Assembly (NCBI RefSeq): GCF_036227605.1
Contig: NZ_CP109487.1
Coordinates: 7,799,001-7,863,000, forward strand
Source: Streptomyces sp. NBC_01439
GTDB taxonomy: Bacteria > Actinomycetota > Actinomycetes > Streptomycetales > Streptomycetaceae
Length of the DNA stretch: 64,000 nucleotides
Reading direction: 5' to 3'
Shown: positions 1 through 64,000 of the stretch, in pieces
How the letters are laid out: every line of letters begins with the position of its first letter
How positions within the stretch are numbered: position 1 is the stretch's first letter
Made by a program: the position numbers and the translations under genes
Notes under the pieces: generated by a model
What the model saw: only the letters and a program-made list of their open reading frames with translations
Told to the model about the DNA's origin: nothing
Database searches by the model: none

Positions 1-417
1 AGTCATCCACTCGGGCACGAACTCGGTCAGTACCCGGGACTCGTGGTCGAGGAAGCCGTAGCGCGCGTCGAGTAGCGCCTGCTGCTCCTTGACGGTCCGG
101 CTCGTCGCCGAGCTGTCCGTGAGGCCGAGCAGAAGGGACCGGCCCGTCGTCCTGTCACGGTTCACCCGCTCGATGTCCACGCCCGGCAGCTGGGCCAGCA
201 GCGCCGTGTGCTGTGCCGCGAGCTCGGTCTGGGCGTCGCTGAGGTTGCCTTCGAGCTTCTGAACGACCGCGTCGTCCTGGACGTCCGACGCAGCCGGAGC
301 GTCGCTGAGCAGGCTGGCTCCGAGCGTGACCACCGAGAGCGCGAGCAGCGCCCCGGTGCCGCCGAGCAGGATCCTCCCGGCGTGCAGTCGCAACTTGTCC
401 TTGGTCTCCTCGTTCAC
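1..417 (-). CDS. Bitopic membrane protein, secretion-apparatus family (partial)
   Basis: The 3' end runs off the left edge; 139 codons are visible. A GTG start at 417 overlaps the stop of the upstream gene by four bases (GTGA), so translation is probably coupled. The protein has a short charged N-terminal tail (VNEETKDKLRLHAGR), one membrane helix at about residues 16-38, then a heptad-like region (VQKLEGNLSDAQTELAAQH). This tail/helix/coil plan repeats in the next three genes upstream, so I read it as a paralogue in a conjugation or type IV secretion-like envelope complex. The family assignment is inference from architecture and context; no catalytic motif is visible. Confidence 0.7.
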   Translation of the reverse strand, partial: MNEETKDKLRLHAGRILLGGTGALLALSVVTLGASLLSDAPAASDVQDDAVVQKLEGNLSDAQTELAAQHTALLAQLPGVDIERVNRDRTTGRSLLLGLTDSSATSRTVKEQQALLDARYGFLDHESRVLTEFVPEWMT

Positions 418-1202
418 GGTGCCTTCACCTCCTGCTCCAGAGCCTCGCCCGTGGCCGTCGTACCGGTCTGGATGTTCACGAAGGCGTTGCGGACCAGGTC
501 GTAGTCGGCGCGGGCCCAGGCCAGCACCGCCGGCTTCTCGCCCGCACCGGTCCTGGTCTCCATCGCCAGCCAGGTCACCGCGATGGTGCCGTCGTCGTTG
601 ACCAGGTAAGGCGCCTGGACGGCCCACTCAAAGCCGGAGTTGAAGCTCATGGGGATCCCGACGCCGGCTGGTACGTCCTTGTCGCTGGCGAGCAGGTACC
701 ACGGGCCCAGGTCTCCCTGGTGTACCGAGGGGGCGAAGTAGGGGATGAGGTTGCGCAGCGTCGACTGAGACGTCGCCGCGTCGAGCTTGCCGCCGGCTGC
801 CGCCACGTTGGGCGTCAGGTAGCGGTAGTCGTTCTGCAGCTTCGCGACCTGACCAGCCGCCGTCAGGGCCGTGGTCAGACCACGCTCGGCGTCGCCGACC
901 TTCGGTAGCGCCGCGGTCTTCGCCTCGGTGATCCTGATCTGCTCCTGCAGAGAGGACATCTCCGGTACGGCCGTACCGCGCGCCGCGCTCTGGCCGCCGG
1001 AGATTCCTGCGGAGAGTACGAAGCACAGCAGTGCGCCGACACCCATGCTCAGGCCGGCCGCAAGGGTGGGCTTGCGCAGGATGCCCGCGGGCTCCGTGTG
1101 CTCAGGAGCGTCCGCGCCCTCCTGCGAGGACCCGGACGTCGCGACGAAGCGCGTCTTGCGTACCGTGGACCCGCTCGACTCCTCGGCCTGTGTCGATGCC
1201 AT
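414..1202 (-). CDS. Bitopic membrane protein, secretion-apparatus family
   Basis: 262 residues. The cytoplasmic tail of about 50 residues is Ser/Thr/Glu rich, followed by a membrane helix at about 49-70 (LAAGLSMGVGALLCFVLSAG), a coil (MSSLQEQIRITEAKTAALPK) and a roughly 150-residue extracellular domain with aromatic strands (GPWYLLASDKD, FEWAVQAPYLV, VTWLAMETRTG). This resembles the VirB8/TcpC or Mce-associated NTF2-like plan, though similarity is by pattern only. A 74-base gap separates it from the gene upstream, while the next gene overlaps its stop. Probably a structural subunit of an envelope-spanning transfer channel. Confidence 0.75.
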   Translation of the reverse strand: MASTQAEESSGSTVRKTRFVATSGSSQEGADAPEHTEPAGILRKPTLAAGLSMGVGALLCFVLSAGISGGQSAARGTAVPEMSSLQEQIRITEAKTAALPKVGDAERGLTTALTAAGQVAKLQNDYRYLTPNVAAAGGKLDAATSQSTLRNLIPYFAPSVHQGDLGPWYLLASDKDVPAGVGIPMSFNSGFEWAVQAPYLVNDDGTIAVTWLAMETRTGAGEKPAVLAWARADYDLVRNAFVNIQTGTTATGEALEQEVKAP

Positions 1203-1276
1203 TAGACCTCAACTCACCGTTCCACTCGAATATCAGCGCAACTCTATCAGCGAGGCGAGTCGAAAGGGAGTGTGAG

Positions 1277-1978
1277 TCATTTGGAATGGCGAGTCTCGCC
1301 GCTCGCCGGCACGCCGGAGAGGTTCGAGACCTTGCCCTGGGCGTCGACCGTGACGAAGAGCAGCGCGCGCCGGTGCGCCGTGACGCTGGCTTTGCTCGCC
1401 TTGTTCTGGGACGTCGCGTCGGAGGTGGCCTCGACGTCGGCAAGGACGGCGTAGGTGTAGACGCCCGCCTTGGCGTCGATGACCTCTATGTCCGGATCCG
1501 CGCCGAGGGTCGAGTTCAGGCCAACCGTGTCGATGTAGTAGTAGCGCCGCCCTTGGGAATCCTCGTTGAACCTCGACGGGGGCATGAACGACTTCAGGAA
1601 CATCTCGTTCTCGGTGAGGTCGAACCGACTCTTCAGTCTCTCGCGCGCAGCCTCGTAGCTCTGCCCCGAGTCCCACGTGAAGACCATCGAGAGCAGCGAC
1701 CTGATGCGCTCACCGTCGGTGCTCAGCCGGCTCTGGCTGACACCCAGGGCCGCCATGACGTCCGCGTTCGCCTGCTCGGCGCGACTCTTCTGGACTGCCG
1801 CCAGACGTCCCTCGACATCGTTGATCCGGGCTTCCTGCTCAACCACGGCCGCGTGCTGGCTGCTCCAGGTCGCTCCGCCAACCGTCGCGACGACCGCGAG
1901 GACCGCTGCCGTCCCCAGGACCGAGATGTTGCGCCGGAAGAATCCCCGCCGCGCGGGTGCTGCCGTCTGCTCCGTCAT
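1277..1978 (-). CDS. Bitopic membrane protein, secretion-apparatus family
   Basis: 233 residues from ATG at 1978, which overlaps the upstream stop as ATGA (1975-1978); a longer in-frame reading would run into the upstream gene and is not needed. A basic tail (TAAPARRGFFRRN) precedes a membrane helix at about 17-38 and the coil VEQEARINDVEGRLAAVQKS, then an extracellular domain ending in a strand-rich region (HRRALLFVTVDAQGKVSNLS). Same plan as its neighbours, with a shorter tail. Positive charges before the helix predict cytoplasmic-in topology. Function is inferred from the cluster. Confidence 0.78.
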   Translation of the reverse strand: MTEQTAAPARRGFFRRNISVLGTAAVLAVVATVGGATWSSQHAAVVEQEARINDVEGRLAAVQKSRAEQANADVMAALGVSQSRLSTDGERIRSLLSMVFTWDSGQSYEAARERLKSRFDLTENEMFLKSFMPPSRFNEDSQGRRYYYIDTVGLNSTLGADPDIEVIDAKAGVYTYAVLADVEATSDATSQNKASKASVTAHRRALLFVTVDAQGKVSNLSGVPASGETRHSK

Positions 1979-2958
1979 CGCTTCCCGCCCTCCTCCTGTG
2001 TGCCCGTGCCGCTGAGCTCGGGTACTCCGGACCCGGCCGGCATCTTGACCGCCGGGTTCTCGTACTGAGCCCCGGCGGCGGTTACCACGAGGGCCAAGTG
2101 GTCGAAGGCCCCCGCCGTGCCGTTGCGCACGTAGCGCGCGCTCGCCCAGGCGAGCACCTCGCCGCTCGTCGTGTCCCGGCACAGCCAGACGACCCTTGCC
2201 TGGTTCGTCGCGCCCGGGCCGCCCTTCACGCTCAGATCGGGCATCACCGTCTCGACCTTCCATGCGTACGTGCTCGGGGCGGCTGCCTTCTCGCCGTCAT
2301 AGCGGATGTACCAGGCGTGGCGCGGATCGATCTCGGTGGTCGCATCGAACGGCGTCAGTGACGAGGTGCTGTACGCCTCCTTGTCGCTGACGAGGAAGGA
2401 GTCCTTGCCGAAGAGCGGCGCCAGGTCCCGTCGGTGCTCGACGATTTCCAACGTGGCCTGGTTCGGAGCCCCGTTGTTCGTGCTGGGCTGGACACTGGCC
2501 TGGTGGTACAGCGTGGCGAAGGTCTGCTCGCCCGCCGCGACCTTCTTCGCGTCGGCGGCTGCCGCCTCGGCGAGCTTCGACAACTGCGCGCCGGCGTCCG
2601 CCTTCACGGGCGTGGACTGGGCATCGTCCAACTGTTCCTCGAGCTGGACGATCCGGGCCTCGTTGTCCGCTGTGGTCGCCTTGAAGCTCTCTCCGGTCAC
2701 GCCCGTAGCGACGACCAGGGCGAGGATCCCGGTACTCATCACCGCGGTGAGGCCACGGCGGAGCAGGCGCGCGTTGTCCGCTGGGGCGCGGGCCTGGCCC
2801 TTCTCGCGCTGGCGCATCATCCAGCCCGCGAAGCGCTCTTCGAGCTCAACTCCGGTGACCTTCGTGTGCGTCTTCGATGCCGCGGGCTTCTTCTCGGGCA
2901 TCGACTCGCTCTCCCGCTCCGATCCGGTGCTCTCGGACTCGTCAGGGGGTGTCGTCAC
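1975..2958 (-). CDS. Bitopic membrane protein, secretion-apparatus family
   Basis: 327 residues from GTG at 2958, chosen because AGGAG lies seven bases upstream; an ATG at 2988 in the same frame lacks a ribosome-binding site. The tail is long and charged (about 90 residues, Glu/Ser rich then Arg/Lys rich), the membrane helix is at about 80-100 (GLTAVMSTGILALVVATGV), followed by the coil EARIVQLEEQLDDAQ and a C-terminal domain ending in an acidic segment (GSGVPELSGTGTQEEGG). First gene after the terminator at 3090-3129, so it likely opens its own transcription unit. Largest of the four paralogous-looking proteins. Confidence 0.75.
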   Translation of the reverse strand: MTTPPDESESTGSERESESMPEKKPAASKTHTKVTGVELEERFAGWMMRQREKGQARAPADNARLLRRGLTAVMSTGILALVVATGVTGESFKATTADNEARIVQLEEQLDDAQSTPVKADAGAQLSKLAEAAAADAKKVAAGEQTFATLYHQASVQPSTNNGAPNQATLEIVEHRRDLAPLFGKDSFLVSDKEAYSTSSLTPFDATTEIDPRHAWYIRYDGEKAAAPSTYAWKVETVMPDLSVKGGPGATNQARVVWLCRDTTSGEVLAWASARYVRNGTAGAFDHLALVVTAAGAQYENPAVKMPAGSGVPELSGTGTQEEGGKR

Positions 2959-3089
2959 GGAACGCTCCTCACTCCGCATTGTCCTCATAAACGACTCGAG
3001 CCTATATCAAAAGCCATTCGCGGCCGAGTCTGAATCCATTCAGTGAGGGCATCGAAGGTGGGACTGGCGCGCGGGCCTGACTCGGACAC

Positions 3090-3129
3090 GAAGAAGCCGG
3101 TGCCCGGATCGCCGAGCACCGGCTTCTTC
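3090..3129 (-). terminator. Intrinsic-type terminator
   Basis: A perfect 14-bp inverted repeat (GAAGAAGCCGGTGC at 3090-3103 and its complement at 3116-3129) with a 12-base loop, 22 bases past the stop of the 863-residue gene. It separates the lysozyme/CHAP gene from the four bitopic-protein genes. Confidence 0.75.
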
Positions 3130-3151
3130 CTCCCAGGTCAGATGCCGCGCA

Positions 3152-5743
3152 TCAGGCCGTCTTGATCTTGTCGGAGGTGAGCATCGCATCCGACATGTCC
3201 ACGAACTTCCAGCCCTCGGCAGCCAGCCGCGCTGCGCTGTCGACGCGGACCCGGCCCATGTAGGCGCAGTAGCCAGCCTCACCGACGATGACCTTGTCCC
3301 CTTGGACGCCGAGCACCACGAGGGTGTGGCCGACGGGAGTGGACCCCGGCCCGGACCCGACCGAGTAGGGGACAGGGGTCGACAGCATCGTCTTGCCGGT
3401 CCCCTGTGCGATCGAGTAGGCCGTCTGCTTGCCATCACCGGCCGGGTAGGCCTGGAACGTCGTGTACTTGTTCACGAAGTAGGTCGAGAAGCTCACGCAG
3501 TTCATTGCGTGGTTGTCGCCGCAGGAACCGGGGCCGCCGCCCGGACCGTACCGGTCGTCGAGGAACTTGTCGCCCTCCTTGTTGAAGAGGTCGACGAGGG
3601 CCTGGGCCTCCTCCTGCGTCATCCCGCCGTCTTTCAGCGAGACAGAACTGCCGGTGGAGGTGCAGTTTCCCAGGATCGTGTCGATCCCGTTCGCTATGTT
3701 CTCGATGATCCCGCCGACGATGTCCTCGACGCCACCCACGATCGAGCTGTCGACCGACCAGCCGCTCATCTTGCCGAACCACATCTCGGCCTTGTCGCCT
3801 CGTGCAGAGATCCCGGCCGCGCCGTCAGCGGAGCGCTCCCAGTTCTCGTGAAAGTGCAGCGCTGCCGCACGCGGCGAGCCCTGCGACTTCCTGAGCATGT
3901 CCTTGAAGACCGCAACGTCGCCCGGGTTGTCACCATCGACCATGAAGGCCAACTGGGCCTTGATCGTGAACCAGTCGACGCCCTTGCCGTTCGCGTACTG
4001 GCGCAGCAGCGTGTTGCGGCCGAACGTCCACTGCCCGAGACCGATACCGTTGTCCGTGTTCTGCGCGGCGCTGGCCTTCGCGGCGGTCATGGCATACGTC
4101 CCCGTCGGAAAGTTCTGCACACTCGTCGGGTCGATCCCAGACTCCTGCGACCAGTTTCCGAGGATGCCCGCGATGTTCGCCTTCGGCATCCCCCAGCTGC
4201 TGAGTACCGAGTAGATCTCCTTGGCGTTCTTCTCCACGTCCGCCGGGACGGTGGCACCGGAACCGTTGCCGACGCTACCCGCGTTGACGACGCACGCCGC
4301 CCTGTTCGCGTTGATGCGTCCCTCGGTCAACGCCGTCGAGTTGAGGACACCGGTCAAGACCGTGCCCAGCAGGGCCACGGTGGCGGTCATCGCGACCACA
4401 CCCGACAGCGCTGCCGCTACAGGGGCCATCGTCGCAGTGACGGTGATGCCCAGGATCGCGCCGGCCCCCTTGGCCAGGAAGCTGCCGATCGCCATGAACG
4501 GCGCAGCGATCGCGTGAGCAACCGCCTTGACGACGTTGACGATGAGCATCCACAGCAGCTTCCCGGCGTTGACGGCCATCGCCATGGCTGCGAAGAACAT
4601 GGACTTGAGCCAGTTCAGTAAGGCCATGGCCATGATTACGCCCACGGCTGGCGGAGCAGCCGCCGCACCACCGCCGACGGCGACGCCCTTGGCCGCCTTC
4701 GAGCCCAGGCCCTCGTCGTCCTTCGTCGCACTGCGCTCGTAGCCCGTGCCGCCGACACCCAGCTCGCGCTGGTCGGCCGGCTTGGCGTCCGGGCTGCCGC
4801 CGGTGGCCTTGGACACGCCCTTGACCGCGTCCTGGGCCCCCTCGACAGCGACGTTCTTCGCTGCGCCAACGGCGGCTCCCGGAAGCCCGCCAGCCTGTGC
4901 GCCGGCCACGGCACCGGAGACAGCAGCTCCCGCGTAACGCCCGACGTTACGACGGGTCGCGCTGCTGCCGTCTCCTTCGATCGCCTTCTGGGTCGCGCCT
5001 CCGGCCAGGTTCCCGGCGACGCCGTTCATACCCTGCTTGAACGTTGCCCCGGCATTCGCGGCCCCGGCTGTCTTGCCTGCGGTGCCTGCGGTGCCTGCGG
5101 TGCCTGCGGTGCCTGCGGTGCCTGCGCTGTCCGGTATCTTCGGCCCAGCCCCCGACGTCTTCGGCCCAGCCTCCGGGATCTTTGGTGCAGTGTTCGCCGC
5201 ATCAGATGGGGCAGAAGGGCGGATCGTTGCCCCGGCATTTGCGGCCCCGGCTGTCTTGCCTGTGGTGCCTGCGCTGTCCGGTGTCTTCGGCCTAGCCCCC
5301 GACCTCTTCGGTGCAGTGTTCGCCGCACCCGATGGCGCAGAAGGGCGGATCGTTGCCCCGGCATTTGCGGCCCCGGCTGTCTTGCCTGTGGTGCCTGCGC
5401 TGTCCGGTGTCTTCGGCCCAGCCCCCGACGTCTTCGGCCCAGCCTCCGGGATCTTCGGCGCAATGTTCGCCGCGCCGGAAGGACCGGAAGGACTGGAAGG
5501 ACCGGAAGGATTGGAAGGACCGGAAGGATTGGAAGGGTCGGAAGGACCGGAAGGATCAGCTTCCCGCCCCGGGAGCTGCTTGAGCCCGGTGGCCTTGCCC
5601 TCCGGAGGCTTCCTGATGCCCTCCTTGTGGCCGAGGCTCTTGGCCCCGCGACCCTGCCGAGGTACCCCCTGACTCACCGACGTGTCCGGCCGGTCCTTCG
5701 TCGTCCCCTTCTTGGAGCTCCGATTCGGTTGGTCGGCGGCCAT
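3152..5743 (-). CDS. Polytopic membrane protein with lysozyme-like and CHAP-like domains
   Basis: 863 residues. Residues 1-260 are low complexity: GPS-type triplets, then 42-residue repeats (GATIRPSAPSGAANTAPK) and AGT repeats. A Gly/Ala-rich stretch leads to several hydrophobic helices at about 360-480. Then comes a phage-tail-lysozyme-like domain (AGILGNWSQESGIDPTSVQN, with a candidate catalytic Glu, about 540-670), and a C-terminal CHAP/amidase-like domain (about 720-863) with candidate Cys in MNCVSFSTYFV and His in VGHTLVVLGV. Such two-domain hydrolases open the cell wall for type IV secretion machines (VirB1/TcpG-like role). The ribosome-binding site is AGGAAA. It lies just downstream of the pilin-like and 434-residue genes, which supports a transfer apparatus. 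Confidence 0.82.
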   Translation of the reverse strand: MAADQPNRSSKKGTTKDRPDTSVSQGVPRQGRGAKSLGHKEGIRKPPEGKATGLKQLPGREADPSGPSDPSNPSGPSNPSGPSSPSGPSGAANIAPKIPEAGPKTSGAGPKTPDSAGTTGKTAGAANAGATIRPSAPSGAANTAPKRSGARPKTPDSAGTTGKTAGAANAGATIRPSAPSDAANTAPKIPEAGPKTSGAGPKIPDSAGTAGTAGTAGTAGTAGKTAGAANAGATFKQGMNGVAGNLAGGATQKAIEGDGSSATRRNVGRYAGAAVSGAVAGAQAGGLPGAAVGAAKNVAVEGAQDAVKGVSKATGGSPDAKPADQRELGVGGTGYERSATKDDEGLGSKAAKGVAVGGGAAAAPPAVGVIMAMALLNWLKSMFFAAMAMAVNAGKLLWMLIVNVVKAVAHAIAAPFMAIGSFLAKGAGAILGITVTATMAPVAAALSGVVAMTATVALLGTVLTGVLNSTALTEGRINANRAACVVNAGSVGNGSGATVPADVEKNAKEIYSVLSSWGMPKANIAGILGNWSQESGIDPTSVQNFPTGTYAMTAAKASAAQNTDNGIGLGQWTFGRNTLLRQYANGKGVDWFTIKAQLAFMVDGDNPGDVAVFKDMLRKSQGSPRAAALHFHENWERSADGAAGISARGDKAEMWFGKMSGWSVDSSIVGGVEDIVGGIIENIANGIDTILGNCTSTGSSVSLKDGGMTQEEAQALVDLFNKEGDKFLDDRYGPGGGPGSCGDNHAMNCVSFSTYFVNKYTTFQAYPAGDGKQTAYSIAQGTGKTMLSTPVPYSVGSGPGSTPVGHTLVVLGVQGDKVIVGEAGYCAYMGRVRVDSAARLAAEGWKFVDMSDAMLTSDKIKTA
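5057..5560. repeat. In-frame coding tandem repeats
   Basis: Three repeat classes lie inside the 863-residue gene: a 9-bp unit (GGTGCCTGC type, about six copies, about 5070-5127), a 126-bp unit (copies beginning at about 5211 and 5337, plus a related earlier one), and a degenerate 9-bp GGACCGGAA-type array at about 5480-5560. All unit lengths are multiples of three, so copy changes keep the reading frame. Confidence 0.85.
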
Positions 5744-5800
5744 GCTGTTTTCCTTTCCGGCTCAATCCAGGTAGCAGGGTGCGACACTTCCCCGCCGCAC

Positions 5801-7105
5801 TCAGTGGAGCGTTGTGAGGAAGTCCTTGTCGTCGCGAATGGTGCTGTTGGACTGCACGTCTCGCAGGCTCACGTCCAGTCGGAGTAGGTCGAGGGAGAGA
5901 TCCGACTGGTACTTGGACTTGTTCCCTGAGTAGTTCTGATAGGCCTGTGAAAGGTTGTTCATGATGTTCATGAGCGGACGCATCGTCACGTCAGAGGACT
6001 GGTAGTCCTTGGTGAGGCTGGTGCCGTCCGAGAGAATCCACTGCATGTCCGAGATCTGCTGGCTCGTCGGATCTGAGCCCTCGTCACGCTTCTTGGTGAA
6101 GAGCTGGGCGTAGCTCTGTCCGGCTGGCGTCAGGGCATCGAGGTAGCCGTCGTAGACGTTGCCCGTACGCCAGTTGAGGTCGAAGCCGCCGGGGGCGACG
6201 TGCTTGGTCTGCAGCGCCAGCGTCGAGACGCCGTCCTTTGCCTCGGTTGCGGAGGCACCCGTGATCTTGTCGGCGGCGATCGAGGCCGGAACGGTCGGCG
6301 GACGCAGGAACAACCCGTCGATCTTCGTCGTCTGCAGGTCGGACGTATAAGACCGGATCTGCGTCAGATTCGCGCGCATCTCGACGAGCTTCTGGTCCAG
6401 GGCGTTCCTGGCCTCGGTCTCCTTCGCCTTGAGTGCGACCCCGTAGTAGGCCTGCGCGGGATCGAAGGTCGGAGCGTTGAGCGCCGCGATCTTCTGGACC
6501 CCGGACGCGCCGGGGTTGAAGAAGACCCGCCACTGGTCGTACTTGGAGAAGGTCTCGTCGCCGGCCAGCTTTCCGCTGCTCTGCTTCTGCTCCGCTTTGG
6601 GCGTGGTGAGTTCGGCATTCGCACGGACCGTCAGATTCAACACCTGGCGGTCGAAGGGCCGGTCGGCGTTCAGGAGGACCCCGATGTAGCCGGTCGAGCC
6701 GAAGGCGTAGAGGGAGCCCTTGATCCCGCTGGTGCTGACCGGCTCGGTGTTGAGCGAGGTGTCCGACCCGAGCAGGAACGCCCTGTAGTCCGCGGCGTTG
6801 TACGAGATCTGAGCGGTCGGGCTGAAGTGCATCATCACGAGCGCCTTGTTGCCGCTCTCGTTGGTGTAGACCCCGTCTACGGTGCCTTCGAGATTCGTCT
6901 TCGACGTTTTGAAGTCGCTGGTGTACAGCGCCGTCTGCGACAGCGAGTCACGCTCCGCCTGGTATGCCGAGACCCCTGATGCGCTGATCGTGATCGCGCC
7001 CGTGACCGCGAAGATGCTGAAGAACACCCCGAAACGCTCGATCGCGTGGTGCGAGTCAAGCTTGAACTTCCTACTGAAGGCCAGCGCCTTGTCCTTGATC
7101 CCCAT
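5801..7105 (-). CDS. Bitopic membrane protein of secretion-like cluster
   Basis: 434 residues. N-terminal tail of about 24 residues, then one membrane helix (RFGVFFSIFAVTGAITISAS, about 24-45) and a roughly 390-residue extracellular domain. This contains a helical segment (ARNALDQKLVEMRANLTQIR) and a C-terminal helical region (MRPLMNIMNNLSQAYQNY). No enzyme motif is visible and I do not recognise a family. It sits between the pilin-like gene and the wall-hydrolase gene on the same strand, so it is probably a structural part of the same envelope machine. A strong hairpin lies between it and the pilin-like gene. Confidence 0.75.
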   Translation of the reverse strand: MGIKDKALAFSRKFKLDSHHAIERFGVFFSIFAVTGAITISASGVSAYQAERDSLSQTALYTSDFKTSKTNLEGTVDGVYTNESGNKALVMMHFSPTAQISYNAADYRAFLLGSDTSLNTEPVSTSGIKGSLYAFGSTGYIGVLLNADRPFDRQVLNLTVRANAELTTPKAEQKQSSGKLAGDETFSKYDQWRVFFNPGASGVQKIAALNAPTFDPAQAYYGVALKAKETEARNALDQKLVEMRANLTQIRSYTSDLQTTKIDGLFLRPPTVPASIAADKITGASATEAKDGVSTLALQTKHVAPGGFDLNWRTGNVYDGYLDALTPAGQSYAQLFTKKRDEGSDPTSQQISDMQWILSDGTSLTKDYQSSDVTMRPLMNIMNNLSQAYQNYSGNKSKYQSDLSLDLLRLDVSLRDVQSNSTIRDDKDFLTTLH

Positions 7106-7151
7106 GTTCTGCTCTCTTTCGCGCGTGCACCGTGCCGTGAGCCCGGATATG

Positions 7152-7198
7152 GCGAACCGGGTCGGAAGAGGCCTGGCGCCTCAACCGACCCGGTTCGC
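7152..7198 (-). terminator. Strong hairpin between pilin-like gene and next gene
   Basis: A perfect 14-bp stem (GCGAACCGGGTCGG at 7152-7165 with its complement at 7185-7198) encloses a second small stem (GAGGC/GCCTC). It sits 46 bases past the pilin-like stop and before the 434-residue gene. Likely a partial terminator or RNA-stabilising element that keeps pilin-like expression above that of downstream genes. Confidence 0.65.
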
Positions 7199-7243
7199 TC
7201 GATGCCTTTGTCACCGTTCGTGTGCGCAGTCCGTGACGGCCTC

Positions 7244-7636
7244 CTACTTGGAAGGGCCGCTCAGGAATCCGCTGAGCTGGTCGACGGTCTGCACGATCAC
7301 CGTGGCGCCGCCGAGATCCGTGATGGTCTTCTGGCCGCCGGAGCCGATCGTCGAGATCAGCGTCCACCCGCCGGTGCTCAAAGCTCCGCCGACGAGGATG
7401 AGGAGCGCGATCGTGCCCCAGCCCTGCTGTTGGCCAGCGGACTGCGGGTTGGCCATCAGCTTCTTGATCAAGAGCACGCCGCCCCAGACCAGGCCGACAA
7501 CACCGAGCAGCATGAGTACAGAGCCTCCCCAGAGCTGGACCTGGGACTTGGCGTTCGTCAGGAAGCTGGTCAGGTCCCAGGCGGCGCTCGGCAGGGATGC
7601 CTGTGTGAGGACGGCTGCCCCGTAGGTGTTCGGCAT
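7244..7636 (-). CDS. Small two-helix membrane protein, pilin-like
   Basis: 130 residues with two hydrophobic helices at about 35-58 (QLWGGSVLMLLGVVGLVWGG) and about 75-95 (GTIALLILVGGALSTGGWTL), joined by a short polar loop (KKLMANPQSAGQQQG). This size and layout match VirB2/TrbC-type pilins and similar small subunits of Gram-positive type IV systems; the assignment is by architecture, not by sequence match. First gene of the minus-strand cluster, with a good ribosome-binding site (GAGGAAAG) and a promoter at 7775-7802. No classical signal peptide is evident. Confidence 0.72.
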   Translation of the reverse strand: MPNTYGAAVLTQASLPSAAWDLTSFLTNAKSQVQLWGGSVLMLLGVVGLVWGGVLLIKKLMANPQSAGQQQGWGTIALLILVGGALSTGGWTLISTIGSGGQKTITDLGGATVIVQTVDQLSGFLSGPSK

Positions 7637-7774
7637 ACTTCTTTCCTCTCGCCTTTCGATTCATTCAGTGACGTGACGTCGAGTCGCAAGGCAGCAAGCT
7701 CGGACTGCCTACCACGGCAGGTGGCGATAGGAGCTGAAGTCATCGACGGGATCCGTCGACTCCTCTTGCTGACT

Positions 7775-7802
7775 CGTATACGTGTGCATCTTGAGTGGTC
7801 AA
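7775..7802 (-). promoter_or_regulatory. Sigma-70-type promoter of the secretion-like cluster
   Basis: On the minus strand TTGACC (7802-7797), a 16-base spacer and TATACG (7780-7775) form a good -35/-10 pair about 140 bases before the pilin-like start codon. Confidence 0.6.
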
Positions 7803-7807
7803 TCTAC

Positions 7808-7856
7808 ACCATTCGAATGGTAGGGCGTAGGGGCGCGCTAGGGTCTATCGATAGAC
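7808..7856. promoter_or_regulatory. Two perfect palindromes, candidate operators
   Basis: ACCATTCGAATGGT (7808-7821) and GTCTATCGATAGAC (7843-7856) are perfect 14-bp palindromes with centres 35 bp apart. The first abuts the -35 of the minus-strand promoter. They lie between the secretion-like cluster and the divergent XRE gene, whose product is the obvious candidate ligand. Confidence 0.6.
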
Positions 7857-8060
7857 TGCTGAAAGAGGCCCGGAAGTGGGGTGGGTCGACGTTGCGGCGC
7901 GTGGCCGTGGAGGTGCGGCGGGTGCCTGTGGAATCCGCAGTGCGAGATGTATGATGTGCTGATCTAGCACTGCCGCGACGCTGGCCAGCTCGATTCCGAG
8001 GTGGGCCGCCCCCACCTACCCCCGTCGATCGCGATCTTGACCAGGAAGTGCCAAACCGCC

Positions 8061-8570
8061 ATGAACCCACTGCCCGGTGACCTTTTCGCCCGCCGGCTTC
8101 GTCAAGAGCGCGAACGCCTCGGCATCAGCCAGGCAGAGCTAGCGCGCCGTATGGCCGCACTGCTCGGCACGAACGTTGACTCCACCGCCATCACGCGCAT
8201 CGAGCAGCAGACCCGTGCGGTCAGACTCGACGAGGCGGTCACCGCTGCCGAGGCTCTCGGGGTTCCGCTGATCACACTGGTCAGCGACAACTACGCCCGG
8301 GCAAACGAGGCTGAGATCCAGAAACAGCTCGCCGAGCTCGCCATCGCCGAGCAGGAGCAGGAGAGGCTGCGGCAGAAGATCCACCGGATCACCCAGACCA
8401 TCCAGCAACTCTCCGCCGAGCGGGAGGCCTTCCGCTCTCACGCGCGGAGCGTCAACCCTGAAACCGCCGGCGACCACGAGCTCGGCCCTGCGCCCCAGGC
8501 CTCTCTCGACGTCCGGATGCGTGTTGTCCGCAACAAGCCGGCCGGAGAGGGTGCAGGCCTAGGCACATGA
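8061..8570 (+). CDS. XRE-family transcriptional regulator with coiled coil
   Basis: 169 residues from ATG at 8061 (AGGAAG about 11 bases upstream). Residues 8-70 form a Cro/C1 helix-turn-helix (LGISQAELARRMAALLG, then TRIEQQTRAVRLDEAV). Residues 80-125 are a long charged helix (EIQKQLAELAIAEQEQERLR), probably a dimerising coiled coil. Tail is disordered. A TATGAT -10-like hexamer lies at 7950-7955. Divergent to the secretion-like cluster and separated from it by palindromes, it is the likely local regulator of transfer genes or of itself. Confidence 0.88.
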   Translation: MNPLPGDLFARRLRQERERLGISQAELARRMAALLGTNVDSTAITRIEQQTRAVRLDEAVTAAEALGVPLITLVSDNYARANEAEIQKQLAELAIAEQEQERLRQKIHRITQTIQQLSAEREAFRSHARSVNPETAGDHELGPAPQASLDVRMRVVRNKPAGEGAGLGT

Positions 8571-8967
8571 CGCTGTTGCGGGCGGTCGGGTTGAACCTCC
8601 GGTCGTAGACGTTCACCGTCTCGGTTTCCGCCATCGGCCGGACTGCGTGATCTCCCCGGTGCTCGCGTGTTCCGCCTTACCTGGGCGACATGACCGTGGG
8701 GGCGTCGCCCGCAGCAAGGAGTGGACGACCAAGGTCCGCGCTGCTGATCAGCCCCGCGTGGCCGGCGGCGCCGAAGACGTGCGCGTCGAGTTGGCCCTCG
8801 TACGGCTGCCGCATGACCGTCCGCCGACGCGCATCGTCCTGGTTGGCCTTCGGCCGGCCACGGGCCCATGGATCCGTCGATCAGATGTAGCTCAAGGCCG
8901 TGCAGCCGCACGGCCGCAGTGTCTTGCATCGCCGAGACCGTCGGGCGGTGCGGATAGGATCGTAGGT
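8571..8967. other. Gene-poor stretch with possible decayed ORFs
   Basis: No convincing gene. On the minus strand a 60-codon frame (8452-8634, beginning MAETETVNVYDRRFNPTARN) overlaps the XRE 3' end and may be the start of a lost gene. Another minus-strand stretch (about 8700-8930) reads sensibly only if frame changes are allowed. Both look like remnants. Confidence 0.4.
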
Positions 8968-9129
8968 ATGGGAATTGACTGGGAAAACATACTCGGCGCA
9001 AGCGGGAACGGCCTCGACGAGGCATACGACAGTGCGGTCTCCTCGGTCGTCTATAGCGAGGACCCGGGGGACGACGATCGGACACTCCCAATCGGCGAAG
9101 AGTTCGACGACACGGATGGCCTGCGCTGA
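8968..9129 (+). CDS. Small acidic orphan protein
   Basis: 53 residues starting MGIDWENILGASG and ending in an Asp/Glu-rich tail (GDDDRTLPIGEEFDDTDG). A TAGGAT hexamer at 8955-8960 lies seven bases before the ATG, the spacing expected for a leaderless transcript, and no ribosome-binding site is present. Not recognised. Its strong net negative charge and isolation in decayed DNA suggest an accessory-element gene, possibly a DNA-mimic or inhibitor, but that is speculation. Confidence 0.5.
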   Translation: MGIDWENILGASGNGLDEAYDSAVSSVVYSEDPGDDDRTLPIGEEFDDTDGLR

Positions 9130-9448
9130 CCTGAGGTCACACACAGCAACTGCCCGATGAGCCGGGGTTCTTGTTGGGCTTGGTCCGCTTTGACGGGCAT
9201 TGGGGATCAGAGGCTTCTGCCCCGGAGCGAACCGGTGGTCAAGCGTGACATCGGCAACCTCGCCTCGCCGTCCGGATGAGCGCGCCACGGGTAGCGATCA
9301 GAGATGTAGTCAATCCAACGGATGAGGAGACGGCCACCTGGGCCTGCGTACCCGGAGCGCAGCCCCGGTCTCCCAGGACTGGGCCCATGCGTTCGGCTCG
9401 CTATTCGTGACCTCGGCAGCCGATGGGCCTTGCCCTCGCGGTCAGTTC

Positions 9449-9652
9449 TTCCTCGGCTGTGCCCTCGGTGCGTACTGTAGTGACATCGTGCACCCGGCCT
9501 GGGCGGATCGCCCCGGGCCACCGCTCCCGACCCTGCTCCTCGCTCGTGGAGGGCGAGACTCCGAACGGCGCCGCGAGCACCCCGTGCGACAGCGCCCAGC
9601 GCAACACCACCAAGATCACCAGCACCCGGTCCACGAAGACCAGTTGGTGATC
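9449..9652 (-). pseudogene. IS5-type transposase remnant with internal deletion
   Basis: The frame reads DHQLVFVDRVLVILVVLRWA and LSHGVLAAPFGVSPST, the N-terminal helical/HTH segment of an IS5-superfamily DDE transposase. It then jumps directly to WPGAIRPGRVHDVTTVRTEG, which in intact relatives lies after the first catalytic Asp region more than 80 residues later. The catalytic core is therefore lost by an in-frame deletion. Flanking sequence shows no continuation or clear terminal repeats. Family recognition is from remembered motif patterns. Confidence 0.6.
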
Positions 9653-10175
9653 CGGACCAGCCCCGGCCGCCCGCAATCGGCCATGGCCACGCCGTTCGGT
9701 CAGCTCAGACTCTCGGGCTGCGGTCCACGGCCCGGCCAACTCTCGGACACCAGGGCGGCTGCCGGAGCCTGACCACCGACGCCCCGATGCGACGTCGCGA
9801 GGATCGCAGGGCGCATGGATCCGGTGCAGTTCCATCAGCCCAAACCCTCTGCCGAGAAGTTCCCCGCCGATGGCTGTGCCCACGCCTCGGCGGGTGCTCG
9901 TGCGTTGCGCCGCCTTGACCATGTCGACCCGGGTGGCCTTCTACCGTTCAACCGGGAGCCGTTGGTACTCCGCCGCGCGCCGGGGTGTGTTGGGCTCCTC
10001 CATGAGTCGTCGGATCGCCGTGTTGATCCGCGCGGCAGCAGGGCGCAGCCGACCGTGAGGTGCCTGGCGGGCGAGGGCATGGATGAATCGCACGGGCCCG
10101 CACCGACAACGGCCACCGAGCTCCGCCCTCGATGGCGCAACTCGGCCGACTCCTCGGCGGGGTGGTTCCGGCGAG

Positions 10176-10328
10176 GGCGTGGACGGGCTCGCAGAGACGG
10201 CGCGGAGCGTGGGGTATGAGTTCCAGGCCAAGCAGTTCGAGCGGGCCGGCTACACGGTGACCTTCCCGTGGCCTCCCCAGGGCACTCGGGAGCGGGGAGT
10301 GATGATCGTGTCCCGCCTCGCGCGATGA
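10176..10328 (+). pseudogene. Exo/endonuclease/phosphatase-like fragment
   Basis: About 50 codons read GLAETARSVGYEFQAKQFER then VTFPWPPQGTRERGVMIVSR and stop. The pattern ending in GVMIVSR resembles the strand region of exonuclease III-like (EEP) enzymes, but no catalytic residues remain and no start codon or upstream partner is visible. Treated as a fragment; family call is weak. Confidence 0.3.
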
Positions 10329-10336
10329 TGTGACGC

Positions 10337-10672
10337 ATGGATGCTGCTGAAGACCCTGTAGCCATGGTTGCGTGTCTGCAGGAGGAACATCGGAACGAGC
10401 CGTGGAACCCCAGGTGGAACGACCTTGAGGTGATGGGCGTCGATCTGGTGTCGCTCGACACCAGGCTGGAGGGCTGCACGTACACGTGGGTCGCCAACGA
10501 CGGTTCCCTCCACGAGAAGGGGATGGCCACTGTGAGGCTCATCCTCAACCAGCTTGAGAAGGTCCTTCCCGAGCTCGCTGAGGATGACAACCCTCAGGTC
10601 TGGCATCGGTTGCAACGGATGGCTCAGCTCATCGTGGCCCACAACATCCGACCGACAGAGGAGAGTTCCTAG
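10337..10672 (+). CDS. Hypothetical protein
   Basis: 111 residues, beginning MDAAEDPVAMVACLQEEHRN. It is acidic, with Trp-rich N-terminal half (EPWNPRWNDLEVMGVD) and a helical C-terminal half (RLILNQLEKVLPELAEDD, VWHRLQRMAQLIVAHN). Codon use and composition look like real coding sequence in contrast to its surroundings. No signal peptide or membrane helix. Not recognised. It starts eight bases after the nuclease-like fragment ends, so it may once have been cotranscribed with that gene. Confidence 0.6.
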   Translation: MDAAEDPVAMVACLQEEHRNEPWNPRWNDLEVMGVDLVSLDTRLEGCTYTWVANDGSLHEKGMATVRLILNQLEKVLPELAEDDNPQVWHRLQRMAQLIVAHNIRPTEESS

Positions 10673-10685
10673 GAGCTGTCGTCGG

Positions 10686-10946
10686 TCACGGACGGAGCCA
10701 GATGACGAGGCTCGCTGCCGTGACCGTGCCGAGGAAGACGTAGGCCTTGTCCGCGGCGAGGCTGTCCGGCTTCTTACGGGGCCTACCCGTCCCGAGCCGA
10801 GGTGCGCGGATCTTCTCCAGCACCGGTTTGAACTGGGTGCAGTCCGCTCGCTGCCCTGGTGTGACGATCAGGGACAGCGGACGGCCGCGGCCATCCGCGC
10901 TCAGGTGGAGCTTGGTCGTGAACCCGCCGCGCGAGCGGCCCAGGCA
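10686..10946 (-). pseudogene. IS5-family transposase C-terminal fragment
   Basis: The minus strand reads GRSRGGFTTKLHLSADGRGR, then LIVTPGQRADCTQFKPVLEK and a GRPRKKPDSLAADKAY stretch. This is the characteristic central segment of Streptomyces IS5-type transposases (GGxTTKxH and ADKAY signatures). A stop lies just upstream of GRSRGG, and after AADKAY the sequence changes to a hydrophobic tail ending SLVIWLRP, so both ends are lost. A dead insertion-sequence fragment. Confidence 0.7.
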
Positions 10947-11072
10947 CTACTAGCCGTTGGACCACCTTCCGAGCCCGGGTGGCCACCGTGACCGTGGAAA
11001 CCGCCACGGGGCCCCTGGAGGCCCTCGGGGCGTACGTGCCGTCCCGCGGGAGCAGACGGAGGCGCACGTCGT

Positions 11073-11112
11073 ACGGAAGGGCCCGCACGGCTTGCCGTGC
11101 GGGCCCTTCCGT
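11073..11112. terminator. 18-bp perfect hairpin terminator
   Basis: ACGGAAGGGCCCGCACGG (11073-11090) and its exact complement (11095-11112) flank a CTTG loop. It is bidirectional and lies about 145 bases downstream of uppP, marking the border between decayed accessory DNA and the conserved chromosome. Confidence 0.75.
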
Positions 11113-11256
11113 GTCATCCCTCGACTTGCGGACGCGCACGCCGTCGGGGGAGTGCGTCCTGCCTCCCAGGTGGGAGACGAGAGGGGGATGATCATGGCGT
11201 GGTGATGCGGTCAGGCGCTGGGAAATGCTGGATGGTGCTCCATGCGCGGCCCGGGA

Positions 11257-12135
11257 TCAGGACCCGGACTCACCCGCGTGCGGGCTCAGCACGTCCGTGC
11301 CGATCAGCACGAACAGCACGATGCCCAGGAGGATCCGGTAGATCACGAAGGGCATGAAGCTCTTGGTCGAGATGAACTTCATGAACCAGGCGATCACGGC
11401 GTAGCCCACGAAGAAGGCGATCACCGTCGCGAAGATCGTCGGACCCCAGGAGATGTGACCCGGGTTCTCCGCCACGTCCTTGATCTCGAACGCCCCCGAG
11501 GCCAGCACGGCCGGGATCGCGAGGAGGAAGGAGTAACGGGCGGCGGCCTCGCGGGTGAAGCCGAGCAGCAGACCGCCGGAGATCGTCGCGCCGGACCGGG
11601 AAACGCCCGGGATCAGGGCCATCGCCTGGCAGACGCCGAAGATCAGACCGTCCTTGACGCCCAGCTGCTGGAGCGTCTTGCGCTCGCGGATGGCGCGGTG
11701 GCGGCCGCCCTCCTCGTCGCGGGCGGCCAGTCGGTCGGCGACGCCGAGCACGATGCCCATCAGGATCAGGGTGGTGGCCGTCAGGCGCAGGTCACGCGCC
11801 GGGCCCACGATCGCGTCCTTGAAGACGAGGCCGAGGACGCCGATCGGGAGCGAGCCGACGATCACCAGCCAGCCCATCTTGGCGTCCTGTTCGGAGCGCA
11901 GGGCCTTCGTGTAGAGCGAGCGGAACCAGGTGGAGACGATCCGCGCGATGTCCTTGCGGAAGTAGATCAGCACGGCGGCTTCGGTGCCGATCTGGGTGAT
12001 GGCGGTGAAGGCCGCTCCTGGGTCGTGCCAGCCGGCGAACGCCGCGGTCAGCCGCAGGTGGGCGCTGGAGGAGATCGGGAGGAACTCCGTAAGCCCCTGG
12101 ACGAGACCGAGGATTAGGGATTCGAACCAGCTCAT
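11257..12135 (-). CDS. uppP: Undecaprenyl-diphosphatase UppP (BacA)
   Basis: 292 residues from ATG at 12135; full length for the family. A polytopic membrane enzyme that dephosphorylates undecaprenyl diphosphate so the carrier lipid can be reused in peptidoglycan and wall polymer synthesis; its excess gives bacitracin tolerance. Diagnostic motifs are GLTEFLPISSSAHLRL near the N-terminus and IPGVSRSGATISGGLLLGF at about 170-190, which supply the active-site Glu, Ser and Arg. Eight or so hydrophobic helices follow the family plan. Longer upstream extension of the frame is antisense noise. The next gene upstream is a membrane protein on the same strand, 47 bases away. Confidence 0.96.
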   Translation of the reverse strand: MSWFESLILGLVQGLTEFLPISSSAHLRLTAAFAGWHDPGAAFTAITQIGTEAAVLIYFRKDIARIVSTWFRSLYTKALRSEQDAKMGWLVIVGSLPIGVLGLVFKDAIVGPARDLRLTATTLILMGIVLGVADRLAARDEEGGRHRAIRERKTLQQLGVKDGLIFGVCQAMALIPGVSRSGATISGGLLLGFTREAAARYSFLLAIPAVLASGAFEIKDVAENPGHISWGPTIFATVIAFFVGYAVIAWFMKFISTKSFMPFVIYRILLGIVLFVLIGTDVLSPHAGESGS

Positions 12136-12182
12136 GTCGGGGTGCGCTCGTCCTTGTGATCGTCGGGCAGTTCCGTCCGATG

Positions 12183-12911
12183 CTATGGCCCGTGCGAAGC
12201 GCCACTGACCACAGGGGGGTGCTCGGGCGTCGGCTCGGGCACCGGAGCCGGCGTCCGAGGGGGTACCAGGCGGTGCCGCTTGCGCCATCCGACGACCGCG
12301 CCGCCCACCACGGTGACCACGATGAAACCGAAGGAGACGAGGAACGCGGGCGATCCGGGGGAGGCGGCGCTGGCCCCCGCGACCACGTACGCGGCCGTGT
12401 TCGGGACGACACCGATCGCCGTGGCGAGGAGGAAGGGGACCCAGCCGCACCGCGACACCGCGGCGCAGTAGTTGGCCACCTGGAAGGGCAGTCCGGGGAA
12501 GATCCGGACGGCGAGCATCGAGCGGAAACCGTGCCGGCTGAGCTGGCCGTCGGCCGCCTGGAGCCAGCGCCCGCGCAGGAACGGTCGCAAAGCCTCCTGG
12601 CCCAGGATCCGGGCCAGACCGAAGGAGATCGCGCCGCCGAGGACCGTGCCGCCGACCGCCGCGACAAGGCCGAACTGGGTGCCGAAGACGGCTCCCGCGG
12701 CCAGATTGAGCAGGGGGCGCGGCACGAAGGCAGCGGTGCACACACCGTACGCGGCTGCGAACAGCAGGACCGCCGTGCCCACCGGGAGCCCCGGGGGCCA
12801 GCCCTCCGAGAGGATGCGCTGGGGTTCGTACAGCAGCACGCACACGCCGGCCGCGACGAGCAGCACGACGAGCACCGCCAGCCGGGTCCGCGGCGCGAGG
12901 AGGAGGGACAT
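12183..12911 (-). CDS. TVP38/TMEM64 (VTT-domain) membrane protein
   Basis: 242 residues with about five to six hydrophobic segments and the VTT/SNARE-associated core (FVPRPLLNLAAGAVFGTQFG, then ISFGLARILG and AVRIFPGLPFQVANYCAAVS). The F/GxP...GxxFG and R(I/F)xP signatures are those of the DedA/TVP38 superfamily, proposed lipid scramblases or undecaprenyl-phosphate recyclers. The location beside uppP, which generates undecaprenyl phosphate, fits a role in carrier-lipid traffic; that link is inference. The tail is Pro-rich and cytoplasmic. Transcribed with, and just before, uppP. Confidence 0.88.
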   Translation of the reverse strand: MSLLLAPRTRLAVLVVLLVAAGVCVLLYEPQRILSEGWPPGLPVGTAVLLFAAAYGVCTAAFVPRPLLNLAAGAVFGTQFGLVAAVGGTVLGGAISFGLARILGQEALRPFLRGRWLQAADGQLSRHGFRSMLAVRIFPGLPFQVANYCAAVSRCGWVPFLLATAIGVVPNTAAYVVAGASAASPGSPAFLVSFGFIVVTVVGGAVVGWRKRHRLVPPRTPAPVPEPTPEHPPVVSGASHGP

Positions 12912-12960
12912 CCCGGGAGACTAGCCCACGTATACGGCGGTGCGCCGTAATCTGGGCCTC

Positions 12961-13677
12961 ATGCTGTCGAACGACCGGCGACCCCCGCGGGTTCCCCGCA
13001 GCGCCCTCGCGGACACCCTGGTGGAGCGACTGACCGGGGCGTACGCGGCGGCCGCCGATCCCGTGCGGGCCCGGTCCATGGCCGCGTACATGAAGGACGT
13101 CGCGCCCTTCCTCGGCATCCCCACCCCGCTGCGCCGGGACCTGTCGAAGACCGTGACCAAGGACACTCCACGACCCTCCGAGGCGGACTGTGCGGCGCTC
13201 GCGCTGCGCTGCTGGCAGCTCCCGGAACGCGAGTACCACTACTTCGCGGTGGACTACCTGCGCCGCCACGTCTCCCGCTGCTCCGCCGGCTTCCTGCAGG
13301 TGGCCCGGCACCTGGTCGTCACCGTCCCCTGGTGGGACACCGTCGACCTGCTGGCCGCGCACACGGTCGGCCCCCTGGTGGCCGCCGACCCGGAACTCGC
13401 GGACGTGATGGACGAGTGGATCGAGGACGACGACCTCTGGCTCGCCCGCACCGCGCTGCTCCACCAGCTCCGCTTCAAGTCCGCCACCGACACCGGACGG
13501 CTCTTCGCCTACTGCCGCCGCCGGGCCGACCACCCGGACTTCTTCGTGCGCAAGGCCATCGGCTGGGCCCTGCGCGAGTACGCGAAGACGGACCCCGAAG
13601 CGGTCCGCGCCTTCGTCGAGGCCGAACGCGGCTCCCTGGCCCCCCTGTCCGTGCGAGAGGCGCTCAAGAACATCTGA
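12961..13677 (+). CDS. DNA alkylation repair protein (AlkD-like)
   Basis: 238 residues from ATG at 12961, divergent from the TVP38 gene. HEAT-like helical repeats with AlkD-family signatures: SMAAYMKDVAPFLGIPTPLR near the N-terminus, VTVPWWDTVDLLAAHTVGPL in the middle, DDDLWLARTALLHQLRFKS, and FFVRKAIGWALREYAKTDPE near the C-terminus. The Trp, Asp and Arg cluster in these motifs binds DNA carrying bulky or cationic alkylated bases and releases them without base flipping. Probably a cytoplasmic monofunctional glycosylase acting on alkyl damage. No operon partner. Confidence 0.93.
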   Translation: MLSNDRRPPRVPRSALADTLVERLTGAYAAAADPVRARSMAAYMKDVAPFLGIPTPLRRDLSKTVTKDTPRPSEADCAALALRCWQLPEREYHYFAVDYLRRHVSRCSAGFLQVARHLVVTVPWWDTVDLLAAHTVGPLVAADPELADVMDEWIEDDDLWLARTALLHQLRFKSATDTGRLFAYCRRRADHPDFFVRKAIGWALREYAKTDPEAVRAFVEAERGSLAPLSVREALKNI

Positions 13678-13729
13678 CCGCGCCGTAATTCGTTCGACGC
13701 GCCCCGGACCGTCCGGCAGGATCAGGGGC

Positions 13730-13864
13730 ATGAACCGGTACGCCTTCCTCGCAGTGCGGTCCGCAGTCGCGGACGCGCCGAAGGCTGCCGTCAACGCGGG
13801 CGCACCGGCAGGCGCACCCGCCCACGCACCCGTCCTCGCCGCGTTCGACGGCGCACGAAGCTGA
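13730..13864 (+). CDS. Possible small protein
   Basis: A 44-codon frame ([20 protein letters not shown], Ala/Pro-rich middle, ending FDGARS) in the 276-base gap between the AlkD-like gene and tuf. It has an ATG and a stop, but no clear ribosome-binding site, and its Ala-rich composition is easily produced by chance in this DNA. Could equally be leader sequence of tuf. Low confidence. Confidence 0.25.
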
Positions 13865-13953
13865 CCCTTCCCGGATCGTCCGGCGGACCCCACAGGGGGA
13901 GGGTCGGCTCGACCTCGGGGTCCCGTTCCAGCTTCCAGACACGGGAATCAACC

Positions 13954-15135
13954 ATGGCCAAGACGGCCTTCGTGCGCACCAAGCCGCACCTCAACATCGG
14001 CACCATGGGTCACGTCGACCACGGCAAGACCACCCTCACCGCCGCCATTACCAAGGTCCTCGCCGAGCACGGCGGCGCCTCCTTCGTGCCCTTCGACCGC
14101 ATCGACCGGGCCCCCGAGGAGTCCCGGCGCGGCATCACCATCAACCTCACGCACGTCGAGTACGAGACGGAGACCCGGCACTACGCCCACGTGGACATGC
14201 CCGGTCACGCCGACTACATCAAGAACATGGTCACGGGCGCCGCCCAACTCGACGGCGCGATCCTCGTCGTCTCCGCGCTCGACGGGGTCATGCCACAAAC
14301 CGCCGAGCACGTGCTCCTCGCCCGGCAGGTCGGCGTCGACCACATCGTCGTGGCGCTCAACAAGGCCGACGCCGGCGACCCCGAGCTGACCGACCTGGTC
14401 GAGCTGGAGGTCCGCGAGCTGCTCACCGCGCACGGATACGGCGGTGACGGCGCGCCGGTCGTACGGGTCTCCGGACTCGGGGCGCTGGAGGGCGACCCGC
14501 GGTGGACGGAGGCGATCCAGGCGCTGCTGGACGCGGTGGACACCTACGTACCGACCCCGGTGCGCTACACGGACGCGCCGTTCCTGCTGCCGGTGGAGAA
14601 CGTGCTGACCATCACCGGACGCGGGACCGTCGTGACCGGCGCCGTCGAGCGCGGCACCGTACGCCTCGGGGACCGCGTGGCGGTCCTCGGCGGCGACGGC
14701 GAGCCGGCCGAGACGGTCGTCACCGGGCTGGAGACCTTCGGGAAGCCGATGGAGTCCGCCGAAGCCGGGGACAACGTCGCGCTGCTGCTGCGCGGCGTGC
14801 CGCGCGACGGCGTGCGCCGCGGGCACGTGGTGGCCGCGCCCGGCAGCGTGACGCCGCAGCGCCGCTTCACCGCTCAGGTGTACGTGCTCTCCGGGCGCGA
14901 GGGCGGCCGTACCACACCGGTCGCCAGCGGCTACCGGCCGCAGTTCTACATCCGCACCGCCGACGTGGTGGGGGACGTGGACCTGGGGGAGGTCGCCGTG
15001 GCCCGGCCCGGGGAGACGGTCACCATGACCGTCGAGCTCGGCCGTGACGTCCCGCTGGAGTCCGGGCTCGGCTTCGCGATCCGAGAGGGCGGGCGGACCG
15101 TGGGCGCGGGGACGGTGACGGCCGTACTGGGCTGA
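13954..15135 (+). CDS. tuf3: Divergent elongation factor EF-Tu (Tuf3 type)
   Basis: 393 residues. GTPase that delivers aminoacyl-tRNA to the ribosome. Domain 1 has the P-loop [13 protein letters not shown], the switch [16 protein letters not shown] and NKAD; domains 2 and 3 follow ([40 protein letters not shown]). It departs from housekeeping EF-Tu at normally conserved places: DMPGH for DCPGH, NKAD for NKCD, and a heavily substituted switch I ([14 protein letters not shown]). Streptomyces carry such a second, poorly expressed EF-Tu, tuf3, outside the ribosomal operon; this monocistronic setting away from fusA and rpsL fits. Probably conditionally expressed or antibiotic-insensitive rather than essential. 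Confidence 0.93.
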
Positions 15136-15223
15136 ACGCCCGATCGGCACCCCACTGTGGTGGCGGCAGGACGGCTCGGCCAGACTGCCGTCACCACAGG
15201 CATGCGCGAAGGGGCGGGCGGAG

Positions 15224-16081
15224 ATGGGCGGCGACACGGCACTGGTGCTCGGCGGCGGCGGACTGACCGGCGTCGGCTGGGAGTGCGGAATGCTCCACGG
15301 GCTCGCCCGCGCGGGCGTGGACCTGACCACCGCGGACCTGGTGGTCGGCACTTCCGCCGGCTCGGTGGTCGGTGCCCAGCTCACCTCCGGACTGCTCAGC
15401 GTGCAGGAGCTGTACGAGCGCCAGCTGGGCGACGCCTCGGCGGAACCCGTGGCGAAGCTGGGGGCGGCCGTCATCGCCCGGTACGCCCTGGCGATGGCGC
15501 GCTCACGCAGCGACGCCGCCGCCTACCGCAGGCGGGTGGGAGCCATGGCCCTGGCCGCGGACACCGGCTCGGAGGCGGAACGCCGCAAGGTCCTGGCCGC
15601 CCGGCTGGTCTCCCACGAATGGCCCGAGCGGCGGCTGGTGGTCACCGCGGTGGACGCGCTCACCGGTGAGCTCGAGGCGTTCGAGCGGGGCAGCGGCTGC
15701 GGGCTGCTCGACGCGGTCTCGGCGAGCTGCGCGGTACCGGGGGTGTGGCCGCCGGTGACGGTCGCGGGTCGTCGCTTCATCGACGGCGGGATCCGCTCCG
15801 CCACCAATGCCGACCTCGCCGCCGGTTACGACCGGGTGGCGATCCTCGCCCCGATCTCGCTCGGTTCCGCACTGGTGCCCTCGCCGTCCGTGCAGGCCGA
15901 CCGTCTGCGGGCGGCGGGGGCGCGGGTCCTGCTGATCACCCCGTCGCCGGCGGCCCGCAAGGCCTTCGGGCGCAACGTGCTGGATCCGGCGCGGCGGGAC
16001 CCGGCGGCCCGGGCGGGCCTGGCACAGGCCGAGGAGCACGCGGCGGAGGCGGCGGCGGTCTGGTCGGTCGGGGCTGCCTGA
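15224..16081 (+). CDS. Patatin-like phospholipase / acyl hydrolase
   Basis: 285 residues, complete patatin fold. The oxyanion loop LGGGGLTGVGWECGML opens the protein, the nucleophile elbow is GTSAG (Ser at about 44), and the catalytic-dyad Asp is in FIDGGIRSATNADLA (about 187). The family cleaves acyl chains from lipids; bacterial members act as phospholipase A or as esterases. No signal peptide, so cytoplasmic or membrane-associated. The ribosome-binding site GGGCGGA precedes the ATG. It is followed 43 bases later by the methyltransferase-like gene on the same strand. Confidence 0.93.
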   Translation: MGGDTALVLGGGGLTGVGWECGMLHGLARAGVDLTTADLVVGTSAGSVVGAQLTSGLLSVQELYERQLGDASAEPVAKLGAAVIARYALAMARSRSDAAAYRRRVGAMALAADTGSEAERRKVLAARLVSHEWPERRLVVTAVDALTGELEAFERGSGCGLLDAVSASCAVPGVWPPVTVAGRRFIDGGIRSATNADLAAGYDRVAILAPISLGSALVPSPSVQADRLRAAGARVLLITPSPAARKAFGRNVLDPARRDPAARAGLAQAEEHAAEAAAVWSVGAA

Positions 16082-16124
16082 CGGCTGTTCGAAACCCGTC
16101 CGACCGCTGTCGGACAATGGAGCG

Positions 16125-16973
16125 GTGAGCGACGAACAGATCCCGGTCGTCCGGGACGTGGGCCAGGGCACCGCCAAACTGATGCCGGACGTGGACCGGG
16201 ACCGGGCCTGGCTGCTGACCGTCGACGGGGCCCCGCAGTCGTACGTGGACCTGGACGATCCGCAGCACCTGGAGTTCGAGTACGTGCGCCGCCTCGCGCA
16301 CGTACTGGACTGCGCCGCCGAGCCGGGGCTCGCGCTGGACCTCCTGCACCTCGGCGGCGGCGCGCTCACCCTGCCGCGCTATGCCGCGGCCACCCGGGCC
16401 GGCTCCCGGCAGACGGTCGTCGAGTTCGATGCGGGCCTGGTCGACCTGGTGGCCGGGCACCTGCCGCTCGCGGTGGACTCCGGGGTCACCGTGCACACCG
16501 CCGACGCCCGCGCCTGGCTGGAGGCCGCGCCCGCGGCGAGCGCGGACGTGGTGGTGGCCGATGTGTTCGGCGGCTCGCGGGTGCCGGCGCAGCTGACGTC
16601 GGTGGAGTACGCCCGGGCGGCCGCGCGGGTGCTGCGGCCCGGCGGGTTGTACGCGGCGAACCTGGCCGACGGCGCGCCCTTCGACTTCCTGCGGGCGCAG
16701 GTGGCCAACTTCTCCGAGGCGTTCACGGAGCTGGCGCTGCTCGCCGAACCGGCGGTGCTGCGGGGGAGGCGGTTCGGGAACGCCGTACTGCTGGCCTCCG
16801 ACGCTCCGCTGGAGGTGGGGGCGCTGGCCCGGAGGTGCGCGGCCGACGCGTTTCCCGCCAGGGTGGAGTACGGGGACGGTCTGGCCCGGTTCAGGAAGGG
16901 TGCGGCGCCGGTGGCCGACGCGGACGCGGCCCCTTCCCCGGCGCCGCCGGAGGGTGCGTTCAGCCTGGGGTGA
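16125..16973 (+). CDS. Spermidine synthase-like methyltransferase-fold protein
   Basis: 282 residues from GTG at 16125. The Rossmann region shows LDLLHLGGGALTLPRYAAAT (glycine loop), the acidic strand end TVVEFDAGLVDLVAGHLPL, and VTVHTADARAWLEAAPAASA then VVVADVFGGSRVP, the layout of SpeE-like enzymes. Key polyamine-site residues are not conserved as in true spermidine synthases, so substrate is uncertain; many actinobacterial members are annotated only as spermidine synthase-like. Pro/Ala-rich tail. Soluble, cytoplasmic. Likely cotranscribed with the patatin gene. Confidence 0.85.
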   Translation: MSDEQIPVVRDVGQGTAKLMPDVDRDRAWLLTVDGAPQSYVDLDDPQHLEFEYVRRLAHVLDCAAEPGLALDLLHLGGGALTLPRYAAATRAGSRQTVVEFDAGLVDLVAGHLPLAVDSGVTVHTADARAWLEAAPAASADVVVADVFGGSRVPAQLTSVEYARAAARVLRPGGLYAANLADGAPFDFLRAQVANFSEAFTELALLAEPAVLRGRRFGNAVLLASDAPLEVGALARRCAADAFPARVEYGDGLARFRKGAAPVADADAAPSPAPPEGAFSLG

Positions 16974-16995
16974 GCGGCCGGGGTCAACGGTGCGC

Positions 16996-17046
16996 CAGTG
17001 GCCGACGGCGCGTCAGTGGCCGACGGCGCGTCAGTGGCCGACGGCG
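16996..17046. repeat. 18-bp tandem repeat spanning a stop codon
   Basis: 2.8 copies of CAGTGGCCGACGGCGCGT. On the minus strand each copy reads GVGH-stop-like codons, so the end of the MFS gene is duplicated just downstream of its own stop. Confidence 0.8.
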
Positions 17047-18362
17047 CCGGCGGGCGTCTGCTCGGCCGGGGCCGCGGCCGTAGGGGCCGAGGCCGCTCCG
17101 GCGACGGGTTTGCCGTGTGCCCTGCGCGTCATGCGGCGGACGTCGGGGACCAGCAGGACGAGCGCGGTGGGCACGATGACCAGGACCGCGCAGCCCCACA
17201 GGGCCTGGGTGCGCCCGAAGGCCGCTTCGGCGGGCCCGGCCAGGGCGGTGGCGACGGGAAGCATCGACACCGAGCCGAACCAGTCGTAGGCGGTGACCCG
17301 GGAGAACTTCTCCTCCGGGATCTCCTGGTGCATCGCGGTCATCCAGTTCACGCCGAAGACCTCGATCGCGGCGCCGCTGACGAACATCACCGCGCACAGC
17401 CCCCATACGGGCAGCGGCACGGCGAGTCCCGCCGAAGGCAGTGCCAGCGGGAACACGCACAGGGTGCCGACGAGCAGCAGCCGGCGCGGTTTCCACGCCA
17501 TCATCAGGACCGCTCCGGCGATGGTGCCGACGCCGAAGAAGGCCAGGGCCACGCCCCAGGGTGCGGGCCCGCCCAGTTGCTCCCGGGCGACCAGTGGTCC
17601 GTAGACCGCGTCGGCGGCGCCGACGACGGCCACCACGACGGAGAACTGGAGCACGATGCTCCACAGCCAGGGGCGGCTGCGGACCTCCACCCAGCCCTCG
17701 CGCAGATCGGACAGCAGGCCGCCGCCGGGGACCCGGGCGGGCACGTGGCTGACGTCGAGGAAGGCCCGGAGGGCGCCGGCGACGGCGAAGGCCGCCGCGT
17801 CGGCGGCCAGGACCCAGCCCGGGCCCACCACGGCGATCATCGCTCCGCCGAGGGCCGCGCCGCCGATGCCGGCGCCGTTCATCGCCATGCGGAAGAGCGC
17901 GAAGGCCCGGTTGGAGTGTTCGCCGGAGACGGTGGAGAGCAGCATGCCCTCGGCCGCGGGATTGAAGAAGGCCGTACCGGTGCCGCACAGCGCGGTGAGC
18001 AGCATCATCTGCCACAGCTGGGGTTCGCCCGTGAGGACGAGGACGGCGAAGGCGGCCTGCGAGAGGCAGTTCACGACATTGGCCGCGACCATCACCCGGT
18101 GGCGGGGCAGCCGGTCGGCGAGGGCGCCGCCGATGAGCAGGAAGAGGACGAGCGGCAGCGTGCGGGCGGCCGCGATCAGGCCCACGTCGCCGACGGACCC
18201 GCCGGCGTCCATGACCGCGAAGGCGGCCGCGATGTGCGCTCCGTGGCTCCCCAGGTTCGTGATGATCGCCGCACCCGTGAGCAGGCTGTAGTTGCGGCCG
18301 GCCCAGTCGGGTCGGCGGCGGTTCGCGGGCGTACGGGGTGCTGCGGTGCGGGGAGAGCTCAC
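17031..18362 (-). CDS. MFS transporter (drug-efflux type)
   Basis: 443 residues with twelve predicted helices. The N-terminal half has LLIGGALADRLPRHRVMVAA, the loop 2-3 motif (GxxxDRxxRR-like) of major facilitators, and the plan matches the enterobactin-exporter/MFS-3 group of putative efflux proteins. A 30-residue Arg/Pro-rich cytoplasmic tail precedes the first helix. The C-terminus (AEQTPAGAVGH) ends inside a tandem repeat. Probably a proton-driven exporter; substrate unknown. The terminator-like dyad at 18375-18420 isolates it from the gene upstream, so it is likely monocistronic. Confidence 0.9.
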   Translation of the reverse strand: MSSPRTAAPRTPANRRRPDWAGRNYSLLTGAAIITNLGSHGAHIAAAFAVMDAGGSVGDVGLIAAARTLPLVLFLLIGGALADRLPRHRVMVAANVVNCLSQAAFAVLVLTGEPQLWQMMLLTALCGTGTAFFNPAAEGMLLSTVSGEHSNRAFALFRMAMNGAGIGGAALGGAMIAVVGPGWVLAADAAAFAVAGALRAFLDVSHVPARVPGGGLLSDLREGWVEVRSRPWLWSIVLQFSVVVAVVGAADAVYGPLVAREQLGGPAPWGVALAFFGVGTIAGAVLMMAWKPRRLLLVGTLCVFPLALPSAGLAVPLPVWGLCAVMFVSGAAIEVFGVNWMTAMHQEIPEEKFSRVTAYDWFGSVSMLPVATALAGPAEAAFGRTQALWGCAVLVIVPTALVLLVPDVRRMTRRAHGKPVAGAASAPTAAAPAEQTPAGAVGH

Positions 18363-18374
18363 CCAGGGACTATC

Positions 18375-18420
18375 CCCGCCCCGGGCCGAGAATCCAAACG
18401 GATTGCCGGCTCGGGGCGGG
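18375..18420. terminator. Imperfect 21-bp hairpin
   Basis: The arm at 18375-18395 (CCCGCCCCGGGCC core then GAGAATCC) pairs with 18400-18420 with about 18 of 21 matches around an AAAC loop. It lies between two minus-strand genes and probably ends transcription of the secreted-domain gene at 18429. Confidence 0.6.
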
Positions 18421-18428
18421 ACGCGGGA

Positions 18429-19466
18429 TCACGGGGTGGTGAGCCGGATGGAGCTGAGGACCTTGTCGGAGATCTCGGTCGGAACCTCGTCCTTCACGCC
18501 GGCCGCGGTGATGAGTACGAAGCTGGCGAAGTCACCGACGGCGTTCTTGAAGCCGAAGCCGACCGCCTTGCCGTCGGTGGAGCACTTGTGCTCCTTCTTC
18601 AGGTTCGGAGCGGTCGCCACCACCGTGTGGCCCTTGATCCCGGAGGCGGTCGTGAACTCCTTGGCGGCCTCCACCTTCACCGTCCCCTTGGGCTCCTTCT
18701 GGGCGAAGGCCGCCCAGACCCAGGCGCCGGTGTTGTCGGTCGCCACCTGCGCGGTGTCCTTGGCGCCCTGGCCGCCCTTGACGCCGGTGTCCGCGACCGA
18801 GAACTTCTCGACCCTGCCGTCCGCGTCCTTGTCGACCGTGCACCACTCCTCCTTGAGGGTGGCGGTGCCGGTCATCGTGATGATCGGACTGCCATCCTTC
18901 TTCACCTCGTCGGAGATGGAGAGGATCCCGCCGGATTCGTGGACGTTCCACTCGGGGGGCACGTCGTAGCTGACGTTGTACTTCGTGTTGACCACGACCT
19001 TCCAGCCCGGGATGACGGGCTGGGCGTTGCCGCCGGCCCGCGGGTTCGGGCTGCTGCCGGCCGGGGCGGGTGACTCGGAGGCCGGCGCCGAGGGGCTGGC
19101 CGCCGGCTTGCCGTCGGCCTCGGTCTTCTTGTCGTCTCGGGTCAGCACGAACGCGCCGGTCGCGGCGGCCACCACGACGACGGCGGCCGCGGCGACGATC
19201 GCCACGGTCTTGGTCGAGTACGAACTACCGCCGCCGCCGGCTGCGGCGGTGGGCTGGGGCTGCTGGGGCATCTGGGGCGGGCCCCATTGCTGGCCGGGAA
19301 CGCCCTGGGGCTGCTGGTACCCCGGCTGCTGCGGGTATCCGTAACCGGGCTGCTGCTGGTACGGGTTCGGCTGTCCCGGCTGTCCCGGCTGCTGCTGGTA
19401 CGGGTTCTGTTGCGCGTCCTGAGGGTTCTGTTCGCCCCCGGGCGGCTGCTGCTGTCCTGGCCACAT
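18429..19466 (-). CDS. Membrane-anchored protein with Pro/Gln-rich cytoplasmic tail
   Basis: 345 residues from ATG at 19466. Residues 1-80 are Gln/Pro/Gly/Tyr-rich (GYGYPQQPGYQQPQGVPGQQ), then one membrane helix at about 92-112 (TVAIVAAAAVVVVAAATGAF), a Ser/Pro linker, and a roughly 190-residue extracytoplasmic domain starting VIPGWKVVVNTKYNVSYDVP. The domain has two Cys (EEWCTVDKD and EHKCSTDG) that may pair. This plan is common in Streptomyces; the function is unknown, possibly wall-associated sensing. The extra upstream frame is noncoding. Divergent from the thioesterase gene. Confidence 0.85.
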   Translation of the reverse strand: MWPGQQQPPGGEQNPQDAQQNPYQQQPGQPGQPNPYQQQPGYGYPQQPGYQQPQGVPGQQWGPPQMPQQPQPTAAAGGGGSSYSTKTVAIVAAAAVVVVAAATGAFVLTRDDKKTEADGKPAASPSAPASESPAPAGSSPNPRAGGNAQPVIPGWKVVVNTKYNVSYDVPPEWNVHESGGILSISDEVKKDGSPIITMTGTATLKEEWCTVDKDADGRVEKFSVADTGVKGGQGAKDTAQVATDNTGAWVWAAFAQKEPKGTVKVEAAKEFTTASGIKGHTVVATAPNLKKEHKCSTDGKAVGFGFKNAVGDFASFVLITAAGVKDEVPTEISDKVLSSIRLTTP

Positions 19467-19562
19467 GGCCGGTAACGATAGTGGCCGTGGCCGTGGGGAG
19501 CCACGGCCGCCCCCTTGCGAGCCCTGGTCAACGAGGACTACTCGCGGGTAACATCGCGTTCC

Positions 19563-20015
19563 ATGAGCGCAGATCAGATGAACGTGGGCGAACTGCTCGC
19601 CGCGACCGTACCGATGGCCCGGACCCTGAACCTCCAGTTCCTGGAGACCACCCCCGAGCGCGCGGTCGTCCGGCTCCCGGACCAGCCCGACTACCACAAC
19701 CACGTCGGTGGCCCGCACGCCGGCGCGATGTTCACCCTCGCCGAGTCCGCGAGCGGCGCGATCGTCCTGGCCGCCTTCGGCGACCAGCTCTCGCGCGCCG
19801 TCCCGCTCGCCGTGAAGGCCGAGATCGGCTACAAGAAGCTCGCCAAGGGCGTCGTGACCGCCACCGCCACCCTCGGCCGCCCGGCCGCGGATGTCATCGC
19901 CGAACTCGACGCCGGAGGCCGCCCCGAGTTCCCCGTGACCATCGCCATCCAGCGCGAGGACGAGGCCGTGACCGGCGAAATGACGGTCGTCTGGACCTTG
20001 CGTCCCAACGCGTGA
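19563..20015 (+). CDS. Hot-dog fold thioesterase (DUF4442 / PaaI-like)
   Basis: 150 residues from ATG at 19563. Single hot-dog domain: DQPDYHNHVGGPHAGAMFTL contains the helix-start HAGAMFTLAE and the potential catalytic region, followed by strands KAEIGYKKLAKGVVTATATL and FPVTIAIQREDEAVTGEMTV. Such proteins hydrolyse acyl-CoA or hold acyl chains in small-molecule metabolism. HN(x)xHGG-like residues of PaaI are only partly conserved, which fits the DUF4442 branch. Cytoplasmic, probably tetrameric. The promoter region is shared with the divergent membrane-protein gene. Confidence 0.85.
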   Translation: MSADQMNVGELLAATVPMARTLNLQFLETTPERAVVRLPDQPDYHNHVGGPHAGAMFTLAESASGAIVLAAFGDQLSRAVPLAVKAEIGYKKLAKGVVTATATLGRPAADVIAELDAGGRPEFPVTIAIQREDEAVTGEMTVVWTLRPNA

Positions 20016-20093
20016 CGACCGGCGGACGCCAACCCCTGCGGCCACGGGCCGGCACCTTCTAGGGTCCGTCGCACGACGACGGACGGAACGCCC

Positions 20094-20294
20094 GTGGCGA
20101 AGGTCGACATCGGCCTCGACGCCGAGCTCGTGGTGGAGGTGACGGTGCTCGCCGGAGTCGGCTCGACTCAGGACCCGGTGGAGGCCCTCGTACGGCACCA
20201 CGACGCGCGCGGCCACCGCACCGGGGCACGGGTGCGGCGCCGGGACGAGACCCTGCGCGGCACCGACGGCGCACCGCCACTGCCGGAGGGCTGA
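20094..20294 (+). CDS. Small hypothetical protein
   Basis: 66 residues from GTG at 20094: MAKVDIGLDAELVVEVTVLA, then HHDARGHRTGARVRRRDETL. The first third looks like two beta strands, the rest is Arg-rich. It fills the gap between the thioesterase and GH3 genes on the same strand. No recognisable domain. Coding status is plausible from the ordered N-terminal half but unproven. Confidence 0.45.
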   Translation: MAKVDIGLDAELVVEVTVLAGVGSTQDPVEALVRHHDARGHRTGARVRRRDETLRGTDGAPPLPEG

Positions 20295-20409
20295 ACCTCG
20301 GCGCCGCGATGGCGCGTCCCGACCGACCCGGCGGGCGCGCGACGCACAGTGGGCGCGGGAGCGGTCCGGCGCGGGCCGCTCCCGCCGACCCACGCCGCAG
20401 GGAGCGCCC

Positions 20410-22920
20410 ATGAGCGAGGCCGTGTCAAGACGTTCCGCGATGCGACTGCTCGCGGCGGCGGGCACGGCGGGCACGGCCATCGGAGCGGGCGCCTGTGCGC
20501 CCGGGGTGCCGCCGGGCGCGGGAGCCCGTAAGGCGCCGCCCGCCGCACCGGCCGCCGCCGAGGCCACGGGCGCCGCGCGCATCGACGCCCTGCTGCAGCG
20601 GCTCACGCTCGACGAGAAGACCGCCCTGCTGCACGGCGCCCCCGATCCCGCCCCCCTCGGCCAGGCGGGTTACGTGCCCGGCGTACCGCGCCTGGGCATC
20701 CCGGCGCTGCGCCTCGCCGACGGGCCCGCCGGGGTACGGGTCGCCAGACCCGCCACCGCGTTGCCCGCGCCGGTCCTGCTCGCCTCCGCCTTCGACCCGG
20801 CCCTGGCCCGCGAGTACGGCCGTGTCATCGGCCGCGAGGGCCGCGCGCTCGGCCAGGACGTCCTGCTGTCGCCCATGGTCAACCTCATCCGCACCCCGTA
20901 CGCGGGCCGGAACTTCGAGACCTTCGCCGAGGACCCGCACCTGACCGCCGACCTGGTGGCCGAGATGATCCGCGGCATCCAGGACGAGGGCCTCATCGCC
21001 ACCGTCAAGCACTTCGCCCTCAACAACCAGGAGCACGGCCGCGACACCGTCGACGCGATCGCCACCGAGCAGACCCTCCACGAGACCGAGCTACGGGGCT
21101 TCGAAGCCGCCGTGGCGGCCGGCGCGGGCGCCGTCATGGGCGCCTATAACAAGGTCAACGGCGTCCACGCCTGCGAGAGCAAGGCGCTGCTCGACGAACT
21201 GTTGCGCGGCAGCTGGGGGTTCGACGGCTGGGTGATGTCCGACTGGGACGCCACCCACAGCACGGTCGCCGCCATCGGCGCCGGACTCGACATGGAGATG
21301 CCCGGCGGCACCCACTTCGGCGGACCGCTGCGCGAGGCGGTGCGCGGCGGCTCCGTACCGGAGGCCGCCGTCGACCTCGCCGTCCACCGGATCCTGACCA
21401 CCATGGACCGCTTCGGACTGCTCACGGCCCCGCCCGCCGCCCGGCCCTCGCGCGACGCCGCCGCCGGAGCGCGCACCGCCCGCAAGGTGGCCACCGCCGG
21501 AGCGGTGCTCCTGCGCAACGAACACGGCACCCTGCCCCTGAGCGGAGCCGCCGCCCGCTCGATCGCGGTGATCGGACCGACCGGCCGGGTGCCCTTCGTC
21601 AGCGGTGGTGGCAGCGCCCACGTGGTCCCCGACGGGGCGGCCGCCCCGCTCACCGCCATCCGGCGACGGGCCGGCGACGGCTCGACCGTCCGCTACGCCC
21701 TCGGCGAGGACCTGTACGGGCGGCGGCTCCCCGCGAAGCTGCTGACCCCGGCCGCCGACCTGGAGGAGCGGGTCGTGGACCCCGGGCGCGTCTGGAGCCA
21801 CGAGGGAGAGTTCCGCCTCGAGGCCGACGACGAGTGGACCCTGCTCGTCCACTACACCGGGAAGCGGCCCGTCGTACGCCTCGACGGGGAGGAACTGTTC
21901 CCCGTCCGGCAGGGCGTGGCCGAGTACTTCGCCGGCGGACTGCTCGGCTCCGCACCCGACGGGATGAGCATCCGCCGCACCACCCTCGCCCTCAAGGCGG
22001 GCGCCCACCGGCTCGCCGTGACCGCCGAGGGCGGGGACAAGGGCCAGCGCTTCCGGCTCCGGCGCACCACCGCGGCGATCCGCGCCGCGGACCTCGCCGA
22101 GGCCGTGAAGGCCGCCAAATCGGCCCACAGCGTGGTGCTGTTCGCCTACGAGGACGCCACCGAGGGTCGGGACCGGACCTCCCTGGCCCTCCCCGGCGGG
22201 CAGGAGCGGCTGATCGAAGCGGTGACCGCCGCCAACCCCCGTACGACCGTCGTGCTCAACACCTCCTCCAGTACGACGATGCCGTGGCTCTCCCGTACCG
22301 CGGCGGTCCTCCAGATGTACTACCCGGGCCAGGAGGGCGCAGGAGCCACCGCAGACCTCCTCTTCGGGGACGCGGACCCCGGAGGGCGCCTCACCCAAAC
22401 CTTCCCGGCCGACGCGCAGGCCACCCCGGTCGGCGGCGACCCGCTGCGCTACCCGGGCGTGGGCGGCCGGCAGGAGTACTCCGAGGGCATCCACGTCGGC
22501 CACCGCTGGTACGACGCCCAGCGGGTGACTCCGCTGTTCCCCTTCGGGCACGGGCTCTCCTACACCACCTGGCAGTACGAGAAGCTCACCGTCCGTCCGG
22601 AGCGGGCCGGGCTGCGCGCGGAGTTCACCGTCCGCAACACCGGGCGCCGCAAGGGCACCGAGGTGGCCCAGGTGTACGTGGGGCCGTCCGCGGAACTGGA
22701 GCTCGACCAGCCGGTGCGCGCGCTGGCCGGCTACCGGCGACTGGTCCTGGCGCCGGGCGAGGCGGAGCGCGTCACCGTCCACATCAGCGAGCGGGCGCTG
22801 TCGTCGTGGGACCCGGAGCGGCACGCCTGGGTGCTGGGTTCCGGCCGACGGCAGGTGTTCGTGGGCCGTTCGTCGCGCGAACTGCCACTGAGGTCCAGGG
22901 CGGTCGTGGCGAGCCGATAG
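20410..22920 (+). CDS. Exported GH3 beta-glucosidase with PA14 insert
   Basis: 836 residues. The N-terminus has a Tat motif (SRRSAMRLLAAAGTAG) followed by a possible lipobox ending AGAC at about residue 30, so the enzyme may be a Tat-exported lipoprotein. The GH3 (beta/alpha)8 barrel contains the nucleophile Asp in FDGWVMSDWDATHS (about 278); the sandwich domain follows, interrupted by a PA14-like insert (FRLEADDEWTLLVHYTGKRP, about 460-560). A C-terminal fibronectin-like domain (LRAEFTVRNTGRRKGTEVAQ) closes it. It likely releases glucose or xylose from plant oligosaccharides or glycosides outside the cell. Confidence 0.94.
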   Translation: MSEAVSRRSAMRLLAAAGTAGTAIGAGACAPGVPPGAGARKAPPAAPAAAEATGAARIDALLQRLTLDEKTALLHGAPDPAPLGQAGYVPGVPRLGIPALRLADGPAGVRVARPATALPAPVLLASAFDPALAREYGRVIGREGRALGQDVLLSPMVNLIRTPYAGRNFETFAEDPHLTADLVAEMIRGIQDEGLIATVKHFALNNQEHGRDTVDAIATEQTLHETELRGFEAAVAAGAGAVMGAYNKVNGVHACESKALLDELLRGSWGFDGWVMSDWDATHSTVAAIGAGLDMEMPGGTHFGGPLREAVRGGSVPEAAVDLAVHRILTTMDRFGLLTAPPAARPSRDAAAGARTARKVATAGAVLLRNEHGTLPLSGAAARSIAVIGPTGRVPFVSGGGSAHVVPDGAAAPLTAIRRRAGDGSTVRYALGEDLYGRRLPAKLLTPAADLEERVVDPGRVWSHEGEFRLEADDEWTLLVHYTGKRPVVRLDGEELFPVRQGVAEYFAGGLLGSAPDGMSIRRTTLALKAGAHRLAVTAEGGDKGQRFRLRRTTAAIRAADLAEAVKAAKSAHSVVLFAYEDATEGRDRTSLALPGGQERLIEAVTAANPRTTVVLNTSSSTTMPWLSRTAAVLQMYYPGQEGAGATADLLFGDADPGGRLTQTFPADAQATPVGGDPLRYPGVGGRQEYSEGIHVGHRWYDAQRVTPLFPFGHGLSYTTWQYEKLTVRPERAGLRAEFTVRNTGRRKGTEVAQVYVGPSAELELDQPVRALAGYRRLVLAPGEAERVTVHISERALSSWDPERHAWVLGSGRRQVFVGRSSRELPLRSRAVVASR

Positions 22921-22978
22921 GCTGCCCGTTCGGCGTGTCACAGGGGGCGCGCCGAGGACGACACGGGAGGACGTACCG

Positions 22979-23650
22979 GTGCACATCCAGGAATGGCTGG
23001 AGACGATTCCGGCGGTCAGCATCTATCTCCTGGTGGGTCTGGTCATCGGGCTGGAAAGCCTCGGCATCCCGCTGCCGGGAGAGATCATCCTGGTCAGCTC
23101 GGCGCTGCTGGCCTCGCAGCACGGGGAGATCGACCCCGTGGTCCTCGGACTCTGCGCGATCACCGGGGCGATCGTGGGCGACTCGATCGGCTACGCCATC
23201 GGCCGCCGGGGCGGCAAGCCGCTGCTGGACAAGCTGGGCCGGCGCTTCCCCAAGCACTTCGGACCCCAGCAGGTGGCGCTGGCGGAACGCTCCTTCGAGA
23301 AGTGGGGCATGTGGGCCGTCTTCTTCGGACGGTTCGTGGCCCTGCTGCGGATCTTCGCCGGGCCGCTGGCGGGCGTGCTGCACATGCCCTACTGGCGCTT
23401 CCTGGTCGCGAACGTCCTCGGCGGCATCCTCTGGGCCGGCGGCACCACGGCCGTCATCTACTCGGTGGGGATCGTCGCCGAGCCGTGGCTGAAGCGGTTC
23501 TCCTGGCTGGCCCTGGCGCTCGCCGTGCTGTTCGGGCTCGCCGTGACGCTCGTGGTGCGCAGCCGGATGAAGAAGGCGGCCGCGGCCGCCGGGGCCGCCG
23601 ACGCGGAGATCCCCGCGCAGCAGACGGCTCGGGCCGCCGTCGGCGAATGA
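22979..23650 (+). CDS. DedA-family membrane protein
   Basis: 223 residues from GTG at 22979 behind GGGAGG. Motifs of the DedA/VTT family are clear: ESLGIPLPGEIILVSSALLA, GDSIGYAIGRRGG, and FFGRFVALLRIFAGPLAGV with the essential Arg residues. The family recycles undecaprenyl phosphate or phosphatidylethanolamine across the membrane and supports envelope homeostasis. About five helices; cytoplasmic Ala-rich tail (MKKAAAAAGAADAEIPAQQT). Its stop overlaps the ankyrin gene start by four bases (ATGA). Confidence 0.94.
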   Translation: MHIQEWLETIPAVSIYLLVGLVIGLESLGIPLPGEIILVSSALLASQHGEIDPVVLGLCAITGAIVGDSIGYAIGRRGGKPLLDKLGRRFPKHFGPQQVALAERSFEKWGMWAVFFGRFVALLRIFAGPLAGVLHMPYWRFLVANVLGGILWAGGTTAVIYSVGIVAEPWLKRFSWLALALAVLFGLAVTLVVRSRMKKAAAAAGAADAEIPAQQTARAAVGE

Positions 23651-24339
23651 CGGCAGCGGAGCGACCGGAGCCGGATTGGTCGGACGAGGGCCGGGAGGAC
23701 CACTACAACCCGCTGGCGAACGGCCTGGGGCGCGCCGCCGAGGCCGGGGACACGGACCTGATGCGGCGCCTGCTGGCCGAGGGGGCCGAGGCCGACGCCT
23801 GGGTCCCCGGCGGACGGCGGGCCCTGGACCTGGCCGTGTGCGCCGGACAGGTGGAAGCCGTCAGGCTCCTCCTCGCGGCCGGCGCCGACCCCCGGCTCGA
23901 CGCCGGCCCCTACGGCGAGGCGACGCCGCTGGCCCTGGCCGCGATGCACGGGTACACGGACGTCGCCCGAGCCCTCCTCGACGCCGGCGCCCCACCGGGC
24001 GGCGCCGCGGGCGGGCTGCGCTACGTGCCGCTGATCCTGGCGGCCGCCTCCTGGGAGGGTGGGAGCCCGGAGACCGTGGACCTGCTGCTGGACCGGGGCG
24101 CCGACATCGAGGAGATGAAGCGGGGTTGCACGGCACTCGACTGGGCCGCCCGCCAAGGCTGCCCGGCCACGGTGGAACGGCTCCTCGAGCGGGGCGCCAC
24201 CCTTACCGAGCGGACCTTCCGGGAAGGGGCCACGGGACAGAGGTCCACCGGCAGCACGAGTCCGGGCCCCGGCACGCGCCACGCCGAGTACGAGGCCGTC
24301 AGGGCGCTGCTCGTGGCCGCGTGGGAGGCCCGGAACTAG
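23647..24339 (+). CDS. Ankyrin-repeat protein
   Basis: 230 residues from the ATG overlapping the dedA stop. About five ankyrin units: LGRAAEAGDTDLMRRLLAEG, ALDLAVCAGQVEAVRLLLAA, TPLALAAMHGYTDVARALLD, SPETVDLLLDRGADIEE and ALDWAARQGCPATVERLLER. Soluble, presumably a protein-binding scaffold; the coupled membrane gene suggests the partner may be at the membrane. Partner unknown. It converges with the gamma-carbonic anhydrase gene; the two stop codons share the palindrome CTAG. Confidence 0.9.
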   Translation: MTAAERPEPDWSDEGREDHYNPLANGLGRAAEAGDTDLMRRLLAEGAEADAWVPGGRRALDLAVCAGQVEAVRLLLAAGADPRLDAGPYGEATPLALAAMHGYTDVARALLDAGAPPGGAAGGLRYVPLILAAASWEGGSPETVDLLLDRGADIEEMKRGCTALDWAARQGCPATVERLLERGATLTERTFREGATGQRSTGSTSPGPGTRHAEYEAVRALLVAAWEARN

Positions 24340-24881
24340 CCTTCCGGCGTTACCGAGGCGCGGTGCTGCTTGGCCAGTTCCCCGTACATCAGGGCGTTGA
24401 CCTTGATGCCCTCGCGCTCCTCGTCGGTCAGTTCGCGGCGCACCTTGGCGGGCACGCCCGCCACCAGCGAGCCGGGCGGGACGACCATGCCCTGCGGGAC
24501 CAGGGCCTGCGCGGCCACCAGCGAACCGGCGCCGATCACCGCGCCGTTCAGCACGGTCGCACCCATGCCGATCAGACAGTCGTCCTCGACGGTGCAGCCG
24601 TGCACGACGGCGTTGTGGCCGATGGAGACGCGCTCGCCGATCGAGACCGGGAAGCCGGGGTCCACGTGCACCGTGCAGTTGTCCTGCACGTTGCTGTCGG
24701 CGCCGAGCGTGATCGGGCCGCAGTCGGCGCGCAGCACCGCCGAGTACCAGATGCTCGCGCCCGCGGCGAGGGTGACATCGCCGACCACGACCGAGGTCGG
24801 AGCCGTGAAGGCCGTCGGGTCGATGTCTGGGTTCTTGCCGCCGACACCCGCCACGAGTGCCTGGGCCACCTGGTGCGTCAT
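24336..24881 (-). CDS. Gamma-class carbonic anhydrase-like hexapeptide protein
   Basis: 181 residues, left-handed beta-helix. Repeated hexapeptides carry the Zn-ligand pattern: NVQDNCTVHVDPG, and SIGHNAVVHGCTVEDDCLIG gives the other His residues; RADCGPITLG holds the Arg/Asp pair that stabilises trimers. C-terminal helix ELTDEEREGIKVNALMYGEL is typical. Homologues of the YrdA/PaaY group either hydrate CO2 or act as thioesterases. Cytoplasmic trimer expected. Monocistronic; convergent with the ankyrin gene. Confidence 0.93.
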   Translation of the reverse strand: MTHQVAQALVAGVGGKNPDIDPTAFTAPTSVVVGDVTLAAGASIWYSAVLRADCGPITLGADSNVQDNCTVHVDPGFPVSIGERVSIGHNAVVHGCTVEDDCLIGMGATVLNGAVIGAGSLVAAQALVPQGMVVPPGSLVAGVPAKVRRELTDEEREGIKVNALMYGELAKQHRASVTPEG

Positions 24882-25019
24882 GTTCTCTTCCTCTGCGTCC
24901 GTCGTCCGGTTGCCGCGCTCACAGCACCGTAGGCCACGCGGGCCGCCGTACCGGCGATGGGGTGAAGATCACAGGAGTGTGGCCGGGGCGAGCGGCACCC
25001 GGCGCACTACCGTGGCCGG

Positions 25020-25811
25020 GTGCCGAAGAAACAGAACACGTTCTCATCGCTGACGGCCGCGCGCCGCCGGCTGGCGAGCCGCGTGGTCCACACCGGCTGG
25101 CGCTGGATGCAGCAGGCCGGCGCGGTCACCGCGCAGACCCCTGGGCGGCTCAGGTTTGGTGCGATCGGGGACGGAACCCGGCTCGCCTTCCCGCAGGGCA
25201 CCGTCTTCGGCGAGCGGTGGATCCGGCTCGGCGGGCACTGCATCATCGGCGAGCAGGTCACCCTCACCGCCGGGATGATGCCGGACCTCGACCTGGGGTC
25301 CGAGCCGATGCTGGTGCTCGGCGACGGGGTGGTCATAGGTCGCAACAGTCATGTCATCGCCGACGCCCGGATCACCATCGGCTCGAACACCTTCTGCGGA
25401 CCCGGGGTCTACATCACGTCCACCAACCACAGCTACGACGACCCGCACGAGCCGATCGGCCGGCAGTGGCCGCGCAGCGCACCCGTGGAGATCGGTCCGG
25501 GGTGCTGGCTCGGCACCGGCGCGGTGATCCTGCCGGGCGCCCGCCTCGGCCGCAACGTGGTGGTGGCCGCGGGCGCCGTCGTACGGGGCGAGGTCCCGGA
25601 CCACGCCGTGGTGGCGGGGGCGCCGGCGCGCATCGTACGGCGCTGGGAGCCGGAGACGGGCTGGCAGCCGCCGCTGCGTACGCCGACGCCGGTGCCGATC
25701 CCGGACGGGATGACCCCCGAGCAACTGCGCGGACTGGCCGAGCTGACGGAGGCCGAGCTCGCGGAGGCGGGGCTCACGGAGACGGAGCTCGCGGAGGCCG
25801 AGCACTCGTAG
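25020..25811 (+). CDS. Hexapeptide acyltransferase
   Basis: 263 residues from GTG at 25020. A beta-helix with the catalytic-type segment YITSTNHSYDDPHEPIGRQW (likely active His) and the LbH pattern SAPVEIGPGCWLGTGAVILP, RNVVVAAGAVVRGEVPDHAV, typical of maltose/galactoside O-acetyltransferase (WbbJ-like) enzymes. C-terminal tail has short Glu/Ala/Leu repeats (ELTEAELAEAGLTETELAEA) forming a probable helix or coiled coil. Substrate probably a sugar or glycan. No operon partner. Confidence 0.88.
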   Translation: MPKKQNTFSSLTAARRRLASRVVHTGWRWMQQAGAVTAQTPGRLRFGAIGDGTRLAFPQGTVFGERWIRLGGHCIIGEQVTLTAGMMPDLDLGSEPMLVLGDGVVIGRNSHVIADARITIGSNTFCGPGVYITSTNHSYDDPHEPIGRQWPRSAPVEIGPGCWLGTGAVILPGARLGRNVVVAAGAVVRGEVPDHAVVAGAPARIVRRWEPETGWQPPLRTPTPVPIPDGMTPEQLRGLAELTEAELAEAGLTETELAEAEHS

Positions 25812-25830
25812 GGCCCGGCGACGGAGCCGC

Positions 25831-26697
25831 TCAGCCCGCGGCCAGAAGAACCGTTCCGGCGAGGGCCAGGCCGGCGCCCGCGGCCTGGACCGTGCGCAGC
25901 CGTTCCTTGAGTACGGCGAAGGCGGCGAGCGCGGTGATCACCGGGTAGAGCGAGGACAGTACGGCGGCCATGGTCACCGGGCCGTTCTGGGCGGCTATGG
26001 AGTACGTGCCGTTCGCCGCGACGTCCGCGAGGCCGACGAAGGCCAGAGCGGGCAGCAGCCCCCACAGGAGCTTCCGGCCGGCGCCGGCCGGAAGGGCGGG
26101 TATGCCGCGCCGGGTCTGCGCCCACAGGGCGGCGCCGCCCGCGGCGACATTGGTGACCCGCTGCACGAACAGCGCGAGGAACAGTCCGGTGAGGGTGCTG
26201 GACGCCTCCGCGATCAGGGCCATCACCGCACCGAAGCCGAAGGCCGCGACCAGGGTGAGGACGACGGCCTGCCGCTGGACGGGCGCGCCCCGCAGCTCGG
26301 GGCCGCCCGCGAGCACGATGCCGACGACGGCCACCGCTATCCCCGCGAACTGGCTGAGGCCGGGCCGCTCGCCCAACATCAGCCCCGCGGTCACGGGCAC
26401 GACCACGCCGAGGGAGCCCAGCGGCGAGACCACGCCCATCGGGCCGAGGGCCAGCGCCTTGTAGAAGCTGAGCATGGCGACCGGCCCGACGAGGCCCGCG
26501 CCGACCGCGAACCACAGCTGCGGACCGGCCTCCCGCCAGGCGCCGGTGCCGAGGACCACCGCGCCGAGTACGACCACGGCGACGACCTGCGAGACGACGA
26601 CCACGGTGAGCGCCGGGATCCGGCGGGTCAGCAGCCCGCCGCCGAAGTCGGCGAGCCCCCACAGCACGGCTGTGGCCAGGGCGAAGAGGGCGGTCAT
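25831..26697 (-). CDS. EamA-family (DMT) transporter
   Basis: 288 residues from ATG at 26697 (MTALFALATAVLWGLADFGG); the 15 extra upstream codons are unlikely. Ten helices in two EamA repeats, with the end-of-repeat signatures SPLGSLGVVVPVTAGLMLGE and LSSLYPVITALAAFAVLKER. Family members export amino acids, nucleotides or drugs. The divergent XRE-cupin gene 104 bases away is the probable regulator, a common pairing for metabolite exporters. Confidence 0.9.
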   Translation of the reverse strand: MTALFALATAVLWGLADFGGGLLTRRIPALTVVVVSQVVAVVVLGAVVLGTGAWREAGPQLWFAVGAGLVGPVAMLSFYKALALGPMGVVSPLGSLGVVVPVTAGLMLGERPGLSQFAGIAVAVVGIVLAGGPELRGAPVQRQAVVLTLVAAFGFGAVMALIAEASSTLTGLFLALFVQRVTNVAAGGAALWAQTRRGIPALPAGAGRKLLWGLLPALAFVGLADVAANGTYSIAAQNGPVTMAAVLSSLYPVITALAAFAVLKERLRTVQAAGAGLALAGTVLLAAG

Positions 26698-26801
26698 GGG
26701 CGGGCCTCGCAGTACAGTGCGGTGAACGTGGGAGTGCAGCATCTAATACAGAACACGTTAGTGCACTCTGTTGGACTGTGTCATCCAGAATATTGGACGG
26801 A
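26698..26801. promoter_or_regulatory. Divergent promoter region, EamA / XRE-cupin
   Basis: A relatively AT-rich 104-base interval. It has an ACAGA (26748-26752) / TCTGT (26767-26771) dyad around the AGTGCACT palindrome and likely carries both promoters and the operator of the XRE-cupin protein. Confidence 0.45.
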
Positions 26802-27428
26802 ATGGTGTCGGACCTCGAAGAGCTCACCCAGGCGCTCGCCCAGAACCTCAAGCGGTGGCGCGGCGAACGCGGTTTCACCTTGGATTCCCTGGCGGCCCGC
26901 GCGGGAGTGAGCCGCGGGATGATCATCCAGATCGAGCAGGCCCGTACGAATCCCAGCCTGGGCACCACGGTCAGGCTCGCCGACGCGCTGGGCGTCAGCA
27001 TCTCCGCGCTCCTCGACCACGACCGCGGCCCGCAGGTCCGCATCGTCCCGCCGGACCAGGCCGTCCGGATCTGGTCCAGCGAGGCGGGCAGTTCGACGAC
27101 GATGCTGATCGGCACGGACGAGCGCGGGCCGATGGAGCTGTGGACCTGGCACCTGGTGCCGGGCGAGGGGACGGACTCCGTCCCGCACCCGTCCGGCACC
27201 ATCGAGATGCTGCACGTCACGGCCGGTGAGCTGACCCTGGTGGTCGGCGAGGAGGAGTTCCGCGTACCGGCCGGGGCCGCGGCCGCCTTCGAGGCCAACG
27301 TCCCGCACTCCTACCGCAACGACGGTTCCGCGCCGATGGAGATGACCCTCGCGGTGTCCGTCCCACCGGTCTCGACGCCGCCGTCCGCCCATGCCCACGG
27401 CGGCGGCCCGGCGGCGTCCGCCGGTTAG
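26802..27428 (+). CDS. XRE-cupin transcriptional regulator
   Basis: 208 residues from ATG at 26802, which matches the usual family start; a GTG at 26778 is possible. The N-terminal HTH (FTLDSLAARAGVSRGMIIQI, then EQARTNPSLGTTVRLADALG) is followed by a cupin domain at about 95-185 (MLHVTAGELTLVVGEEEFRV, PAGAAAAFEANVPHSYRNDG). The cupin senses a small ligand. The Pro/His-rich tail (SAHAHGGG) is probably disordered. Divergent to the EamA exporter, which it likely represses until its substrate accumulates. Confidence 0.92.
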   Translation: MVSDLEELTQALAQNLKRWRGERGFTLDSLAARAGVSRGMIIQIEQARTNPSLGTTVRLADALGVSISALLDHDRGPQVRIVPPDQAVRIWSSEAGSSTTMLIGTDERGPMELWTWHLVPGEGTDSVPHPSGTIEMLHVTAGELTLVVGEEEFRVPAGAAAAFEANVPHSYRNDGSAPMEMTLAVSVPPVSTPPSAHAHGGGPAASAG

Positions 27429-27430
27429 GC

Positions 27431-27835
27431 CTACAGCGCCGGGATCTCGATCGCGGGGCAGCGGTCCATGACCATCGTCAGCCCCGTCTCGCGGGTACGG
27501 GCGTATGCGGCCTCGTCGATCACGCCCAGCTGGAACCAGACGGCCTCGGCGCCGACGGCGACGGCCTGGTCGGCCACCGGCCCGGCCAGCTCGCTGTTCA
27601 CGAAGACGTCCACCACGTCCACCTTGAACGGGATGTCCGCCAGCGAGGCGTACCCGGGCTCACCGTGCACCGTCTCGGCCTTGGGGTGCACGGGGATCAC
27701 GCGCTTGCCGAACCGCTGCAGTACGCGGGCCACCCCGTAGGCCGCGCGGTCCTGGTTGTTCGAGAGCCCCACCACGGCCCAGGTGTCGCCCAGCTCGGTG
27801 AGGATCTTGCGGATGGTTGCCGGATCGCCGTACAC
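27431..27835 (-). CDS. CoA-binding (YccU-like) protein
   Basis: 134 residues. A Rossmann-type CoA-binding domain: TWAVVGLSNNQDRAAYGVAR (glycine loop), KRVIPVHPKAETVHGEPGYA, VDVVDVFVNSELAGPVADQA, then VWFQLGVIDEAAYARTRETG and a conserved MDRCPAIEI end. Length and motifs match the single-domain family whose partner or substrate is unknown; relatives form the first domain of ADP-forming acyl-CoA synthetases. Converges with the XRE-cupin gene two bases apart. Confidence 0.93.
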   Translation of the reverse strand: MYGDPATIRKILTELGDTWAVVGLSNNQDRAAYGVARVLQRFGKRVIPVHPKAETVHGEPGYASLADIPFKVDVVDVFVNSELAGPVADQAVAVGAEAVWFQLGVIDEAAYARTRETGLTMVMDRCPAIEIPAL

Positions 27836-27997
27836 GTGTGCCGCCTCCTGATGCGCTACGAACCCGCCGACCCCGTCCGCTGCGTCTCCACCGCGTCGGA
27901 CCGGCGCTCAGCCGCATCAACCGAAAACTCCCGGGCGCGATTCCCCGGGTCCGCTCTGTAGTCTGTCGATCCGTTCGAACGGTGCGAGGGGTGGGAC

Positions 27998-28552
27998 GTG
28001 GACAGGCTGGTGGAGGGGGCCGTCGCGGAGGCCCTGCGCACGGGCGACGACGGGGCGGTCCGCCTGTACGCGGCCGCCTGCGCCGAACGCGCGGTGCCCC
28101 TGTTCATCGGCATGCGGGGGGCCACGCCGGACCGCGAGGCCGATGTGGACCTCTGCGTGGAGTCCCTGCGCGGCCTCTGGTACGCGGACCGGCCCCTGCC
28201 CGACGCCGCCGAGCGCGTGCGCGCGCTGGAGGACTTGCCGGAACTGCGGCCGTACGAGGACGGCATCACCGATGTCGCCGGGACGTACGCCTTCTTCGGC
28301 GTCCTCGTCCTGCGGTACGCACTGCTGGCCAACGCCTCGGCGGACGCCGACCACGCGCTGTCCTGCGGGCACGTCGCGCTCACCGCGATGGGTCTGCTGG
28401 ACCAGAACCTGCCCGGCGGCGCCGGCTTCCGGGCCGAGGAGAAAGCCCTGCAGGCCCGCTCGGCCAGCGGTGATGCCGCGGGTCTGTGGGAAGCGAGCGT
28501 CGCGTCGGGGCGCGAGAGGTTCCGGGCCGTGCTGGGCTGCCTACCCCGCTGA
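27998..28552 (+). CDS. Hypothetical protein, helical
   Basis: 184 residues from GTG at 27998 (GAGGGG upstream). Predominantly helical and acidic: VDLCVESLRGLWYADRPLPD, AERVRALEDLPELRPYEDGI, GVLVLRYALLANASADADHA. No signal peptide, membrane helix or metal motif; not recognised. It runs convergent into the Zn-ribbon gene and overlaps its 3' end by 12 bases. Likely cytoplasmic. Confidence 0.75.
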   Translation: MDRLVEGAVAEALRTGDDGAVRLYAAACAERAVPLFIGMRGATPDREADVDLCVESLRGLWYADRPLPDAAERVRALEDLPELRPYEDGITDVAGTYAFFGVLVLRYALLANASADADHALSCGHVALTAMGLLDQNLPGGAGFRAEEKALQARSASGDAAGLWEASVASGRERFRAVLGCLPR

Positions 28553-29065
28553 CCGGTCCACGTTCCAGGCGAGCGGCAGGGACGCGTCGCAGAAGACGCA
28601 GACGAAGTGCTCGTCCCGGACGACGTTCAACTGCGCGCAGACCGGGCAGCGGCGGAAGACCACCTCGTGGGTGAAGCCGGACGGGTGCCCGATCCCCGCC
28701 GCGTCCAGGGCCTGCGCGACCGCCGGCCACGAGCCGGTGTCCGGGCAGTATCCGGTCGACTGGTTGCTCACCGCCCACACCACCCACCGCCCGGACTCCC
28801 GCCCGAAAGCGATCTCCCCGGCGCTCAGCACCGTGCCGCCACCCGCGCAGACCACGTGCTCGCTGCGCCGCGGCGCGAGCCGCAGCACACCGGCGCGGTC
28901 CACGACGAACGTGACGGGCTCGGCCAGCTCGGCCGCCGCCGGGCCCGCGGCCCAGTCCTCGAACTCCGCGGCCGAGCGGATGCTCCGCCCCTCGCCCTCC
29001 GGCCGGACGAGCACCCTCAGCTCGGCTGGTCCCACGTACCGGTACTCCCGCCCCTGTTCCCCCAT
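28541..29065 (-). CDS. Hypothetical protein with C-terminal zinc ribbon
   Basis: 174 residues from ATG at 29065 (MGEQGREYRYVGPAELRVLV); further upstream frame lies in a mobile element. The N-terminal 110 residues include a nucleotide- or ligand-binding-like region (WVVWAVSNQSTGYCPDTGSW), and the end carries CPVCAQLNVV and CVFCDASLP, a CxxC...CxxC zinc ribbon. I do not know the family; it resembles stress-type or immunity-type small actinobacterial proteins. The start codon lies 10 bases outside the MITE-like element, so that element occupies its promoter region. Confidence 0.75.
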   Translation of the reverse strand: MGEQGREYRYVGPAELRVLVRPEGEGRSIRSAAEFEDWAAGPAAAELAEPVTFVVDRAGVLRLAPRRSEHVVCAGGGTVLSAGEIAFGRESGRWVVWAVSNQSTGYCPDTGSWPAVAQALDAAGIGHPSGFTHEVVFRRCPVCAQLNVVRDEHFVCVFCDASLPLAWNVDRSAG

Positions 29066-29076
29066 GGCCACCAACC

Positions 29077-29269
29077 TAAGGGCTGTCCCGCAATCCCCGG
29101 CGGGCGCGCGGCGCCAGCTACGGCACCTCGCCGCGTTGTCGGGATCGCCCGAATACGCCCAGTATGAGGACTGCCCTCCGCCCGGGGGCCCCTCCCAGCG
29201 GTAGCTGGGGGAGATGCACCGCATCTGACGCCGCGCGCTGACCCACCGCGGATTACGGGACAGCCCTTA
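29077..29269. mobile_element. MITE-like element with TA target duplication
   Basis: Terminal inverted repeats AGGGCTGTCCCGCAATCC (29079-29096) and its near-exact complement ending at 29267 (one mismatch in 18; weaker pairing continues inward to about 33 bp) flank about 0.15 kb with no credible ORF. Both ends abut TA (29077-29078 and 29268-29269), as for IS630/Tc1-type insertion. No transposase inside, so it is non-autonomous. Confidence 0.8.
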
Positions 29270-29327
29270 GTGCCGTGCCCTCCCACGGACGGGCGGGGGC
29301 CCGTTCTGCACCGCTTAGGGTGGTGAG

Positions 29328-29954
29328 GTGAAGGCAGACCAGTACGTGACGGTGGCCCGTGAGGGCGTGCACGAGTCCGAGATCAACCGCTCGCGCTTCC
29401 TGTGCTCGCTCGCGCCCGCCGCGACCGAGCAGGAGGCCCAGGACTTCGTCGCGCGCATCCGCAAGGAGCACCCCACCGCCACGCACAACTGCTTCGCCTA
29501 CGTCGTCGGCGCGGACGCCTCCGTGCAGAAGGCCAGCGACGACGGCGAGCCCGGCGGCACCGCCGGGGTGCCCATGCTGCAGATGCTCATGCGCCGCGAC
29601 ATCCGCTACGCGGTCGCCGTCGTCACCCGCTACTACGGCGGCGTGAAGCTCGGCGCCGGCGGCCTGATCAGGGCCTACGGCGGGGTCGTCGGCGAGGCCC
29701 TCGACGAGCTCGGCACCGTCACCCGGCGCCGCTACCGGCTGGCCACCGTCACCGTCGACCACCAGCGGGCCGGCAAGACCCAGAACGACCTGCGCTCCAC
29801 CGGCCGGACCGTGGTGGACCTGCGCTACGGGGCCGAGGTGGAGATCGAGGTGGCCCTCCCCGAGGCCGACCTGCCCGCCTTCGAGGCCTGGCTCGCCGAC
29901 ACCACCGCGGGCAGCGCCGGCCTCACCCTCGGCGGAGAGACGTACGCGCCCTGA
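29328..29954 (+). CDS. YigZ/IMPACT-family protein
   Basis: 208 residues from GTG at 29328. The UPF0029/Impact domain is clear: ESEINRSRFLCSLAPAATEQ, THNCFAYVVGADASVQKASD, DDGEPGGTAGVPMLQMLMRR and VVTRYYGGVKLGAGGLIRAY. The C-terminal domain (DUF1949-like) has EVEIEVALPEADLPAFEAWL. Bacterial members are linked to translation or starvation responses; biochemical activity is not settled. Cytoplasmic. The sbcDC operon follows 85 bases downstream on the same strand. Confidence 0.94.
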   Translation: MKADQYVTVAREGVHESEINRSRFLCSLAPAATEQEAQDFVARIRKEHPTATHNCFAYVVGADASVQKASDDGEPGGTAGVPMLQMLMRRDIRYAVAVVTRYYGGVKLGAGGLIRAYGGVVGEALDELGTVTRRRYRLATVTVDHQRAGKTQNDLRSTGRTVVDLRYGAEVEIEVALPEADLPAFEAWLADTTAGSAGLTLGGETYAP

Positions 29955-30039
29955 GCGCCCCCGGGGACGGGTTAGCGTAGAGGGGTTCAGCGAGCGGGAC
30001 ACGACCAGGGGGAGACGGCATGTGCGGCGGGGCCGGCGA

Positions 30040-31209
30040 GTGAAGTTCCTGCACACCTCCGACTGGCACCTCGGCCGGGCCTTCCACCGGGTCAACCTGC
30101 TCGGCGCCCAGGCCGTCTTCATCGACCACCTCATCGAGACCGTGCGCGAGCGCGAGGTCGACGCCGTCCTCGTCGCCGGTGACGTCTACGACCGGGCCGT
30201 GCCCCCGCTGCCCGCCGTCGAGCTGTACGACCGGGCCCTGCACCGCCTCGCCGACCTCGGCGTCCCCACCGTGATGATCTCCGGCAACCACGACTCGGCC
30301 CGCCGCCTCGGAGTCGGCGCCGGACTGATCGGTCGGGCCGGGATCCACCTGCGGACCGACCCGGCCGGCTGCGCCGACCCCGTCGTCCTGACCGACGTAC
30401 ACGGTGACGTGGCGCTGTACGGCCTGCCGTACCTGGAGCCCGCCCTGGTCAAGGACCAGTTCCGCGCGGAGAAGGTCAGCCACGAGGCGGTCCTCGGCGC
30501 CGCCATGGACCGGATCCGGGCCGACCTGGCCACCCGTGCGCCCGGCACCCGCTCGATCGTCCTCGCACACGCCTTCGTCACGGGCGGCCGGGCCAGTGAC
30601 AGCGAGCGCGACATCACCGTCGGCGGGGTCGAAGCCGTACCCGCCTCCGTCTTCGCCGGCGTGGACTACGCCGCCCTGGGCCACCTCCACGGCAGCCAGA
30701 CCATCGACGAACGGGTCCGCTACTCCGGTTCCCCGCTCGCCTACTCCTTCTCCGAGGCCGACCACCGCAAGAGCATGTGGCTGATCGAACTCGGCGCACA
30801 GGGCGAGATCACCGGCGCCGAGCGGATCGACACCCCCGTCCCGCGCACCCTCGCCCGGCTCCGCGGACGGCTGGAGGACCTGCTGCAGGATCCTGCGCAC
30901 CAGGCCCATGAGGACGCCTGGGTCGAAGCCACCCTCACCGACCCGGTCCGCCCCGACGACCCCATGGCCCGCCTCGCCGCCCGCTTCCCGCACACCCTCA
31001 CCCTCGCGTTCGACCCCGAGGGCCGGCAGGAGGAGACCGGCGCCTCCTACGCCCAGCGCCTCAAGGGCCGCAGCGACCAGGAGATCGCCGAGGACTTCGT
31101 CGCCCACGTACGCGGCGGCGGCCACCCGGACGAGGCCGAACGGGCCGTTCTCCAGGGCGCCTTCGACGACGTACGGGCCGACGACAGCCACCGGGAGGCT
31201 CACCGATGA
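30040..31209 (+). CDS. sbcD: Exonuclease SbcD (Mre11-like)
   Basis: 389 residues from GTG at 30040 (VKFLHTSDWHLGRAFH); the preceding six codons are not needed. Metallophosphoesterase motifs in order: TSDWHLG, VLVAGDVYDRAVPP, TVMISGNHDSARRLG, and later GVDYAALGHLHGSQ, giving the two-Mn active site. Its capping domain follows from about 280. SbcD is the nuclease subunit of SbcCD, which cuts hairpins, cruciforms and protein-blocked DNA ends. Its stop overlaps the sbcC start by four bases. Confidence 0.97.
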   Translation: MKFLHTSDWHLGRAFHRVNLLGAQAVFIDHLIETVREREVDAVLVAGDVYDRAVPPLPAVELYDRALHRLADLGVPTVMISGNHDSARRLGVGAGLIGRAGIHLRTDPAGCADPVVLTDVHGDVALYGLPYLEPALVKDQFRAEKVSHEAVLGAAMDRIRADLATRAPGTRSIVLAHAFVTGGRASDSERDITVGGVEAVPASVFAGVDYAALGHLHGSQTIDERVRYSGSPLAYSFSEADHRKSMWLIELGAQGEITGAERIDTPVPRTLARLRGRLEDLLQDPAHQAHEDAWVEATLTDPVRPDDPMARLAARFPHTLTLAFDPEGRQEETGASYAQRLKGRSDQEIAEDFVAHVRGGGHPDEAERAVLQGAFDDVRADDSHREAHR

Positions 31210-34200
31210 GGCTGCACCGGCTGGCCGTGACAGCCTTCGGACCGTTCGCCGAGCCCCAGGAGATCGATTTCGACGCCCTGTCCGGCGCCGGCATCTTCCT
31301 GCTGCACGGACCCACCGGCGCCGGGAAGACCTCCGTGCTCGACGCCGTCTGCTACGCGCTCTACGGTTCCGTGCCCGGCCCCCGCCAGGCCCCCGGCACG
31401 AGCCTGCGCAGCGACCACGCCGCCGCCCGCACCCCGACCGAGGTCACCCTCGAACTCACCGCGGGCGGCCGCCGCCTCGAGCTCACCCGGCGGCCCGAAC
31501 AGGAGCGCCCGAAGAAGCGCGGCACGGGCACCACCAAGGACAAGGCCCAGAGCTGGCTGCGCGAGCACACCGGTGCGGGCTGGGAGCCGCTCAGCCGTTC
31601 CCACCAGGAGATCGGCGAGGAGATCGAGCAGCTGCTCGGCATGAGCCGCGAGCAGTTCTGCCAGGTCGTCCTGCTGCCTCAAGGAGAGTTCGCACGCTTC
31701 CTGCGCGCCGACGAGGCCGCCCGCGGCCGTCTCCTCGGCCGGCTCTTCGACACCCGCCGCTTCGCCGCCGTCGAGGCCCTGCTCGGGGAGCGCCGCCGGG
31801 CCGCCGAGGCCAAGGTCCGGGCCGGCGACGAGAAGGTCCTGCACACCGCCCAGAGGCTCGCCCAGGCCGCCGGCGACAGCGCCGACCTGCGGGCCTGGCC
31901 GATGCCCGGACACCAGCCGGGCGACCCCGGGCTCGCCGAGGCCGTCCGGGCCTGGGCGGCCGTCGCCCGGTGCGCGGCCCGCGAGCGCCTCGACGTCGCC
32001 GAGTACGCCCTGGCCGCCGTCGAGAGCCGGCACGCCGCCGCCCGGCGGGCCGCCGAGGACGCGCGGGAGCTCGACCGGCTGCAGCGCCGGCACGCGGAGA
32101 CCCTCCGCCGGGCCGCCCTGCTCGACGGGGCGGCGCCCGAGCGGGACCGCGTGCGCGGCCTGCTGGACCGGGCCCGGCGCGGCGCCCTGGTGGCCCCCGC
32201 CCTGGAACTGCGCGGCGCCGCCTCCGCCGCGCACCTTGCCGCCGCCCACGCCGAAACCTCCGCCCGGACGCAGCTCCCGCCAGCACTGAAGGAGGCGGGA
32301 ACCGAGCAGCTGGCCGCTGTGGAGCAGCGGCTGCGCGAGGCCCTCGGCGCGCTCGGCGCGGCACAGCGGGCCGAACAGCGCAGCGCCGAGATCGGCCGGG
32401 AACGGGCCGACTTGGAACGGGAGTCCCGGGCCGCCGAGGAGCAGCACCAGGAGTCCGCCGAGTGGCTGGAGCGCTGGGAGGCAACCCGAACGGCACTGCA
32501 GGAGCGGGTGGACGCCGCCCAGCAGGCCGCGACGCTGGCCGAGCAGCTCGCGGGCCGACTGGAACCCGCCCGCATGCAGCTGAACGCCGCCCGCCGGCGG
32601 GACGAGCTCGACGCCGACGCGGCGCGCGCCGCGGGCGAACTGCTCACCCTGCGCGAGGAGTCGGCCGCCGCCCGGGAACGCTGGCTGGAGCTCAAGGAGG
32701 ACCGGCTGCGCGGGATCGCCGCCGAGCTCGCCGAGGCGCTGGTGGCCGGAGAGGCCTGCACCGTGTGCGGGTCCGCGGAACACCCTGCTCCGGCCCGCCC
32801 GGCCCCCGGCCACGTGGACCGCGCCGCCGAGGACGCGGCCCACGCCCACTTCGAACGGGCCGAGCAGGCCCGGGCCGCCGTGGAGCGCCGGCACGCCGCC
32901 GCGCAGGAGGCCCGTGCCGAAGCCGCGGCCGCCGCCGGGGAGGCATCCACCGCCGAACTCCTGGACCTGACAGCCGACCTGAGCGACCGCCATGCCGCCG
33001 CCCACGCCGCGGCCGCCTGCCTCCACGCCGCCCGGGAGCAGCTCGCCCGGGCCGAGCAGGAGCACGCCACGCGCAGCGCCGACCGGCAGGGCGCCGAGAC
33101 CCGGGCTGCCGCCAGGTCCTCCCGGCGCGAGGCCCTGGACCGCGAACAGGCCGGGCTGGAGGCCGAACTCGCCCTCGTACGGGACGGCGCGCCCACCGTC
33201 GCGGCCCGCGCCCGCACCCTGGAGGACCGGGTCCGGATGGTCTCCACCGCGGCCACCTCGCTGCGCCGGGCCGAGACCACCGCGGCCCGGTTGAAGGAGG
33301 CCGACGACCAGCTCGCCGACGCCGCGTTCAAGGCCGGCTTCGACACCATCGAGGCCGCCGCCGACGCGGTGCTCCCCGAGTACGAACGCACCGCCCTCCA
33401 ACACCGGCTGGACGCCTGGCAGGCGGAAGACGCCCTGCTGGCGGAGCGCCGCCGCGAGACCGGCGCCGCTGAAGCGGCAGCCCTGCCCCCGGCCGCACCG
33501 GACGCGGCCGACGCGTACGCGGCCACCGCTGCCGCGAAGCTTCGTACGGCGGGGTCGGCGGCCGACGCGGCCCGGGTGCGCTGCACGGAGCTCGACCGGC
33601 TCTCCCTCCGGGCCGAGCAGGAACTGCGGGCGCTCGGTCCCCTGCGGGAGGCCTACGACCGGGTCGCCCGATTGGCCGGACTCACCGCCGGCACCTCCGC
33701 CGACAACGAGCGCAAGATGCGCCTGGAGGCCTACGTACTGGCCGCCCGCCTGGAGCAGGTGGCCGCCGCCGCTACGGTACGGCTGCTGCGCATGTCCGGC
33801 GGCCGCTACACCCTCGTCCATTCCGACGCGCGGGCGAGCGGACGGGGGCGCTCCGGCCTCGGGCTGCACGTGGTCGACGCGTGGACCGGCAGCGAGCGGG
33901 ACACGGCCACCCTGTCGGGCGGCGAGACCTTCTTCGCCTCGCTGGCCCTGGCGCTGGGCCTCGCGGACGTGGTCACCGACGAGGCGGGCGGGATGCGCCT
34001 GGACACCCTCTTCATCGACGAGGGCTTCGGAAGCCTCGACGACCAGGCGCTGGACGAGGTGCTCGACGTCCTGGATTCGCTGCGCGAACGGGACCGGAGC
34101 GTCGGCATCGTCAGCCATGTCGCCGACCTGCGGACCCGGGTCCAGGCACAGCTGGAGATCGTCAAGCAGCGCGGCGGCTCCGTGGTGCGCCACCGTACGG

Positions 34201-34217
34201 CGGCGCTCACGGACTGA
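31206..34217 (+). CDS. sbcC: SbcC/Rad50-type ATPase
   Basis: 1003 residues, ATGA overlap with sbcD. The N-terminal ATPase half has Walker A GPTGAGKTSVLDAVCYALYG. Long Ala/Glu/Arg coiled coils run from about 210 to 850, with the zinc hook CTVCGSAEHP at about 518-527. The C-terminal half carries the ABC signature LSGGETFFASLALALGLADV and Walker B LDTLFIDEGFGSLDDQALDE. It drives DNA end tethering and unwinding for the SbcD nuclease. Its 3' end overlaps the convergent Lrp gene by 11 bases. Confidence 0.97.
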   Translation: MRLHRLAVTAFGPFAEPQEIDFDALSGAGIFLLHGPTGAGKTSVLDAVCYALYGSVPGPRQAPGTSLRSDHAAARTPTEVTLELTAGGRRLELTRRPEQERPKKRGTGTTKDKAQSWLREHTGAGWEPLSRSHQEIGEEIEQLLGMSREQFCQVVLLPQGEFARFLRADEAARGRLLGRLFDTRRFAAVEALLGERRRAAEAKVRAGDEKVLHTAQRLAQAAGDSADLRAWPMPGHQPGDPGLAEAVRAWAAVARCAARERLDVAEYALAAVESRHAAARRAAEDARELDRLQRRHAETLRRAALLDGAAPERDRVRGLLDRARRGALVAPALELRGAASAAHLAAAHAETSARTQLPPALKEAGTEQLAAVEQRLREALGALGAAQRAEQRSAEIGRERADLERESRAAEEQHQESAEWLERWEATRTALQERVDAAQQAATLAEQLAGRLEPARMQLNAARRRDELDADAARAAGELLTLREESAAARERWLELKEDRLRGIAAELAEALVAGEACTVCGSAEHPAPARPAPGHVDRAAEDAAHAHFERAEQARAAVERRHAAAQEARAEAAAAAGEASTAELLDLTADLSDRHAAAHAAAACLHAAREQLARAEQEHATRSADRQGAETRAAARSSRREALDREQAGLEAELALVRDGAPTVAARARTLEDRVRMVSTAATSLRRAETTAARLKEADDQLADAAFKAGFDTIEAAADAVLPEYERTALQHRLDAWQAEDALLAERRRETGAAEAAALPPAAPDAADAYAATAAAKLRTAGSAADAARVRCTELDRLSLRAEQELRALGPLREAYDRVARLAGLTAGTSADNERKMRLEAYVLAARLEQVAAAATVRLLRMSGGRYTLVHSDARASGRGRSGLGLHVVDAWTGSERDTATLSGGETFFASLALALGLADVVTDEAGGMRLDTLFIDEGFGSLDDQALDEVLDVLDSLRERDRSVGIVSHVADLRTRVQAQLEIVKQRGGSVVRHRTAALTD

Positions 34218-34653
34218 GCGGCCGGCGGGGCAGCGGGGAGGAGTAGACGATGCTCGTCGTCACCGAACCGAGCCCCGAGATCCGGCCCGTGACCTCCTCC
34301 AGGTGTGACATCGAGCGGGTCGCGACCTTGAGGACGAAGCAGTCGTCGCCCGTGACGTGGTGGGCCTCCAGGATCTCCGGGGTGGCCTCCAGGAAGTCGT
34401 GGAAGGGCTTGTAGTTGCCGTGCGGGTAGCGCAGCCGCACCAGGGCGAGGATCGACTTGCCGAGCCTTTCCGGGTCCACCACCGCCGTGTAGCCGGTGAT
34501 GATGCCGGTCTCCTCCAGTCGGCGGACCCGCTCGGTGACGGCGCTCGCGGACATGGACACGGAGCGGGCGAGCTCGGTGAAACTGGCGCGGCCGTCCCGC
34601 TGGAGGGCTTCGAGGATCCGCCAGTCGGTGGCATCAGGGGAATAGTCGGTCAT
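34207..34653 (-). CDS. Lrp/AsnC-family regulator
   Basis: 148 residues. N-terminal HTH (DATDWRILEALQRDGRASFT, then MSASAVTERVRRLEETGIIT) and C-terminal RAM domain (HHVTGDDCFVLKVATRSMSH) that binds small effectors and assembles octamers. This branch usually senses amino acids. Divergent from the rhodanese gene across a 94-base interval, which it may regulate; it converges on sbcC. Ends in SPLPRRPLSP, slightly longer than average. Confidence 0.94.
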   Translation of the reverse strand: MTDYSPDATDWRILEALQRDGRASFTELARSVSMSASAVTERVRRLEETGIITGYTAVVDPERLGKSILALVRLRYPHGNYKPFHDFLEATPEILEAHHVTGDDCFVLKVATRSMSHLEEVTGRISGLGSVTTSIVYSSPLPRRPLSP

Positions 34654-34747
34654 GGTGCAGGTCTAGCAGGGGATTCCCCGGTCAGACAAGGAAAAGGCCG
34701 GGGATACTCGCTTCCGGCGGTGATCGACGGATCATAGATTTCTTGCC

Positions 34748-35278
34748 ATGACGACGACGCAGACGCACACGAACCAGCCGGGCTCCGCCGCCCCCGCCAC
34801 CACCAATCCCGTGCTCCGGGTGCCGCCGGCTTCCCCGGCCGCGGCCGCCGCGTACTTCGCCGCGAGCCTGGCCTTCCACGCGGACGTGTCGGACGTCGCC
34901 GCCGCCTTCAAGGCCCACCGCGAGCAGGGCGCGGAGCTCGGCTTCCAGCTCGTCGACTCCCGCTCCACCCCGTCCTGGGACCAGGCCCACGTGCCCGGCG
35001 CCGTCCACCTGCCCACCGCCCTGATCCCCGAGCAGGCAGAGGGGCTCCTGGACAAGAACGTCCCCGTGGTGACGTACTGCTGGGGCCCCGGCTGCAACGG
35101 AGGCACCCGCTCCGCCCTCGCCCTGGCCGAACTCGGCTTCCAGGTGAAGGAGATGCTCGGCGGCATCGAGTACTGGATCCGGGAGGGCTTCGAGGTCGAG
35201 ACCTGGCAGGGCAGCCAGCAGCGTGCCGGGGCCGACCCGCTGACCGCGCCGACCGACTCGGACGACTGCGGCTGCTGA
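34748..35278 (+). CDS. Rhodanese-domain protein
   Basis: 176 residues. A Thr/Pro-rich N-terminus, then one rhodanese domain with QLVDSRSTPSWDQAHVPGAV and the active-site loop VVTYCWGPGCNGGTRSALAL, where Cys of YCWGPG is the expected sulfur carrier. The tail ends in DDCGC, a second Cys pair possibly metal- or sulfur-binding. Likely a thiosulfate or persulfide sulfurtransferase. Lies divergent to the Lrp regulator. Confidence 0.92.
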   Translation: MTTTQTHTNQPGSAAPATTNPVLRVPPASPAAAAAYFAASLAFHADVSDVAAAFKAHREQGAELGFQLVDSRSTPSWDQAHVPGAVHLPTALIPEQAEGLLDKNVPVVTYCWGPGCNGGTRSALALAELGFQVKEMLGGIEYWIREGFEVETWQGSQQRAGADPLTAPTDSDDCGC

Positions 35279-35349
35279 GGCACGTGCCGTGCGTGCCGTA
35301 CGTGCCGCGGGGCGGTGCGGGCTCACGGGGCGGTGCGGGATCACGGGAA

Positions 35350-35383
35350 CGGGCCGCTCATCCCCCCGGGAATGAGCGGCCCG
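35350..35383. terminator. Bidirectional terminator
   Basis: CGGGCCGCTCAT (35350-35361) and its complement (35372-35383) form a perfect 12-bp stem between the convergent rhodanese and DUF885 genes. Confidence 0.75.
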
Positions 35384-35387
35384 TCCG

Positions 35388-37091
35388 TCAGAGCTTCGAC
35401 AGCTCGTCCACCAGATCGTCCAGCCCCAGCGAACCCTGCGACAGCGCAGCCATGTGCCAGGCCTTCAGGTCGAAGGAACCGCCGTGCGCGGCACGCGCGT
35501 TGTCCCGGCCCAGGAGCCAGGCGCGCTCACCCAGCTTGTAGCCGATCGCCTGTCCCGGCATGGACAGGTAGCGGGTGAGCTCGCTCTCGACGAAGTCCGC
35601 CGGCCGGCCGCTGTGCAGGCCGAAGAACTCCTGCGCCAGGTCAACCGTCCACCGTTCGCCCGGGTGGAACGGCGAGTCCGCCGGGATCTCCAGGCCCACG
35701 TGCATGCCGATGTCCACGATGACCCGCGCCGCGCGCATCATCTGGCAGTCCAGGTAACCCAGACGCTGCTCGGCGTCCTTGAGGTAGCCCAGTTCGTCCA
35801 TCAGCCGCTCCGCGTACAGCGCCCAGCCCTCGGCGTTGGCGCTGACCATGCCGACGGTGGCCTGGTAGCGGGAGAGCTGGTCCGCCACGTGCGTCCACTG
35901 CGCGAGTTGCAGGTGATGGCCCGGCACGCCCTCGTGGTACCAGGTGGACACCAGGTCGTACACGGGGAAGCGGGTCAGGCCCATGGTGGGCAGCCAGGTG
36001 CGGCCCGGGCGGGAGAAGTCCTCGGAAGGGGACGTGTAGTACGGGGCCGCGGGACCGCCCGGCGGGGCGATGCGGGACTCCACCCTGCGGACGCGCTCGG
36101 CGAGTTCGAAGTGCGTGCCGTCGAGGTTCTCGATGGCCTCGTCCATCAGGCCCTGCAGCCAGACCTGGACCTCGTCCACGCCCTCGATGTGGGTGCCGTG
36201 CTCGTCCAGGTGCTTCAGCGCCTCCCAGGGGCCGGCGCCCGGAAGGATCTTGGCAGCCTCGGACTTCATCTCGGCGAGCAGCCGGTGGTACTCCGACCAG
36301 CCGTAGGCGTACGCCTCTTCCAGGTCCAGGTCGGTGCCGTTGAAGAAGCGGGCCCAGCGGGCGTAGCGCTCGCGGCCCACGGTGTCGGGCTTGCCCTCGA
36401 CGGCCGGGGCGTACACCGAGCTCATCCAGTCGCGCAGTGCGACGACGGCGGCGGTCGCGCCGGCGGCCGCGGCGTCCAGTTCGGCGCGCAGGGCGTCAGG
36501 ACCGGCGGAGACGAAGCCCTCGAAGAAGGGCGCCTCGGAGCCGTCCTGGCCGACCCAGGTCGTGAGCTGGCCGATCATGGTGGTGGTGGCGCGGGGGCCG
36601 CCGTAGAGGCCTCGCTCCAGGCCGAGCCCGAGGCTCTCGCGGTAGCCGGCGAAGGCGGCCGGTACGGCGCGCAGGCGCTCGGCGATCGCCGCCCAGTCCT
36701 CGTCGGTGTCGGCGGGCGTCAGGGAGAAGATCTCACGGACGGAGTGCGCGGGGCTGTGGATGTTGCTGACCGCGCACAGGTCCTCGTCGGCCTCCAGTAC
36801 GGCGAGCTCGGCGCTGAGGCGCTCGCGCAGCAGCCGGGCGCAGCGGCGTTCGGCGTCGCTGTCGGCGCCGGCCTCCGACTCGGCCGCGTCGAGGCGGGTC
36901 AGGGTCTCGCGGATGAGCTCGGCTACAGCCGCACGGCCCGCCGGGGAGTAGTCCGGGAGCTTGCTCGAACTCGAGGCGACACCGAGGTAGGTGCCCGTGA
37001 TCGGGTCGAGGGCGATGAGGTCGTCGACGTAAGCGTCGGCCACCTGGCGGGGCAGCCGCGGTGCACTGCCGTTGTGGAGGGTCTCTGACAT
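35388..37091 (-). CDS. DUF885 putative metallopeptidase
   Basis: 567 residues from ATG at 37091 (MSETLHNGSAPRLPRQVADA); a longer frame upstream is not supported. All-helical protein with the zinc-binding HExxH-like signature STWYHEGVPGHHLQLAQWTH at about 390, and the ENAEGW-like partner VSANAEGWALYAERLMDELG that supplies the third ligand. Related to M32-type carboxypeptidases; DUF885 members are annotated as putative peptidases. No signal peptide, so cytoplasmic. Monocistronic with a hairpin terminator just downstream. Confidence 0.92.
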   Translation of the reverse strand: MSETLHNGSAPRLPRQVADAYVDDLIALDPITGTYLGVASSSSKLPDYSPAGRAAVAELIRETLTRLDAAESEAGADSDAERRCARLLRERLSAELAVLEADEDLCAVSNIHSPAHSVREIFSLTPADTDEDWAAIAERLRAVPAAFAGYRESLGLGLERGLYGGPRATTTMIGQLTTWVGQDGSEAPFFEGFVSAGPDALRAELDAAAAGATAAVVALRDWMSSVYAPAVEGKPDTVGRERYARWARFFNGTDLDLEEAYAYGWSEYHRLLAEMKSEAAKILPGAGPWEALKHLDEHGTHIEGVDEVQVWLQGLMDEAIENLDGTHFELAERVRRVESRIAPPGGPAAPYYTSPSEDFSRPGRTWLPTMGLTRFPVYDLVSTWYHEGVPGHHLQLAQWTHVADQLSRYQATVGMVSANAEGWALYAERLMDELGYLKDAEQRLGYLDCQMMRAARVIVDIGMHVGLEIPADSPFHPGERWTVDLAQEFFGLHSGRPADFVESELTRYLSMPGQAIGYKLGERAWLLGRDNARAAHGGSFDLKAWHMAALSQGSLGLDDLVDELSKL

Positions 37092-37279
37092 GCGGACATC
37101 TTCGTATGCGGGACGGGTTCCCGTCATCACCGATTGCCGTCGGACTGCTGACGTGGGCCGGAGCGGGATCGGCCGTGCGTGCGAAGAATCTTCAACCACC
37201 GTGCTGGACAAGCCACTTCACGATCCGAGGGCAAAGAACTTCGGGAACGGGGCGCTCGCAGCTTGGCCGGATTCCGCCC

Positions 37280-37308
37280 GAGCCGGGACCCGGTCGGGGT
37301 CCCGGCTC
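37280..37308. terminator. Hairpin terminator of ACT-GNAT gene
   Basis: GAGCCGGGACCC (37280-37291), loop GGTCG, and complement (37297-37308). It lies 12 bases beyond the minus-strand stop at 37320. Confidence 0.7.
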
Positions 37309-37319
37309 CGGACGGATCG

Positions 37320-38780
37320 TCAGGCGCGGCGCCGCGGAGCCGACTGCTCGTGCGGGAGTTCCTGCGGGAGCTCGCGGGGAAGTTCGTAGGGCAGCCGGGA
37401 GTTGACCGGGGTGGCGTCCAGCCGGGCCGTGATCACCAGGGTGCCCTCCTCGATCTGGTAGTCGAGGGGCAGGCCGAGGCCGCGCATGGCGGCGACCATG
37501 CCGGTGTTGGAGGCCTGGGTGACGGCGTACACGCTGTCGCACCCGGCCTCGACGGCCATCGCGAGGAGCCGGCGCAGCAGCTCGGAACCGATGCCGCGGC
37601 GCTGCCAGTCGTCTTCGATGAGCAGGGCGACCTCGGTCTCGTCGCCGTCCCACAGCAGGTGGCCGAGGGCGATGAGCTTGCCGGAGGTGGTGGTCGCGGC
37701 GAGGGTGCGGCCGAAGCGGGGGCTCAGCAGGTGGCCGAGGTAGCGGTCGGCGTCGTTGACGGGGCCGTGGTAGCGCAGCGACAGCGTGCGCTCGGAGCAG
37801 CGGTCGTGCATGGCCCGGGCCGCCGCCCGGTCGGAGCCGTCGGCGCGGCGCACGGTGATCTCGTTGCCCTCGGGCAGGGTCAGCACGTCCTGACTGCGCG
37901 GGACGCGGGGGCCGAGCCGGGCGTCGAGCTCGACGAGGGCGCGGGCCCGGGCGAACTCGGTCGGGGTGAAGGGAAGGTAGGGCCGCTCCACGGTGATCGC
38001 ACCGCCGGACGGGTCGCGCAGCCGCATGACCGTGGCCTCCAGGACCCCCTCGACGGGGGCGTCCGCGCCGGCGTTGGGGCGGCCGGTGAGGGTGGTCGCC
38101 GGGATCGAGTGGATCGTGCAGCGGCCGAGCAGCTGGCGCAGGGCGAGGGGCAGCTCGGCGGCGTCCAGGGCGGTGCGGGTGGCGAGGCCGAGGACCCGCG
38201 TCGGGGTGTCGACCAGGTCGTGGGCGTCGGCGCGCTCGATCCAGGTGCTGTGGCCGCCGGCCCGGGAGATCGCCCGGGCGAGGTCGGCGGAGGGCAGTTC
38301 CTGCGGGGCGCGCAGCAGGAACTCGTCGACCGTGCCGCCCTCGGGGAGCGGGTGCGTCTGGAGGGTCAGGATGTCGACGCCGTTGCGGGCGAGGGCGGTG
38401 CAGAGGGCGGCCAGGGAGCCCGGCTCGTCCCGTACGGTCGTGCGCATCCGCCAGAGGGCGGTGCTGCTCGCGACCGCGGGCGCACTCGCTGCCGCGCCGG
38501 AGGTCGTCGCGGGGAGCTGCTCCGGATCGCCGAGGTCCGTGTGCCGCGGCGGGGGCGCATGGCTGTGGCGCCGTGCCCACCAGGTGTGGAAGGCCGCCGT
38601 CACCAGGAGCACGACGGCCGAGGCCACGAGCAGGACCGGGCCCCTGGGGCCGTGCACGACGAGATTGGCGATGGCGTCGGCGACCGCGACGGCGCAGAAC
38701 ATTGCGGCGAGTTCGACGACGTCGCGGCGCCAGTGGTGACGGTGGGGACGGTGGGCGGAGGCGAGGTTACGGTCAGTCAT
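37320..38780 (-). CDS. Membrane-anchored ACT-domain GNAT acetyltransferase
   Basis: 486 residues from ATG at 38780. Residues about 20-62 form two closely spaced membrane helices (ELAAMFCAVAVADAIANLVV; GPVLLVASAVVLLVTAAFHT). After a Pro/Ala linker comes an ACT domain at about 110-180 (MRTTVRDEPGSLAALCTALA), which in other proteins binds amino acids. The C-terminal GNAT domain (about 320-455) has the CoA loop WQRRGIGSELLRRLLAMAV. The union suggests an amino-acid-gated protein acetyltransferase at the membrane, by analogy with mycobacterial regulated acetyltransferases; that is inference. The tail has Pro-Glu-Leu repeats. Confidence 0.88.
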   Translation of the reverse strand: MTDRNLASAHRPHRHHWRRDVVELAAMFCAVAVADAIANLVVHGPRGPVLLVASAVVLLVTAAFHTWWARRHSHAPPPRHTDLGDPEQLPATTSGAAASAPAVASSTALWRMRTTVRDEPGSLAALCTALARNGVDILTLQTHPLPEGGTVDEFLLRAPQELPSADLARAISRAGGHSTWIERADAHDLVDTPTRVLGLATRTALDAAELPLALRQLLGRCTIHSIPATTLTGRPNAGADAPVEGVLEATVMRLRDPSGGAITVERPYLPFTPTEFARARALVELDARLGPRVPRSQDVLTLPEGNEITVRRADGSDRAAARAMHDRCSERTLSLRYHGPVNDADRYLGHLLSPRFGRTLAATTTSGKLIALGHLLWDGDETEVALLIEDDWQRRGIGSELLRRLLAMAVEAGCDSVYAVTQASNTGMVAAMRGLGLPLDYQIEEGTLVITARLDATPVNSRLPYELPRELPQELPHEQSAPRRRA

Positions 38781-38909
38781 GCGCACCACTGTGGCGCAGG
38801 GGTGTTGCGTGATCACGAACGATCTGTGACCGACTGGTTAAGTGTCCATCTGGCCGATTTCACCCAGTTTTCGGGGCCATTTCCGGATCACAAGGTCGGA
38901 GCGGCCGAT

Positions 38910-38930
38910 GCCCCCGCGGGGTACGGGGGC
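38910..38930 (-). terminator. Short hairpin after phoD
   Basis: GCCCCCG (38910-38916) pairs with CGGGGGC (38924-38930), 30 bases past the phoD stop. Confidence 0.5.
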
Positions 38931-38959
38931 TTCCGATGGCTTCCGGTGGCTTCAGGGCG

Positions 38960-40528
38960 TCACTGGCCCACGCGTCCGGGCCGGAGCGTCCGGGTGAAGA
39001 GTACGTCCCCTCCCTGGCGGCGCAGACGGACGGTGAGGTCCCCGCTGCCGCCGTCGATGTCGACCTCGCCGTAGTACGGAGGGTTCTCGGACGGTGACAT
39101 GTTGGCGAAGGGAGCCGACTGCACGTAGGCCGCCTCCGGGCCGAAGGTGGCGTCGAGCCGCCCGGCCGGGAAGCCGCCGGCGCCGATCGGGCCCGACACG
39201 AACTCCCAGAACGGCGCGAAGTCGGTGAAGGCAGCCCGCTCCGGCGCGTAGTGGTTCGCGGCGGTGTAGTGGACGTCGGCCGTGACCCAGAGGGTGCCCG
39301 TGACGCGCTGGTGCTTGATGTGCCGCAGGAGTTCGGCGATCTGGAGCTCGCGACCCAGTGGGGCGCCCGGGTCGCCCTGGGCCACGGCTTCGAAGTTCGC
39401 GGTCCCGTCGGGGACGACGATGCCCAGGGGCATGTCGGCGGCGATGACCTTCCAGGTGGCGCGCGAGCGGGACAGCTCGCGCTTGATCCAGGCCAGCTGC
39501 TCGGGGCCGAGGATGCCGATGGGGTCCTCGGCCTGGGTGTCGGGGGAGTTGGCGTTCCGGTAGGTGCGCATGTCGAGCACGAAGACGTCGAGCAGCGGGC
39601 CGTACCGCATCACCCGGTACATCCGGCCCTCGGCGCGGCCGCCGCGCAGGTCGGTGACGGGGAAGTACTCCCCGAAGGCCTGGCGGGCGCGGGCGGCGAG
39701 GGTGTCGGCGTCCTTGACGGTGTAGCGGGGGTCGTCGATGAGCTGGCCGGGGTACCAGTTGTTGCGCACCTCGTGGTCGTCCCACTGGGCGAGGACCGGG
39801 ACCTGGGCGTTGAAGCCGAGCAGATTGCGATCGAGCAGGTTGTAGCGGAAGTTCCCGCGGAACTCGGCGAGCGTCTCGGCGACCTTCGCCTTCTCCTCGG
39901 TCGTGACGTTGCGCCAGAGGCTGCCGTCGCGCAGCGGGGCGGTGGCCTTGATCGGCCCGTCGGCGTAGATCGTGTCACCGCTGAAGAGGAAGAAGTCGGG
40001 GTTGCGCAGCCGCATCTCCTCGAAGACGCGGTAGCCGCCGAGGTCGGGGTTGATGCCCCAGCCCTGGCCCGCCAGGTCGCCGGACCACAGGAAGCGCACG
40101 TCGTGGCGGCGGGAGACGGGGGTGGTGCGGAAGGTGCCGTGGACCGGCGGGGAGCTGCGGCGGGGGTCGTCGGGGTCGGTCAGGACGACCCGGTAGTGGA
40201 CTTCCTGGCCGGGCGGCAGATCGCGCAGCACGGTGGTTCCGGTGAAGTCGCTCGACGGGCCGAGCAGCGGGCCGCGGTGGCGGCGTACGGCGTAGCGGAA
40301 CGCCTCGCTCGGGGAGGTCTCGACGTACATCCGCGCCAGGCGGTCGGACCGGGTCCACACGGTGGCCGAGTGGGCGGTGATCTCGCCGGACTGGACGCCC
40401 CACAGCGCGCCCGGCCGGCCGGAGCGGGCGAAGGCCGGCGCGGCGAGTGCCGGGGCGGCGATCAGCGCGGAGGACAGGGCGAGGGAACCGCCGATGAGGG
40501 ACCGTCGGGTGCGCGGAATCGATGCCAT
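38960..40528 (-). CDS. phoD: PhoD-family alkaline phosphatase
   Basis: 522 residues, Tat substrate: the N-terminus reads IPRTRRSLIGGSLALSSALI with the twin-Arg motif and an Ala-rich cleavage region. Domain 1 is a fibronectin-like N-domain, then the metallophosphatase core: RFLWSGDLAGQGW, FFLFSGDTIYADGPI, VLAQWDDHEVRNNW, and later TADVHYTAANHYAP, the Ca/Fe-binding set of PhoD. It hydrolyses phosphomono- and diesters outside the cell and in Streptomyces is under PhoP control. A GTTCA-repeat region lies upstream (40641-40700). Confidence 0.95.
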   Translation of the reverse strand: MASIPRTRRSLIGGSLALSSALIAAPALAAPAFARSGRPGALWGVQSGEITAHSATVWTRSDRLARMYVETSPSEAFRYAVRRHRGPLLGPSSDFTGTTVLRDLPPGQEVHYRVVLTDPDDPRRSSPPVHGTFRTTPVSRRHDVRFLWSGDLAGQGWGINPDLGGYRVFEEMRLRNPDFFLFSGDTIYADGPIKATAPLRDGSLWRNVTTEEKAKVAETLAEFRGNFRYNLLDRNLLGFNAQVPVLAQWDDHEVRNNWYPGQLIDDPRYTVKDADTLAARARQAFGEYFPVTDLRGGRAEGRMYRVMRYGPLLDVFVLDMRTYRNANSPDTQAEDPIGILGPEQLAWIKRELSRSRATWKVIAADMPLGIVVPDGTANFEAVAQGDPGAPLGRELQIAELLRHIKHQRVTGTLWVTADVHYTAANHYAPERAAFTDFAPFWEFVSGPIGAGGFPAGRLDATFGPEAAYVQSAPFANMSPSENPPYYGEVDIDGGSGDLTVRLRRQGGDVLFTRTLRPGRVGQ

Positions 40529-40640
40529 CGGTACGTCTCCTGGGGGCGGCGAGGACGGGTCGGACCAGCGTGCCGTCGCACACCGGCCCGGCCGCGTCGC
40601 CCACGCGAACCGCGGATGAACAACCGTCAGCCGCTCATTC

Positions 40641-40700
40641 GTTCAGCTGTTCAGGTGCGTGGCCGGTTCAGTCGGTTCGGCCGGTTCAGTCGGGTCGGTC
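40641..40700. repeat. GTTCA repeats upstream of phoD
   Basis: GTTCA starts at 40641, 40649, 40666 and 40684, with a GTTCG at 40675. From 40665 the sequence is a 9-bp tandem array (GGTTCAGTC, GGTTCGGCC, GGTTCAGTC, GGGTCGGTC). PhoP direct-repeat units also begin GTTCA, but with an 11-bp period. Confidence 0.55.
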
Positions 40701-40774
40701 GATCCCGCCGACTCGGAAGAGCCGTGAGCCGTGAGCCGCGGTCCCGGCCCGGCCGGGCCGGCCCGGTTGCCCCA

Positions 40775-41626
40775 TCAGGCGGCCACGAGCCGCACGCTGC
40801 GCGCCGTGTCGAGCACCACCCGGGACACGAGGGCCGGATCGTCGTTCATCGGGACGTGGCCGCAGCCCGGCAGCCGGACCAGCCGGGCGCCGGGGACGGT
40901 GTGCTTGGCGCGGATGCCCTGGCGGCGCAGCAGCAGCCGGTCGCGGGTGCCCCAGGCGATGGTGACCGGCAGGCCGGGCACGTCGTCGGTGAACCGGACC
41001 GAGCCGCCCGCGGCCAACGTGTCCTCGAAACCGGTGGCATCGCGCAGGGCGAGCGTCTCGGCGACGACCGCCTCGGCCGGGCGGCGGGACGGGCGGGCGT
41101 AGATGGTGCCGGTGAGCGCGGCGCGGCCGGGGGCGCTGCGGGCGAGCCGGCGTACGGCGGGCAGGGGCAGCGCCTTGGCGCCGGCGCGCATCGCGAGGAG
41201 GGTGGCGAACGCGTAGCGGCGCTCGGCCTCGGTCCAGAACCCGGCGGGGGAGAGCGCGGTGACGGAGCGGACGAGGTTGCTCCGGCCCATTTCCAGGGCG
41301 AGCAGACCGCCGAGCGAATTGCCCGCGACGTGCGGGCGCTCGACCCCGAGGGCCGTGCAGAGCGCCCCGAGGGCCGGAGCCACGGTCCCCAGCGCATAGG
41401 GAACGCCCTGGGGAAGGGGCTCCGAGGCGCCGAAGCCGGGTAGGTCGACGGCGATCACGTCGTGTTCGGCGGCCAGGATGTCGATCACCGGGTGCCAGGC
41501 CTGGAGGTGATGGCCTATGCCGTGCAGCAGGAGAAGTGGTTCACCAGCGCCCTTGCGCTCGTAGGCGAGGGTGGTGGGGCGGGGGCCGAGCGGCGAATCG
41601 ATCGTGAAGGAGACCGTGGCGGTCAT
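40775..41626 (-). CDS. Alpha/beta hydrolase
   Basis: 283 residues. Canonical fold: LLLLHGIGHHLQAWHPVIDI (oxyanion HG), DVIAVDLPGFGASEPLPQGV, nucleophile elbow VAGNSLGGLLALEMG (Ser at about 105), acid region VTIAWGTRDRLLLRRQGI, and catalytic His in LPGCGHVPMNDDPALV. Lid domain spans about 130-200. Substrate unknown; esterase or lipase-like. A GC-rich palindromic stretch at about 40741-40769 follows its stop and could act as terminator. Divergent from the GntR gene. Confidence 0.92.
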   Translation of the reverse strand: MTATVSFTIDSPLGPRPTTLAYERKGAGEPLLLLHGIGHHLQAWHPVIDILAAEHDVIAVDLPGFGASEPLPQGVPYALGTVAPALGALCTALGVERPHVAGNSLGGLLALEMGRSNLVRSVTALSPAGFWTEAERRYAFATLLAMRAGAKALPLPAVRRLARSAPGRAALTGTIYARPSRRPAEAVVAETLALRDATGFEDTLAAGGSVRFTDDVPGLPVTIAWGTRDRLLLRRQGIRAKHTVPGARLVRLPGCGHVPMNDDPALVSRVVLDTARSVRLVAA

Positions 41627-41787
41627 GCTGCTCCTCGTCGGTTGGACGCGTGCGAGACAGGATGTCAGTAGTGCCTACCGCCATGATTACCGTCCGGTAG
41701 CCCTTGACTACAAGCCTTCCGTGCCTGCGAGAACATCCCGTGAACGGCTTGATACGTATGCCCGTTCTGCCCGGCAAAGGTATGAGC

Positions 41788-41823
41788 ATTGGTCTTGACC
41801 AAGGGGGTGTGCCGTCCTATCGT
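41788..41823 (+). promoter_or_regulatory. DasR-type (dre-like) operator over a promoter
   Basis: The 16-mer ATTGGTCTTGACCAAG (41788-41803) matches the Streptomyces dre consensus core TGGTCTAGACCA with one change in the centre. Its right half forms the -35 TTGACC (41796-41801), 16 bases before TATCGT (41818-41823). The HutC regulator gene begins at 41915. Confidence 0.6.
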
Positions 41824-41914
41824 CGCAGGGATAGTGCAGGAACCTTTAATAAACAAAGGCGCGGAACTGCCGCTGGAACACACGGCGAGTGCAGCGATGG
41901 CAGGAGGAGTCAGG

Positions 41915-42685
41915 GTGGGGACCACGCAGCTCGAAACGGCACCGGAGCCGAAGTACTGGCACCTCAAGACCGTCCTCAGCGAGGCGCTCGACCAGGACTT
42001 CGCCGTCGGCGAGGTGCTGCCCAACGAGCGTGAGCTCGCGGCCCGTTTCGGTGTCGCCCGCGCCACCCTGCGTCAGGCGCTGGAGCAGTTGGAGCTCGAA
42101 GGTCGGCTTCAGCGCCGTCGTGGCGTGGGTACCACCGTCGCCCCGCCGCGCGTCGGTGTCGCCGTGGGCGGCGCGCAGCACAGTTGGCCCGGCGAGAGTG
42201 CCGACGGCTGGGAGCCGCTCGACGCGGCCGAGACCCTGCCGACGGCCGCAGTGCTGAAACTCCTCGGTACCGGTGGCGCCTTCGTCGCCGACCAGCCGGT
42301 GCACACGGTGCGCCGGACCCGGGTCACCCACGGCCAGGCAGTCGCAGCCGAACTGATCTACGTCCCCGCCGCTTCGGTGCCCGGACTCCCCGCCATCGAG
42401 GCCCCGGCCGGCCCGGCCCGTGCCCGTGCCGTCCTGCGCGAACTGCAGCGGCTGGTGCTCGACGGCCAGGACCGCTCGGTGGAGCTCGGCTCCGCCCGCG
42501 CCGACGACGCCAAGGAACTGGACCGCCTGCCCGGCGCCCCGGTGCTCCTGGTCACCACGCGCTACTTCACCACCGCGGGAACGGCGGCGGTCTCGGTGGC
42601 CACCTACCGCGCGGACACCTGCCGCCTCACCTTCGGCGACTCGGGCAACGTCGAGATCACCCACGAGCCGCGCGTCGCCTCCTGA
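41915..42685 (+). CDS. GntR/HutC-family regulator
   Basis: 256 residues from GTG at 41915, six bases after a strong AGGAGGA; the longer upstream frame is 5' leader. Winged HTH at about 10-75 (GEVLPNERELAARFGVARAT, LRQALEQLELEGRLQRRRGV) and a UTRA effector domain from about 95 (VHTVRRTRVTHGQAVAAELI, VLLVTTRYFTTAGTAAVSVA). It resembles the DasR group but is not DasR itself by sequence. The dre-like site over its promoter suggests autoregulation or control by DasR, tying it to amino-sugar metabolism. A 30-bp hairpin ends the unit. Confidence 0.88.
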   Translation: MGTTQLETAPEPKYWHLKTVLSEALDQDFAVGEVLPNERELAARFGVARATLRQALEQLELEGRLQRRRGVGTTVAPPRVGVAVGGAQHSWPGESADGWEPLDAAETLPTAAVLKLLGTGGAFVADQPVHTVRRTRVTHGQAVAAELIYVPAASVPGLPAIEAPAGPARARAVLRELQRLVLDGQDRSVELGSARADDAKELDRLPGAPVLLVTTRYFTTAGTAAVSVATYRADTCRLTFGDSGNVEITHEPRVAS

Positions 42686-42754
42686 CACCGCCAGGGGGCG
42701 CCCCCGGTCCCCGATCCTTCTGGGCGTCCGGATGCAGCTGCGGCTGCGTCTGGA

Positions 42755-42819
42755 CGCAGCTACGGCCCGGCCCCGGCCCCGGCACCTTTTGCCGGGGCCG
42801 GGGCCGGGCCGTAGCTGCG
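42755..42819. terminator. 30-bp perfect hairpin, bidirectional terminator
   Basis: Arms 42755-42784 and 42790-42819 are exact complements around a CCTTT loop; the core is a run of GGCCCC units. It separates the convergent GntR and ROK genes. Confidence 0.8.
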
Positions 42820-42844
42820 CGTACGGGAGGGGCGGGCGGCGGGG

Positions 42845-43999
42845 TCAGCGGCGGGCCGTGACGGTCTTCTCCACCGCGAAGAGCTCTTCTTCGACGTGGT
42901 CCAGCGCGAGCCGGAGGGCGCCGGTCGCCACTGCGGCCTCGCCGAGCATGGACTGGGCCACCCTCGGTGGGCGCAGGCAGTAGCGCGCCAGCTCCTGGCG
43001 GAGGGGCTCCAGGACCCCGTCCAGGCCGGCCGCCCAGCCGCCGACGACCACCAGCTCGGGGTCCATCGCCAGGACCAGCGCCGCCACGTCGTGCACCAGC
43101 CGTTGCAGGAACCGCTCCACGGCGGCCACCGCCTGCCCGTCGCCCCGCTTGGCCATCGCGAAGACCTCGGCGACGGCGGCCTCGTCCAGCGGATGCAGCG
43201 GCTCACCCGTGGTCGACAGCAACCGCTCGGGCGTGACCTCACGGCCCAGCAGGTGCAGGGCGCCGATCTCGCCCGCCGCCCCGCCGAAGCCCCGGTGCAG
43301 CCTGCCGCCGATCAGCGAGCCGGCGCCGGGACTGAGCCCGGCCATCACGAACACCATGTCGCCGGTGTCCCGCGCGACGCCCTTCCAGTGCTCGGCGACC
43401 GCTGCCGCATTGGCGTCGTTCTCCACCTGGACCGGGCAGCGGAACGAGCGCCGCAGCCGTTCCCCGAGCGGCAGCCCGGTCCAGCCGGGCAGTGCGGTGC
43501 CGAGGCGGACCGTGCCGTCGGCCTCGACGATCCCGGGGCTACCGACGCCTACCGCCCGCAGCGAGTCCCGTGGCACCCCGGCGCGGCGCAGCAGATCGGC
43601 GACCGCCGCCCGTACCCGCTCCAGCCGCTCATCGGCGGACGCCGTCTCCGCGACGTCCTTGGTGCCGGCACCGATGACGCGGCCGTCCAGGCCGGACAGC
43701 AGCACCGCGATCCGGTGCGAGCCGATCTCGATGCCCAGCAGGTGTCCCGCCTCGGTCCGGAAGCGGAACCGCCTGGCCGGGCGGCCCTGCCGCCGCGCCC
43801 CCTCCTCCGCATCCGCCTCGACGACGAGCCCGGTCGCGATCAGCCCCTCAACGACACCCTCGACGGTCGGCCGGGAGAGTCCCGTCAGCCGTGTGAGGTC
43901 GGTGAGGGTCGGTGATCCGGCCGTCCGCAGTGCACGCAGCACCACGGCGGAATTGATCCGCCGGAGCAGAGAGGGGTCCCCGCCGGTCAGCTGCCCCAA
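42845..43999 (-). CDS. ROK-family regulator/sugar-kinase-like protein
   Basis: 384 residues from TTG at 43999 behind GGGAGG. N-terminal winged HTH (TLTDLTRLTGLSRPTVEGVV), then the ROK ATPase-like fold: LLGIEIGSHRIAVLLSGLDG, VGVGSPGIVEADGTVRLG, VENDANAAAVAEHWKG and GFGGAAGEIGALHLLG. The usual Zn-binding CxCGxxGC segment is missing between GEIGALH and the C-terminal lobe, common in regulator-type ROK proteins. Probably senses a sugar and regulates catabolic or secondary-metabolism genes. No kinase neighbours. Confidence 0.9.
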   Translation of the reverse strand: MGQLTGGDPSLLRRINSAVVLRALRTAGSPTLTDLTRLTGLSRPTVEGVVEGLIATGLVVEADAEEGARRQGRPARRFRFRTEAGHLLGIEIGSHRIAVLLSGLDGRVIGAGTKDVAETASADERLERVRAAVADLLRRAGVPRDSLRAVGVGSPGIVEADGTVRLGTALPGWTGLPLGERLRRSFRCPVQVENDANAAAVAEHWKGVARDTGDMVFVMAGLSPGAGSLIGGRLHRGFGGAAGEIGALHLLGREVTPERLLSTTGEPLHPLDEAAVAEVFAMAKRGDGQAVAAVERFLQRLVHDVAALVLAMDPELVVVGGWAAGLDGVLEPLRQELARYCLRPPRVAQSMLGEAAVATGALRLALDHVEEELFAVEKTVTARR

Positions 44000-44099
44000 C
44001 GTGTGTCCTCCCAGGTAGCGAGCTTGTCAGCCGGATCGTACTGCCCGCCCGGTGTGTCGGCGAGAAGCAGCCCCCCATCGGCCGGAAGCAGACCTTCCC

Positions 44100-44750
44100 T
44101 CATGCGGGGGAGACGAACCCCGACTCGTACGCCGTGATCACCGCCTGCGTCCGGTCCCGCGCCCCCAGCTTCGCCAGGATGGCGCTGACGTGGGACTTGA
44201 CCGTCTCCGTGCCGATGATCAACTCGGCGGCGATCTCCACGTTCGTGAGCCCCCGCGCCATCAGCCGCAGGACCGCCTCCTCCCGCTCGGTCAGGGCGGC
44301 CCGCTCCAGCACCGCCCGGGCCTGCCGGTTCCCGTACTCCGCCGCCAGGGCCCGCACGGCCGCCGGGAAGAGCAGCGTCTCACCCTCCGCCACCAGCCGT
44401 ACCGCGTGCACGATCTCCGAAGGCCGGGCCCGCTTCAGCAGGAACCCGTCCGCTCCCGCCCGCAGCGCCTGGTAGACATACTCGTCGTTCTCGAACGTGG
44501 TCACCACGAGGATCTTCGGCGGGGAGTCCACCGTCCGCAGCACCGCGCGGGTCGCCTCGATCCCGTCGAGGAGCGGCATCCGCACGTCCATCGCCACCAC
44601 ATCCGGCCGCAACTGCCGGACCAGCGGGATCACGGAGGCCCCGTCGGCCGCCTCACCCACCACCTCGATGTCGGGCTGGGAATCCAATACGGCGCGCAGA
44701 CCCGCACGCACCAGGGGTTCGTCGTCGACGAGCAGTACGGTAACCGGCAT
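44100..44750 (-). CDS. LuxR-type response regulator
   Basis: 216 residues from ATG at 44750 (MPVTVLLVDDEPLVRAGLRA). The receiver domain has the DD pair, phospho-Asp in DVVAMDVRMPLLDGIEATRA (about 54), and Lys in FLLKRARPSEIVHAV. C-terminal NarL/FixJ HTH is LTEREEAVLRLMARGLTNVE, then GTETVKSHVSAILAKLGARD. It follows the histidine kinase gene by four bases, so a coupled two-component pair. The divergent ABC-transporter operon and a perfect palindrome at 45962 give its likely target. Confidence 0.96.
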   Translation of the reverse strand: MPVTVLLVDDEPLVRAGLRAVLDSQPDIEVVGEAADGASVIPLVRQLRPDVVAMDVRMPLLDGIEATRAVLRTVDSPPKILVVTTFENDEYVYQALRAGADGFLLKRARPSEIVHAVRLVAEGETLLFPAAVRALAAEYGNRQARAVLERAALTEREEAVLRLMARGLTNVEIAAELIIGTETVKSHVSAILAKLGARDRTQAVITAYESGFVSPA

Positions 44751-44754
44751 CCGG

Positions 44755-45930
44755 TCAGCGTATTCGCTCCAGCGGCAGCCGGGCGCGCACTCTCCAACCG
44801 CCCTCGTGCAGCCCGGTTTCAGCCGCTCCGCCGAGCAGAGCGGCCCGCTCCCGGATCCCGCGCAGGCCGCTGCCGCCACCAACCGTGACACCGGGGCGTT
44901 CCGGAAGCGGATTCGTCACCTCCAGGTCCAGTCGGTCCGCGGTCATCTCCACCCGAATGCGCACCGGCACCGGGCCGCAATGGCGCAGTACGTTGGTCAG
45001 CGCCTCCTGCAGGATCCGGTAGCCCTCCCGGGTGACCGGCTCCGGCAACTTCTCCAGCGGCCCCGTCAGTTGCGCGTCCACCGTGGAGCCGGAGGCCCGG
45101 GCCGACTCCAGGAGCCGGTCGGCCTCCACCAGCGTCGGCCACTGCGACGGCGGCTGCCCCGACTCCCGCAGCACTCCCAATACCCGCTCCAGATCCTCCA
45201 GCGCGGCCCGGCCCGTCTCCTCGATCGCGCACAGCGCCCGATCGGTGAAGGCGGGATCACCCGCGGCGCGCGCGGCCCCCGCCTGCACGACGGCCACGGT
45301 GAGCGCGTGGCCGATGGAGTCGTGCAGTTCCCGCGCGATGCGGGTGCGCTCGAGCAGCTGCTCCGTGCGTGCTTCCAACGCGGTCAGTCGTTCGGTAGCG
45401 GACGGGCTCAGCAGGCGGGTGGCAGCCGCGGTGATCAACTCGCCGAGTAGGACCACGATGACGATGAGCACGACCAACGGCACGGGAACGAGCAGCGCGG
45501 CGGCCCAGCGCCCGGGTACGAAGGGCAGGAAGTGGTCCGGACCCGAGGGGTGCCCGATCGCCGTCGCGAAGAGCTCCACGGACATCGCCGACAGCCAGAC
45601 CGTGGAGCCGAACGCACCGACCGCGATGACCATCCGCGTCTCCAGCCACAGCACGGTTCGCCAGCGGTCCCCCCAGTGGGCCGACGGAGCGAGGCTTATG
45701 GCGCTGTCGGAAGGGTCGCGGTCGTACGGGGTGAGCAGGAACTGTGCTTGGAGCCCCTCCGCCAGTCGCACCCAGGGCACCAGGCCGAACGGCAGGACGA
45801 GCAGCAGCGGCACCCAGGGCCACCAAGGCATGATGAACATCCATACCGCCAGCAGCAGCAGCGGCACGCAGAGGTGCAACCAGCGTGAATAGGTCACTGG
45901 TTGGAACGGGGCGCGCAGCAGTCGGTTCAT
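44755..45930 (-). CDS. NarL-type sensor histidine kinase
   Basis: 391 residues from ATG at 45930. Four to five membrane helices in the first 190 residues (WLHLCVPLLLLAVWMFIMPW; VPLVVLIVIVVLLGELITAA). HisKA_3 dimerisation domain with phospho-His in RIARELHDSIGHALTVAVVQ, then the HATPase N-box (LQEALTNVLRHCGPVPVRIR) and G-box (GSGLRGIRERAALLGG). Short extracellular loops suggest sensing within the membrane, as in envelope- or antibiotic-stress systems. Partner regulator lies just downstream; divergent ABC exporter is the probable output. Confidence 0.95.
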   Translation of the reverse strand: MNRLLRAPFQPVTYSRWLHLCVPLLLLAVWMFIMPWWPWVPLLLVLPFGLVPWVRLAEGLQAQFLLTPYDRDPSDSAISLAPSAHWGDRWRTVLWLETRMVIAVGAFGSTVWLSAMSVELFATAIGHPSGPDHFLPFVPGRWAAALLVPVPLVVLIVIVVLLGELITAAATRLLSPSATERLTALEARTEQLLERTRIARELHDSIGHALTVAVVQAGAARAAGDPAFTDRALCAIEETGRAALEDLERVLGVLRESGQPPSQWPTLVEADRLLESARASGSTVDAQLTGPLEKLPEPVTREGYRILQEALTNVLRHCGPVPVRIRVEMTADRLDLEVTNPLPERPGVTVGGGSGLRGIRERAALLGGAAETGLHEGGWRVRARLPLERIR

Positions 45931-45961
45931 GACTCCATCGTGGCAGCGCCCTGTTCTCGGC

Positions 45962-45985
45962 CGTCTCCCCCACGTGGGGGAGACG
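45962..45985. promoter_or_regulatory. 24-bp perfect palindrome, candidate regulator site
   Basis: CGTCTCCCCCAC followed by its exact complement, centred between the divergent kinase and ABC-transporter genes. A related weaker dyad (ACCCCCGCACGGGGGAGG, about 45988-46005) follows. Probably the binding site of the adjacent LuxR-type regulator. Confidence 0.65.
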
Positions 45986-46038
45986 CCACCCCCGCACGGG
46001 GGAGGAGAGGGGGTGGGGCCGGCGGCGAGTCTTGGGCC

Positions 46039-46950
46039 ATGAACAGCATCGAGATCCGAGAACTCACCAAGCGATACGGCACCCACCGTGCGGTGGACGG
46101 CCTCACCTTCGATGTCCTGCCCGGGCGGGTGACCGGCTTCCTGGGCCCGAACGGTGCGGGGAAGTCCACCACGATGCGCCTGCTGCTGGGGCTGGACCGG
46201 CCCACATCCGGCACGGCCACGATCGGTGGTCGGCGGTACCTGGACCTGACGGACCCGCTGCACCGGGTCGGTGCTCTCCTCGACGCCCAGGCGGCCCACG
46301 GCGGGCGCACCGCCCACGACCACCTCCGCCTGCTCGCCGCGGCCGGCCGCATCCCGATGCGCCGGGTGGGCGAGGTCCTGGAACAGACCGGCATAGCCAC
46401 CGTCGCGAAGCGGCGGATCAAGTCCTTCTCGCTCGGCATGCGCCAGCGCCTCGGCATCGCCGCCGCACTCATCGGCGACCCCGGAGTGCTCCTGCTGGAC
46501 GAGCCCACCAACGGCCTCGACGCCGAGGGCATCATCTGGATCCGCGAGCTGATGCGCTCCCTCGCCGCCGAAGGACGTGCCGTCCTGGTCTCCAGCCATC
46601 TGATGTCGGAGACCTCGGCGCTCGCCGACCACCTGGTCGTGCTCGGCAAGGGCAAACTGCTCGCCAACACTTCGATGGAATCGTTCATCGACGCCCGCAG
46701 CGCCCCGAGGGCGCGCCTGCGGACCTCCGACCCGGTCCGGCTCCGGGCCGCGCTGGCCCGGCACGACGTCGAGCTGGTGGCCGCCGCCGACGGGCGATGG
46801 ACCGTCGAGGGCATACGGGCCGAGCAGCTCGGCACCCTGGCCGCCCGTGAGGGGATTCCCCTGCTGGAACTGTCCGACGAGCGCGCCTCGCTGGAGCAGG
46901 CCTACCTCGACCTCACCGCCGATCACGCGCAGTTCAGCGCGGCCCACTGA
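46039..46950 (+). CDS. ABC transporter ATP-binding protein
   Basis: 303 residues from ATG at 46039. Walker A GFLGPNGAGKSTTMRLLLG (about 40), Q-loop region LLDAQAAHGGRTAHDHLRLL, signature KSFSLGMRQRLGIAAALIG, Walker B VLLLDEPTNGLDAEGI and a C-terminal accessory domain. Exporter-type (DrrA/BcrA-like) ATPase. The permease gene follows 37 bases downstream. The likely role is efflux or resistance to an envelope-acting compound, controlled by the divergent two-component system; substrate unknown. Confidence 0.96.
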   Translation: MNSIEIRELTKRYGTHRAVDGLTFDVLPGRVTGFLGPNGAGKSTTMRLLLGLDRPTSGTATIGGRRYLDLTDPLHRVGALLDAQAAHGGRTAHDHLRLLAAAGRIPMRRVGEVLEQTGIATVAKRRIKSFSLGMRQRLGIAAALIGDPGVLLLDEPTNGLDAEGIIWIRELMRSLAAEGRAVLVSSHLMSETSALADHLVVLGKGKLLANTSMESFIDARSAPRARLRTSDPVRLRAALARHDVELVAAADGRWTVEGIRAEQLGTLAAREGIPLLELSDERASLEQAYLDLTADHAQFSAAH

Positions 46951-46987
46951 CCGTCCACCCGCTCCCGTACCCTCTGGAGGCTTCGCC

Positions 46988-47737
46988 ATGAGCGCCGCAC
47001 GGCTCACGACCCCCGCACTGCACTCGGAATGGATCAAGATCAGGTCTCTACGGGGTACCTTCTGGTCGCTGATATCCGTCCTCGTCCTCACCGTGGGCAT
47101 CCAGACGATGGCGGCTGCGGCCCTGGGTCGGTCCGAGGAGGGCGGCATGGGGGACGACCCGCTCCTCGCGGCCTTCTACGGGGTCAACTTCGGCCAGATA
47201 GCGGCCATTGCCTTCGGGGCCACCGCCTTTTCCGCCGAGTTCCACAACGGAGCCCTGCGTACCAGCCTCACCGCTGTGCCCCGTCGCACGCGGTTCTACT
47301 GGTCGAAGCTCTCGATGCTGGGCGCGCTCGCCCTCGTGGCCGGCCAGTTCGCGGGATTGCTCACCTTCGTGGCCGGCCAATCGTTCATGGGTCAGGACGC
47401 TCTTGTGCTGGGCGCCCCCGGCACCGTGCGGGCCGTTGTCGGCTGCGGCCTCTACCTGACGCTCATGACGCTGTTCGCGGCCGGGCTCACGGCGGTGCTG
47501 CGCAGCGGGGTGGCCGTCCTCAGCATCCTCATACCCTTCGTCGTCATGCTGTCCTTCATCGTGGGCGCGGCAGCGACCGGGGTGGGGCAGTTCATGCCGG
47601 ACCGAGCCGGGCAGGCGATGATGCGCAGCCACCAGTACGGTGACCTCGGTCCATGGGCCGGGCTGGGAGTCCTGGCGCTGTGGGCGCTCACCGCGGCGCT
47701 GGGGGGCTGGCTGGCGGTGCACCGCCGGGACGCTTGA
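46988..47737 (+). CDS. ABC transporter permease
   Basis: 249 residues from ATG at 46988. Six helices of ABC-2 type: LRGTFWSLISVLVLTVGIQT, FGQIAAIAFGATAFSAEFHN, LSMLGALALVAGQFAGLLTF, GCGLYLTLMTLFAAGLTAVL, VLSILIPFVVMLSFIVGAAA and LGVLALWALTAALGGWLAVH. The segment EFHNGALRTSLTAVPRR is the conserved loop of these permeases. Forms the membrane part of the exporter with the ATPase upstream. Confidence 0.94.
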   Translation: MSAARLTTPALHSEWIKIRSLRGTFWSLISVLVLTVGIQTMAAAALGRSEEGGMGDDPLLAAFYGVNFGQIAAIAFGATAFSAEFHNGALRTSLTAVPRRTRFYWSKLSMLGALALVAGQFAGLLTFVAGQSFMGQDALVLGAPGTVRAVVGCGLYLTLMTLFAAGLTAVLRSGVAVLSILIPFVVMLSFIVGAAATGVGQFMPDRAGQAMMRSHQYGDLGPWAGLGVLALWALTAALGGWLAVHRRDA

Positions 47738-47777
47738 CGACGGGCCAGTTGTCAGTGGCCCTCGGGATACTGACGGT

Positions 47778-48215
47778 ATGACCACGGCAGACCATCTCGA
47801 CACGATCGACCGGCTCCGGGCGAAGGAGTTCCCGACCGAGCTGGTCTGGGCCGGAGGGAACAGCAGCGGTCCGGGATTCCACCTGGTCCAGCTCGCCCTG
47901 ACGCGGGAGTTCTGGGACGACGACGGTTCGGGGCGGATCGAGGCAGCCGACCAGATCGGTGCCGAGTACGGGGCGCTCGCCCAGGCCGCGACCGACCGGT
48001 GGGGGGAGCCGCAGGTCTTCAGCCTGGGAACGCTGAGGGACCGCGGATTCGCCGGGGAGGAGATACCGCAGCCGTGGGACGAGCTGGGTAGCAGCACCGA
48101 CCACGTGCACCTGTGGCGGGTCGGCGCCCACTGGCTGGTGGTCTACGTGGCGCAGTGGGACGGTGAGGACCCCTACCGGTTGATGGCAGCGGTCACCGTC
48201 ACCGACCCGCCGTAG
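47778..48215 (+). CDS. Hypothetical protein
   Basis: 145 residues from ATG at 47778. Small soluble protein, acidic, with ADHLDTIDRLRAKEFPTELV at the start and a mixed alpha/beta core (DHVHLWRVGAHWLVVYVAQW) ending in RLMAAVTVTDPP. No motif recognised. It follows the permease gene by 40 bases on the same strand, so it could be a third gene of the ABC operon, but nothing else links it. Confidence 0.75.
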   Translation: MTTADHLDTIDRLRAKEFPTELVWAGGNSSGPGFHLVQLALTREFWDDDGSGRIEAADQIGAEYGALAQAATDRWGEPQVFSLGTLRDRGFAGEEIPQPWDELGSSTDHVHLWRVGAHWLVVYVAQWDGEDPYRLMAAVTVTDPP

Positions 48216-48283
48216 GGGGTCTTCTCGGTTGGCCCGTGGCGCGACCTCAGCGACCGCCACCAGGGAAGGCGCGGGACGTTCCG

Positions 48284-48883
48284 TCAGCTGCGGAGGTCGC
48301 CCGGCCCGGCGGAGGGGCGGTCATCGGACGCGTCCGGTTGGTCCTCGCCCGCTTCGGCGGCCGCGCGGAGGCGGGCGTACTCCTGGGCCATGGACTTGGC
48401 GGTCCAGTGGGCGTTGAGACCGCTCGGGTTCGGGAGGGCCCAGATGCGGGTGGAGCCGATGGTCAGTTCCTGGGGGCCGATCTGTGCCTTCCGGTCGCCG
48501 AAGGCGGTGCGGTAGGCCGTGACGCCGACCACCGCCAGCCACTGGGGGCGCAGCAGTTCCACCTTGGCCGTCAGGATGCGGCCCCCCTCGCGGAACTCCT
48601 CGGCGCTCAGCTCGTCGGCGCGGGCCGTGGCCCGGGCCACGACGTTGGTGATGCCGAGACGGTAGGCCAGCAGTTCTTCCTGCTCCGCAGGGGCGAAGAG
48701 GCGCGGGGTGAAGCCCGAGAGGTGTAGGACGGGCCAGAACCGGTTGCCGGGGCGGGCGAAGTGGTGGCCCGTCGCGGCGGAGAGGAGTCCGGGGTTGATT
48801 CCGCAGAAGAGCACACGCAGACCGCCCGCGACCACGTCCGGGAGGACGCGGTCGCGGGCGGCGTTCAGCTCGTCGGGGGTCAG
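48284..48883 (-). CDS. mug: Mug/TDG-type DNA glycosylase
   Basis: 199 residues if read from CTG at 48883. The family start aligns at LTPDELNAARDRVLP, and that codon overlaps the purB stop as CTGA; no ATG, GTG or TTG lies nearby in frame before GTG at residue 15. Motifs: LFCGINPGLLSAATGHHFAR (active-site GINPG with Asn), RPGNRFWPVLHLSGFTPRLF, and ALPNPSGLNAHWTAKSMAQE. Removes uracil or thymine from G:U/G:T mispairs. Probably translated with purB. Confidence 0.88.
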   Translation of the reverse strand: MTPDELNAARDRVLPDVVAGGLRVLFCGINPGLLSAATGHHFARPGNRFWPVLHLSGFTPRLFAPAEQEELLAYRLGITNVVARATARADELSAEEFREGGRILTAKVELLRPQWLAVVGVTAYRTAFGDRKAQIGPQELTIGSTRIWALPNPSGLNAHWTAKSMAQEYARLRAAAEAGEDQPDASDDRPSAGPGDLRS

Positions 48884-50313
48884 AGGATCGACCCCGGCGC
48901 GTACCCGGCGGCCTCCGGGTGCTGCTTGGCGATCGCCTCGATGCGGGAGACCACCACCGCGACCTGGTCGCCCGCGGCACCCGTGAAGGACAGCTTGTCG
49001 GCCATCAGGGCGTCGAGCTGGGCCCGGTCGAGCGGCATCCGCTCGTCGGCGGCCAGCTTGTCCAGCAGCTCGTTGCGCTCGGCGCCCTGCTCGCGCATCG
49101 CGAGCGCGGAGGCCACTGCGTGCTCCTTGATGACCTCGTGGGCGGCCTCGCGGCCCACCCCGGCCCGTACCGCGCCCATCAGGACCTTGGTGGTCGCGAG
49201 GAAGGGCAGGTAGCGGTCCAGCTCGCGGGCGACGACCGCCGGGAAGGCGCCGAACTCGTCGAGGACCGTCAGGAAGGTTTCCAGCAGGCCGTCGAAGGCG
49301 AAGAAGGCGTCCGGCAGGGCCACGCGGCGGACCACGGAGCAGGAGACGTCGCCCTCGTTCCACTGGTCGCCGGCCAGCTCGCCGGTCATCGAGGCGTAGC
49401 CGCGCAGGATGACCATCAGGCCGTTCACGCGCTCGCAGGAGCGGGTGTTCATCTTGTGCGGCATCGCGGAGGAACCGACCTGGCCGGGCTTGAAGCCCTC
49501 GGTCACCAGCTCGTGGCCGGCCATCAGGCGGATGGTCTTGGCGATCGACGACGGGGCGGCGGCCAGCTGCACCAGTGCGGTGACCACGTCGTAGTCGAGC
49601 GAGCGCGGGTAGACCTGGCCGACCGAGGTGAAGGCCTGGGCGAAGCCGAGGTGGGCGGCGATCCGCTGCTCCAGGTCGGCCAGCTTGGCGGCGTCGCCGC
49701 CCAGCAGGTCGAGCATGTCCTGGGCGGTGCCGACGGGGCCCTTGATGCCGCGCAGCGGGTAGCGGCCCAGCAGGTCCTCGAGGCGGTCGTAGGCCACCAG
49801 CAGCTCGTCGGCCGCGGTCGCGAAGCGCTTGCCCAAGGTGGTGGCCTGCGCGGCCACGTTGTGGGAGCGACCGGCCATGACCAGCTCGGCGTGCTCGCCG
49901 GCCAGCTTGCCGAGGCGGGCGAGGACGGCGACCGTGCGGTCCCGGGCGAGCTCCAGCGAGAGCCGGATCTGCAGCTGCTCGACGTTCTCGGTCAGGTCGC
50001 GGGAGGTCATGCCCTTGTGGACGTGCTCGTGACCGGCGAGGGCGTTGAACTCCTCGATGCGGGCCTTCACGTCGTGCCGGGTGACCTTCTCGCGCTCGGC
50101 GATGGAGGCGAGGTCGACGGTCTCGAGGACGCGCTCGTAGTCGGCGAGGGCCTCGTCCGGGACCTCGATACCGAGGTCCTTCTGGGCGCGCAGCACGGCG
50201 AGCCACAGCCGCCGCTCCAGCGTCACCTTGTACTCGGGGGACCACAGGACGGCGAGCTCCGCGGAGGCGTAGCGGCCGGCCAGGACATTGGGGATGCGGG
50301 GCTTGGCAGTCAC
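48880..50313 (-). CDS. purB: Adenylosuccinate lyase
   Basis: 477 residues from GTG at 50313. Catalyses two steps in purine synthesis: SAICAR to AICAR and adenylosuccinate to AMP, releasing fumarate. The fumarase/aspartase superfamily signature is VGSSAMPHKMNTRSCERVNG at about 270-290 with the catalytic flexible Ser loop, and the His-containing TSRDLTENVEQLQIRL and GRSHNVAAQATTLGKRFA regions. Length is normal. A TAAACT hexamer about eight bases before the GTG suggests a leaderless start. The integrated element begins in its upstream region. Confidence 0.97.
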   Translation of the reverse strand: MTAKPRIPNVLAGRYASAELAVLWSPEYKVTLERRLWLAVLRAQKDLGIEVPDEALADYERVLETVDLASIAEREKVTRHDVKARIEEFNALAGHEHVHKGMTSRDLTENVEQLQIRLSLELARDRTVAVLARLGKLAGEHAELVMAGRSHNVAAQATTLGKRFATAADELLVAYDRLEDLLGRYPLRGIKGPVGTAQDMLDLLGGDAAKLADLEQRIAAHLGFAQAFTSVGQVYPRSLDYDVVTALVQLAAAPSSIAKTIRLMAGHELVTEGFKPGQVGSSAMPHKMNTRSCERVNGLMVILRGYASMTGELAGDQWNEGDVSCSVVRRVALPDAFFAFDGLLETFLTVLDEFGAFPAVVARELDRYLPFLATTKVLMGAVRAGVGREAAHEVIKEHAVASALAMREQGAERNELLDKLAADERMPLDRAQLDALMADKLSFTGAAGDQVAVVVSRIEAIAKQHPEAAGYAPGSIL

Positions 50314-50415
50314 GTGGAGGGAGTTTACATTCCTTCCGTGGAGGACCGCACAATTCCGTGGTGACCATGAAATCGCAGGTCACGGGCCACTCGCGCTCCG
50401 CTGAGTGCGTGGGTC

Positions 50416-50436
50416 TGTGAGACGTGTGTGAGACGT
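50416..50436. repeat. Direct repeats at element border
   Basis: TGTGAGACGT occurs at 50416-50425 and 50427-50436, an 11-bp period. Placed between purB and the first element gene, it could be an integrase arm-type site. No tRNA gene was identified here. Confidence 0.4.
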
Positions 50437-50453
50437 CCGTCGTAGCAAAAGAC

Positions 50454-50485
50454 GAAGGCCCCGCCGGGTTTCCGGCGGGGCCTTC
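50454..50485 (+). terminator. Intrinsic terminator at element border
   Basis: GAAGGCCCCGCCGG (50454-50467), loop GTTT, complement at 50472-50485, followed by TTTGC. A 14-bp stem reading as a plus-strand terminator, though no plus-strand gene precedes it; it may have served sequence lost or displaced on integration, and it also shields purB from the element. Confidence 0.65.
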
Positions 50486-50530
50486 TTTGCGTTGGGGTGG
50501 TGCTGCGCTGCGCTCATCCCCACCTCATCG

Positions 50531-51268
50531 TCAGTCGAGGTCGTACTCAGACATGAGCTCGCGGCCAGGCGCGTGATAGTCGACGGCGTACTCGGTGGGT
50601 TCACCGTGCTGGTCCCAGTACCGGTTGGTGACCACGAGGACGTCACGGCCGGCCTGTACGCCGAGGAGCGAGGCGACCTCGTCGGGTACTGCGCGGACGG
50701 ACACGGCGTCGCGCCGTCGGGTGGCCCGGCGTCCGGTCCGCTCCTCGATGAGCCCGAAGGTCATCGAGGGGAGGGGCTCGGCTCGCGTGAACTCGGGCAG
50801 CTCGCGTGCCAAGGTGCCCGCGATCCAGGTGGAGGACACCGCAGAGACTCCCGCGGTGTCGACGTAGCGTCGGCGGCGCACGGCAACCAGGTCGCCCACG
50901 TTCAAGCCGAGGGCATCGGCGACCTCCTGTTCGGCCGGCGCAGTGATGCCGAGCAGGATTTCGACCCGCTCGCCATCGGCCAGGCCGGTTCCACCACCGC
51001 GGAGCATGGACAGCCGGTCCGCTCCCCGTGTCAGCGGGGCGGGCGTCCTCACGAAGCTTCCTCGCCCGGGAACGGTGTCGATCCATCCCTCGTCGCGCAG
51101 CACGCCGAGTACTCGAGCCGCTGTCGCGCTGCTCATGCCAGTGCTCTCCACGAGCTGGCGTGCCGAGGGCGCGGCCCCTCCGGGCTGCAGCTCTCCGCTC
51201 TTGATGCGCTCGATGATCTCGTTGGCCGCCTCCCGGTAGACCGGTAGCCGCTTGCCTTCCCCAGCCAT
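50531..51268 (-). CDS. HutC-type repressor of the element (KorSA-like)
   Basis: 245 residues. Winged HTH at about 8-75 (IIERIKSGELQPGGAAPSAR, SATAARVLGVLRDEGWIDTV) and UTRA domain at about 90-240 (VAVRRRRYVDTAGVSAVSST, FGLIEERTGRRATRRRDAVS). KorSA and KilA-override repressors of pSAM2-like elements are HutC family members, and this one is divergent to the excisionase-like and transfer genes with two identical operator-like sites between. It likely holds transfer and excision silent. Function by context is inference; family is clear. Confidence 0.9.
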   Translation of the reverse strand: MAGEGKRLPVYREAANEIIERIKSGELQPGGAAPSARQLVESTGMSSATAARVLGVLRDEGWIDTVPGRGSFVRTPAPLTRGADRLSMLRGGGTGLADGERVEILLGITAPAEQEVADALGLNVGDLVAVRRRRYVDTAGVSAVSSTWIAGTLARELPEFTRAEPLPSMTFGLIEERTGRRATRRRDAVSVRAVPDEVASLLGVQAGRDVLVVTNRYWDQHGEPTEYAVDYHAPGRELMSEYDLD

Positions 51269-51281
51269 CCAAACTCTCCCT

Positions 51282-51336
51282 TCTTAAGACACCTTACGAA
51301 GCCTCTTGACATGACAGAGCCTCTTAAGACACCTTA
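51282..51336. promoter_or_regulatory. Twin operator sites of the HutC-type repressor
   Basis: The 15-mer TCTTAAGACACCTTA occurs exactly at 51282-51296 and 51322-51336, 40 bp apart, each containing the TAAG/CTTA dyad. A TTGACA -35-like box (51306-51311) lies between them. Confidence 0.7.
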
Positions 51337-51385
51337 GTGCCATGCCCGGCGGAACGACAGGCCGGGACAAGTCAGGCATGCAAAA

Positions 51386-51435
51386 GGCCCCGACGGGGGT
51401 GTCTCGGTGCTACCAACACCGAGCCCGTCAGGGCC
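51386..51435 (+). promoter_or_regulatory. Large leader hairpin before excisionase-like gene
   Basis: Outer stem 51386-51397 with 51424-51435 (12 bp, one mismatch) and inner stem CTCGGTG/CACCGAG (51403-51409 / 51417-51423). It lies in the 5' leader, about 25 bases before the start codon at 51461; it could act as attenuator or site for a plasmid-type RNA control. Confidence 0.6.
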
Positions 51436-51460
51436 GCGCATCGAGCCTTGGAGAAAGCAG

Positions 51461-51694
51461 ATGCAGGAGAACTCTACCCCCGTGCGCCCTGGCGCCGGGG
51501 CTCTCAAGGTCAAGGACGTCGCTGAGTTCCTGGACGTCGACAAGTCCACCGTGTACGTCGCCGTCCGGACGGGCCTCATCGGCTCATACCGCGTCGGCGT
51601 CGGCCGCGGCACCATCCGCATCCCCCGCTCCGCCCTCAAGGCCTACGCCGACGAGCGCGGCATCCCGACGGCAGAGCTGGGGGTGGCGCTGTGA
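51461..51694 (+). CDS. Excisionase-like HTH protein
   Basis: 77 residues from ATG at 51461 behind GGAGAAAG. A single MerR-like winged helix: LKVKDVAEFLDVDKSTVYVA, then RTGLIGSYRVGVGRGTIRIP and SALKAYADERGIP. This is the helix_turn_helix_17 type common for Xis and for plasmid HTH regulators. First gene of the rightward operon; its stop overlaps the next start as GTGA. Could direct excision with an integrase outside the window. Confidence 0.85.
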   Translation: MQENSTPVRPGAGALKVKDVAEFLDVDKSTVYVAVRTGLIGSYRVGVGRGTIRIPRSALKAYADERGIPTAELGVAL

Positions 51695-52272
51695 ACGCGA
51701 TCCCCGCTGACCTGCCCCGCATGTTCCGTCCGGAGCCGAAGCTGTCCGCGGTCCCCACGCAGCCGACGGCCAGTGAGCGTGAGGCCATCGAGCTGGAGGC
51801 CGCGCAGCGGTCCGTCGATGCGCAGTTCCCCCTGGCCGCCGAGTTCGTCGCCGAGCCGCCGGCCCGCACGTGGACGTTCATCGACAGCTCCACCAGCGAG
51901 CTGCAGGAGGTCACCTGCCTGGCCGGTTGCGTCGTCAACCACAGGATCGACCGCGAGACGCCGACCCACGCCGAAGACATCTGGTGCCGCACCAAGAGCG
52001 AGGAAGTCTCCCTGCCGATTGTCAGCGGCGGCCGTGACGTCGAGCAGCTGCGTGTCCTGTCCGCGTTCATCCGCCAGGAACCGTTCTCCCGCAACATGCA
52101 CGAGCGGGTCCCGCACGCCCAGGTCGAGATCGTCGACGACCACTTCATGGAGGGCCTCGACCCGGACGGCCTGGCCTCGGTCATCCTCACCCTCGAGGCC
52201 CAGCTGGCGAAGTTCCGGGACGTCCACGCCCAGCTGACCGCGCTGCGCGAGCAGGGCCGGGTACAGCTGTGA
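51691..52272 (+). CDS. DUF6907-like hypothetical protein
   Basis: 193 residues, GTG start in a GTGA overlap. N-terminal disordered part, then a beta-rich core (PARTWTFIDSSTSELQEVTC, CVVNHRIDRE) with Cys/His, a variable segment, and a C-terminal helical tail (LASVILTLEAQLAKFRDVHA). This layout is frequent in actinobacterial plasmid and AICE genes annotated DUF6907; the call is from memory of the pattern. Function unknown. The gene following it is a shorter relative. Confidence 0.7.
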   Translation: MNAIPADLPRMFRPEPKLSAVPTQPTASEREAIELEAAQRSVDAQFPLAAEFVAEPPARTWTFIDSSTSELQEVTCLAGCVVNHRIDRETPTHAEDIWCRTKSEEVSLPIVSGGRDVEQLRVLSAFIRQEPFSRNMHERVPHAQVEIVDDHFMEGLDPDGLASVILTLEAQLAKFRDVHAQLTALREQGRVQL

Positions 52273-52643
52273 GCGCCCCGCACACCGTGACCGTGCAGAC
52301 CCTCGACCACGGTCCGGTCCTCCTCGTCGAGCCGTCGTGGTGCGTCGTCGAGCATGCGGACGGCAATCACCGCTCGGGCATCCGCCACGACGGCGTCGAG
52401 CACGCCGCCTCGGTGAACGTCCCCGGCTACGGCCGGATCGAGTTCCTGAAGGCGAACCTGCAGCAGTTCCCGTTCGCCGAGCACAGCAGCCGCGACGTGA
52501 CGGTCGTAGTCGAGATCGACGGCGAGCACCACGAGTTCGACTCGGACGGCCTTGGCGATCTGGCTTCCGTCATCGCCACGCACGTGCTGTGCGGACTCCT
52601 CCCGCTGCAGGCCCGCCTGCAGTCGCTGGAGGGGATGTCGTGA
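52269..52643 (+). CDS. DUF6907-like small protein
   Basis: 124 residues, GTGA overlap with the previous gene. It carries SWCVVEHADGNHRSGIRHDG, a Cys/His-bearing strand region, then EHSSRDVTVVVEIDGEHHEF and the helical tail LASVIATHVLCGLLPLQARL, aligning in plan with the C-terminal half of the preceding protein, so the two may be tandem paralogues. Unknown function. Its stop overlaps the next ATG by one base (TGATG). Confidence 0.68.
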   Translation: MSAPHTVTVQTLDHGPVLLVEPSWCVVEHADGNHRSGIRHDGVEHAASVNVPGYGRIEFLKANLQQFPFAEHSSRDVTVVVEIDGEHHEFDSDGLGDLASVIATHVLCGLLPLQARLQSLEGMS

Positions 52644-52711
52644 TGGTCACCGCTTGCGACTGGTGCGGGCAGGGCGACCGCGACCCGATCGACCCGCAGG
52701 ACGGCGAGTGA
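52643..52711 (+). CDS. 22-residue Cys-containing peptide ORF
   Basis: ATG at 52643 overlaps the previous stop by one base; the product is MVTACDWCGQGDRD followed by eight residues. It has a CDWCG knuckle. It is embedded in an unbroken chain of stop/start overlaps and its own stop overlaps the next GTG as GTGA, so it is likely translated, although very small. Alternative: a translational coupling spacer. Confidence 0.5.
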   Translation: MVTACDWCGQGDRDPIDPQDGE

Positions 52712-52902
52712 GCTCGCACTGGCCGATCCGCCGGCCGACGGAGAACGCCGCGCTGCGTTCCCTCGGCCGGTCGACCCGGCCTCTCCCCAGCGTTCCGGCC
52801 CTGATGGCCGCCCTGATCCTCGCGAACCGTGCCTCCGACCGGCACGGCGCCAACCTGGCCGCCCACCGTGTGGTGCGCGTAGCCGAAGGAGTCACCGAAT
52901 GA
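52708..52902 (+). CDS. Small hypothetical protein
   Basis: 64 residues from GTG in the GTGA overlap at 52708. The product starts VSSHWPIRRPTENAALRSLG and ends NRASDRHGANLAAHRVVRVA followed by EGVTE. Basic, no membrane helix. Coupled to the next gene by an ATGA overlap (52899-52902). Probably a minor transfer-operon protein; not recognised. Confidence 0.62.
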   Translation: MSSHWPIRRPTENAALRSLGRSTRPLPSVPALMAALILANRASDRHGANLAAHRVVRVAEGVTE

Positions 52903-53120
52903 CCACCGTTCTCGACGTCATCGCGTTACTCGTCCTCGTCGTCGCCCTGTGTCGGATCGTTCCCGAGCTCCTGGGCCGGCGCCTCGAGCGGATCGTCTGC
53001 CCGTCCTGCCCGTGGTCGATCCAGTACCGCGACGTAAGCCCCCAGTCCGCCACGTTCTTCCGCACGCTCGCCGAACAGCACGAGGCCACCCACACCGACG
53101 AGCAGGAGAACCGGTCGTGA
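52899..53120 (+). CDS. Small single-helix membrane protein
   Basis: 73 residues, ATGA overlap. One N-terminal membrane helix (TTVLDVIALLVLVVALCRIV) and a cytoplasmic part with a CPSCPW knuckle and a charged tail (AEQHEATHTDEQENR). Small membrane proteins of this sort precede SpdB in Streptomyces transfer operons. Its stop overlaps the SpdB-like GTG start (GTGA at 53117-53120), arguing for stoichiometric co-expression. Confidence 0.7.
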   Translation: MTTVLDVIALLVLVVALCRIVPELLGRRLERIVCPSCPWSIQYRDVSPQSATFFRTLAEQHEATHTDEQENRS

Positions 53121-54034
53121 AGTTCCTGACTGAGACCCGGTCCCGTCTGGTCGACCGGACCATCGACGGCACCACGAACCAGGTGCCCGAGCCGTACACC
53201 GTCCGCATCCCGAAGGTCCCCGTCGACAAGGACCGCCTGGCCCTCGTTGGCGTCAGCAGCCTGGTCCTGGTCCTCACGCTCGTCGCGATCGTGTGGTCGA
53301 CGTACAGCATCGGGCAGCTCCTCGGCGGCGGGCCCGGCTACGCGGCCGGCATGGTCTTCGACGTCGCCTGGCTGTCCGTCCTGCTGCTGGAGTGGCTGGC
53401 CCGATTCGACCCCGCCAAGCGGGACTTCCCCCGCAAGGTCGGCTGGGCACTCGCCCTCGTCGCTGCGGGCGCCATCTACCTCGAGGGCCAGCTGGCCGGC
53501 GGCTGGGAGATGGCCCTCGTCGGCGCCGCCGTGTCCATCGTGGCCAAGGTTCTGTGGTGGGCGGTGTTCAGGCACATCGACAAGGACCTGGCTCCGGCCG
53601 ATGCGGCGTGGGTGGCGGCGGAGATGTCGAAGGCGAACGCGAAGCTCGCGATCGCTGGTGTCCGCCGCCAGGCCGCGAAAGCGGAAGTCGCCGCACGGCT
53701 GGAGCTCCTGGCCGCCGAGCATGACCTGAACGAACTCGCAGGGCTCGATCACTCCATGGGCATCCATGACGTGATCACGGCCGAACAGGCCCGCGAACAC
53801 GAGGACGGTTCGGGGCGCCCCGAACCGCAGTTGAACAGGGCGAACACGGTTCGCGAACAGGTCGAGCAGGGCCCGAACATCTCGCACCTGGCCCGCGTCG
53901 AACTGAAGGCTGGAGCGTCCCGCGAGGAGGCCATCGAGGCGATCCTCGCCAAGGTTCCGGACGCCAAGCAGACGTCCGTCGAGGCGACCGTGCGGCGGGA
54001 GCGGAACAAACTCGACCGCGCCGCCTACCGGTAG
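53117..54034 (+). CDS. SpdB-like plasmid spread protein
   Basis: 305 residues from GTG at 53117. Four predicted membrane helices at about 38-155 (LALVGVSSLVLVLTLVAIVW; YAAGMVFDVAWLSVLLLEWL; KVGWALALVAAGAIYLEGQL; MALVGAAVSIVAKVLWWAVF), a charged cytoplasmic coil (KANAKLAIAGVRRQAAKAEV), and a C-terminal tail with an HTH-like end (EEAIEAILAKVPDAKQTSVE). SpdB proteins help move plasmid DNA between mycelial compartments after TraB-mediated transfer, and the helix plan plus position before TraB fit. Confidence 0.82.
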   Translation: MKFLTETRSRLVDRTIDGTTNQVPEPYTVRIPKVPVDKDRLALVGVSSLVLVLTLVAIVWSTYSIGQLLGGGPGYAAGMVFDVAWLSVLLLEWLARFDPAKRDFPRKVGWALALVAAGAIYLEGQLAGGWEMALVGAAVSIVAKVLWWAVFRHIDKDLAPADAAWVAAEMSKANAKLAIAGVRRQAAKAEVAARLELLAAEHDLNELAGLDHSMGIHDVITAEQAREHEDGSGRPEPQLNRANTVREQVEQGPNISHLARVELKAGASREEAIEAILAKVPDAKQTSVEATVRRERNKLDRAAYR

Positions 54035-54069
54035 CCCGCCACCCCCGCCTGACCAACGAGGAGCCATCC

Positions 54070-54216
54070 ATGGCCAAGAAGATCGCGGTCACTGAAGCGG
54101 ACGGGACCGTCATCGAGACCACCGTCAGCAGTGACTCCGTCGCCCGCGAGTACGAGGACCTGCCGTTCCAGGTCGGCCACATCGTCAACGTCACCGTCAC
54201 CGACGACAGCAAGTAG
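54070..54216 (+). CDS. Small hypothetical protein
   Basis: 48 residues from ATG at 54070: MAKKIAVTEADGTVIETTVS, then EYEDLPFQVGHIVNVTVTDD. Acidic, beta-strand rich, with ribosome-binding site GAGGAG upstream. Not recognised. It closes the coupled small-gene run; a palindrome follows in the intergenic space. Confidence 0.65.
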   Translation: MAKKIAVTEADGTVIETTVSSDSVAREYEDLPFQVGHIVNVTVTDDSK

Positions 54217-54238
54217 CCCCGACCCCTTCCGCCCTCGG

Positions 54239-54262
54239 CAACTGTTCAGATCTGAACGGTTG
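54239..54262. promoter_or_regulatory. Palindrome upstream of the pre-traB gene
   Basis: GTTCAGATCTGAAC (54244-54257) is a perfect 14-bp palindrome inside a longer imperfect one (54239-54262). Candidate operator or processing site between the spd genes and the 54314 gene. Confidence 0.5.
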
Positions 54263-54313
54263 CGGGGGGTGGTGGGGGCCGGGATCCACCTGGACCGAGC
54301 TGGAGGAGATCGG

Positions 54314-54826
54314 ATGCCGATCAACGGGCAGCGCACGAGCAGCAACCCGCAGACCAAGGGCGGCAGCAACAAGACCAAGCACGGGCCGTCGTTCAACCTC
54401 GGACCGAACATCAACATCAACTCGACCAAGACCACCACCACCGGCAGCGTCCAGAGTGCCGGAGCTGGCGGTGGCCGTGCCCAGTTCATGCTTCCCGACC
54501 CGTCGTTCGCGTCGGCGGCCGAGCTGCGCGACTACTGCGACACCCTCCGCGCGTTCGGTGTCCACGCCTCCATCGAGGTGATGGTCGCCGCCGAGATCCT
54601 GCAGGCCGCCCTGTCCCAGGCCAGCGGCCTGAAGGACGACAACTTCATCCAGCACAAGCTGAGGGCCCGCAAGGTCGCCCGGAAGCTGAAGAAGTCCGGC
54701 GAAGCTCTCGCCGACGCAGCGTCTCTGGCCGCCGCGACCTACGCCGCGTTCCAGCGGGAGTACGCCGACATCATGTCCGCCCGCACTCCGAACCGGCCGG
54801 CGCAGGCCCGCCCGTTCCAGTACTGA
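54314..54826 (+). CDS. Hypothetical transfer-operon protein
   Basis: 170 residues from ATG at 54314 (GGAGGAG upstream). Thr/Asn/Gly-rich first 50 residues (GPNININSTKTTTTGSVQSA), then a helical domain: FASAAELRDYCDTLRAFGVH, IEVMVAAEILQAALSQASGL, RKVARKLKKSGEALADAASL. The Asn/Thr tail and helical part resemble proteins found just upstream of TraB in Streptomyces plasmids. Ends 14 bases before traB. Function unknown. Confidence 0.7.
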   Translation: MPINGQRTSSNPQTKGGSNKTKHGPSFNLGPNININSTKTTTTGSVQSAGAGGGRAQFMLPDPSFASAAELRDYCDTLRAFGVHASIEVMVAAEILQAALSQASGLKDDNFIQHKLRARKVARKLKKSGEALADAASLAAATYAAFQREYADIMSARTPNRPAQARPFQY

Positions 54827-54840
54827 GAGGAGGCACCCCC

Positions 54841-56835
54841 ATGACCGGCAAGGACATTGAGCAGCGTCACGAGGACCAGCTGAAAGGCAGCTCCGACGGG
54901 GGCGGCATCAAGGCCTACCTGCTGCACCGTGCGAAGCCGTACCTGCCGCCGTGGCTCGGCGCCGGCGCGGTCGGCGTGGCGGGTGGCGCCGCCAACCTGG
55001 TGTGGGAGGGCGACACCGGCATGGGGGTGCTCCTCACCCTCGGCTCCGTCGCCCTGACCGGCTCCACCTGGTGGGCGGCCAGGTCGACGGGCAAGGAACG
55101 GCGCCTGCACTCGGCCATCACCGTCGCGGCCGGCTCGTCCTGGTTCACGTCGGCCGCCCTTTTCGGGCCCAGCTGGGACATGTGGTTCGTCGGCGGGATC
55201 GTCGGCGCCCTGTCATGGAACATCCGCCAGGTGATGCGCCGCGACCCCGACGGCGCCAAGGCGGCATCCTCCGACGGTGGCCTCCTGGAGAAGGTCGGCC
55301 TGGCCAAGGCCAAGTTCGGAGTGGCCAAGGTCGAGCCGAACCGGGTGACCGTACCGCTGGCCCTCGAAGGTGGCGAGCAGACCAACGACGACGCCGCCCG
55401 CGCCCTGGCCCGCATCGCGTCCGCGCTGGATCTGCCGACCACCGCCATCCGCTACAGCCCCGACCCCGACTCCGCGCGCCGCGGCGACCTCGTCATCGTC
55501 CCCATGGACATGCTCTCCGAGATCGTCCTGTGGGAAGGCCCGGCCCTGCCAGGCGGCTCAATCGCCGACCCGCTCGTCATCGGCCGCTACGACAACGGCG
55601 ACCCGCTGATGATGTGGCTGCCCGCGGACGTTCCCGCGGGCCGCAACGGAACCCACCTGCTCATCGCAGGTGGCACCGGATCCGGCAAGGGCGACGGGGC
55701 CCTGAACGTTCTGACGGAAATCCTGTCGAGGAAGGACGTCATTGTCTGGCTGTCCGACCCGAAGGCCTTCCAGGACTTCCGGCCCCTGCTGCCCGGCATC
55801 GACTGGGCGGTCGAGGCGGGCGCCGGCACCGAGGCGATGGTCGAAGCCGTCCAAGCCGTCATCCCCGCCCGGACGCGGTGGCTCGGCCTCCACAAGTACC
55901 GGGCCTGGGAGCCCGTGTGCGCCGGCACTCAGGACGACCCCCAACACTCCTGCAAGTCGGACGGACCGTGCGGCTGCGAGGGCATGCCCTACCTGGTCAC
56001 CTGGTTCGAAGAGGCCGCGAACACGCTGCGCGCACTCGGCGACGACGCGTTCACCGGCATCGCCCAGGAAGCGCGTTCCGCTGGCGTCTCCCTCGTTGTC
56101 TCGCTCCAGCGACCCAGCCACGACCAGATGTCGACCAGCACCCGGGCATCACTGCCCTCGGTCCTGTGCTTCGGCGTCGACAAGCGGGACGAAGGCTTCG
56201 CCCTGCCCGACGAAGTCCTCGACGCAGGCGCCCACCCTGGCGTCTGGGGCAACCGACGCCCCGGCTACTGCTACCTCGTCACGCCCGGCGTGGACGAGGC
56301 CCTGTACGCGTCGCCCGCCCGGACCCGCCGCTTCACCTGGGACTCCGTGTCCCTGATGGAGACGCTGGCCGCGTGGGCCGGCCGCAACGGCGCCAAGCCC
56401 GACCCGATCACCGCGGGCGCCGCCGCATCCATTGTGGGGAAGGCGTACACGGAACGGGCACAGCACAAGGAGGAGAACCCCGACGACGAGGAGCAGACCG
56501 TGAGCCGCCTGGACGACGAGGACCTCGACATCGACCCGAACGAGGAGCTGCCTCAGCCGCAGCCGGGCGAGGAGAACGTCGTCTTCGACCAGGGTGACGG
56601 GGCCGAGCTCAGCCGCGGGGAAGCCCGCGCAGCCCTGCAGGAGATCGTTGCCGAGTTCGAGGACGCTGGAACGATGGTGATCGGCGTCAAGGAGGTCATG
56701 GACCACGCCGAACGGTTCGGCCGGAAGCGCGGATGGGTCTCCGGAGAGCTTCAGCAGATGCTCGTCGAAGGCCGCCTGGACACCACGTCGAAGCCCGGCC
56801 GGTACCGGATCGTGCCCGCCATGGCCGACGCCTGA
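54841..56835 (+). CDS. traB: TraB/TraSA-type FtsK-like DNA translocase
   Basis: 664 residues behind GAGGAGG. Membrane segments lie at about 36-52, 60-80 and 95-125. The motor domain has Walker A IAGGTGSGKGDGALNVLTEI (about 275-290), Walker B VIVWLSDPKAFQDFRPLL, a Cys-rich insertion (TQDDPQHSCKSDGPCGCEGM) and an ASP-box region (SLVVSLQRPSHDQMSTSTRA). A winged-helix C-terminus (EVMDHAERFGRKRGWVSGEL) would bind the DNA recognition repeats. TraB alone moves double-stranded plasmid DNA between mycelia in Streptomyces. The CTGACACC repeats immediately downstream fit clt. Confidence 0.93.
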   Translation: MTGKDIEQRHEDQLKGSSDGGGIKAYLLHRAKPYLPPWLGAGAVGVAGGAANLVWEGDTGMGVLLTLGSVALTGSTWWAARSTGKERRLHSAITVAAGSSWFTSAALFGPSWDMWFVGGIVGALSWNIRQVMRRDPDGAKAASSDGGLLEKVGLAKAKFGVAKVEPNRVTVPLALEGGEQTNDDAARALARIASALDLPTTAIRYSPDPDSARRGDLVIVPMDMLSEIVLWEGPALPGGSIADPLVIGRYDNGDPLMMWLPADVPAGRNGTHLLIAGGTGSGKGDGALNVLTEILSRKDVIVWLSDPKAFQDFRPLLPGIDWAVEAGAGTEAMVEAVQAVIPARTRWLGLHKYRAWEPVCAGTQDDPQHSCKSDGPCGCEGMPYLVTWFEEAANTLRALGDDAFTGIAQEARSAGVSLVVSLQRPSHDQMSTSTRASLPSVLCFGVDKRDEGFALPDEVLDAGAHPGVWGNRRPGYCYLVTPGVDEALYASPARTRRFTWDSVSLMETLAAWAGRNGAKPDPITAGAAASIVGKAYTERAQHKEENPDDEEQTVSRLDDEDLDIDPNEELPQPQPGEENVVFDQGDGAELSRGEARAALQEIVAEFEDAGTMVIGVKEVMDHAERFGRKRGWVSGELQQMLVEGRLDTTSKPGRYRIVPAMADA

Positions 56836-56940
56836 CAGCTCTGACACCTTCTGACGCGTCAGACCGGCCTGACACCCAAACCCTTAGGCAGGAGCGGGTG
56901 TCAGGCGGCTCTGACACCCGGCCTGACACCCATCTGACAG
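56832..56940. repeat. CTGACACC repeat cluster, candidate clt locus
   Basis: CTGACACCC occurs at 56869, 56911 and 56923 and inverted at 56896; CTGACACCT at 56841; CTGACAG at 56832 and 56934; CTGACGCGTCAG palindrome at 56851. Lying against the traB stop, it is placed like the clt/TRS sites that TraB binds. The rest of the gap to 57208 has a GACTC/GAGTC dyad and no gene. Confidence 0.7.
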
Positions 56941-57208
56941 CACATCGAGGCGGCCCAGACAGCCCCGGCCGCAACGTGCGTTCGATCATCGACTCTTTAC
57001 GTAGCCGATCACCCGTAGTACGCTGCCCGGCAATCGACAGAGAATGTCGAGCTGCTAGCCCCAGGCGGCAGGCGAGTTCACCCCGGTGGAGAACCCCTGT
57101 CGAGTAAGGCCAGCGGTGCCACCCAGGAGGTTCCCAAGGCGCCGGGCAGTGCGTGACTCAAGACGAGTCGCCCACATGCTCGGCGTTCGTGTTTTCCAGG
57201 GACCTTCC

Positions 57209-57430
57209 ATGGCTCGGTACTTCTCCGGCCGCCGCCTCCGCGAAGCACGCAGGCTGGCAGGCATCTCCCCAGAACAACTCGCCATCAGCGTGGGCCGATC
57301 GGCATACAGCATCCACGAGTACGAGCTCGGGCGCGTCACCCCACCCATCACCGTCCTGGCCTCGATCGCCGACACCCTCGGCCGGCCGGTTGACGACCTC
57401 CTCACCGAAGAGGAAGCCCATGCCGCCTAA
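57209..57430 (+). CDS. XRE-family small regulator
   Basis: 73 residues from ATG at 57209 (weak AGGGA before). A single Cro/C1 domain: GRRLREARRLAGISPEQLAI, GRSAYSIHEYELGRVTPPIT, ASIADTLGRPVDDLLTEEEA. Alternative ATG at 57176. Its end overlaps the next gene by 11 bases. Likely controls the replication genes that follow. Confidence 0.82.
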   Translation: MARYFSGRRLREARRLAGISPEQLAISVGRSAYSIHEYELGRVTPPITVLASIADTLGRPVDDLLTEEEAHAA

Positions 57431-57644
57431 GCGCCCCACCCTCGCCGACGTCCGCAGCTGGCCCGCCACGATCAGCGTGGTGGAGGCCGCCGACGCCCTC
57501 GGCTGTAGCAAGACCTTCCTGTACGAGCGCATCAAGCGAGGCGACTCGCCCGTCAAGACCCTTGCGGTCGGAGAGCGCCGCTACGTCGTCATCACCGCGG
57601 ACCTCATTCGTCTGCTGTCCGGGGAGGAGCGAGCGATCGCATGA
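57420..57644 (+). CDS. Small helix-turn-helix protein
   Basis: 74 residues from ATG at 57420. HTH: ISVVEAADALGCSKTFLYER, then GDSPVKTLAVGERRYVVITA and a short tail. Excisionase/AlpA-like winged helix type. Overlaps the XRE gene before it (11 bases) and the next start (ATGA). Together the two HTH genes open the replication operon; either could be the activator of primase or excision. No experimental inference. Confidence 0.8.
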   Translation: MPPKRPTLADVRSWPATISVVEAADALGCSKTFLYERIKRGDSPVKTLAVGERRYVVITADLIRLLSGEERAIA

Positions 57645-58117
57645 CCCATGACGCAAAGAAGGGCCTGCGGGTAACAGGCCCTTCCCTGGAAGTCTCCGCG
57701 GCTGGCGGGTCGACTGCCGCCACGGTATCGCAGGACGGGCCGCACATCACCCCCGACGAGTTCGTCGCCCTCTGGGCCGAAGCCCGCACCGCTTACTACG
57801 CCGACGAATTCCCGCCCTACGCCTCGCGCGCATGGCGGGCCCTCCGGCCGGACGACCCGCGGCGCCTGGCCGCCGCCCTCGACGCCGCCGAGAAGTGGCG
57901 GAAGTACGGCGACGAGGAGGCCCTGCTCCAGTGGTTCCGCGACGCGAGCAGCCGCGGATACGTCTCGGGGGGCCGCACAGCCGTCGAACTCGCCGAGCTC
58001 CGCAGGCCGAAGCCGCCGCACCAGCTAAAGGCCACCCCCGGATGGCCGCCCATCCAGGTACCCGGCGCCCCCGGCACCTACCTGACCTACATCGACGAGA
58101 GGAGGGAGGCCGCGTGA
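57641..58117 (+). CDS. Hypothetical protein of replication operon
   Basis: 158 residues, ATGA overlap. N-terminal 35 residues disordered, then a helical domain: TPDEFVALWAEARTAYYADE, RAWRALRPDDPRRLAAALDA, EKWRKYGDEEALLQWFRDAS, ending YLTYIDERREAA. The RAWRAL...RLAALDAAEKW pattern recalls DUF2742-type phage proteins, a weak resemblance. Coupled to the primase gene by a GTGA overlap, suggesting an accessory replication function. Confidence 0.68.
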   Translation: MTHDAKKGLRVTGPSLEVSAAGGSTAATVSQDGPHITPDEFVALWAEARTAYYADEFPPYASRAWRALRPDDPRRLAAALDAAEKWRKYGDEEALLQWFRDASSRGYVSGGRTAVELAELRRPKPPHQLKATPGWPPIQVPGAPGTYLTYIDERREAA

Positions 58118-59607
58118 CCGAGGCAGCACTGCGGCCGGCGCCGGTCGACGAATACGCCCCCGAAGAAGAGCCCCTGGAGGATCCCGCCGACGAGTCTTTC
58201 GTGGTCCTGGCGCGAGACCTTCGGTTCCCGCGTCGCACCTACGACGACATCGGCAACGCCGAACGGCTCGTCGACCACTACGGCGCTGAGGTCCGTTTCA
58301 CCGTCGACGCTGAACAGTGGGTCACCTACGAAGACGGCCGCTGGAGCTTCAAGGGCGGCGCCACGCGGGTCTGGCAGCGCGTCATCCGCACCATCGACGC
58401 ACTGCCGACCACCGAGGCCACGACATACAGCAACCTCGCCGGGGTCGGACCCAAAGGTGAGGCGCTGCCGTCACCTCGCGAGAAGTTCCTGCAGTGGGCC
58501 AGCTCGCAGCGCATGCGGGCCAAGCTCGCCGCCATGCGCGAGATCGCCCAAGGGCACCCAGCGCTGCACTGCTCCATGAACGACTTCGACCGGCACGAGA
58601 TGCTCCTCAACGTCGGCAACGGTGTGGTCGACCTGCGCACGGGGAAGCTGCTGGACCACGAGCCCGGCCTGTTTCTCATGCAGCAGTCACCCATCCGGTT
58701 TGACCCGGACGCTAAGGCCCCCATGTGGGACGAGTTCTTGGCCTCGGTCATGCCCGACGAGGAACGGCGCGCCTACCTGGCCCGCGTCGTCGGCTACACC
58801 CTCACAGGCTCCACCGAAGAGCAGGTGATGTTCATCCACCACGGAGACGGCCAGAACGGCAAGGGCGTCTTCATGCGGGTCATCACCGAGATCTTTGGCG
58901 ACTACGCCCAGTCCGTCCCGCGTTCCACGCTCATGGCCAAGCAGAACGAAGGGATCCCCAATGACGTCGCTCGGATGATGGGCAAGCGCCTGCTGTCGAC
59001 GACCGAAACTTCGGCCGGCAAGAGGCTCGACGACGAGTTGGTGAAGCAGCTGACCGGCGAGGACACCGTCAGCGCCCGCTTCCTGAACAAGGAGTTCTTC
59101 GACTTTCGGCCCGTCGGAAAGATCCACCTGGTCACCAACTATCTGCCCACCGTCGGCGGCGGCCACGGCATCGCGCGTCGACTCCAAGACATCGGCTGGG
59201 ACGTCATCGTCCCGCCCGAAAAGCGCATCAAGAAGTACGACGAGAAGATCCTGGCCGCCGAATCTTCAGGCGTTCTCAACTGGGCCATCCAGGGCTGTCT
59301 CGACTGGCAGAAGTCAGGCTTGGCCGTACCGACCGCCGTCCAGGAGAAGACCAAGGAGCACCTGGCCAAGTCCGATCCGCTTCTGATGTGGCGCGATGAC
59401 TGGACCAAACCGGCCGACCCGACCGCATACACCGAGACCGGTGTTCTCTTCGCCAGCTACAAGCGCTGGTGCCAGGACGGCTCCATCCGCGAGATGAGCA
59501 TCCGAGCCTTCGGCGACGCCCTGCAAGAGAAGGGCTACGCCCGAGGTAACCACCCGGTCAACCGAAGGTCGGTGATCTTTGGCCTCCAACTCGCCTCGTC
59601 GTTCTAG
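58114..59607 (+). CDS. P4/D5-type primase-helicase (replication initiator)
   Basis: 497 residues from GTG at 58114. D5-like N-terminal domain (ERLVDHYGAEVRFTVDAEQW, then MLLNVGNGVVDLRTGKLL) and SF3-like helicase with Walker A HHGDGQNGKGVFMRVITEIF (about 242-260), the DVARMMGKRLLSTTETSAGK region (Walker B/sensor), KQLTGEDTVSARFLNKEFFD and arginine-finger-like GIARRLQDIGWDVIVPPEKR. Typical replication protein of integrative elements and temperate actinophages. The CGAAGG iterons just downstream are the probable origin. Confidence 0.92.
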   Translation: MTEAALRPAPVDEYAPEEEPLEDPADESFVVLARDLRFPRRTYDDIGNAERLVDHYGAEVRFTVDAEQWVTYEDGRWSFKGGATRVWQRVIRTIDALPTTEATTYSNLAGVGPKGEALPSPREKFLQWASSQRMRAKLAAMREIAQGHPALHCSMNDFDRHEMLLNVGNGVVDLRTGKLLDHEPGLFLMQQSPIRFDPDAKAPMWDEFLASVMPDEERRAYLARVVGYTLTGSTEEQVMFIHHGDGQNGKGVFMRVITEIFGDYAQSVPRSTLMAKQNEGIPNDVARMMGKRLLSTTETSAGKRLDDELVKQLTGEDTVSARFLNKEFFDFRPVGKIHLVTNYLPTVGGGHGIARRLQDIGWDVIVPPEKRIKKYDEKILAAESSGVLNWAIQGCLDWQKSGLAVPTAVQEKTKEHLAKSDPLLMWRDDWTKPADPTAYTETGVLFASYKRWCQDGSIREMSIRAFGDALQEKGYARGNHPVNRRSVIFGLQLASSF

Positions 59608-59612
59608 CCCGC

Positions 59613-59865
59613 CCCGAAGGGATCCGAAGGCTTCTCCGAAGGGAAACCGAAGGAATCCACGAAGGGTCTGACCTGCACTTCGAAGGGATCGAAGGGAAGT
59701 ACATGAGGCTCCGCGCATATGAGGAAAGCGGCCTCTCTCGTATGGCCTATAGGGGCCCGACCCCACTCGAATCCCTTCGATCCCTTCGAAGCCTTCGAAA
59801 CCCCAGGTCAGACACCCGAAGGGATAGCCGAACCATCCCTTCGAAGCCTTCGAGAAGCCTTCGAA
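59613..59865. repeat. CGAAGG iteron field, candidate replication origin
   Basis: Seven CGAAGG copies at 59615, 59625, 59637, 59648, 59660, 59681 and 59690 (mostly 10-12 bp apart), then six inverted CCTTCG copies at 59774, 59783, 59792, 59838, 59847 and 59858, with one more direct copy at 59817. A less GC-rich 75-bp centre lies between the arms. No gene is supported from 59608 to 59902. Confidence 0.78.
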
Positions 59866-59902
59866 CCGACCCAGACACCCACTCACCCCGTTGGAAGCCC
59901 TC

Positions 59903-60061
59903 ATGAACGTGAACGATCTAGTGCAGGAGCGTATAGACGCAGCCCGGCGAAAGACGGCAGCAAAGAAGCGCGCACGCCAGGAACTCGCCGAAGCCCGGCT
60001 CAGCGGCCTGGAGGCCCGGCACACCGCCAAGCTGCGCCGATGGAACAAGGACCAGCGGTGA
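59903..60061 (+). CDS. Small basic coiled-coil protein
   Basis: 52 residues from ATG at 59903: MNVNDLVQERIDAARRKTAA then AKKRARQELAEARLSGLEAR and KLRRWNKDQR. Strongly basic, one long helix. Located right beside the candidate origin, it might be a nucleoid- or origin-binding factor; that is a guess. Coupled to the next gene by GTGA. Confidence 0.65.
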   Translation: MNVNDLVQERIDAARRKTAAKKRARQELAEARLSGLEARHTAKLRRWNKDQR

Positions 60062-60258
60062 CCCGGCCGCGCAGGCGAGTGCCGCTCCTGTGCGAGGCCT
60101 GCGGTACAGCGGTCCGACGCGGCCGATACCGGCTCTGCATGCTCGGCTGCGGCGCCCGCCTCCACACCGACAAGCGCAGCCCCTGCGTCGACGCACACAT
60201 CCCCGTCTGCGACGCCTACCAGCCCCACCCCCAAGCCACCGAAGGGACCCTCTCATGA
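60058..60258 (+). CDS. Cys-rich zinc-finger-like protein
   Basis: 66 residues from GTG at 60058. Cys/His pattern: LCEACGTAVRRGRYRLCMLG, CGARLHTDKRSPCVDAHIPV, CDAY. Likely binds one or two zinc ions. Basic and small; possible DNA or RNA binder. The stop overlaps the next ATG (ATGA). Unrecognised beyond the metal motif. Confidence 0.68.
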   Translation: MTRPRRRVPLLCEACGTAVRRGRYRLCMLGCGARLHTDKRSPCVDAHIPVCDAYQPHPQATEGTLS

Positions 60259-60833
60259 ACCGCGACCAGCTCCTCGACAACTACCACCGCAAGCTCGAGC
60301 GCATCGAGAACAGCCGGACGTACAGCACCAACGCCAAGCGGGTCATGGCCGCCAAGGCCTACAAGGAGACCCAGGGCGCCCTCGAGCAGATCCGGCTGAG
60401 CGAGATCAAGGCGATCGAGGACCGCCGCGAGCAGCTCCACCGGAAGATGTTCGGACGCGAGAACGCAGCCGACGCGCAGACCGTCATCGCCCGCCGCGAC
60501 GCCAACGACCGCGCCGGCCAGATCGACAACCCGCGCATCGCCGCCGAGCAGATGCAGACCGCCCTCCGACAGGGCGACCGCACCATGGCCCAGGCCATCG
60601 CCGAGCGGGCCGCCGACTGGGGATGGTCCGACGTCCTCGACAGCTACGCCCAGGCGAACCCCTCGTTCCGTAGCCACGTCCAGGAGTACAACGAGCTGCC
60701 CGACACCGACGCTGTCAGCAACTGGGGCATCCAGCACTCGTTCCTGCATGTGGTGTCCGCCCCAGGCATCCTGCATGACGCGAACTCCGGCACGATCGAG
60801 GCGCTCGCCAGCCAGGACCTGGAGGCGGCGTGA
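60255..60833 (+). CDS. Hypothetical phage/element protein
   Basis: 192 residues, ATGA overlap. Helical: DNYHRKLERIENSRTYSTNA, AKAYKETQGALEQIRLSEIK, ADAQTVIARRDANDRAGQID, MAQAIAERAADWGWSDVLDS. Charged, soluble, scaffold-like look but no domain recognised. Followed immediately by another long helical protein (TGATG overlap). Such gene pairs often precede terminase genes in actinophages, so a virion-assembly role is possible but unproven. Confidence 0.7.
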   Translation: MNRDQLLDNYHRKLERIENSRTYSTNAKRVMAAKAYKETQGALEQIRLSEIKAIEDRREQLHRKMFGRENAADAQTVIARRDANDRAGQIDNPRIAAEQMQTALRQGDRTMAQAIAERAADWGWSDVLDSYAQANPSFRSHVQEYNELPDTDAVSNWGIQHSFLHVVSAPGILHDANSGTIEALASQDLEAA

Positions 60834-61660
60834 TGGCCAGAGCAACCGTCAGCGAAGCCGAGCGGGCCGTCCTCGCCGCCGAACGCCGCAAGCTGTCTGT
60901 CCCCGAGGACGTGTACGAAGCCCGCCGCCTGCGGACCGCCGTGTTCGACACCGCCCGAACCCCCGATCCTGAGCGGCCGGCCCTGCCCGAAACCGCGGCC
61001 GAGGCGGCAGCTGTCATCCAGCAGCACGCCGAAGCGCTCCGGCTCGCCGACGTCACCCGCCGTGCGGCCGACCTGTTCGCCGAGGAAGCCGACCAGCGGT
61101 TCGTCGACGAGGCCATGGCCGCCGTGCCGAAATGGGTGGCAGGTCTCGACAAGGAGTTCGGCACCCTCGTGGCAGTCGTGGCCAAGGCCGCGGCCAAGCT
61201 GCCCCAGGACATCAGCATGCTCGACCCCGGGCGCATCGACTGGAACAACCCAGTCCACTCGGCCGCGTACACCAAGGCCGAGGGAGCAGCTGTCCAGCTG
61301 GAGCAGCTGGTGAGCGACAGGTCCGACATCGCTGCTGTGGCAGGCGGTGACGGAGGCCGGGACAACGCCCTGTTCGCGGTGGCCCACTTCCCTCAGCCCA
61401 CCGTGCAGGCCGTCATGAACGGTGACTGGCAGGACATGGCTCCAGTCCTGTACGCCTGGCGGGACCTGCGTGCCCAGCCCGTCGCACGCTGGGTGTACCT
61501 CGTGCGCCAGGACCAGCTCACGCTCAGCCTCGCAACGCCCGGTGAAGTGAGGGAACGCAGCGTCCAGGTGGAGCTGTGGCGGGACGCAGGCCACGCCCGC
61601 CGGTCGGCCCTCTCCCCTCGGACCGCCGAGGCCTACGTCACGCAGGTGCTCAGCGCGTGA
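60833..61660 (+). CDS. Hypothetical phage/element protein
   Basis: 275 residues from ATG at 60833. Ala/Glu-rich helical N-terminal 100 residues (PETAAEAAAVIQQHAEALRL), a mixed middle (PKWVAGLDKEFGTLVAVVAK, NNPVHSAAYTKAEGAAVQLE) and a C-terminal domain (WRDLRAQPVARWVYLVRQDQ). Not recognised. Soluble. Last well-supported gene before the terminase pair; coupled by a GTGA overlap to a doubtful downstream frame. Confidence 0.7.
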   Translation: MARATVSEAERAVLAAERRKLSVPEDVYEARRLRTAVFDTARTPDPERPALPETAAEAAAVIQQHAEALRLADVTRRAADLFAEEADQRFVDEAMAAVPKWVAGLDKEFGTLVAVVAKAAAKLPQDISMLDPGRIDWNNPVHSAAYTKAEGAAVQLEQLVSDRSDIAAVAGGDGGRDNALFAVAHFPQPTVQAVMNGDWQDMAPVLYAWRDLRAQPVARWVYLVRQDQLTLSLATPGEVRERSVQVELWRDAGHARRSALSPRTAEAYVTQVLSA

Positions 61661-61983
61661 CCCACGAACTCGGCGTCAACGGCATCGACATCGTGATCTC
61701 TCGACGAGCGTCGAACCGATGGTGCGGAGCCGGCTACCTCTCAGAGCCGCACCAGCGCCGACGCCCCGGCCGGAGCCTCACCGCTCCGGCCGGGGCAACC
61801 AAGGCCACCTGGGAGGGACACCCCCGGGCGGCCTGCCCCCATCGGAGCCGTGTTCATGCTGTCCCGCTGCCCAGGTCTGGGGCTTTCGACATGGCCTTGA
61901 CCTGCGGCTTTGTCGAGAGGCCTAGACCACTCATCCGGGGCCCGCGCCGGTCGTCTACATCACCGCAGGTCAGAGAGCTGTAG
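61657..61983 (+). CDS. Doubtful ORF before terminase genes
   Basis: A 108-codon frame from GTG at 61657 that overlaps the previous stop (GTGA). It begins VTHELGVNGIDIVISRRASN, but the rest is Arg/Pro-rich and runs through a strong terminator hairpin (61763-61796), which argues against coding beyond the first 35 codons. May be leader sequence or a truncated gene. Confidence 0.3.
   Translation: MTHELGVNGIDIVISRRASNRWCGAGYLSEPHQRRRPGRSLTAPAGATKATWEGHPRAACPHRSRVHAVPLPRSGAFDMALTCGFVERPRPLIRGPRRSSTSPQVREL
61763..61796. terminator. Perfect 14-bp hairpin
   Basis: GCCCCGGCCGGAGC (61763-61776), loop CTCACC, complement at 61783-61796. Separates the replication/orphan operon from the packaging genes. 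Confidence 0.72.
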
Positions 61984-61993
61984 CCGTGACACC

Positions 61994-62013
61994 GAGGCGC
62001 CGGGGGGCGCCTC
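61994..62013. terminator. Hairpin just before terS
   Basis: GAGGCGCC (61994-62001), GGGG loop, GGCGCCTC (62006-62013). Terminator or 5'-leader structure upstream of the AGGAGGA site. Confidence 0.5.
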
Positions 62014-62037
62014 GACACCCGAGCTAGGAGGAACGCC

Positions 62038-62520
62038 ATGGCTGGTCGTGGACCCGCCCCGAAGGACCCCCGGCGCCGCGCCGGCCACCGCAAGGACGGT
62101 CACCAGCAGACGGTGCTCCGCTTCGAGCAGGCCGAGCCGCCCGAACTGCCGCCGCTGCGCGCCCGCCAGGGCGACGAGATGGTCGAGGTGCCGTGGCCCA
62201 CGGCCACGTTGGAGTGGTGGGAGATGTGGAAGGCCAGCCCGCAGGCCGAGCACTTCACCTCGACCGACTGGTCGTTCCTGCGGGACACGGCCCTGGTGCA
62301 CGCCCGGCACTGGAACGGTGAGTCGACCGCCGGTGCCGAGCTCCGCCTGAGGGTCGCCAAGTTCGGCGCCACCCCCGAGGACCGCGCCCGACTGCGGATG
62401 CAGTTCGCCCAGGCGGACGAGGCCGACTTGAAGCGTCCGGCCGGCGCCTCGGCCGAGGACCAATTCGGCGACCTGAAGGTGCTGCCAGGGGGTGGGGCGG
62501 ATGCCGTGGCGGGGGCCTAG
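62038..62520 (+). CDS. Phage terminase small subunit
   Basis: 160 residues from ATG at 62038, five bases after AGGAGGA. Starts with the basic GRGPAPKDPRRRAGHRKDGH tail common to actinophage TerS. Core helices: WPTATLEWWEMWKASPQAEH, STDWSFLRDTALVHARHWNG and ARLRMQFAQADEADLKRP, then a flexible tail. Binds pac/cos DNA and hands it to the large subunit. The start of the large-subunit gene overlaps its last 20 bases. Identification rests on start motif and adjacency to TerL. Confidence 0.85.
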   Translation: MAGRGPAPKDPRRRAGHRKDGHQQTVLRFEQAEPPELPPLRARQGDEMVEVPWPTATLEWWEMWKASPQAEHFTSTDWSFLRDTALVHARHWNGESTAGAELRLRVAKFGATPEDRARLRMQFAQADEADLKRPAGASAEDQFGDLKVLPGGGADAVAGA

Positions 62521-64000
62521 ATACGAGGGCGAACTGCCCACCCTGGGATACCAGGTCATCAACTGGATGCACACCTACCTGGCCGCGCCGGACCGTTCCG
62601 AGTATGTGCCGTTCCGGCTAACGCGGGAGCAGGCGCAGTTCGTGCTGAACCTGTACGCCATCGACCCGAGGACGGGGGAGCGCCGCTACCGCAGGGCGGT
62701 CCTGTCGCGGCCGAAGGGCTGGGGCAAGTCGCCGCTGCTGGCCGCCCTCACGTGCGCCGAGGCCCTGGCGGACGTCGTCCCGGATGGCTGGGACGCCCAC
62801 GGGGAGCCGGTGGGCCGCCCGTGGGCCACGCTGCGTACACCGTGGCTGCAGCTAGCCGCTGTGTCCGAGGATCAGACGAAGAATGCTTGGGCGCCGCTGC
62901 TGGAGATGCTGCGGGAGGGCCCGGCGCTGGACGCCTACCCGGGTATCGAGCCGCTGGACACGTTCGTGAACCTGCCGCAGGGCCGGATCGAGTTCGTGAC
63001 GAGCGCGGCCACGTCCCGGGAGGGCAACCGGCCCGTGTGGTGCGTCCTGGACCAGACGGAGGAGTGGCGCCAGTCAAACGGCGGCGTGAAGCTGGCCGCC
63101 ACGTTGCGCCGCAACCTGGGCAAGACGGCCGGCACGTCGGTGGAGTCTCCGAACGCCTACATTCCGGGTGGTGGGAGCGTCGCGGAGTCCTCGGCCGAGT
63201 ACTTCAAGCGGATCCGTGAGGGCCGCGCCCGCGACGAGGGCCTGCTGTACGACCACCGTGAGGCGCCCGCGGAAACCGACATGGCCGATCGGGACTCGCT
63301 GATGGCTGGTCTGCGGCACGCCTACGGTGATTCGGCGGCGCAGGCCGGCGGCTGGGTGAACCTGGACCGGATCGCGGCCGAGGTGTGGGACCCGGACACA
63401 GACCCGCAGGACGCCCGCCGCTTCTACCTCGGCCAGATCACGCACGCTTCCGACTCCTGGATCACGCAGCCCGAATGGGCCGCGGTCGCGGACGTCGAGA
63501 AGACCGTCGGCGAGCGGGAGGCGGTGGTCCTCGGCTTCGACGGGTCTCGTCGCCGCTCCCGGGGCGTCACCGACGCTACGGCTCTCGTCGGCTGCCGCGT
63601 CTCGGACGGACACCTGTTTCTGCTGGGCTGCTGGGAGCAGCCTGACGGGCCCGAGGGCGAGGGATGGCAGGTGCCTGTCGTCGAGGTCCTGGCGACCATC
63701 GAGGACGCGTTCAAGCGGTACCGGGTGGTGGGCATGTACGCCGACCCGGCCAAGTGGGAGTCCCACGTGGCGACCTGGGAGGCGAAGCATGGTCGCCGGC
63801 TGAAGGTGAAGGCCACTGCGCAGCACCCGATCGAATGGTGGATGACGGGCGGCCGGGCGCATCTCATCGTCCGCGCACTGGAGAAGTTCCGCTCGTCGGT
63901 CGTCGAGAACGAGCTGACGCACGACGGGTCCAGCGTGCTCACCCGGCATGTGCTGAATTCGAGGCGCCGCCAGTCCCGCGTCGGCGCGCAGATAGCCAAG
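62501..64000 (+). CDS. Phage terminase large subunit (partial at right edge)
   Basis: 500 codons visible from ATG at 62501; the 3' end is outside. Motor domain: atypical P-loop AVLSRPKGWGKSPLLAALTC, then TPWLQLAAVSEDQTKNAWAP and Walker B VWCVLDQTEEWRQSNGGVKL. Nuclease domain: VVLGFDGSRRRSRGVTDATA and RYRVVGMYADPAKWESHVAT, giving acidic metal ligands. Packages phage DNA into proheads using ATP. Its presence with TraB and SpdB in one block shows the element is at least partly phage-derived. Confidence 0.93.
   Translation, partial: MPWRGPRYEGELPTLGYQVINWMHTYLAAPDRSEYVPFRLTREQAQFVLNLYAIDPRTGERRYRRAVLSRPKGWGKSPLLAALTCAEALADVVPDGWDAHGEPVGRPWATLRTPWLQLAAVSEDQTKNAWAPLLEMLREGPALDAYPGIEPLDTFVNLPQGRIEFVTSAATSREGNRPVWCVLDQTEEWRQSNGGVKLAATLRRNLGKTAGTSVESPNAYIPGGGSVAESSAEYFKRIREGRARDEGLLYDHREAPAETDMADRDSLMAGLRHAYGDSAAQAGGWVNLDRIAAEVWDPDTDPQDARRFYLGQITHASDSWITQPEWAAVADVEKTVGEREAVVLGFDGSRRRSRGVTDATALVGCRVSDGHLFLLGCWEQPDGPEGEGWQVPVVEVLATIEDAFKRYRVVGMYADPAKWESHVATWEAKHGRRLKVKATAQHPIEWWMTGGRAHLIVRALEKFRSSVVENELTHDGSSVLTRHVLNSRRRQSRVGAQIAK

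Follow-up and report, generated by a model that had tools for sequence, protein, structure and literature searches.

The chromosome of Streptomyces sp. NBC_01439 carries one integrated mobile element of approximately 15.5 kb, made up of a conjugation block and a packaging block (table 1). We consider it probable that this element arose by recombination of an AICE-type left arm with a phage-satellite-type right arm, and that it both conjugates and is packaged into the heads of a helper phage. From the anatomy we infer dual transfer, by conjugation and by packaging; the packaging part looks satellite-like and would need a helper. An earlier note on this DNA had suggested a phage–plasmid hybrid moving in two ways. 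A single mobile element does hold both modules, and transfer by both routes is plausible, but the element is not a phage-plasmid: It sits in the chromosome, the genes called between 50.5 and 65.9 kb, including the part past 64 kb where the note had advised looking, comprise no portal, capsid, or tail gene, and the whole host genome gave no match to the portal family PF04860. A full phage-plasmid is thereby ruled out.

The window, the whole 64-kb stretch of DNA that was analyzed, ends within the element. The span previously given as 50340..64000 therefore needs a new right end, near 65.85 kb, after the HNH-like gene and the integrase; reading past 64 kb, as the earlier note had advised, recovered both the integrase and the second att core. 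The 15-bp cores of the two ends mismatch at two positions, and for this reason a search by exact 11-mers gave nothing convincing; they were revealed by comparison with the relative G012, where the left and right flanks are continuous across an unoccupied site, GTGGATGGATTCTAC. Each core is single-copy across the 121 kb read, and with up to three mismatches tolerated no further copy was found between 50.0 and 66.3 kb besides the two ends. The element is integrated at the purB-like gene, and the empty site in G012 argues against an extrachromosomal prophage replicon. A transient circular form of the element may exist.

Table 1. Features of the integrated element, in order along the sequence; coordinates past 64,000 are extended coordinates beyond the window.
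Feature	Position	Strand	Evidence and remarks
attL core GTGGAGGGAGTTTAC	50314-50328	+	Immediately 5' of the start codon of the purB-like lyase gene (gene on minus strand)
GntR/UTRA repressor	50531-51268	-	PF00392 and PF07702
Excisionase-like HTH protein (Xis)	51461-51694	+	PF12728, TIGR01764
Two DUF6907 proteins	51691-52272 and 52269-52643	+	PF21848
Predicted membrane protein in Spd slot, 305 aa	53117-54034	+	Hydropathy; longer frame begins 52949
TraA	54314-54826	+	NF041213, 178 bits (cut-off 80)
TraB, FtsK-like DNA translocase	54841-56835	+	NF041214, 886 bits (cut-off 800)
clt-like repeats CTGACACC	56841, 56869, 56911, 56923 (to 56941)	+	Directly 3' of TraB
Cro/C1-type HTH protein	57209-57430	+	PF13560
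Replication-associated protein, 158 aa	57641-58117	+	Relatives in sister elements
P4/D5-family primase-helicase, 497 aa	58114-59607	+	PF08706, TIGR01613
Iteron-like direct repeats	59771-59865	.	Repeat search; few imperfect copies, candidate role
Orphan protein 1, 192 aa	60255-60833	+	All-helical model, pLDDT 91; 40 relatives
Orphan protein 2, 276 aa	60830-61660	+	All-helical model, pLDDT 95; 64 relatives
cos-like site	61841-61888	+	Best matrix match 61869-61888 GCCCAGGTCTGGGGCTTTCG; ~170 bp upstream of TerS
TerS, terminase small subunit	62038-62520	+	PF25673 Terminase_7, 109 bits
TerL, terminase large subunit	62492-64150 (window stops at 64000)	+	phrog_9, 260 bits
HNH-like gene	64175-64468 (extended)		33% to annotated HNH gene of BearBQ
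Tyrosine integrase	64570-65760 (extended)		PF00589, 52 bits; sole integrase, at the element's right end, adjoins attR (65838)
attR core GTGGAGGGATTCTAC	65838-65852 (extended)		Partner of attL core

In the left arm, the HutC-type repressor announced earlier is present as a GntR/UTRA protein, but its gene points left, against the direction of the single rightward block in which it had been placed. A relative in L162 is 68% identical. The sequence TCTTAAGACACCTTA occurs twice as a direct repeat upstream of the gene, at 51282 and 51322; both copies are kept in L162 with one change and look like operators of this repressor. The excisionase-like gene and the coupled small-gene run were both borne out, the latter by the two DUF6907 proteins. 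The gene read as SpdB encodes a predicted membrane protein matching nothing in Pfam or NCBIfam, the SpdB family included, which corrects that reading; its relatives precede TraA–TraB in L162 and L164.

The TraB/FtsK translocase stands, together with a TraA; the general family PF01580 reached only 18.8 bits on TraB, under its cut-off of 24. TraB, which may be of the pSVH1 type, matches 51 plasmid records versus 0 phage records. The clt-like repeats likewise hold up, with four copies of CTGACACC within 56836–57086 versus three in the 105 kb of chromosome on its flanks. TraB is followed by related repeats in L162, L163, and L164, and none were found 3' of TraB in L165 or pSN22; the repeats are a candidate clt locus.

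The primase-helicase with iterons described previously corresponds to a P4/D5-type helicase followed by repeats that are few and imperfect. RepSA, RepAM, and Prim-Pol domains, the AICE replication types of the 2011 survey, had no match in the element, which has the D5/P4-family helicase instead. Behind it lie the two orphan proteins. Orphan 1 had no match in Pfam, and other members of its family gave scattered weak matches only, as did orphan 2 and its relatives against PHROG; neither protein matched PADLOC, and neither model found a PDB fold at E ≤ 0.001. Orphan 2, the tested member of the pair, was also without a match among PDB sequences, in a viral library, and in 50,697 phage records. It serves as the marker of the element family, is present in 7 of the 392 genomes, and with a dN/dS of 0.45 is under weaker constraint than TerS and TerL. 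A second search gave six of those seven genomes and no other, apparently because it drew on the same set.

Comparison of the DNA with relatives revealed a mosaic, traced against L162 and L151. The stretch from 50.56 to 57.64 kb, holding the GntR repressor, Xis, TraA, TraB, and the clt-like repeats, is 74–93% identical to an AICE-like contig, and that from 57.74 to 64.45 kb, holding the replication genes, both orphans, TerS, TerL, and HNH, is 67–85% identical to L151, a TraB-less element in which no portal was detected. The switch places a recombination junction, as judged from these alignments, inside the single element at approximately 57644–57742, in the gene for the 158-aa protein. L095 and L151 share the same TerS–TerL, with no portal detected after it, and another five sister elements having the orphan pair also have a TerS in this slot.

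Both terminase subunits were identified as claimed. TerL is 62.6% identical to the TerL of SF1 and SF3, and dN/dS values of 0.09–0.17 for TerS and TerL indicate purifying selection; the HNH-like protein had no match in Pfam. Upstream of TerS, the cos-like site resembles a motif near the record ends of related phages, and shares 78% identity with L151 (46 bp aligned) and with L078 (45 bp aligned). It should be noted that its score of 19.0 with a 20-bp matrix (element's runner-up 9.8; one match of at least 16 in 105 kb of flanking chromosome) was obtained after a 32-bp matrix, built from 11 training sites of which two were misplaced, had ranked the site second at 11.8, under the mean best of 40 shuffles (12.7); the sites were corrected and the length cut once that outcome was known. 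Checked on 33 loci outside its training, the 20-bp matrix failed in four (L092, L102, L111, and L112). In L095 and L151 the site lies nearer to TerS. Of six sister loci that have TerS only or lack it, five are without a strong site: It is absent from L145, L146, L147, L149, and L150 (best scores 8.0–12.4), and L148 scores 26.4 at a site past the 3' end of TerS, on the opposite strand. By sequence, the motif is common to the element and to related phages and prophages, and it would be a packaging signal.

The fusion of an AICE-type with a satellite-type arm is favored because of the single att pair with its empty site, TraA and TraB over their curated cut-offs, clt-like repeats conserved with close TraBs, the L162/L151 mosaic, and the selection on a terminase pair that adjoins a cos-like site and recurs in L095 and L151 with no portal detected after it. 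It is weakened by the host genome, where phrog_9 finds only the element's own TerL and PF04860 finds no portal, so that no helper prophage was detected, by the ~170 bp between cos-like site and TerS and the 32-bp matrix not singling the site out, and by the siteless sister loci and the dN/dS of orphan 2. In the mechanism we propose, lifting of the GntR repressor would let Int and Xis excise the element, followed by its replication, and TraB would pump double-stranded DNA from the clt repeats into neighboring hyphae. The packaging route would open when a helper phage of the cos type is active whose head is related (SF1/VWB-like terminase group), the element's own TerS–TerL cutting the cos-like site and loading element DNA into helper heads.

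It is possible, though unlikely, that the element is an AICE moving by conjugation alone, whose terminase block hitchhiked by recombination and has another use, such as interference at the cos sites of infecting phages, or none. The transfer module is complete, the host has no detected helper prophage, and exchange of cargo is known among AICEs, as outlined in PMC9513070; however, the low dN/dS of TerS and TerL, the adjoining cos-like site, and the recurrence of TerS in the slot of other orphan-pair elements speak against this. Less probable still is a reduced prophage, a TraB-bearing phage from which the stretch between TerL and the integrase, running from portal to lysis genes, was lost. Strong TraB places number 79 in the 392 genomes, seven of them with terminase or portal genes nearby, and six of these seven look like prophages; in the Streptomyces prophages L163, L165, L079, L092, L093, and L166, TraB lies 5–9 kb upstream of terminase or portal genes on the same strand. 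Yet the right arm matches L151 at the DNA level, and with no portal detected beside TerS–TerL in L095 and L151 the arrangement must therefore be older than the present element; orphan 2 is unmatched in the phage records, and the TraB of prophages with the same TerL type (L079) is only 36–39% identical. Two unrelated tandem elements joined near 60–62 kb, the alternative offered by the earlier note, would account for the different nearest relatives of the two halves but are scarcely credible and effectively ruled out, given one integrase (at 64.57 kb), one att pair with neither a further core (up to three mismatches) nor an integrase at 59.6–62.0 kb, where the note had looked for them, the absence of the whole block from the single empty site in G012, and a switch of relatives at ~57.7 kb. 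That note had also counted against its hybrid any failure of TraB and terminase to co-occur elsewhere; they do co-occur in other genomes.

Several known systems invite comparison. AICEs are recognized by an integrase, an excisionase, a replication module, and an FtsK-like Tra, according to the criteria set out in PMC3218068. Like pSAM2 and SLP1, the element is integrated and has a tyrosine integrase (adjoining a single att site), an excisionase-like gene, a putative replication module, and an FtsK-like Tra, with no relaxase called; it differs in adding a terminase pair, an HNH-like gene, and a cos-like site, and in the P4/D5 type of its replication gene. One AICE with PF08706/PF03288 is reported in that survey (PMC3218068). 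The six TraB prophages listed above resemble it in having TraB and packaging genes on one strand; a portal is present in all of them, with a protease and capsid as well in some, whereas the element has none of these. PICI-type satellites are integrated elements of about 10–20 kb that have genes for an integrase, replication, and terminase but none for the virion, and that share a packaging signal with the helper phage by which they are induced and packaged. The element, at ~15.5 kb, shows this gene content, together with an excisionase-like gene, a primase-helicase, and a cos-like site as candidate signal; unlike PICIs, it has TerL besides TerS and a full conjugation module, its gene order differs, and its dependence on a helper is presumed. 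Genes for conjugal transfer occur together with phage genes also in pZL12, a Streptomyces precedent described as a plasmid-phage with replication, transfer, and a lytic cycle (PMC3583192, PMC4487206); pZL12 is, however, a plasmid with phage-particle genes, as those accounts present it. In the Mulch and Flayer systems of Streptomyces, the satellites encode encapsidation machinery and are without key replication genes (PMC10690885), the opposite of the present element. PMC10023795 raises, in general terms, the possibility that small prophage-like elements of actinobacteria are satellites. In titles and abstract openings of the open-licence literature, we found no conjugative element described that bears terminase genes and behaves as a satellite. 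Full prophages that contain conjugation genes, the converse case, recur in Streptomyces.

AICEs and phage satellites are handled as separate classes, with their own helpers, detection rules, and ecology, and the element has intact parts of both; detection tools built for a single class could miss it or split its halves. If dual transfer is true, colony-scale conjugation would be linked to long-range spread in phage particles, and the element offers a concrete test system for two transfer routes in one element. The chances seem to us evenly balanced that Streptomyces has a family of conjugative phage satellites to which it belongs. Their packaging slot would be exchangeable, filled by TerS alone or by TerS–TerL and a cos-like site, and would follow two new helical proteins; some members would also have a mycelial conjugation module. 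In such a family, contact could spread the DNA within a colony, and phage particles could carry the same DNA from one colony to another.

Reading was extended beyond the window to position 7,920,000 of the 9.58-Mb host genome (121 kb in total), with genes called through codon-position composition. The rightward block of genes described in the earlier note is present and continues beyond 64 kb through an HNH-like gene and an integrase gene. Past 64 kb the earlier note had looked to an integrase, a second att site and virion genes: the integrase and the second core were found, and no portal, capsid or tail gene was called in the stretch from TerL to the integrase. The purB-like gene encodes a lyase with an adenylosuccinate-lyase C-terminal domain, and the GDSL lipase gene adjoins it also in relatives without the element. 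In the relative G012, which carries a 97% identical copy of the purB-like protein, both flanks meet directly at GTGGATGGATTCTAC, and the left-flank match ends at or before 50328 in all 12 same-genus relatives of this protein. The att sites were undetected by an exact-repeat search, and no further copy of the core with up to three mismatches occurs in 50.0–66.3 kb. The empty site in G012, the single core pair and the end of the left-flank match therefore delimit an element of about 15.5 kb directly before the purB-like start codon; judged by its sequence, the block is a single integrated element.

Features of the element and its borders, in window coordinates continued past 64000
Feature	Position	Remark
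Left core GTGGAGGGAGTTTAC	50314-50328	single occurrence in the 121 kb read
Repressor	50531-51268	adjoins purB-like lyase gene on its left
Two DUF6907 genes	51691-52643	
Repeats CTGACACC	56836-57086	four copies, 3' of TraB
Orphan 1	60255-60833	192 aa
Orphan 2	60830-61660	276 aa
Best match of 20-bp cos-like matrix	61869	
TerL 3' end	64150	
HNH-like gene	64175-64468	after TerL
Tyrosine integrase	64570-65760	after HNH-like gene
Right core GTGGAGGGATTCTAC	65838-65852	single occurrence in the 121 kb read
GDSL lipase gene	right of integrase	opposite strand

The transfer genes of the left arm are intact. TraB scores 886 bits against the cutoff of 800 for NCBIfam plasmid_TraB, and TraA 178 bits against a cutoff of 80. 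TraB is matched by 51 of 72,556 plasmid records (best 60–64% identity) and by 0 of 50,697 phage records. Of the SpdB–TraB pair proposed earlier only TraB holds: the protein in the place of SpdB is a predicted membrane protein that matches no SpdB family, and its plasmid relatives are annotated "hypothetical." The clt-like repeats noted before are borne out, with three copies in the 105 kb of flanking chromosome versus the four behind TraB. TGACACC repeats also follow TraB in an AICE-like contig (L162) and in two further TraB loci (L163 and L164), the TraBs of all three being 73–77% identical, and are absent behind the more distant TraBs of locus L165 and pSN22. Established knowledge of Streptomyces plasmids suggests that the repeats may be clt sites read by TraB. 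The left arm (~50561–57644) aligns with L162 in DNA blocks of 74–93%, the common proteins being the repressor (68%), Xis (77%), the membrane protein (70%), TraA (75%) and TraB (76%), whereas the right arm (~57742–64446) aligns in blocks of 67–85% with L151, a TraB-less IMG/VR contig. Since the arms match different relatives, the element is a recombinant of mosaic origin, with its junction near 57.7 kb.

Small and large terminase subunits are present as the earlier note had read them, TerS belonging to Terminase_7 and TerL to phrog_9. TerL, the sole phrog_9 place in the host genome, matches 1,987 phage records, the nearest being SF1 and SF3 (62.6%) and VWB (58.5%); the host genome has no PF04860 portal or PF03354 match. 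The SF1 record (NC_028807.1, 43 kb) itself holds two terminase–portal–capsid–tail sets (126–8740 and 17716–26865) and may be a composite assembly. TerL matches occur in 85 of the 392 genomes. The 40 TerL loci compared came in two sets of 20 with some loci in common, one set chosen by place in the genus survey and the other taken from named genomes; a portal match lies downstream of TerL in 38. The exceptions are L098, where the contig runs out just past TerL, and L095 from Streptomyces africanus (TerS 92%, TerL 86%), where a PF00589 integrase follows instead. L151 (TerS 91%, TerL 92%) left portal queries unmatched in the 15,644 of its 17,727 bp read. The terminase genes are intact, and with dN/dS (NG86) of 0.09–0.17 among the window, L151 and L095 they do not look like decaying baggage; corresponding values are 0.29–0.38 for TraB versus its three closest relatives and 0.45 for orphan 2 versus L151. 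That the element moves by conjugation only would suit the intact transfer module and leave the terminase pair with some other purpose or none; we regard it as unlikely, though the strongest of the alternatives.

A cos-like site is also present. In the records of phages BearBQ, Cornie and ReT1v, whose ends were assumed to be physical ends, the GTCTGG of GTACGGGTCTGG lies ahead of TerS, starting 21 bases in from the left end in the first two and 35 bases in from it in ReT1v; the BearBQ and Cornie records each close with an annotated HNH nuclease gene. The HNH-like protein of the element, without a Pfam match, is 33% identical over its full length to that of BearBQ and resembles that of Cornie only partly. 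JacoRen57 has a weaker form of the motif, and SF3 is uninformative. A 20-bp matrix built from 11 phage and prophage sites gives a best score of 19.0 in the element (next 9.8), 20.7 in L095 and 15.8 in L151; the 105 kb of flanking chromosome holds two matches of at least 15, one of them at least 16. This version was chosen after an earlier 32-bp matrix had failed to single out the window site. Among 33 TerL loci outside training, L095 included, the top match lay on the same strand and at most 1.7 kb upstream of TerS, or of TerL if TerS had no match, in 29; the figure is 25 of 29 after removal of four second copies of training loci (L096=L075, L101=L076, L104=L085, L110=L090). By blastn the site is 78% identical to L151 over 46 bp and to prophage L078 over 45 bp. 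Its distance of ~170 bp from TerS was counted against the cos reading. The sister element L148 has a strong site (26.4; L148:8203–8222) beyond a TerS gene of a different family, on the other strand.

Orphan 2 had 64 relatives (E ≤ 0.001) among 8,000 candidates scored; it occurs in 7 of the 392 genomes, host included, in no phage or plasmid record, and in one scan of viral contigs at one locus, L151. Both orphan genes are found in all eight elements read (window and sister elements L145–L151), followed in seven by TerS, of Terminase_7 type in the window and L151 and of phrog_1496 type in L145, L146, L147, L148 and L150. Both orphan proteins yield confident all-helical models (pLDDT 91 for orphan 1, 95 for orphan 2), to which no known fold matched at E ≤ 0.001. 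In L149, where neither TerS nor a portal was called, an HNH-like match, an FtsK-like gene and a 1418-aa tape-measure-like gene (L149:3946–8202; phrog_4197 and others) accompany the pair, the tail gene being odd in a satellite-like element. The SF1/VWB portal queries drew no match in any of the seven sister loci; more distant portals could escape them. TraB or FtsK-type translocases occur in four elements (window, L146, L149 and L150), those of the sisters not being NCBIfam TraB, and PF00589 integrases in L145, L146, L147, L148 and L150. In the related elements L095, L147 and L150 the integrase adjoins one and the same conserved gene, in L095 the gene after it, which by its start resembles a glutamine synthetase gene; this site is common to the three and is not that of the window. 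DUF6907 relatives (one or both, by tblastn) were seen in L162, L164 and six of the seven sister loci, not L148.

TraB matches of at least 100 bits were counted by hand at no fewer than 79 places in 69 of the 392 genomes, a lower bound with at most three candidates scored per genome. For the earlier note, TraB and terminase blocks that never co-occur would have refuted the hybrid reading; this is not the case. At seven TraB places (window, G048, G050, G342, G042, G227 and G373) TerL or a portal lies on the strand of TraB, no more than 15 kb away. A portal matches at the six places other than the window, which therefore look like prophages. L165 (G227:C5) runs from GntR- and Xis-like genes through TraA, TraB, TerS, TerL and portal to a PF05065 capsid gene, its TraB matching no phage record; it and L163 (G042:C26), with TraA–TraB upstream of TerS, TerL and portal, appear as if whole prophages with a plasmid conjugation module. 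The AICE-like element L164 (G320:C119; 6141–8410) has TraA–TraB, a PF00589 integrase, a Terminase_4 TerS and an HK97-type (PF05065) capsid gene, no TerL or portal being recognised nearby. Such prophages with TraB would be the model for a reduced prophage, an origin that we find improbable, L095 and L151 also showing TerS–TerL without a detected portal. No virion gene was called in the window element on the extended sequence. The two tandem elements of the earlier note, joined at 60–62 kb, are scarcely credible given the lone core pair and the G012 flanks joined at one site.

Published passages on pZL12 describe a plasmid–phage that replicates, is transferred and also has a lytic phage cycle (PMC3583192, PMC4487206), and those on pWTY27 a plasmid that carries a phage-capsid-like gene in addition to tra, spd and int genes (PMC3583192). 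The main text of two AICE surveys (PMC3218068, PMC9513070) does not use the word "terminase," and the literature searched gave no description of an AICE–satellite hybrid; Mulch and Flayer, Streptomyces satellites, are of a different kind. We favor, with some reserve, dual transfer as the probable way of life of this element: it would excise from the chromosome, TraB would move it by conjugation, and its own terminase would load its DNA into the heads of a helper phage.
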